Source of the DNA: a virus
Virus record (IMG/VR): IMGVR_UViG_3300028829_004855
Span: 1-22,062 of that record
Length of the DNA: 22,062 nucleotides
Strand: one strand, 5' to 3'
In this document: in pieces, positions 1 to 22,062 of the stretch
How the letters are laid out: each line of letters opens with the position of its first letter
How positions within the stretch are numbered: position 1 is the first letter of the stretch
Translations under genes and position numbers: made by a program
The notes under the pieces: generated by a model
The model's database searches: none
Told to the model about the DNA's origin: nothing
Seen by the model: only the letters and a program-made list of their open reading frames with translations

Positions 1-1241
1 CTATCTAGCTGATTTACAAGCATGGTTTGAGCTGCTAATAAATTTCCTACATTTACATATAGTTTACCTGAGGATGCTACCATTGCTTGCATTTCTTTTC
101 TCATGGCTATAGCACTATCTCTAGAAATACCAAATTCTCTAGCTATTAGTGTTGTTCTTTTCTGAGATTCCATAGCGGATTCGACAATAAGTTTAAATAC
201 TGCTGCTAGTGCTTTTCCAAATGCTGCAATAGCTACTACTGGTACTAGAGCTTTTTTCATAGCTTTACCAAGTGCTTTTGTACCTGCTTGCATCCCGGTC
301 ATACCTTTAAGACCGTCTTCCAGCCCAAGTTTTCTTATTTTTTGAATAGCACTAGTACCTGTTAATAATTTACCATTTTTACCTAACAGTTCGTCTTGAA
401 GACCAAGCTCAATAATTTTTTCTTTATTTAATCCTGCACCAGTTTTAAAGTTTATATCAGCTACTTTTTCACTATGTATTTGTGCTTTACGAGCTGCTTC
501 TGCTGCATCTTGGAATGGTTTAGATATTGCCCCTAAACCAGGTATATCCTTTACAAAAGCTGCCATACCGTTAAAAAATCCAACTTTATCGTTAATCGAC
601 TCAGCGTATGTCTCCAAATTTTTATACTCGTCTACTATTTGACTGACTGAATCTTTACTTTCGACTAATTCTTCGGCATACCTTTGTGTCTGTTCTAAAA
701 TACCGTCTTCAATGTCAAGTTGTTTTCTTTTACTATTTAACTTTTCACCTAGGATTTTTCTCTCATCTCCTTCAGCTATTAAAAGACCATCTTGTGTTTC
801 TGCTATCTCTCTAGTAAGGTTTCTTACTTTTTCTTGAGCTAACCTAAAATCATCTGTTGCTTTTCTCTGTGCTGATGTTATTTCATAAAGTCTTGTTTCT
901 AGTTTACCTCTTTCTTTAGAAATTTCCGCTACTGCTTTATTAGAGGTAAATACTTTACTTTGAAGATCGGCAAACTTACTTGTTTGCCTATTAATAGTAT
1001 TGAATAGTTTTCCTAATTCTTGAGCATCTCTAGTTAATGCTTTTGAACCTTTTGAGGCTTCAGTAAGATTCTTTTTTAGTTTACCGGACTCTATGTCGTT
1101 TATGTTTTTTGTAACTTTTTCGAATGCCGTTCCTATTGCTTTAGCATTATCCCTAGTAGTCAGGATCATACCTCTAAGCTCACGCATACGATTTAATGCC
1201 TTACCGTCTCTTAAAAAATCAAAATTATCGTTTTCTGCCAC
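1..1241 (-). CDS. Tail tape-measure protein, N-terminal part (C-terminus beyond left edge)
   Basis: The reading frame stays open from a GTG codon at 1241 to the left edge, giving 413 visible residues. An in-frame TAA lies five codons upstream of the GTG, so the start must be this GTG or the ATG at codon 19; GTG is preferred because it keeps the full acidic N-terminus (VAENDNFDF). Residues about 20-215 are rich in charged heptad-like helix (Lys/Glu/Arg with Leu/Ile), as in tape-measure coiled coils. Residues about 330-355 form a hydrophobic, Ala/Val-rich segment (ALVPVVAIAAFGKALAAVFK), typical of the membrane-active stretches in tape-measure proteins. It follows the gp26-like/frameshift gene by 34 nt, the usual place for a tape measure. 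Known: such proteins set tail length and enter the cell envelope at infection. The family is inferred from composition and position, not from a motif. The missing C-terminus may carry lytic domains that cannot be assessed. Confidence 0.75.
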   Translation of the reverse strand, partial: MAENDNFDFLRDGKALNRMRELRGMILTTRDNAKAIGTAFEKVTKNINDIESGKLKKNLTEASKGSKALTRDAQELGKLFNTINRQTSKFADLQSKVFTSNKAVAEISKERGKLETRLYEITSAQRKATDDFRLAQEKVRNLTREIAETQDGLLIAEGDERKILGEKLNSKRKQLDIEDGILEQTQRYAEELVESKDSVSQIVDEYKNLETYAESINDKVGFFNGMAAFVKDIPGLGAISKPFQDAAEAARKAQIHSEKVADINFKTGAGLNKEKIIELGLQDELLGKNGKLLTGTSAIQKIRKLGLEDGLKGMTGMQAGTKALGKAMKKALVPVVAIAAFGKALAAVFKLIVESAMESQKRTTLIAREFGISRDSAIAMRKEMQAMVASSGKLYVNVGNLLAAQTMLVNQLD

Positions 1242-1254
1242 CGTGTTTCTTTTT

Positions 1255-1262
1255 TATAAATA
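1255..1262 (-). promoter_or_regulatory. TATTTATA motif upstream of tape-measure gene
   Basis: Gene-sense TATTTATA lies 13 nt before the GTG start. The same octamer occurs in the other tail-region intergenic gaps. A role as promoter or translation-initiation element is inferred from recurrence only. Confidence 0.35.
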
Positions 1263-1275
1263 GGAAAGACCTCTA

Positions 1276-1536
1276 TTATTTAGAAGTCTTTGTATTGTAA
1301 TTAGGTTTTATATCGGGTCTCTGTATTTTAGCCTTCTGTAAGCCTTTAGCTTTTTTCATAGCCTTTTCCTGTTCTTCATTTCTCTTATCGTAATGGTCTT
1401 TTAATTCCTGGAAAGTAAATTTTCTTAACCATATAGGCATATTGTATACATCATTCCATGTATATCCTCCATTTCCGTTAAAAACTATTTGGTGTATTTG
1501 ACTAAATAGGACATTTCTATAATTAGAGCTTAGGCC
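1276..1536 (-). CDS. Downstream frame of putative frameshifted tail-assembly chaperone (86 codons)
   Basis: This frame is open from GGC at 1536 to TAA at 1276 and overlaps the end of the gp26-like gene in another frame. A TAG in this frame sits just upstream at 1546-1548, so entry is possible only around the T7 run at 1537-1543. The first in-frame ATG is at 1440 (MPIWLRKF), yet the 32 residues before it look protein-like, including GNGGYTWNDVYN leading straight into MPIWLRKFTF. The remainder is a basic, helical tail (KRNEEQEKAMKKAKGLQKAK) ending NTKTSK. A +1 shift at TTT-TTT-T would give a fusion of about 327 residues (241 + 86); a -2 shift adds one Phe. It lies immediately before the tape measure, where tail-chaperone G/GT frameshift pairs usually sit. 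The alternative is a separate 54-aa protein starting at 1440, but no ribosome-binding site is evident there. Confidence 0.65.
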   Translation of the reverse strand, partial: GLSSNYRNVLFSQIHQIVFNGNGGYTWNDVYNMPIWLRKFTFQELKDHYDKRNEEQEKAMKKAKGLQKAKIQRPDIKPNYNTKTSK

Positions 1537-2260
1537 AAAAAAAGCCTACCCCCAGGGGTATGTCCACTCCTTCCTCTGGGCTAAATTCAGGTTTAAATAC
1601 CATATTAATATCTGGTGATATTTTAAGTATTTCATTCCTTAATGCCCTTGCATCTTCTGCTAATAAGTAATTATCAACAAAATTTCTTATATCTGTATCA
1701 AGGTCTGAGCCATCTACAGATGTTATTACATGTTTTAATCTAGTGGTAACCTCAGGTGAAGCTTCTGTATCTATTTTAGCTAACCCATCTAATTCCTTAT
1801 CTATTGCTTTTTCATCAGCATGTGTAAGAATTTTAAAAGTTACATCTATTTTACTTTTTGGTAAAGTAAATTTAAATTCGTTTTTTCTATCTTTAAATAA
1901 TTTTAAATCGATTTCTTTTTCTTTTAATAAACTTAAATCTATTGTATACTCTTGTCCTCTGTAATTAACAACGTAGTTTTTACCGTATGCTAATATTCTT
2001 GCTGCTATCATCATAGCATTCTTATCTCCTACAAGTAAACTACTGTAGTCAACATCTTTTGTTAAAATAAGAGATTGTAAAAGTTTATCGATTACTGTAC
2101 CGTTTGTAATGTAGTTTTGATTGGTAAGTATGTCTTCTTCCTTAGCAGTCATATATTTCATCTCTAATTCTCCTTTTGCTAATGGAGAATCTTCTGGATA
2201 TAATAATCCTTTTGATGGTAATACTACGGTTTCTGTTGGTAAATTAAATGTTTTGCTCAT
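1523..2260 (-). CDS. gp26/T4_baseplate-family tail protein, likely tail-assembly chaperone
   Basis: The 245-aa product has the N-terminal pattern of the T4 gp26-type baseplate family: LPSKG at residues 14-18, YPEDSPL at 21-27, then MKYMTAKEEDIL at 34-45. The remainder is a mixed alpha/beta, acidic protein. In T4-like phages the family is annotated as baseplate hub or baseplate assembly. Here it lies between tail tube and tape measure and its last codons carry a slippery T7 run, which fits a chaperone of the lambda G/GT type. The zero-frame product ends GVGFFWPKL. The ATG at 2260 has no clear Shine-Dalgarno; TATTTATA lies 29 nt upstream. The terminator at 2324-2348 separates it from the tube gene, so it probably needs its own promoter or readthrough. 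The family assignment is firm; the chaperone role is inferred from context. Confidence 0.8.
   Translation of the reverse strand: MSKTFNLPTETVVLPSKGLLYPEDSPLAKGELEMKYMTAKEEDILTNQNYITNGTVIDKLLQSLILTKDVDYSSLLVGDKNAMMIAARILAYGKNYVVNYRGQEYTIDLSLLKEKEIDLKLFKDRKNEFKFTLPKSKIDVTFKILTHADEKAIDKELDGLAKIDTEASPEVTTRLKHVITSVDGSDLDTDIRNFVDNYLLAEDARALRNEILKISPDINMVFKPEFSPEEGVDIPLGVGFFWPKL
1531..1548 (-). other. Putative frameshift site: T7 run in a hairpin loop
   Basis: In gene sense the site reads GTA GGC TTT TTT TGG CCT in the zero frame. Seven Ts (1537-1543) allow perfect re-pairing of tRNA-Phe after a +1 or -2 slip. TAGGC and GCCTA (1544-1548 and 1531-1535) pair as a 5-bp stem with the T run in its loop. 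Just 5' is GGGGGTAGG, unusually G-rich for this AT-rich sequence and able to act as an internal Shine-Dalgarno-like stimulator. A -1 slip would reach TAA within three codons and is not productive. Confidence 0.55.
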
Positions 2261-2289
2261 AAATAACTATTAAGTATAACTTGTCTTGA

Positions 2290-2297
2290 TATAAATA
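2290..2297 (-). promoter_or_regulatory. TATTTATA motif upstream of gp26-like gene
   Basis: Gene-sense TATTTATA lies 29 nt before the ATG at 2260, between the terminator and the gene, where a new promoter would be needed. Function is inferred from recurrence at other tail genes. Confidence 0.4.
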
Positions 2298-2323
2298 TAC
2301 GAATAAAATTTTTTTAAAACAAC

Positions 2324-2348
2324 AAAAAACCCGACTAATTGTCGGGTT
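2324..2348 (-). terminator. Rho-independent terminator after tail tube gene
   Basis: In gene sense AACCCGAC, loop AATTA, GTCGGGTT form a perfect 8-bp stem followed by a run of Ts. It starts 25 nt after the tail tube stop codon and should end the sheath-tube transcript, partly insulating these abundant structural genes from the gp26-like and tape-measure genes. Confidence 0.85.
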
Positions 2349-2373
2349 CTTAATAAAGTATGTAGGGTAGCGG

Positions 2374-2859
2374 TTAGTAATTTAAGATACAGTAGTCCAT
2401 CGCTACAGTTAACGATACATCGACTACTTCACTATTAGACCAATCATAGTCTCCGAAATCTGCTGTAGTTACGAATCCTCCTTTGATGACCCATTCTCCA
2501 ACGATATCACCAACTGGTCCTAATATGTTTAATGTTAGATCCTTTTTGTAGAAATCTGAGTATCCAGCTCTACCTGTTACTGACTCATAAGATAATCTTG
2601 CCCACTCCATCACTGCTTGTGCACCTGAAGGTGTGATTGGATCATATAAAGTCATTGTAATATCAGCCCATTCTCTTTTTCCTCTTATTTTTCTATAAGA
2701 GTTGATGTGGTCTAACTTAATCACCTCATCTGTAAATTCTGGTGCTGATACGTTCTTTACTAAGAATGATGGAATACCATCTACGTAAAGGACAAATCTA
2801 TTCTGAACTTTCGGCTCGAAAGCTCTAAACATTATTTCATTTGGATCTAATACTGCCAT
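2374..2859 (-). CDS. Tail tube protein, T4 gp19-like
   Basis: The 161-aa length matches gp19-type tube proteins. The N-terminus has the typical pattern: residues 19-35 QNRFVLYVDGIPSFLVK, then a strand-rich region with KREWADITMTLYDPI, which corresponds to the conserved part of the T4 gp19 family. Known role: hexameric rings stack to form the inner tube inside the contractile sheath. It follows the sheath gene by 36 nt and is followed by a strong terminator, the usual sheath-tube order in myoviruses. The ATG at 2859 lacks a Shine-Dalgarno; TATTTATA lies 15 nt upstream. Nothing suggests truncation. Confidence 0.92.
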   Translation of the reverse strand: MAVLDPNEIMFRAFEPKVQNRFVLYVDGIPSFLVKNVSAPEFTDEVIKLDHINSYRKIRGKREWADITMTLYDPITPSGAQAVMEWARLSYESVTGRAGYSDFYKKDLTLNILGPVGDIVGEWVIKGGFVTTADFGDYDWSNSEVVDVSLTVAMDYCILNY

Positions 2860-2874
2860 GTTATGTTACTTTAT

Positions 2875-2882
2875 TATAAATA
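2875..2882 (-). promoter_or_regulatory. TATTTATA motif upstream of tail tube gene
   Basis: Gene-sense TATTTATA lies 15 nt before the ATG at 2859, in the 36-nt sheath-tube gap. Inferred regulatory element, as at the other tail genes. Confidence 0.35.
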
Positions 2883-2895
2883 TCTATGTTTCTAA

Positions 2896-4599
2896 TTATG
2901 CTCCGAAAGTCGCTCCTGTTGGTTCTACTACGAAGTCTAATACTATAAATTCTGCTGTCTTAGCTGGCTGAATATAGATCTGACCTACTAATTGGTTTCT
3001 GTCTATAACATCCGCTGTGTTATTACTGTCATCCATTACTACTCTGTAAGCGTAAAGACCTTGTCTCTGTGTTACTGAATCTAAGTATGGGTTAACCGCT
3101 GATAAGAATTTGTTTCTTGTTGTAATTGTATTTTGTTCGAATACTAATGTTGAAGCTTGATCTCCAATAAACTTCTTAAGATCAATTAGTAATCTTCTTA
3201 CATTTACTCTATCTAAAGCACTTGCTTTAGTCTGTAATGTCTTTTGTCCAAAGATTGCAATACCTGTTCCTGGGAATGTAGCAATTGGGTTAACTTTGCT
3301 TTGGTATAAAGTATCTCTATCGCTTCTAGTTAACTTTCTTTCTGCCTGAATTACTCCTGGTACACCACCTCTAGTTAAACCTGCTGGTGCAAACCATGGT
3401 GCTGCTGCTCCATCTGTAAATGCATATACACCTGGAATAAATACTGATGCTGGTGCCCATACATTCTTACCAGTAGCTGATGCTGTCTGTAACCAAGGCC
3501 AGTAAGCTGCTGTATAAGAGCTGTTTAATAAGTCTGCCTTTCCTGTTACATTAGCTATTGTTGCTCCGTAAGAATATAAGTCTATCACTGCTATACAATC
3601 TCCTCTTGTTTCAGTCAAAGATATAATACTATCAATTGATGTAGAATGTTTATCGTATACTAAACCTGGTGCTGAAATTACATTGAACAAGTAAGCATCT
3701 GTATTTTCTAAGATTGCAATTGCATCTGTATAATTTCCTGTTGTTAAACCTTGTGTTCTAGTATTAATATTTCCGAAGTAGTTATCTCCTCCTACTACAT
3801 TTGCTCCTGTTCCACCATTAAATGATCCAGAATGTGCTGTAGGTAAAGAACCTGATGCACTTCCTACTCTAATTAATCCATCGTTACCGGTATAGTTAAG
3901 AGTTTGTCTTGGTACTGATGCTACTCTAATATAATTAGATTTATTAACATAATCTCCAGTTACAGAAACATATGTTGATGAACCGTCTGTACCTTTTGAA
4001 GTAGTTTGGTTACCAATCACTTTTTCTACATAGTTATCTGCATTTGGATCTAATGATAGGTTGTTAAATGTTTCAAGGACTATTTTATTTTTGTGATTAT
4101 CATCACCTCTTCTTACCGATAGTGAGAATGTTCCTTTTGCATTGCTAATGTTAGAAATTTCCCATCTAACATTATCTGAGTTACCTTCCACTAATGAGCT
4201 ATCACTGTTGTAAGCTCCTGAGTTGTTCATAATAACTCCTTTTCCTAATGTTTCTATAGTAAAAGGTGCTGAACCGCTACTTGCTGTTACTCCGTCATCT
4301 GTTGCTGCAGTAAATGATCCTGTTACAACTCTTGTAACTAAACAAGTGTCACCTCCTTGCTGGAAGTAAGATTTAACTGCTACTGAAGTTAAGAATTCAG
4401 ATTTTTCTGATCCTGTTTCAAAAGTATCCCCAAATTTTCTAACGTATTCGCTATATGAGGTAACAGTTGTAGGTACTTCTACTGGTCCTTTTACAGTAGG
4501 TCCTATAATTGCTGCTCCTGCTTCTAAAGGTGCTGGGGCGATGAAAGAGATGTCATTTTCTCTTTGAAATACACCTGGTGAGACTATTGATTCTGCCAT
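2896..4599 (-). CDS. Contractile tail sheath protein, T4 gp18-like
   Basis: The 567-aa product begins with the sheath N-terminal signature (SPGVFQRENDISF, residues 7-19; GAAIIGPTVKGPVEVPT, 28-44) and ends with the conserved sheath C-terminal domain. That domain includes ALDRVNVRRLLIDLKKFI at about 461-478, the RNKFLSAVNPYLDS region and the final GQIYIQPAKTAEFIVLDF. The middle (residues about 90-290) is Gly/Ser/Thr/Asn-rich and poorly conserved, consistent with a surface-exposed insertion. Known role: forms the outer contractile sheath around the tail tube. It is the first gene of the tail region, separated from the biosynthetic cassette by a 113-nt gap. Length is somewhat below the 659 residues of T4 gp18, as is common in marine relatives. 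The ATG start has no Shine-Dalgarno. Confidence 0.95.
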   Translation of the reverse strand: MAESIVSPGVFQRENDISFIAPAPLEAGAAIIGPTVKGPVEVPTTVTSYSEYVRKFGDTFETGSEKSEFLTSVAVKSYFQQGGDTCLVTRVVTGSFTAATDDGVTASSGSAPFTIETLGKGVIMNNSGAYNSDSSLVEGNSDNVRWEISNISNAKGTFSLSVRRGDDNHKNKIVLETFNNLSLDPNADNYVEKVIGNQTTSKGTDGSSTYVSVTGDYVNKSNYIRVASVPRQTLNYTGNDGLIRVGSASGSLPTAHSGSFNGGTGANVVGGDNYFGNINTRTQGLTTGNYTDAIAILENTDAYLFNVISAPGLVYDKHSTSIDSIISLTETRGDCIAVIDLYSYGATIANVTGKADLLNSSYTAAYWPWLQTASATGKNVWAPASVFIPGVYAFTDGAAAPWFAPAGLTRGGVPGVIQAERKLTRSDRDTLYQSKVNPIATFPGTGIAIFGQKTLQTKASALDRVNVRRLLIDLKKFIGDQASTLVFEQNTITTRNKFLSAVNPYLDSVTQRQGLYAYRVVMDDSNNTADVIDRNQLVGQIYIQPAKTAEFIVLDFVVEPTGATFGA

Positions 4600-4627
4600 T
4601 TTCGGTAAAGTTTATAATATTGTCTTA

Positions 4628-4635
4628 TATAAATA
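4628..4635 (-). promoter_or_regulatory. TATTTATA motif upstream of sheath gene
   Basis: Gene-sense TATTTATA (context ACATATATTTATATAAGACA) lies 28 nt before the ATG at 4599. The sheath gene should be highly expressed late in infection, so a dedicated promoter here is plausible but unproven. Confidence 0.4.
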
Positions 4636-4649
4636 TATGTAAATAAACG

Positions 4650-4703
4650 AAACCACTTTATGTAGTGTAGTGTTCGTCTACATATATAAATAGAGTGTGG
4701 TTT
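4650..4703. repeat. Nested inverted repeats between cassette and tail genes
   Basis: The outer arms (4650-4656 and 4697-4703, AAACCAC/GTGGTTT) are 7-bp perfect complements. Inside them a second 7-bp stem (4659-4665 and 4678-4684) has a 12-nt loop. The asymmetric internal side (4685-4696) holds another TATTTATA. In gene sense the outer stem begins 10 nt after the small coiled-coil gene's stop and is followed only by CGTTTATTT. It may be a weak terminator or an RNA-processing structure; confidence is low because stems are short and AT-rich. Confidence 0.35.
4685..4692 (-). promoter_or_regulatory. TATTTATA motif within the 4600-4712 gap
   Basis: A second gene-sense TATTTATA in the gap between the cassette and the sheath gene, 85 nt before the sheath ATG and inside the nested inverted repeat. 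It may be an additional promoter-like element. Confidence 0.3.
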
Positions 4704-4712
4704 TGTGAAAAG

Positions 4713-4964
4713 TTAAGTTATCGGAGTAAATGTTCCTGATTCGATATCAATGGATCCTTTTCCGTATTTCTCTTCAAGAGTTTTAGCAACTTCTACTTCT
4801 AATTTAGTAGTTTGATTATAAAACTCTTCAACAGATGTTTTTCTATTCTTAACTCTTATTTCAAGAAAACCTATCTCTGAAAGCTCTTCTTTTACAGCTC
4901 TTTTTCTATTTCGTAGGGCTTTTAAATCATTTAACTCCTGTTCTGTTAATTTAATTTGTTTCAT
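4713..4964 (-). CDS. Small coiled-coil protein of unknown function
   Basis: This 83-aa protein is almost wholly charged helix: LTEQELNDLKALRNRKRAVKEEL followed by a second helix with TTKLEVEVAKTLEEKYG. It ends in a short polar tail, GKGSIDIESGTFTPIT. The pattern resembles small coiled-coil proteins often seen in T4-like marine phages near the tail genes, but no function is known to me. It is the last gene of the cassette, 8 nt after the SGNH gene and before the 113-nt gap. It has no signal peptide or Cys residue, which argues against a thioether-type radical SAM precursor peptide. It could be a structural or assembly protein rather than part of the modification pathway. Confidence 0.75.
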   Translation of the reverse strand: MKQIKLTEQELNDLKALRNRKRAVKEELSEIGFLEIRVKNRKTSVEEFYNQTTKLEVEVAKTLEEKYGKGSIDIESGTFTPIT

Positions 4965-4972
4965 TTTAATTT

Positions 4973-6178
4973 TTATCTATATAAGTTAATGTAAAGTTTT
5001 AAAAAAGCATCTCTATACCTTTCAGATAAACTATTAAATAAATCATTATGGAGTAATTTTTCTTCATTTAAAGTTAAACTATCTGTAAGAAATAATTCAT
5101 AGGTATTTTTAGGTATGATATTTTCTTTTTGTAAAAAGTCTAAAAAGTCTATCTTTTCTTTATATTTTTTTTCAGAGATATTAAATAATTTATTTTCATC
5201 TACAGTCCCTTGATATAATTTTAGAATATTTGCAATAATTACTCCTGCATCATCCTTAGGGAAATCTATAAAATAGTGCATAAAAAAAGATTCTATTTCA
5301 ACCCTTGTAGTAATTTCGTTATAATCTTCTGTTATACTATTTTTAAATAACTCAACCGGGTTATACCCTTCTTGATAATTATCTGAGATTAATTTTGCTA
5401 AAACATTATTACTTTCAAAAGAATGTACACCATCTAAAAATCTAGATCTATTGCTTGTTAAATAACCTAAATCTATAAAATAGAAATTTAGAACGTTTAT
5501 ACCTTTGTTTATTAAGGGGTATATAATTTGTTTATAACTAAATGTCAAAGGTATAATAACTATAGAAAAATTTAATTTTAACGAAATATTAGATACTATG
5601 TCTTTACACTTTTGAAAAGTATCCGCTAAGTTAGAAAAATTTTCTTCTGTGTACTCATTAGGGGTAATTTCATCTTTTAAATTATTTACCTTTCTTATAT
5701 CATCGTCTCTTAGAATAAAAAACACCTCTCCTTCTACATTTTTAAATTTAGTTTGAAAATCAGAATTTTTTAACCATGCTAACATGTTTGTAGGCCCTGA
5801 TCCGGGGAAACCAAAATTAAATGAATTAAAATCACTACTATATTTTTGAAATAAAAAAGGGAGGGTTTGATTGTCATTTAGACCTTCTCCAAATGTCTGT
5901 GAATCTCCAAAAAATAGAGCAGACTTTTTATTTAAAGAGTTATTTAAAGGAGTACATCTTAACCCGTTCTCATCAAAATTGTATATTGCTTCATAGACTA
6001 GTGCTCCCGGGTATGTTAAACTTTTTTCTGACTTTGTTTTTCTAATACTAGCTTTAGAATTAGGGATTCCTATTGACCCAATACCATCTTCTATAAATTT
6101 TGTATAGTCCTGTGGGTGAGTCCCGGTAGATATAAACTTATTATTCTGAGCGATAAATTCTTTTGTACTCTTACTCAT
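4973..6178 (-). CDS. SGNH/GDSL-hydrolase-like protein
   Basis: The 401-aa protein shows SGNH blocks in order: YNFDENGLRCTP (66-77), which commonly precedes block I; FFGDSQTFGEG (89-99) with nucleophile Ser93; FNFGFPGSGPTNML (120-133) as block II; and FLDGVHSF (247-254) supplying the DxxH pair Asp249/His252. A clear GxND block III is not visible, so oxyanion-hole geometry is uncertain. Known family activity: esterases or acetyl-transferring/removing enzymes on lipids or polysaccharides. Residues from about 270 form a helical C-terminal extension with no family I recognise. Its start shares one base with the A1 radical SAM stop (TAATG), so it is translationally coupled. In this context, O-acetyl editing of a glycan is the simplest guess. 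No signal peptide, so it probably acts in the host cytoplasm. Confidence 0.75.
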   Translation of the reverse strand: MSKSTKEFIAQNNKFISTGTHPQDYTKFIEDGIGSIGIPNSKASIRKTKSEKSLTYPGALVYEAIYNFDENGLRCTPLNNSLNKKSALFFGDSQTFGEGLNDNQTLPFLFQKYSSDFNSFNFGFPGSGPTNMLAWLKNSDFQTKFKNVEGEVFFILRDDDIRKVNNLKDEITPNEYTEENFSNLADTFQKCKDIVSNISLKLNFSIVIIPLTFSYKQIIYPLINKGINVLNFYFIDLGYLTSNRSRFLDGVHSFESNNVLAKLISDNYQEGYNPVELFKNSITEDYNEITTRVEIESFFMHYFIDFPKDDAGVIIANILKLYQGTVDENKLFNISEKKYKEKIDFLDFLQKENIIPKNTYELFLTDSLTLNEEKLLHNDLFNSLSERYRDAFLKLYINLYR

Positions 6179-7458
6179 TACATTGTATATTTAATATTTG
6201 TAATAAAGTCATTAGAGTTTTTAAAGTATGGAAAAGTATCGTCAAATTTTTCTTTTCTAATCTTATCTAACTTATCTGTTATATCTTTACACTTAGCCAT
6301 CTCTTCATACTTAAAATCTTTACTAATACTTCTTTTATAGACTGTATCTAGTTTATTCATTATATCTTCGATAACATAAGAACTAACTCCGGTTTTTTGC
6401 AATTCAGATTTAAAGCCTCTTAATCTCTCTGCAAATTTAACTTTAAACCGGTCTGGTAAAAATACAGTATCGTAATAAGTAGGATAATCGATAGGGCTAA
6501 AGAATAAAGTTCTAGCTCCAATAAATGCCTCTTTATCTATAAAATCTCTTTCTATAAAATCTAAAACCATGTCAAATAAATGAAGATAATTTAAAGTACC
6601 GTATGTAATTGCGTATGCATAATCTGTGTGTTTTACATTTGAATTTTTATAATCAATAACATTTTGATAAAAAAGTTTATCATCATATCCTTTCCTTACA
6701 TATTCACCAATCTTACCTACTCCGTCAATACTAATATATAACTCTAAGTTAGGAAATTTTCCCCAGTATTCAAAGATATGTTTACCCTTAAATGACATGT
6801 TTGAAAAATTAGTAGAGTATCTTATATTTACATCTGTTCTTCCTAACTCTATAAGCCTATCTAGTATTTGATAATGTTCTGGCATCATTAATGGTTCACC
6901 TCCTGCAAAATAAATTTCATCTACACAGTCATAATGTGGTTCTAACATATCCATAAAAGATGCTTTGTCATTTATATTAATTAAAGCCTTTTCTGGGTTC
7001 TGTCCTAACGCTTTTGCATCAGAATACCAAGAAGAGCTTAAACCTAAACCACAACTCCTACATTTAAAATTACAAAAATTAGAAATACGTATATCCCATA
7101 AGTGTAAATTCATTATTTTGAGATTACCGTCACTGTCAGTACTGTCTATATAATCTATTTTATCCCAGTGTTCTTTATTTATTCTCTGTCGATAAGATTT
7201 GTCTCCAGTTTCTTCTAGATGATAACATCTTCTACATGAACTTATTTTTTCATCATTTAACATACCTACTCTTGTACGTTTCATTGTATCATTATTCCAA
7301 ACTTCTTTTAATGTCTGATCATTTATGTTCCCTACAGGTTCATTAGAATTCCATATACAACAAGGGTATGTTTTACCATCAGGCCATGTATGGATTGATA
7401 ACCAGGGTGCTAGACAAAAAGTCTTAGACTCTTTTAATATGTTTTTATCAAACTCCAT
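6178..7458 (-). CDS. Radical SAM protein A1 with N-terminal Twitch domain
   Basis: The 426-aa protein starts with a half-SPASM (Twitch) cysteine set: Cys15 in FCLAPW, Cys33/Cys34 in PCC, and Cys75/Cys78 in SCRRCYHLEE. The radical SAM core follows, with CNFKCRSC (Cys129, 133, 136) binding the SAM-cleaving [4Fe-4S] cluster and AGGEPL (185-190) contacting SAM. SISIDGVGKIGEYVRKG marks a later barrel strand seen in all family-A paralogues here. Known: SPASM/Twitch enzymes use auxiliary clusters, mainly to modify peptides or sugars; the substrate here is unknown. The gene overlaps A2 by 11 nt and is coupled to the SGNH gene by TAATG. The family call is certain; the function is open. Confidence 0.9.
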   Translation of the reverse strand: MEFDKNILKESKTFCLAPWLSIHTWPDGKTYPCCIWNSNEPVGNINDQTLKEVWNNDTMKRTRVGMLNDEKISSCRRCYHLEETGDKSYRQRINKEHWDKIDYIDSTDSDGNLKIMNLHLWDIRISNFCNFKCRSCGLGLSSSWYSDAKALGQNPEKALININDKASFMDMLEPHYDCVDEIYFAGGEPLMMPEHYQILDRLIELGRTDVNIRYSTNFSNMSFKGKHIFEYWGKFPNLELYISIDGVGKIGEYVRKGYDDKLFYQNVIDYKNSNVKHTDYAYAITYGTLNYLHLFDMVLDFIERDFIDKEAFIGARTLFFSPIDYPTYYDTVFLPDRFKVKFAERLRGFKSELQKTGVSSYVIEDIMNKLDTVYKRSISKDFKYEEMAKCKDITDKLDKIRKEKFDDTFPYFKNSNDFITNIKYTM

Positions 7459-8467
7459 GTAGACTGTGTATTATTCTTTTATCGTTGTATGAATCTAGTA
7501 CTTTTATTTCATTCACTAGTTCCTTATAATTAGGATGTGCTTTATCCCATACTGCTTTTTTTATAAACTCTTCCTCTGATAGTACTCCCCAGTTTAATAT
7601 CTTATAATACTGTATGCTAATATCCCTTTGGTTCTTAAATATACTGTTCATAAGTTTATAGAAAGGAACTATTTCTTTATAATTATCATTTTGAATAACA
7701 AATGACAGTATAATATTTTTAACTTGAGTTAAAGAATCTATAAACTCAAGGTTTTTTATTAGAAGATCCCACTTTCCTCCTTTTCTTACGTTATGATAAG
7801 TATCAGCATTTGCTGCATCTATAGAAATTTCAGCCGATTGTATATAAGGTTGAGCTAGTTTCATTTTTTCCCAGTTACGTTTATTCCATAGCATCCCATT
7901 TGTATGAATATGTATATTTTTCATATTAGGGTATTTTAGTTTATCAAACTTAACTAACCATTCAAATAATGCTTCACTATAAAATGGATCACCATATCCG
8001 GACATAGACATAAATTCTAAAGAATCACCATAAGAATTTTCTACATCTGATAGTATCTCTTTAGATTTTTTTGTAATATATTCATCATTTCTTATAAAAT
8101 CTATTCTACAAGACGGACAAGCTAAGTTACAGGCACTATCAAAAACTACTTTCATTGAATTAGGTAACTTCTGTGCGGTCAGTTCTTCAACTAGTTCATC
8201 TGTTTTAAGTTTTACTGGACCTGATGGTCTGTTATTGTTTACTACATCGTTAAGATGAGGACATTTATCTGTTGAGCAGTATTTAAATGAACCATCTAGC
8301 ATTGACTCTCTAGCTGATTTTGCTTTATCACTATTCCAATTATCATGTAAAGAACCATTTGTCTTAATATCTAGAGACATCCATTCATTACAGCACATAT
8401 GTTGACTATTAACGGTTAGTTCCGTGTAGTTAAAAGGGTTAGTACAAATGTAGTTTTTTAAATCCAT
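7448..8467 (-). CDS. Radical SAM protein A2, divergent Twitch-type
   Basis: At 339 residues this is the shortest intact paralogue. The radical SAM motif CNLACPSC (Cys113, 117, 120) is intact. The SAM-contact motif is SGYGDPF (156-162) rather than GGEP, with Asp in place of Glu. The N-terminal cysteines are kept (Cys8, Cys25/Cys26, Cys64, Cys69) but the usual CxxPW becomes CTNPFNY, and the last pair is CSTDKC (CxxxxC) rather than CxxC. The C-terminal region after the barrel is short. SAEISIDAANADTYHNVRKGGKWDLLIKNL aligns with the corresponding segment of the other paralogues (stretch near 215-245). It directly abuts A3 (stop at 8468, ATG at 8467). The changes suggest a different substrate or auxiliary-cluster geometry, not inactivity. 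Confidence 0.88.
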   Translation of the reverse strand: MDLKNYICTNPFNYTELTVNSQHMCCNEWMSLDIKTNGSLHDNWNSDKAKSARESMLDGSFKYCSTDKCPHLNDVVNNNRPSGPVKLKTDELVEELTAQKLPNSMKVVFDSACNLACPSCRIDFIRNDEYITKKSKEILSDVENSYGDSLEFMSMSGYGDPFYSEALFEWLVKFDKLKYPNMKNIHIHTNGMLWNKRNWEKMKLAQPYIQSAEISIDAANADTYHNVRKGGKWDLLIKNLEFIDSLTQVKNIILSFVIQNDNYKEIVPFYKLMNSIFKNQRDISIQYYKILNWGVLSEEEFIKKAVWDKAHPNYKELVNEIKVLDSYNDKRIIHSLHGV

Positions 8468-9667
8468 TTAAAAATAATTTTTCCATTCTGGTAAGTAGTC
8501 AATTATGTTTACTTTTCTACCTCTATCCATAAGTCTGATAAAACTATAAAATCTATTCACATCTTTTTCTGTATGTTCTCTGAATAGCTCTATTTTAAGT
8601 CTTTGAATCTCATCTTCTCTCATATGTTCAATATTTTTTAAAATATATTCTTTCATTTTCTCAGGAATTAAACTTACGTGTAGGTGGTCTGGGTAGTGTA
8701 CATAATTGTGAGAGATTTGAATATCATTATCTAAAGTCCATTTTTTAAAATTGTCCATATTAAATACATTTAACGAACTAACAGTTTGACAAACCTCTAG
8801 TTTAAAAATATCTCTATATTCTAAAATTTTATAAAAATATTTCATAATTACTTCCCAATTAGACGGGTACCTTACGTAATGGTTTCTCTCTTCTAAATCA
8901 TCGATTGAAAGCTGTAATCGAACTCTTCTAAATTTTTTCCATAGTTCTATAAAATGATCTGGCATCTGTGTACAATTAAGACTATAGTGTAAATCTATAT
9001 TCTTACAGCTACCGTCATCAATAAATTTCTGTAAAAAATAACCATGTTCTTTAATCATGGTAGGTTCTCCACCGTTAATCCATACTTCTTGTAAGTCTTT
9101 GCATTTCAAATATAATTCATCGTAAAAATTATAATCTCTAAACCATTCAGTTTTTATCTCATTTTTAAAATAATCTTTTTCAAACTCAGTACCTTTAAGA
9201 AATCCTATATCTTGATGCCACCTATTTGAAGAAAAAGGGTTACAGGTAGTACATTTCAAATTACATACTGTCCCAAGTCTTAATTCAATATAATTATAAT
9301 TTACTTCTTTCAAACTACCATCAGGGTTTGTGTTTGGAAAACACTGTTCTATAAATTTTTCGTACAGTTTATTAGATTCTATTCTTTTTGATTCTACTCC
9401 ACCGTCTTCATACTTAAAACATTTTTGACACACTGCTGGTTTTTGTCCGTTTAACATTTGTTTTCGAACTTCTTTAAATTTTTTAGAATTAGCTATTGAT
9501 TCTAAACTATCTTTAGAGAGAAATAAGTGAGCTCTATCATCATTATCTTGTGCTGCTGTTGATACTCCATCTTTCATATCAGTAACACAGCACGGAGTAA
9601 CTGTACCAATCGGATGAGTTGCTAGGTGTATCCAAGGAAGTACACAGAAGGACTTATCTTTATTCAT
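8468..9667 (-). CDS. Radical SAM protein A3 with N-terminal Twitch domain
   Basis: The 399-aa product has Twitch cysteines Cys8 (FCVLPWIH), Cys26/Cys27 (PCC) and Cys80/Cys83 (CQKC). The radical SAM motif is CNLKCTTC (Cys135, 139, 142), and NGGEP (198-202) follows. RVRLQLSIDDLEERNHYVRY matches the later barrel strand of A1 and A4. The C-terminus ends DRGRKVNIIDYLPEWKNYF, a variant of the terminal segment shared by the array. It overlaps A4 by 8 nt and adjoins A2. No signal peptide or membrane segment is seen, so it is presumably cytoplasmic. The substrate is not predictable from sequence. Confidence 0.9.
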   Translation of the reverse strand: MNKDKSFCVLPWIHLATHPIGTVTPCCVTDMKDGVSTAAQDNDDRAHLFLSKDSLESIANSKKFKEVRKQMLNGQKPAVCQKCFKYEDGGVESKRIESNKLYEKFIEQCFPNTNPDGSLKEVNYNYIELRLGTVCNLKCTTCNPFSSNRWHQDIGFLKGTEFEKDYFKNEIKTEWFRDYNFYDELYLKCKDLQEVWINGGEPTMIKEHGYFLQKFIDDGSCKNIDLHYSLNCTQMPDHFIELWKKFRRVRLQLSIDDLEERNHYVRYPSNWEVIMKYFYKILEYRDIFKLEVCQTVSSLNVFNMDNFKKWTLDNDIQISHNYVHYPDHLHVSLIPEKMKEYILKNIEHMREDEIQRLKIELFREHTEKDVNRFYSFIRLMDRGRKVNIIDYLPEWKNYF

Positions 9668-10934
9668 TAGTTATTGATTTATATATTTTTTCTACTTCTT
9701 CTTTTAACTCTATATCAATAGCTGTTAGAGTATTCCAAAAAGATGTGTTTCTTTTTCTATCATATAGAAAATGTTCTTCAAAAAGTGATGGAATAGCAGA
9801 TTCATGTATTATACCGGTATTTACATACTTTACTAGGCCTTCTAGTTCTAATTTATACTTTTCATCTACGTCTTTGTAAAGTTCTGGTAATTTGTTTTTG
9901 AGACTATCTGGTAAAAATCTTGGGTTTAAGAATAGAGGTTCGTAAACTTTTGCAAACCATATAAAAACTTTTTTATCGTCAGTATTCCCTTCATTAATAA
10001 ACTGTATAAATTTAGGTATTTGAAGTAAACACATCCAGTTTACTGCCATGGATACAGACATTAGTATTTTTTCTTCTCTCCATAGTTCTCTGAACTTATA
10101 GAAATTATATTTAACCTCTTCCCATTTAGCATTCGATCTAACGTATTCAAATGCTTCTTCTATTCCGTCGATACTTAGAGAAAAAGAAACTTTTTTAAAG
10201 TTCGCTATTAGTTTATTAATGAACTCTTCATCATAGAATGTACAGTTAGTAACTATACTTAAATTTACATTTTTAGACCAGCCTTTTTTTATAAACCTAT
10301 TAATTAAGTCGTACCAAGCCTTACTATAAAGTGGTTCCCCACCTAAGCAGTTAAATTTCCTAACATATGGACCCCATTCCTCTATATTCTCAATAAAGTA
10401 GCTTCCCTGACTAGATAACTGTTTATGTGGTAAAGTTGGTATATAATTTTTTCTAACGCTTATTAAATTTTCTTCGTCCGTATAAGTTAGTACCTCTTTA
10501 TGCCAAGTTGAACTCAAGTGAGGAGAACAAATTCTACATTTTAAATTACAAGAATTATTTAATATTAACTGAAAGTCTATTGGGTGTTCTACTTCTTCTA
10601 GTATCGTAGTATGAATGTCCATTTCAGGTAGTTCATCATAGTACCTTTGACGTGAACTAACCATTCCTATTTCTTCATCATCCCAGCATGTAGAACATTC
10701 TTTAGGTCTTTCTCCATCAATAAATTTTTGACGAAGCTTCTTCATATAATCGCTATTGTAAATTTCTTTAACACTAGATTTTTGCATATAGTAGGGATTA
10801 CCGTCTGCGTCTTTTATATTATCTTTAAATATACAACACGGTCTTACTTTACCGTCTGCATCATTTGATAAATGATACCAGGGGTACAGACAAAGGTTTT
10901 TCATATCTGCTATATTAAACTGCTGTTCCACCAA
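9660..10934 (-). CDS. Radical SAM protein A4 with N-terminal Twitch domain
   Basis: The 424-aa protein carries Twitch cysteines Cys15 (LCLYPW), Cys33/Cys34 (RPCC) and Cys80/Cys83 (CSTC), the radical SAM motif CNLKCRIC (Cys129, 133, 136) and LGGEPL (197-202). SFSLSIDGIEEAFEYVRSNAKW corresponds to the conserved later strand region. Two starts are possible: ATG at 10934 (used here), which overlaps the A5 C-terminal fragment by 25 nt, or ATG at 10904 (MKNLCLYPW), which would leave a short gap and give an N-terminus more like A3. It overlaps A3 by 8 nt. It is a useful intact reference for judging what A5 has lost. Confidence 0.9.
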   Translation of the reverse strand: MVEQQFNIADMKNLCLYPWYHLSNDADGKVRPCCIFKDNIKDADGNPYYMQKSSVKEIYNSDYMKKLRQKFIDGERPKECSTCWDDEEIGMVSSRQRYYDELPEMDIHTTILEEVEHPIDFQLILNNSCNLKCRICSPHLSSTWHKEVLTYTDEENLISVRKNYIPTLPHKQLSSQGSYFIENIEEWGPYVRKFNCLGGEPLYSKAWYDLINRFIKKGWSKNVNLSIVTNCTFYDEEFINKLIANFKKVSFSLSIDGIEEAFEYVRSNAKWEEVKYNFYKFRELWREEKILMSVSMAVNWMCLLQIPKFIQFINEGNTDDKKVFIWFAKVYEPLFLNPRFLPDSLKNKLPELYKDVDEKYKLELEGLVKYVNTGIIHESAIPSLFEEHFLYDRKRNTSFWNTLTAIDIELKEEVEKIYKSITNE

Positions 10935-11212
10935 TCGTAAACTTTTTTATTATTATCAAGATAAATCTTATTCAATACTCCTTCATTATTTCTCCACTTA
11001 TCAACTTTCGCTAATCTCTCTTTACCTAATTTTAATCCTTCTTGCCAATCCGGGTATTGTTCGGAGAATACCTGTCTATTTTTTAGGTCTTCAAGACATG
11101 TTATCCAGTAATCATATTTAGGATTGGCTTCTACTTTAGGTTTTATATAATCTAATATGTCATCTATAACTTCATTGTATAGATCTCTGGGTAATACTTG
11201 AGGGCACATCAT
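10910..11212 (-). pseudogene. C-terminal fragment of broken radical SAM protein A5
   Basis: This 100-aa frame has no radical SAM cluster but its content matches the C-terminal segment of the array. CPQVLPRDLYNEVIDDIL parallels NPRFLPDSLKNKLPEL in A4 and LPDRFKVKFAERL in A1, and ERLAKVDKWRNNEGVLNK resembles the terminal RFVDEYDNRRNTNFLG of B2. The frame is open back to 11248 and would add TIKTTFAFDSSI before the ATG, which fits the strand preceding this segment in A4 (VFIWFAKVYEP). It starts 29 nt after the stop of the N-terminal part in another frame. It is best read as the tail of a split gene. It may still be translated by coupling, and whether it complements the N-terminal part is unknown. 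Confidence 0.65.
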
Positions 11213-11241
11213 TATGCTGCTATCAAAAGCAAAAGTAGTTT

Positions 11242-12150
11242 TTATTGTTTATTAAGAAATAAAAAGTCTTTAAAATTAGCAATCCAACTATCCCATTTAA
11301 TCCCGTGTCTTACATATTCAACTATTTCACCTGTTCCGTCTATCGAAGCACACATCTGTACCATTTTAAAGTGTGGTAACATATCTTTTAGGTTCCAATG
11401 CTTATATTTTGATCTAGAAAAATTACTATTATACCTTATCCAAACGTTTTTAGCTAAATCATTATCTATTAAGTACTGCATAACCTCCCAATGTATTTCC
11501 CACATTAAAGGCTCTCCTCCTACCCAGTAAATTTCTTCTATTGTACCGTTTTTAACTGCTTCCCATAATTCTTTTTCAGCTACATCTCTTTGAAAGTTTT
11601 CTATAGCCGGTTTATTTTCTTTTCTAGCCCAAAAATCAGTATTTTCTTCTTGATCGTAATCTCCCATCGCTCTTCTTTCTGCTTCCCAAGAAGAAGATAG
11701 TTGATCCCCACACATTCTACATTTAAAGTTACAAAGATTTTTAATTCTATAATCAAATGATATAGGTTTCATATCAGTATGACCATCGTCTCTAGTCTTC
11801 TCAAACGCTTCATCTATCTTATTTGGAAATAGTGTCTTGTTGAAGTAATCTCTATAGATAGAGACATTAAGTAACTGGTCGTTACATACTTGACACTGGG
11901 GTATCTTTTTACCGGCCATAAGATCTCTTCGAATACCTTTCATATATTCAGAGTTCCAATGATCTTTTAATGTTCCTGGATTATAAGATGAGTCTTTGTC
12001 GGCTTTATCTGAGTCTAGGTACTGTGTAGCCCATTCTGCTTTTTCTCTAGAGGCACAGCACATCCTTCTTTCACTTTGAGGTGAAAGGTAAGTATGAGAC
12101 CAAGGTGCCATACAAAAAGTCTTATTTCCATCGGAGGGTTTTACCTTCAT
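11242..12150 (-). pseudogene. Radical SAM protein A5, N-terminal part (Twitch plus most of barrel), truncated
   Basis: The 302-aa frame has Cys13 (FCMAPWSH), the MCC pair near residue 31, CQVC near 87-90, the radical SAM motif CNFKCRMC and VGGEPLM, so the catalytic motifs are intact. It continues to CASIDGTGEIVEYVRHG and stops at ANFKDFLFLNKQ, where intact paralogues run 100-190 residues further. The continuation lies 29 nt on in another frame but lacks an estimated 35-45 residues that in A4 hold one barrel strand and helix. A deletion with a frameshift is the simplest reading; assembly error is the alternative. It overlaps the SDR-like gene by 29 nt, the largest overlap in the cassette. Confidence 0.7.
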
Positions 12151-12706
12151 GTTCTATTATTTTACTGTCTTCATGGTTAAAATCATAATTCAATAGCTCA
12201 TAACTATCAATATCTTTCAAAAAGTTTATAAGAAGATTAGCTGCTGATTTTCTGTTACCGGTATCATCAATATGTCCTGGATGTATGTTATAAAATTTAA
12301 CTTCAGGGTATTGACTTTTAAAAAATCTATAGTAATAATCTTCATTAAAAGTTTTCTGAGCTCTATAAAAGTAATTTTCATCTAAATAACTTAAAGAAGT
12401 TGTAAGGTTGATAAAATACTTAGGCGCTCTATTTAAACATTTTACCAGGTAGGAATGTCCTATTGTTATACTTACTCCTTCTGTGTTAAACGTTCCTTCT
12501 TCTACATTTACACCTTGGTATTTACTGGCGTTTGCTATAATTAAGTCAAATTTTTTATTATTACAAAAATCTTTAATATTTTCTTTATTATTACAATAGT
12601 CTAGATTTAATTGGCTTTTACTAGCAAAATAAAAATTAAAAGTTGAACTAACTTTCTTTACTTCTTTTATAAATTTACCTTCTCCACCAGTTACAAGAAT
12701 ATCCAT
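12122..12706 (-). CDS. Short-chain dehydrogenase/epimerase-like (SDR) protein
   Basis: The 194-aa protein has SDR landmarks: an N-terminal nucleotide-binding loop ILVTGGEGKF (3-12), DLIIANAS (54-61) in place of the usual NNAG strand, a Ser-containing strand INLTTSLSY (99-107), and the YxxxK catalytic pair Tyr114/Lys118 (YRAQK). IHPGHIDDTG (141-150) is the post-catalytic PG loop. It is shorter than classical SDRs (about 250 residues) but complete in motifs. Known: SDRs oxidise, reduce or epimerise alcohols with NAD(P), including nucleotide sugars. Next to a 2OG oxygenase and radical SAM genes it may supply or finish an oxidised sugar or side chain; the substrate is unknown. It lies 10 nt after the oxygenase gene. 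Confidence 0.7.
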   Translation of the reverse strand: MDILVTGGEGKFIKEVKKVSSTFNFYFASKSQLNLDYCNNKENIKDFCNNKKFDLIIANASKYQGVNVEEGTFNTEGVSITIGHSYLVKCLNRAPKYFINLTTSLSYLDENYFYRAQKTFNEDYYYRFFKSQYPEVKFYNIHPGHIDDTGNRKSAANLLINFLKDIDSYELLNYDFNHEDSKIIEHEGKTLRWK

Positions 12707-12716
12707 ACCTAAAAGT

Positions 12717-13331
12717 TTAATGATCTATACTAACATTAGCTACTACCACTTTTCTTAAATCCTGATTCTTTACCTCTATACTGTGTAATGTCTCTTCTGT
12801 GTTGAAAAAGAATACTCCTTTGCCCATCTCTGTAGGGCTCTTATGGTAGCATTCTCCATTATACCAAAATTCTGTAGAGTCTTTATTATCTTCAATGTTA
12901 ATTACAAATGATCCCATTATTAACCTATTATCGACATGTTTTACTAATTCAAATCCTTTTTTATCGTAGCATATCATTCCTCCAATACTTGTATATGACT
13001 GTAAAAATTCTTTTAATGTTACGTAATCTCTATAAGGGTACAGTCTATTAAATTGAGCTATAGTTCCACTATTATAGTTAATAAGCTCTACTAAAGAGTC
13101 AATGTTTAAATATTTTTCTAAGAAATCAAAATAACTAGTATCTTGTAAATTATATAAGTTTATAATACCTCTTAATTCGTTCTGTGAAAGTTTACCATTA
13201 ATAGATTCGAATAAATTTGAAGTTAATCCAAAGGTATTAGAATAGTATTCTGCAAAATAATCAGAAAAATCTAAATCAAATATGTAACCGTATCCTGGGA
13301 GATTCTCTTTTATTGGAACATTTATTTTCAT
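12717..13331 (-). CDS. 2OG-Fe(II) oxygenase-like protein
   Basis: The C-terminal half of this 204-aa protein carries the double-stranded beta-helix oxygenase signature. KHVDNRL gives the HxD pair His132/Asp134, after which MGSFVINIEDNKDSTEFWYNG reads as the following strands (139-159). KGVFFFNTEETLHSIEV gives distal His183, and Arg193 (DLRKVVV) is placed to bind 2-oxoglutarate. The first 100 residues are Tyr/Asn/Leu-rich helical sequence with no family I recognise. Known: such enzymes hydroxylate or desaturate protein, sugar or small-molecule substrates using Fe(II), O2 and 2-oxoglutarate. It sits 1 nt after radical SAM B1 and 10 nt before the SDR-like gene, separating the A and B radical SAM groups. 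The metal ligands make the call fairly strong; the substrate is unknown. Confidence 0.72.
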   Translation of the reverse strand: MKINVPIKENLPGYGYIFDLDFSDYFAEYYSNTFGLTSNLFESINGKLSQNELRGIINLYNLQDTSYFDFLEKYLNIDSLVELINYNSGTIAQFNRLYPYRDYVTLKEFLQSYTSIGGMICYDKKGFELVKHVDNRLIMGSFVINIEDNKDSTEFWYNGECYHKSPTEMGKGVFFFNTEETLHSIEVKNQDLRKVVVANVSIDH

Positions 13332-13332
13332 A

Positions 13333-14958
13333 TTACTTTACCTTTTTAACTTGACTTCCTGCATGAGTAGTAGTTTGATCTTTTTTAAGTTGTTCAACCA
13401 AATCAATCATATCGTCTTGCTGCTGATTATCAGGTTCAATATACCCTTCAGATCCTGGGTTAGCCCATTGAGGGTTCAACACCCAGCCTTCATCTTTAGC
13501 TTGTTTAAGTACCCCTTCAACGTATCTGTTTGACTTAGCATCATCTCCATCTATTAATTTAGTCAACGGTACAAGATTAGTTTCAGGTATATCTAAATAC
13601 CAATTTCTTAACATAGGAAAAGCTTCTAGAAAGTCCTTACCTCTTCTTTTATCGTACTGTTGGTAAAAGGATCTAAAATCTCTTACCCTAGATTCTAAAG
13701 AAGATGTAAATTCATGTCCTGTATCTACTTTTTTGATATAGTCTATTAATCTAAGTAAACCATCTCTTTCATAATCCATAAATCCATTTTTACCGTCATT
13801 CCAGTTTTTTTCTAACCAAGCTTCTATATGAGCTGCTCTTTCTAATCTTATATCAGTAGGTAGAGTAACAATAGATTGAAATGAAGGAAAGCGTAAAATG
13901 TTAAAAGATAAGACAGCAGCTTGATTACCATACTTCTTTTTGAGTTTTAACATTTCATCCATAAATTCAGTGATTGAAAATAAACATAAACTGTTAATTG
14001 TCATCATTACGTTTACAGACTTAATATTACCTTCTTCATTTACTCTATACATATTCTTTAACCAAACATCCCATTCTAGTCCATATCTAATATATTCTGC
14101 TTGTAGACCAACTGCTTCATTAGAAGTATATATCGAAAAATCTTTAAAACTATGAGAAGATTCAATTAGAGCATCGAGTAATTGTTTCTTTTGCCCTAAA
14201 TTTGAATTAACTGCAAATGGTACTTTACAATCAGGATTATTTTTCCACCACTCCATAAGTTTCCAGAAGTCTGGTGACATAGAAGGTTCTCCTCCTGTTA
14301 CTCTTAACTCTCTTAAACTAAATTGTAATTCAGCTTCCCACCATTTCCAAAATGCTTCAACATATGGGTTTCCTTCATTCTTTCTTCCAAAAGGCATAGC
14401 ATGAGAACCGTCATGTTGAAATGCTGCTGCACCATCTGATACTAAATTTTGGTATGGTCCATTTACTTTAATATCTTTTTGCCATGTAGTAGAAAAAGAA
14501 GAGTTACAGTATGAACAAGCAAAGTTGCAATTGGCATCAAATGCTATCTCTAACGTTTTAAGATCCACATCCTCAGTATAACCCATTGTCTCTTTCGCAT
14601 CTTTAAGTTCTTCATCTGTATATATGACTGATTTATAAACTCTATCAGAGACTTTATCTTTTCCTAAATCTTCTATCTTCCAGCAGTATTCACATTCCTT
14701 AGGTCTAATACCTTCCATCATCTGCTTACGAACTGCTTTCTTATATTTAGTATTGTGAAGTGCTTTGTAGCTAAACTTTAATTCTTCTAAAGGTATTTTA
14801 TGTGCAGGAGGGTGATGACAAGAAGTTGTTTGTCCATTACCTAACCAAATTGTAGCATTATACCATTTAGCTCCACAGAAAGAAGGAGAAATACTATCTA
14901 TTGCTCTATCTCTATATTCTTGAAACGTTTCGTTCTCTTTTTTTGAAAAAACTCCCAT
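13333..14958 (-). CDS. Radical SAM protein B1 (CHHP-type N-terminal Twitch)
   Basis: At 541 residues this is the largest radical SAM protein here. Cysteines Cys28, Cys47, Cys89 and Cys92 precede the core motif CNFACSYC (Cys144, 148, 151), and TGGEP (221-225) follows. Instead of the PCC pair of family A it has SCHHPPAHKIPLEEL (46-60), shared almost exactly with B2, as is NPYVEAFWKWW (197-207). The insert between the radical SAM cysteines and GGEP is longer than in family A. About 80 extra C-terminal residues after the shared NWYLD region end in a Gln/Asp-rich, then basic tail, absent from B2. Its start shares one base with the LamG-like gene's stop. The single Cys flanked by two His suggests different auxiliary-cluster ligation from family A. 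Confidence 0.9.
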   Translation of the reverse strand: MGVFSKKENETFQEYRDRAIDSISPSFCGAKWYNATIWLGNGQTTSCHHPPAHKIPLEELKFSYKALHNTKYKKAVRKQMMEGIRPKECEYCWKIEDLGKDKVSDRVYKSVIYTDEELKDAKETMGYTEDVDLKTLEIAFDANCNFACSYCNSSFSTTWQKDIKVNGPYQNLVSDGAAAFQHDGSHAMPFGRKNEGNPYVEAFWKWWEAELQFSLRELRVTGGEPSMSPDFWKLMEWWKNNPDCKVPFAVNSNLGQKKQLLDALIESSHSFKDFSIYTSNEAVGLQAEYIRYGLEWDVWLKNMYRVNEEGNIKSVNVMMTINSLCLFSITEFMDEMLKLKKKYGNQAAVLSFNILRFPSFQSIVTLPTDIRLERAAHIEAWLEKNWNDGKNGFMDYERDGLLRLIDYIKKVDTGHEFTSSLESRVRDFRSFYQQYDKRRGKDFLEAFPMLRNWYLDIPETNLVPLTKLIDGDDAKSNRYVEGVLKQAKDEGWVLNPQWANPGSEGYIEPDNQQQDDMIDLVEQLKKDQTTTHAGSQVKKVK

Positions 14959-15542
14959 TATATTTTATGTATAAAATTTAAATTACCAGTTATATCTATA
15001 TACTTATCAAAAATTCTTTCTTCAAAAAAATGATCAGCTAGTATATTACCATCTTGAAATACACTGAATCTTAATAGATCTAATTCGGTATAATTTAGGT
15101 TAAAATCGTTCTTTGGAAAATTACCTGCCCCAAATATAATATGAGGAGATTCACTTATACCAAATGTCTTATCTTCTAATGACTCATTTACTACCTCTTC
15201 CTTATTTATAAATACTTTAAAATACTGTTTTGGCTTGTGATCAAACTTTACACTTGTATTTACACCTGTATCTATTATCTTAGGTAATCTATAATATCTT
15301 GGTTTATCTTCGTATGTAATTGTTATTACTGTTTCATTCTTGTACAAATCTAAACCTGTATATCTTGGAACTAAAGCAAATACAGTTTTTTGTTCTATAG
15401 AATTATCCTTTAATATAAAGTCTAAAGTAAACTCAAAACTCTTATCACCACTCAGAAGTAAGTTAGAAGGGTTTTCAGGAAAAGTATCACAGATACTACT
15501 TGGCCAAAATAACCAAGGTTCACCTTTATTTATATTCAGCAT
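14958..15542 (-). CDS. Stand-alone LamG/concanavalin A-like domain protein
   Basis: The 194-aa protein is strand-rich, with the layout of a LamG-type jelly roll: SFEFTLDFI near 35, a YFKVFINKEEV strand pair near 107-117, and IIFGAGNFPKNDFNLNYTELDLLRFSVF towards the end (around 134-161), which matches the late strands of LamG domains. Similar strands occur in the domains inserted in the two GT7 proteins of this cassette. No catalytic glucanase motif, signal peptide or membrane segment is visible, so a binding role (glycan or protein scaffold) is more likely than catalysis. It lies between B2 (17-nt overlap) and B1 (one shared base), which suggests it works with these two related enzymes. The fold call is inferred from pattern only. 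Confidence 0.6.
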   Translation of the reverse strand: MLNINKGEPWLFWPSSICDTFPENPSNLLLSGDKSFEFTLDFILKDNSIEQKTVFALVPRYTGLDLYKNETVITITYEDKPRYYRLPKIIDTGVNTSVKFDHKPKQYFKVFINKEEVVNESLEDKTFGISESPHIIFGAGNFPKNDFNLNYTELDLLRFSVFQDGNILADHFFEERIFDKYIDITGNLNFIHKI

Positions 15543-16899
15543 ATAATTCTTTAAATTGAGGAAATGTTCCTAAAAAGTTAGTATTTCTTCTATTATCATA
15601 CTCATCTACAAACCTTATAAAATCTTTTCTATATTTATCTTGATCGAAATTTGATGTTCCTATTGAATAATCGTATAGTCTTTTAATCTTTTGTATTTCA
15701 ACATTTGAAAATCCGTAATTATCTTTTGTAAATTCCTTAATACCGTAGTATAATGCTTTTTCAGCTGCTTTTAATATTAATTCTTTTTGTTCTGGTGTAA
15801 GTATTTTAACAGATAAATGTGTAGGCCATCTAAGGTACGCTGTATCTAACTGTAATGCGGATACCCAGTATCTTTCTCCATTCGCGTGTTTCTTTTTATA
15901 TTCAAAAACTCTATCTATTAAGTCTGAATAAGAGAATACAGATAAAGCATTATAAGTGGCCATAATATTTATTGTTACTTTTGGTAATTCTGTTAATATT
16001 TTATCTATATTAGTCCAAAACTTTTCATATTTTAAACCAAACCTACTATATTCAGCTTGAGCACCGGTTGCTTCCACTGAAGTAAATACTATAAGTTCTC
16101 TTACCTTGTTATTTTCACATAAATCTTTAGCTATTTCTATAAATCTATCTACTAGTTTATCTGGTACGCCTAAGTTAGTGTTTATCGAAAGAGATAAGTT
16201 AGGGTTAATTGATGGGTTATCTCTAATGTACTCTAAAACTTTCCATACATCTTTGGACATTAAAGGTTCCCCACCGGTCATTCTAAAGGTATGTAAATCT
16301 GGGTATAAATCAGGCCACCATTTCCAAAATGCTTCTACATAAGGATTAAATTCTGATTGTTTATAAGGCATTTGATCTCTTGCTTTTATATCGTCAATAG
16401 AATTAAATTTATGTTCTGTTGGGTATCCCCCATATTTCTCTATTTCTTCTACCCATTTAGATGAATATTGAGGTCCACAGTAAGAGCAAGCAAAATTACA
16501 TGCATTACCGAATGATACTTCTACGTATCTGGGGTTGAAATCTTTCCTCCAGTTACTATCTTTAATTTTATCAAAATCATTTAAAGACCATGGTTCAGCC
16601 GATTTAAATACTCTATCTGAAAATGAGTTTGAATTTTCTTCTATATTCCAACAGTAATTACATTCAGAAGGTTTTTCTCCTTCAAGCATTTGTTTTCTTC
16701 TTTTTTTCTTATGTCTAGTATTATGTAATGCCGATGGGTTACGTTTAAGTTCAGCTAAAGGTATTTTATGAGGAGAAGGGTGGTGACATGAATGAGTCAT
16801 CCCCGTTCCTAAATGTAAAGTAACTTGAGTCCATTTTGCTAAACAGAACCCACATCCTACCTTATCTAATTTCTTTTTTACCTCTGTTGGTGTAATCAT
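15526..16899 (-). CDS. Radical SAM protein B2 (CHHP-type N-terminal Twitch)
   Basis: The 457-aa protein is a close paralogue of B1. It has Cys16 and Cys19 (GCGFCLAKW), Cys38 in SCHHPSPHKIPLAEL (37-51), and Cys80/Cys83 (CNYC). The radical SAM core follows with CNACNF...: the motif itself is CNFACSYC (Cys134, 138, 141), then NPYVEAFWKWW (185-195) and TGGEPLM (208-214). Relative to B1 it lacks the long C-terminal tail and ends soon after YDNRRNTNFLGTFPQF. The extra Cys16 gives GCGFC, a CxxC absent from B1. It starts 4 nt inside the GT7 gene (ATGA-type overlap) and overlaps the LamG-like gene by 17 nt. Subfamily B thus flanks the lectin-like gene and adjoins the glycosyltransferases, making a carbohydrate-linked substrate plausible. 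Confidence 0.9.
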   Translation of the reverse strand: MITPTEVKKKLDKVGCGFCLAKWTQVTLHLGTGMTHSCHHPSPHKIPLAELKRNPSALHNTRHKKKRRKQMLEGEKPSECNYCWNIEENSNSFSDRVFKSAEPWSLNDFDKIKDSNWRKDFNPRYVEVSFGNACNFACSYCGPQYSSKWVEEIEKYGGYPTEHKFNSIDDIKARDQMPYKQSEFNPYVEAFWKWWPDLYPDLHTFRMTGGEPLMSKDVWKVLEYIRDNPSINPNLSLSINTNLGVPDKLVDRFIEIAKDLCENNKVRELIVFTSVEATGAQAEYSRFGLKYEKFWTNIDKILTELPKVTINIMATYNALSVFSYSDLIDRVFEYKKKHANGERYWVSALQLDTAYLRWPTHLSVKILTPEQKELILKAAEKALYYGIKEFTKDNYGFSNVEIQKIKRLYDYSIGTSNFDQDKYRKDFIRFVDEYDNRRNTNFLGTFPQFKELYAEYK

Positions 16900-18317
16900 A
16901 ACTTAATATCTAACATCTTAGCCCAAGGTGTTAATTTAGTTTCTTTTACTAATTCGTATTTTAATTGTTTTATTCCATCTCCTTTGTAATCCCAGCTTCC
17001 TTTTTGCATTTCTAATACATATCTTCTTTCATTTCTTGCTGTTGTTTCTCCTTTTACAAACTTACCATCTACTATTCCTTCATCAGGATGTGGTAAACAT
17101 CTCATTCTACCTTCTACTCTGTGCGGTATTATAGAGTTAGGTACTTGCAGATCTTCTTGTTTAATTTCTGCATTAAATATTTCTATATTATTATCTTCTT
17201 TATTAAGATCAATATCAATGGTTAGACCTTCCATAGGTTTATTATTATGAAGAGATTTAACTTCTTCAGGGCTAAGTGCTCTTTTCCATGCCTGTACTTT
17301 TGCTATATCTCCCTTAAAAAACTTAAAGCTACTATCTTCAGATTCAGATGGTGACATACCTAAGTAAAAATCGTTTGATCCGTAACTTTTTAATTTCCCT
17401 GAGAATCTTAATGGGGAAGGGCTCCCTAACCCTACTTTTGAATCTATCTCTGTACCGTTTAAGTATAGGTGAGCTAGATGTTTTTTATCATCTAACACTG
17501 CTGTTACCCAAGACCATTGTTTATCGTATCTCTTCAACCACATATAGTTATGTTTATTGAAACTATTCCAAAACGTATAAGAAACTGCCCTAGAGTTGTT
17601 AAAAGATAGCCCGTAATCATATCCTGGTAGTCTAAATATAGGATACTCTACATACTTTCTTTTTTCATCCCCTATTAAAAAGACGTTATTTTTATCAGGT
17701 TGTTGGTAACATCTAACTAATGCTGAAATTGTATGTGATCTGGTTGTTAATCCTCTATACTCTTTTTGATAAGGTATTTTAGCATACGAATTTTTTCCAT
17801 TAAAAGATATATACTTTTGATTATTTAATTCTACAGGTAAATAACTATCATTTGTCATACCTTCTAAATGACATCTCCAAAATAGATCATCATCTTCCAT
17901 GCCCCAGTCCCAATAATCATTAGAGTAGCCATTTGTTGCTTCCACTTGTTCTTTTGTAAATAAAACAGCACCTCCAAAATACTCATGATATTTTAATTGA
18001 TAATCCATTTGCTGTATTTTAGTGGCTATGTGTCTAGGAGCATCTGCAGGGTAAGAATAATCAGCACCACCGTCCTCATCAGGAATCATATCAATATCAT
18101 GCCATACTATATAATCACAACCATCTTCAAAAGCATGTTTAGCTCCTATATTTTTAGTTGCACCTCTGTTAAAGAGTTTATCATCTACTTGATGAACAAT
18201 ATATATCTGAAAATCTATACCCTGATTTTTAAGGTACTTACCTATTTTAGGTATAAACTCATTCATATGCAATTCTCTATTTCTATACGGTACGCAAACT
18301 CCTAATTTATGTTTCAT
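16896..18317 (-). CDS. GT7 galactosyltransferase-like protein with inserted LamG domain (GT7a)
   Basis: Residues 1-150 match the beta-1,4-galactosyltransferase (GT7) fold: VPYRNRE (9-15), FNRGATKNIG (49-58), the metal-binding HDID (73-76), EYFGG (112-116) and WGMEDDD (138-144). Residues about 168-355 are a LamG/concanavalin A-like domain: YISFNGKNSYAKIP, WSWVTAVLDDKKHLAHLYLNG and FKFFKGDIAKVQAWKRALS. The GT7 C-terminal segment then resumes (GRMRCLPHPDEG, about 403-414, with His410 where GT7 enzymes place a metal-binding His; the usual Met is Cys). Tyr113 before FGG corresponds to the residue that favours UDP-Gal over UDP-GalNAc in animal enzymes. The LamG module is therefore inserted inside the catalytic domain. 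Family assignment is strong; donor and acceptor are inferred. Confidence 0.85.
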   Translation of the reverse strand: MKHKLGVCVPYRNRELHMNEFIPKIGKYLKNQGIDFQIYIVHQVDDKLFNRGATKNIGAKHAFEDGCDYIVWHDIDMIPDEDGGADYSYPADAPRHIATKIQQMDYQLKYHEYFGGAVLFTKEQVEATNGYSNDYWDWGMEDDDLFWRCHLEGMTNDSYLPVELNNQKYISFNGKNSYAKIPYQKEYRGLTTRSHTISALVRCYQQPDKNNVFLIGDEKRKYVEYPIFRLPGYDYGLSFNNSRAVSYTFWNSFNKHNYMWLKRYDKQWSWVTAVLDDKKHLAHLYLNGTEIDSKVGLGSPSPLRFSGKLKSYGSNDFYLGMSPSESEDSSFKFFKGDIAKVQAWKRALSPEEVKSLHNNKPMEGLTIDIDLNKEDNNIEIFNAEIKQEDLQVPNSIIPHRVEGRMRCLPHPDEGIVDGKFVKGETTARNERRYVLEMQKGSWDYKGDGIKQLKYELVKETKLTPWAKMLDIKL

Positions 18318-19744
18318 TATGTTAATGCATCTATTTTTATATACTTATCTTCTTCTATTTTAATACTACTTCTATACTTACAAGTAGAAAGGCCGTCTTT
18401 ACTGTAATTACTAGACCCTGAGTTTGTAAGTCTATAATATCTCAATTGGTTTTCTCTACTACTCCAATCTTTCCAGTAGCCATCTACGTAACCGCCTTCA
18501 CTGTGTTTTAGTAATTTATATACTCCTTTCCTACGGTAAGGAAATTTTAATCTGGATACCTTTGAGGTTTTCAAGTATTGAATTTTAACATTTTGTATTT
18601 CACCATCATTATAGCCACCAGAAGTATCTAATAACTTATTTTTTAATTTAGAAAAATTACTACTGTCAAAATATGCATACCATCTATCTTTTACAAAATC
18701 GTTTGTTTCGTTTAATGGTTTATTCGCATCACTCATAAATAACTTTCTAACTTCCTCTAAAGAAAGTTCACCGTTTAAAATACCAAAGTTACTTATACTT
18801 CCTTTAAAAAACTTTTGTTTTTTATCTCTAGTTGGGTCTGCTACTCCAAGATATAAGTAGGGTTCCTCTTCATATAACCTTAATGCTCTATTACCCCAGT
18901 ACTTTGTTCCTACTTCTTTACCGTTAATAAAATACTGTACTCTATTTAACTTAGGATTAACATTTATGAAAACTTGTAAAGGAAGATTAGGTATAAAATC
19001 TGATGTAATAGAAACTGGTGTATTATCTTTTAGAAAAAGTTCAAATTTATACCTACTAAAGGAATTAAACGAAAGGTTTAAATCAAGCCCTGGTATACCG
19101 AATACGGCAAACTCGTCTGTAATTTCACTAGGATCACAGTCTATAACATCTGGGAAGAATGTTACTATGTAGGAATACGGTCTAACAGTTCTGTATTTGT
19201 TTTTAATCCTTATAAAAGACTTTTTACCAGAAAAATACATTGCTTTTTTATCTATATTAACTGTTCTATAACTTTCGTTTTCAAGATAAAGATCTAATTC
19301 TCTGCATCTCAATAGAAGATCATCATCTTCAAATCCCCATCCTTTATATCGGTTAGAATATCCGTTTATTAATTGGAAATCTTTTACTGAAAATAGTGTT
19401 ACTCCTCCAAAATAATTACGTTGTATAGATCTGTTGAAATCTCCATCACTTATAAAATGGTTAGCAAGCTGTAAAGGCTTATCGCTATATGTATAATCAC
19501 AATCTACAGGTAACATATCTACATCATGAAAAACTACATAATCACATCCTCTATTTATAGCTTCTAGAAACCCTATATTCAATAACTTACCTCTATTAAA
19601 TTTTTTCTTATCTATTTGATCTACTACAATAATACAGTATTCATACTCTAAACTTTTATTAAGATAGTCTTTTATTTCTTTTAAAAAAAGTTTAAGCTGT
19701 TTTGCCCTATTTCTGTAAGGTACAATAACACCGAGTTTGTGCAT
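18317..19744 (-). CDS. GT7 galactosyltransferase-like protein with inserted LamG-like domain (GT7b)
   Basis: The 475-aa paralogue of GT7a has the same layout. The GT7 half shows VPYRNR (8-13), FNRGKLLNIGF (49-59), FHDVDMLP (72-79), NYFGG (110-114) and WGFEDDD (136-142). A divergent LamG-like domain spans about 168-350 (MYFSGKKSFIRIKN; VQYFINGKEVG; FKGSISNFGILNGELSLEEV). The GT7 C-terminus resumes with GVYKLLKHSEGGYVDG and ends with DGLSTCKYRSS. The metal-site His is kept, with Leu in place of the usual Met. Sequence between the shared blocks is much diverged, so the duplication is old or the acceptors differ. It shares one base with both the 58-aa gene and GT7a, so the two enzymes are probably made together. 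Confidence 0.85.
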   Translation of the reverse strand: MHKLGVIVPYRNRAKQLKLFLKEIKDYLNKSLEYEYCIIVVDQIDKKKFNRGKLLNIGFLEAINRGCDYVVFHDVDMLPVDCDYTYSDKPLQLANHFISDGDFNRSIQRNYFGGVTLFSVKDFQLINGYSNRYKGWGFEDDDLLLRCRELDLYLENESYRTVNIDKKAMYFSGKKSFIRIKNKYRTVRPYSYIVTFFPDVIDCDPSEITDEFAVFGIPGLDLNLSFNSFSRYKFELFLKDNTPVSITSDFIPNLPLQVFINVNPKLNRVQYFINGKEVGTKYWGNRALRLYEEEPYLYLGVADPTRDKKQKFFKGSISNFGILNGELSLEEVRKLFMSDANKPLNETNDFVKDRWYAYFDSSNFSKLKNKLLDTSGGYNDGEIQNVKIQYLKTSKVSRLKFPYRRKGVYKLLKHSEGGYVDGYWKDWSSRENQLRYYRLTNSGSSNYSKDGLSTCKYRSSIKIEEDKYIKIDALT

Positions 19745-19920
19745 TACTCAGTTTCTTCTCCTTTAGCAACTTTCATGTATTCAGATAAGTAGTACTGTGT
19801 TCTATCGCCCCATTCGTCTTTATCTATTTCTTCAAACCATAAACTTAATGCATCTAAAGAATTAGCTATAGATTCTAATGCTTTTACTTGCCTTTCTTCT
19901 AAACTTGTATTTTTACTCAT
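19744..19920 (-). CDS. Small 58-aa acidic helical protein
   Basis: The frame runs from ATG at 19920 to TAA at 19744. It overlaps the upstream glycosyltransferase by 4 nt (ATGA) and shares one base with the downstream GT7b start (TAATG), the same coupling seen through the cassette, which strongly supports translation. The product begins MSKNTSLEERQVKALESIAN, predicted helical, then SLWFEEIDKDEWGDRTQYYL, and ends KVAKGEETE. It has no Cys, no signal peptide and no membrane segment. Function is unknown. It is the smallest intact gene among the modifying enzymes, so a partner or chaperone role, or less likely a modified peptide (it contains Trp and Tyr residues), can be considered. Confidence 0.75.
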   Translation of the reverse strand: MSKNTSLEERQVKALESIANSLDALSLWFEEIDKDEWGDRTQYYLSEYMKVAKGEETE

Positions 19921-20765
19921 ACTAAAACTATTTTATTTGTTAATGACGACCAATTGGAATAGTCCTCATAATTAATATACGAAAATTCTTTTAGTTCTTC
20001 AACTAAATACTCAGGATTCTTTACATCTATTTTCCAATTAGAATCCTTTATAGCATTGTACATAACCTTATATTCATCGGAATATGAATAGTCTTGTTTA
20101 TTCTCTGCTACTTTTTTTATTCTTTCTACACAGGTTTCATCCCATTTAAAATGGTGAACTTGTACAAAGCAATCTTCTATCGGCATTCTCTTAGGGTGTT
20201 CTTTACCCCAGCTATTGGTACCGTCTTGGAAATCAGCATAATGCTGTCCAGGAGTAACCCATTGGTGTCCTTTCATTAAAGTAACTTTGTTAGGACAAGC
20301 ACCGGACATTGGATATCTAAAAAACCCTGCTAATGGAAATTCTTTGTGAATATCCGTGTCTCTCTCAACTTTTGGAAAAGTACCATCTTTACCTATACGG
20401 TCTATGAACCCACCGGTAACAAAGTCATATCCATATCTTTCACATTGTTTAATAATATAGTCGATGTCGTCTGGGTATACTTGTAGTTCGTCATCGTCTG
20501 CTACTATCCACCAATCATTTGGTTTGGTGTTTTTTACTATGTTATATATTTCAGTGACCTTGTTCCAGTTATATTTATCTTCTGTAAATACCATAAAGGG
20601 TTCAATCCCGAGTTCTTCTATCTCCTCGAGTATTCCATCGTCTTTACCTTGTCGGTAAACTGCAACGTGTATTTTATCTACCTTATCCTGGTAGTGTTTT
20701 AACATATGAGGAAGGATGTGTGTATTCTCTCCTACTACGGTAACTAAATTAAGTTTACTAGCCAT
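19917..20765 (-). CDS. Glycosyltransferase, GT2/GT92-like (Glyco_tranf_2_4 type)
   Basis: The 282-aa protein has a GT-A nucleotide-binding start (LVTVVGENTHILPHMLKHY, residues 7-25). The metal-binding strand is WWIVADDDELQVYP (85-98), with Asp90-Asp92 as the DxD equivalent. GQHYADF (173-179) and QVHHFKWD (202-209) form the C-terminal His-containing motif typical of the glycosyltransferase 2_4/GT92-like group. Known: such enzymes transfer sugars to glycans or glycolipids in the cytoplasm. It overlaps the SGNH-like gene by 22 nt and the 58-aa gene by 4 nt. The family differs clearly from the two GT7 enzymes, so at least two distinct linkages may be formed. Donor sugar is not predictable. Confidence 0.8.
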   Translation of the reverse strand: MASKLNLVTVVGENTHILPHMLKHYQDKVDKIHVAVYRQGKDDGILEEIEELGIEPFMVFTEDKYNWNKVTEIYNIVKNTKPNDWWIVADDDELQVYPDDIDYIIKQCERYGYDFVTGGFIDRIGKDGTFPKVERDTDIHKEFPLAGFFRYPMSGACPNKVTLMKGHQWVTPGQHYADFQDGTNSWGKEHPKRMPIEDCFVQVHHFKWDETCVERIKKVAENKQDYSYSDEYKVMYNAIKDSNWKIDVKNPEYLVEELKEFSYINYEDYSNWSSLTNKIVLV

Positions 20766-21418
20766 TCTTTATTCTCTATTCTATTAATTATATAGTTTGC
20801 AAATTGTTTATTTCCTTTCCAGCTAAAATGTTGGTCTTTAATTTCGTTATTAGTTGCTTCAAAAATTGTTTCATACTTATTATTACCTAACCATTTTTCA
20901 GATCCTACTGGATAATCATTTTTCCATTCATAGTGACTCCAAAATAAAGTGTTAATTCCCCTATTTTTTAATTCATATGCTAAATCCTTAATTAAATCAA
21001 TATAAAAATTTTCCCAAATTTTTTCATAAGGTCTTACTTGATTGTCTATAAAAGATGTGACTATTTGTTTTTCCTCTTCATTATGCCATTGTTCAAAATC
21101 TCTTAGTCTATAGGCACTTATACTGCTAATATTTTTTTTATTTCTACTAATAGATAAGGTAGATTTTACATCGGAATCACTTATAATTACTATATCTCCT
21201 TTTTTTATATTTTTTAATGCTCTTATAAAGTTAACTATAATGTACATAGTAGCACCCATCTTATAAAAAGGTTTTTCTTCTATCATATTAAAGTAATCAG
21301 ATACGATTTCCGTCCAAAGTTTATCTTCGGGTTTTTTCCATTGGTAGTAAGGTTGTTCTGGTCTACATCCGGCACCCCAAGTAAAACAATCTCCAAAAAA
21401 CCAAATTTTATTCTGCAT
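20744..21418 (-). CDS. SGNH-hydrolase-like protein with Cys in the nucleophile position
   Basis: The 224-aa protein opens with WFFGDCFTWGAG (6-17), an SGNH block I in which the expected Ser is Cys11 (codon TGT in gene sense). IVIISDSDV (76-84) is a central strand, and DQHFSWKGN (195-203) gives the C-terminal Asp/His block (Asp195, His197, spaced DxH rather than DxxH). The remainder has the size of a single SGNH domain, with no signal peptide. Family knowledge predicts ester hydrolysis or acyl transfer; a Cys nucleophile could act as a thiol acyltransferase or the site could be inactive. It overlaps both neighbours (11 and 22 nt). A second SGNH protein with normal Ser ends the cassette at 4973-6178. 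Confidence 0.7.
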   Translation of the reverse strand: MQNKIWFFGDCFTWGAGCRPEQPYYQWKKPEDKLWTEIVSDYFNMIEEKPFYKMGATMYIIVNFIRALKNIKKGDIVIISDSDVKSTLSISRNKKNISSISAYRLRDFEQWHNEEEKQIVTSFIDNQVRPYEKIWENFYIDLIKDLAYELKNRGINTLFWSHYEWKNDYPVGSEKWLGNNKYETIFEATNNEIKDQHFSWKGNKQFANYIINRIENKEWLVNLI

Positions 21419-22062
21419 GTCTTAATATTGTTAATCCTGTTGAACTCGGTTTTGTATCTAATATACCTTCATTAAAGAAATCAAATCTTTGCCATTCATC
21501 TGGTATTTCTTCTATAAACTTGGAAGGTCCTTCAGTAAAGCTATAATGGTCTTTTATATCTTCTGTTACTATATAACTATCTTCATAATTTTTATCAGTA
21601 TCATGTATTGATATAATTCCGTTTTTAGATAGTAGTTTTGAATATTGATTAAAATCTCTCTTTATGTCTTTGTATGTATGACCAGCATCTATATGTAGAT
21701 AATCAATTTTAATATCTTCTTTTACGAAAAAGTTCTTATATGCTTTTTCAGTAGTTTCATTTATAACTCTAGGATAAAAAGTTTTTCTAAGAAAACTATC
21801 TTCTTCTAACCAATCTACATTTCCTCCTATCTTGTTAGCTGCATCAACTACATATGTTACTCCTATATCACCCCAATTGTAGTCTCTATCTCCTTCAAAT
21901 ATACCTGTATCGTATAAATCTACTCTTGCCTGGGTCATGATACGGGGTATAAAACCTCCTCCTGATCCTAGACATACACAAATCTTAGCTCTCATCAACT
22001 GTATAATAGAGTATATAAGTAACCCGTCTCCTAAATGCTCGTCAGTAGCACCATGAGTCCAT
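21408..22062 (-). CDS. Class I SAM-dependent methyltransferase, N-terminus beyond right edge
   Basis: The frame is open to the right edge of the window. A start at TTG 21998 or ATG 21995 is possible, but the codons upstream read GATDEHLGDGLLIYSIIQL, clearly protein-like and leading directly into the first beta strand (AKICVCLGSGGGF), so the true start is probably outside. LGSGGGF is the SAM-binding glycine loop; DYLHIDAGHTYKDIKRDF and IISIHDT match the Methyltransf_24 group, in which IDxxHxY and HD contribute to metal or substrate binding. Members often methylate sugars, antibiotics or hydroxyls. It is the first visible gene of the cassette and overlaps the SGNH-like gene by 11 nt. Sugar O-methylation fits the context but is inference. 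Confidence 0.8.
   Translation of the reverse strand, partial: WTHGATDEHLGDGLLIYSIIQLMRAKICVCLGSGGGFIPRIMTQARVDLYDTGIFEGDRDYNWGDIGVTYVVDAANKIGGNVDWLEEDSFLRKTFYPRVINETTEKAYKNFFVKEDIKIDYLHIDAGHTYKDIKRDFNQYSKLLSKNGIISIHDTDKNYEDSYIVTEDIKDHYSFTEGPSKFIEEIPDEWQRFDFFNEGILDTKPSSTGLTILRHAE

Follow-up and report, generated by a model that had tools for sequence, protein, structure and literature searches.

In pelagimyophages, a host-recognition cluster has been described in which glycosyltransferases are accompanied by added radical SAM cassettes, and it was read as serving modification of the host O-chain (mSystems 2020; PMC7029224). In both cases a variable island in the structural region of T4-like phages, marine ones in the published case, combines tail-fibre genes with glycosyltransferase genes and radical SAM cassettes. 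The pelagimyophage cluster is described as lying between VrlC and gp14 and as mainly of GT8 type (PMC7029224). The present locus lies between an S74 tail fibre gene and the p83-sheath gene pair; its features are a conserved GT7-LamG pair, an N-Twitch radical SAM core, a collinear array and a block that ends at the sheath gene. In the cyanomyovirus g15-g18 hyperplastic region, variable insertions likewise sit next to the sheath gene (g18), on its upstream side, but their reported cargo is mainly host carbon and electron-transport genes, unlike the glycan enzymes found here (Millard et al., 2009, as reviewed in PMC2984593). In mycobacteriophages, phage-encoded transferases glycosylate capsid and tail proteins (Freeman et al., 2023, as cited in PMC12619734). 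This is a functional parallel to the virion glycan predicted here, and the citing text describes the mycobacteriophage system without radical SAM arrays or sugar-pathway cargo. Moraphages, large aquatic phages with predicted Flavobacteriia hosts, have four core glycosyltransferases; compared by description, no radical SAM or GT7-LamG locus is mentioned for them (PMC12619734). Wzx/Wzy O-antigen and capsule clusters also bring nucleotide-sugar enzymes together with transferases, but they include a membrane flippase, a polymerase and an initiating transferase, which the present block lacks.

The window is a whole IMG/VR record, a viral contig of 22,062 bases, and all of its real genes are on the minus strand. 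Its low end carries tail genes, including a gene in tape-measure position, a baseplate-hub-like gene (phrog_150 match), and the tube and sheath genes, both supported by profile matches as originally predicted. The block from 4713 to 22061 is co-oriented, and the predicted upper limit of 29 nt for its gaps holds if the 58-aa ORF F3, whose homologues occupy the corresponding position in 61 of 80 related loci, is included; the widest gap (11213–11241) is exactly 29 nt. The methyltransferase gene at the far end runs off the contig, and the window is thus a fragment of the locus. The small conserved gene p83 is followed by the sheath gene in 90 of 93 occurrences. It is a boundary gene and not cassette cargo, because cultured relatives without the cassette have p83 as well. 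The domains originally assigned to the block proved uneven: the seven radical SAM genes are present, the two GT7 and the methyltransferase (PF13578) calls are firm, and several others are weaker than claimed.

Features of the window, listed from the tail genes to the contig end.
Feature	Coordinates	Strand	Evidence
Partial gene in tape-measure position	3–1241	−	
Tail sheath (context)	2896–4599	−	phrog_23, 255 bits
Cassette-sheath junction	4600–4712	−	Two TATTTATA elements (5' ends 4692, 4635), foldable segment between them
p83, small conserved protein abutting the sheath gene	4713–4964	−	
SGNH1, SGNH-like, activity uncertain	4973–6178	−	Short motifs
rS1, N-Twitch radical SAM enzyme	6178–7458	−	NF033640 358 bits; motifs
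rS2, divergent radical SAM protein with N-terminal Twitch-like cysteines	7448–8467	−	PF04055 35.2 bits; NF033640 64 bits, below cut-off
rS3, N-Twitch radical SAM enzyme	8468–9667	−	NF033640 346 bits
rS4, N-Twitch radical SAM enzyme	9660–10934	−	NF033640 296 bits
rS5, broken N-Twitch radical SAM gene in two pieces	10910–12150	−	N part 11242–12150; C part 10910–11212
SDR-like protein, weak call	12122–12706	−	RmlD_sub_bind E 0.059; homologues in related loci
2OG/Fe(II) oxygenase-like protein	12717–13331	−	H132-x-D134...H183 and R193
rS6, N-Twitch radical SAM enzyme	13333–14958	−	NF033640 316 bits
LamG0, stand-alone LNS/LG-fold protein	14958–15542	−	Predicted fold
rS7, core N-Twitch radical SAM enzyme after the GT7 pair	15526–16899	−	NF033640 352 bits
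GT7a-LamG, beta-1,4-galactosyltransferase-like, C-terminal LamG domain	16896–18317	−	
GT7b, second GT7 enzyme, weak LamG match	18317–19744	−	
F3, conserved small protein of 58 aa	19744–19920	−	Homologues in 61/80 GT7 loci
GT2-like glycosyltransferase	19917–20765	−	PF13704 26.4 bits
SGNH2, SGNH-like, rare in relatives	20744–21418	−	Motif FGDC
Methyltransferase, cut by contig end	21408–22061	−	PF13578

Seven N-Twitch radical SAM genes had been predicted, and all seven contain the CX3CX2C motif and four N-terminal Twitch cysteines. Six of them, with scores of 279–358 bits, pass the curated NF033640 (N_Twi_rSAM) cut-off of 170 bits; rS2 does not. One gene, rS5, is broken as predicted. Its N- and C-terminal pieces align to residues 1–302 and 349–448 of intact homologues, respectively, and these ranges imply that about 106 nt, and with them the reading frame, were putatively lost from inside the gene. 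A second broken radical SAM gene was found in the locus of a relative. The cluster and Twitch cysteines of rS7 are invariant among its orthologues, and its AlphaFold2 model (pLDDT 92.9) has the peptide-modifying enzymes SkfB, anSME and SuiB as well as the sugar- or nucleotide-modifying enzymes BlsE, DesII, AprD4 and viperin as structural neighbours at tied scores. A fold-based placing of rS7 as a sugar-type or a peptide-type enzyme was therefore abandoned, the substrate not being settled by fold.

Both GT7 genes score 69–76 bits against Glyco_transf_7N (cut-off 27) and retain the DxD, FGG and WG.EDDD motifs, and the GT7 domain profile matches the solved beta4GalT1 and beta4GalT7 structures (E 5e-33). 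They are solid members of family 7 (beta4GalT-like), and galactosyl transfer is their predicted activity. The third of the three predicted glycosyltransferases, the GT2-like protein, is conserved but falls just below its cut-off of 27.5 bits. Likewise, the three LamG-like domains of the original prediction differ in strength: the domain of GT7a is significant (51.7 bits), that of GT7b is below threshold (17.2 bits), and the third, LamG0, is recognizable by fold only. LamG0 gave no sequence match in profile searches and nothing useful in a PDB profile search; its AlphaFold2 model (pLDDT 87) has a neurexin LNS/LG domain as the best Foldseek match (E 8e-7). Homology between LamG0 and the GT7 LamG domains was considered and dropped, as profile comparison found none and the protein is LNS/LG-like by fold alone.

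Among the remaining proteins, the two SGNH proteins do have the short motifs, but the call is doubtful for SGNH1, which has no Pfam match and gave nothing useful in a PDB profile search. In its family the DG.H motif is invariant and the nucleophile serine is replaced by alanine in five of eight homologues. The predicted SDR matches RmlD_sub_bind only below threshold. The predicted 2OG oxygenase also has a sub-threshold Pfam score (E about 0.05), and its PDB profile search gave nothing useful, but the HxD...H triad and the 2OG-binding arginine (H132, D134, H183 and R193) are invariant across five homologues. F3 is the sole small ORF of the cassette. It has a conserved middle and a variable acidic end and lies beside the transferase genes, as compared with the conserved leader and variable core of RiPP precursors.

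IMG/VR searches for relatives of the sheath, rS1 and GT7a retrieved about 180 loci, and the 80 found with the GT7-LamG gene were used for gene-content counts. N-Twitch radical SAM genes are present in 77, the GT2-like gene in 74 and the methyltransferase gene in 65 of these 80 loci; the counts come from related phages and not from independent samples, and so overstate the evidence to some degree. The recurrent gene order is S74 tail fibre, F6, F7, F5 (DUF6734), methyltransferase, GT2-like, F3, GT7, GT7, rS7, LamG0, rS6, a variable slot, p83, sheath, tube and hub, where F6 and F7 are two small proteins between the S74 fibre and the transferase part. The linkage on which the original prediction depended thus holds strongly. 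Seven records of 101–287 kb, all with a gp23-type capsid gene, have 11 of their 12 above-cut-off N_Twi matches no more than 10 kb from GT7 genes. The block is real and belongs to a locus that many uncultured aquatic T4-like phages have, and it is not a local oddity. At least five radical SAM genes are present in 19 of the 80 GT7 loci, and the original remark that such a number of modifying enzymes is seldom seen in phages does not hold for this lineage.

Judged by the sheath, the closest cultured relatives are Immutovirus (67%) and Microcystis phage Mel-JY01 (47%). The cassette is absent from both, GT7 is missing from the complete Immutovirus genome, and the cassette is not known from any cultured phage. 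In these cassette-free relatives, the fibre or PhoH region is joined straight to the p83-sheath pair. Among 50,697 phage records, GT7-LamG has no match and the radical SAM genes have only remote relatives, in Vibrio phages; F6 and F7 have no match in cultured phages. The combination of genes had been regarded as undescribed. Islands rich in glycosyltransferase genes and with radical SAM cassettes were reported from pelagimyophages in 2020 (PMC7029224), but no description of the GT7-LamG/N-Twitch core or of the collinear arrays was found in the open-licence literature, and the novelty lies in this conserved core and the arrays.

The slot before p83 exists in different states. In some phages it holds collinear arrays of radical SAM genes. 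In others, genes for NeuB, a HAD/NTP-transferase fusion, 2-hydroxyacid dehydrogenase, UDP-sugar dehydrogenase, DegT aminotransferase or epimerase replace or adjoin the radical SAM genes, and the GT7 core stays. Since radical SAM arrays or nucleotide-sugar genes take the same slot, it is a predicted glycan-tailoring slot, which suggests that the radical SAM enzymes do tailoring comparable to that of sugar-pathway genes. The glycan role assigned to the block in the original prediction gains support from the same replacement. The contents of the slot differ already between phages with about 93% sheath identity, and such variability, together with the broken radical SAM genes in the window and in a relative, would also be expected if unrelated accessory genes simply gathered at a recombination junction beside the sheath gene without forming a joint pathway. 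This explanation is improbable, given that core genes and radical SAM subtypes keep a fixed order (rS3 before rS1 in 14 of 14, rS5 before rS3 in 11 of 11 and rS3 before rS2 in 10 of 10 cases), that genes are separated by short gaps or overlap, and that the core is retained down to about 55% GT7 identity.

Most SPASM/Twitch radical SAM enzymes modify peptides. The N-Twitch enzymes could accordingly modify virion proteins directly, by epimerization, cross-linking or C-H modification, with the glycosyltransferases then adding sugars to the modified sites, and SkfB, anSME and SuiB among the rS7 neighbours agree with such a role. BlsE, DesII and AprD4 rank equally among those neighbours, however, and the interchange of radical SAM arrays with sugar-pathway genes fits sugar tailoring better, so that we consider direct protein modification rather unlikely.

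The timing of expression was approached through the octamer TATTTATA, which occurs at 11.0 per kb in the gaps upstream of virion genes, compared with 0.3 per kb for its reverse complement in the same gaps and about 0.1 per kb within genes. It is mostly located 22–46 nt ahead of the start codon. The window-wide count of TATTTATA is not above chance, and just its position and strand bias stand out. In the window, its 5' ends are at 1262 (tape measure), 2297 (hub), 2882 (tube) and 4692 and 4635 (sheath), and the block itself contains one sense-strand copy, within coding sequence. In relatives, TATTTATA precedes the fibre genes and, in the largest phages, also the methyltransferase gene; neither the gaps of the radical SAM array nor the F7-F5 gap contain it. 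The simplest reading is that TATTTATA may act as a late promoter and that transcription of the fibre genes would continue into the cassette; the two copies at the cassette-sheath junction are likely late promoters. Its presence before virion genes and near absence inside the block suggest late co-expression with the fibres. A segment of the p83-sheath gap in the window folds better than shuffled sequences (z −3.8). A conserved hairpin in this gap was rejected, as the alignment yields no consensus structure.

A hydropathy scan for transmembrane stretches was applied to 950 distinct cassette proteins, with the E. coli O16/colanic acid region as control. Only 5 of the 950 cassette proteins have such a stretch, compared with 4 of the 16 control proteins, namely wbbH, rfbX, wzxC and wcaJ (the polymerase, two flippases and the initiating transferase). 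No membrane flippase, polymerase, initiating lipid-phosphate transferase or ligase was found among the 950 proteins, and the usual export and lipid-linking machinery for surface polysaccharides is therefore missing. This result bears on the possibility that the enzymes remodel the host surface polysaccharide (O-antigen or capsule), blocking superinfection or the sticking of progeny to debris. The nucleotide-sugar genes of the slot are of the LPS/capsule kind, and a similar pelagimyophage island has been read in this way (PMC7029224). The scan flags the missing machinery in an O-antigen region, however, and the block sits in a virion-gene region with late-type elements. We regard host-surface remodelling as unlikely, if the foremost of the alternatives. 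Transferases without membrane spans can still work on host lipid-linked precursors.

Of the functions considered, glycosylation of the fibre or another virion protein has the strongest support, with roughly even odds. We propose, with a probability of roughly 0.5, that the block is a late-expressed cytosolic glycan-assembly locus that decorates a virion protein, the S74 fibre first, with sugars tailored by radical SAM enzymes. The conserved core (the GT2-like enzyme, the two GT7-LamG enzymes, the methyltransferase, F3 and rS7) would build a short glycan, and the slot enzymes would tailor its sugars, by N-Twitch radical SAM arrays, oxygenase and SDR in some phages and by nonulosonate or amino-sugar pathways in others, with enzymes swapped between phages. 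The likeliest acceptor would be a late-region virion protein, foremost the S74 tail fibre together with F6 and F7, and the outcome would be a tail surface with a variable sugar coat. We infer the late timing, the acceptor and, as target of the radical SAM enzymes, the sugars and not the protein backbone. The originally suggested glycan on the virion or tail fibres fits the scarcity of membrane proteins, the late-promoter-like element and the S74 fibre genes that lie directly upstream of the cassette in relatives; acceptor and product are predicted, and no acceptor motif or product is visible in the sequence. In the largest phages another gene takes the place of the two small upstream proteins, which are therefore not obligate acceptors. 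Serine/threonine richness of the fibres was discarded as evidence of glycosylation, the fibres of a cassette-free relative being equally rich. In a more specific version, up to eight N-Twitch enzymes encoded in ordered arrays form a cytosolic assembly line for fibre sugars, and near-identical tails acquire different coats by cassette swapping; this version is offered tentatively and is somewhat doubtful.

Phage glycosyltransferases often act on hypermodified bases (cited in PMC12619734), and the locus might thus serve glycosyl modification of phage DNA. This is very improbable, as no base-hydroxylating or thymidylate-synthase-like gene was seen in the cassettes and the block is positioned among tail genes. 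If virion glycosylation is correct, aquatic T4-like phages use enzymes of their own to make tails of chemically unusual glycoprotein. The locus would then give the N-Twitch radical SAM family a first functional setting and could supply new sugar-modifying enzymes, and phage-host recognition or shielding would have a new axis of variation, through exchange of the cassette next to a tail that stays conserved. The core yields a small testable set, comprising the two GT7-LamG enzymes, the GT2-like enzyme, rS7 and the adjacent fibre.

N_Twi_rSAM exceeded its cut-off in 1 of 142 genomes of the class to which contig L200, from a Pelagibacterales MAG, was assigned, and that one is L200 itself. Pelagibacterales were not accepted as hosts from this match, since L200, the only match in a cellular genome, has this phage locus itself and probably represents a phage contig that was binned with the MAG.

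The tail genes of the window (TMP, hub, tube and sheath) are each preceded by the octamer TATTTATA on the sense strand, with two copies before sheath. Across related loci, this octamer shows an approximately 36-fold strand bias. The late promoter of phage T4 is TATAAATA, and TATTTATA is its reverse complement. The octamer looks like a lineage-specific late promoter.

Features of the window and of a related record
Feature	Position	Strand	Description
TATTTATA octamer	1255-1262, 2290-2297, 2875-2882, 4628-4635, 4685-4692	minus	precedes tail genes
p83	4713-4964	minus	small conserved protein gene abutting sheath
F3	19744-19920		small, helical-looking protein, between GT2-like and GT7 genes
Broken N-Twitch radical SAM gene	G013:10786-11994 (record of locus L121)		seven internal stops

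Identity of the p83 protein to its counterparts in the nearest relatives is about 55%, compared with 93% for the adjoining sheath, a divergence rate much above that of its neighbour. p83 may be a host-interaction gene or a recombination-junction gene. The small protein F3 is a candidate adaptor, carrier or chaperone.

The variable slot upstream of sheath carries a NeuB-type nonulosonic acid pathway in five related loci (L025, L033, L036, L043, and L075), where genes for a hydroxyacid dehydrogenase and for a fused HAD/NTP-transferase accompany it. The same core as in the window, with sugar genes, was also identified in contig VHCC01000006.1, which had been assigned to a Pelagibacterales MAG. 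This is probably a phage contig within the bin, and it is possibly a clue to the host.

A broken N-Twitch gene is present in the record of L121 in addition to that in the window, indicating that genes of the array have decayed more than once. The KVP40-like Vibrio phage K566 (locus L202) also has a small cluster, made up of three radical SAM genes with their neighbours.
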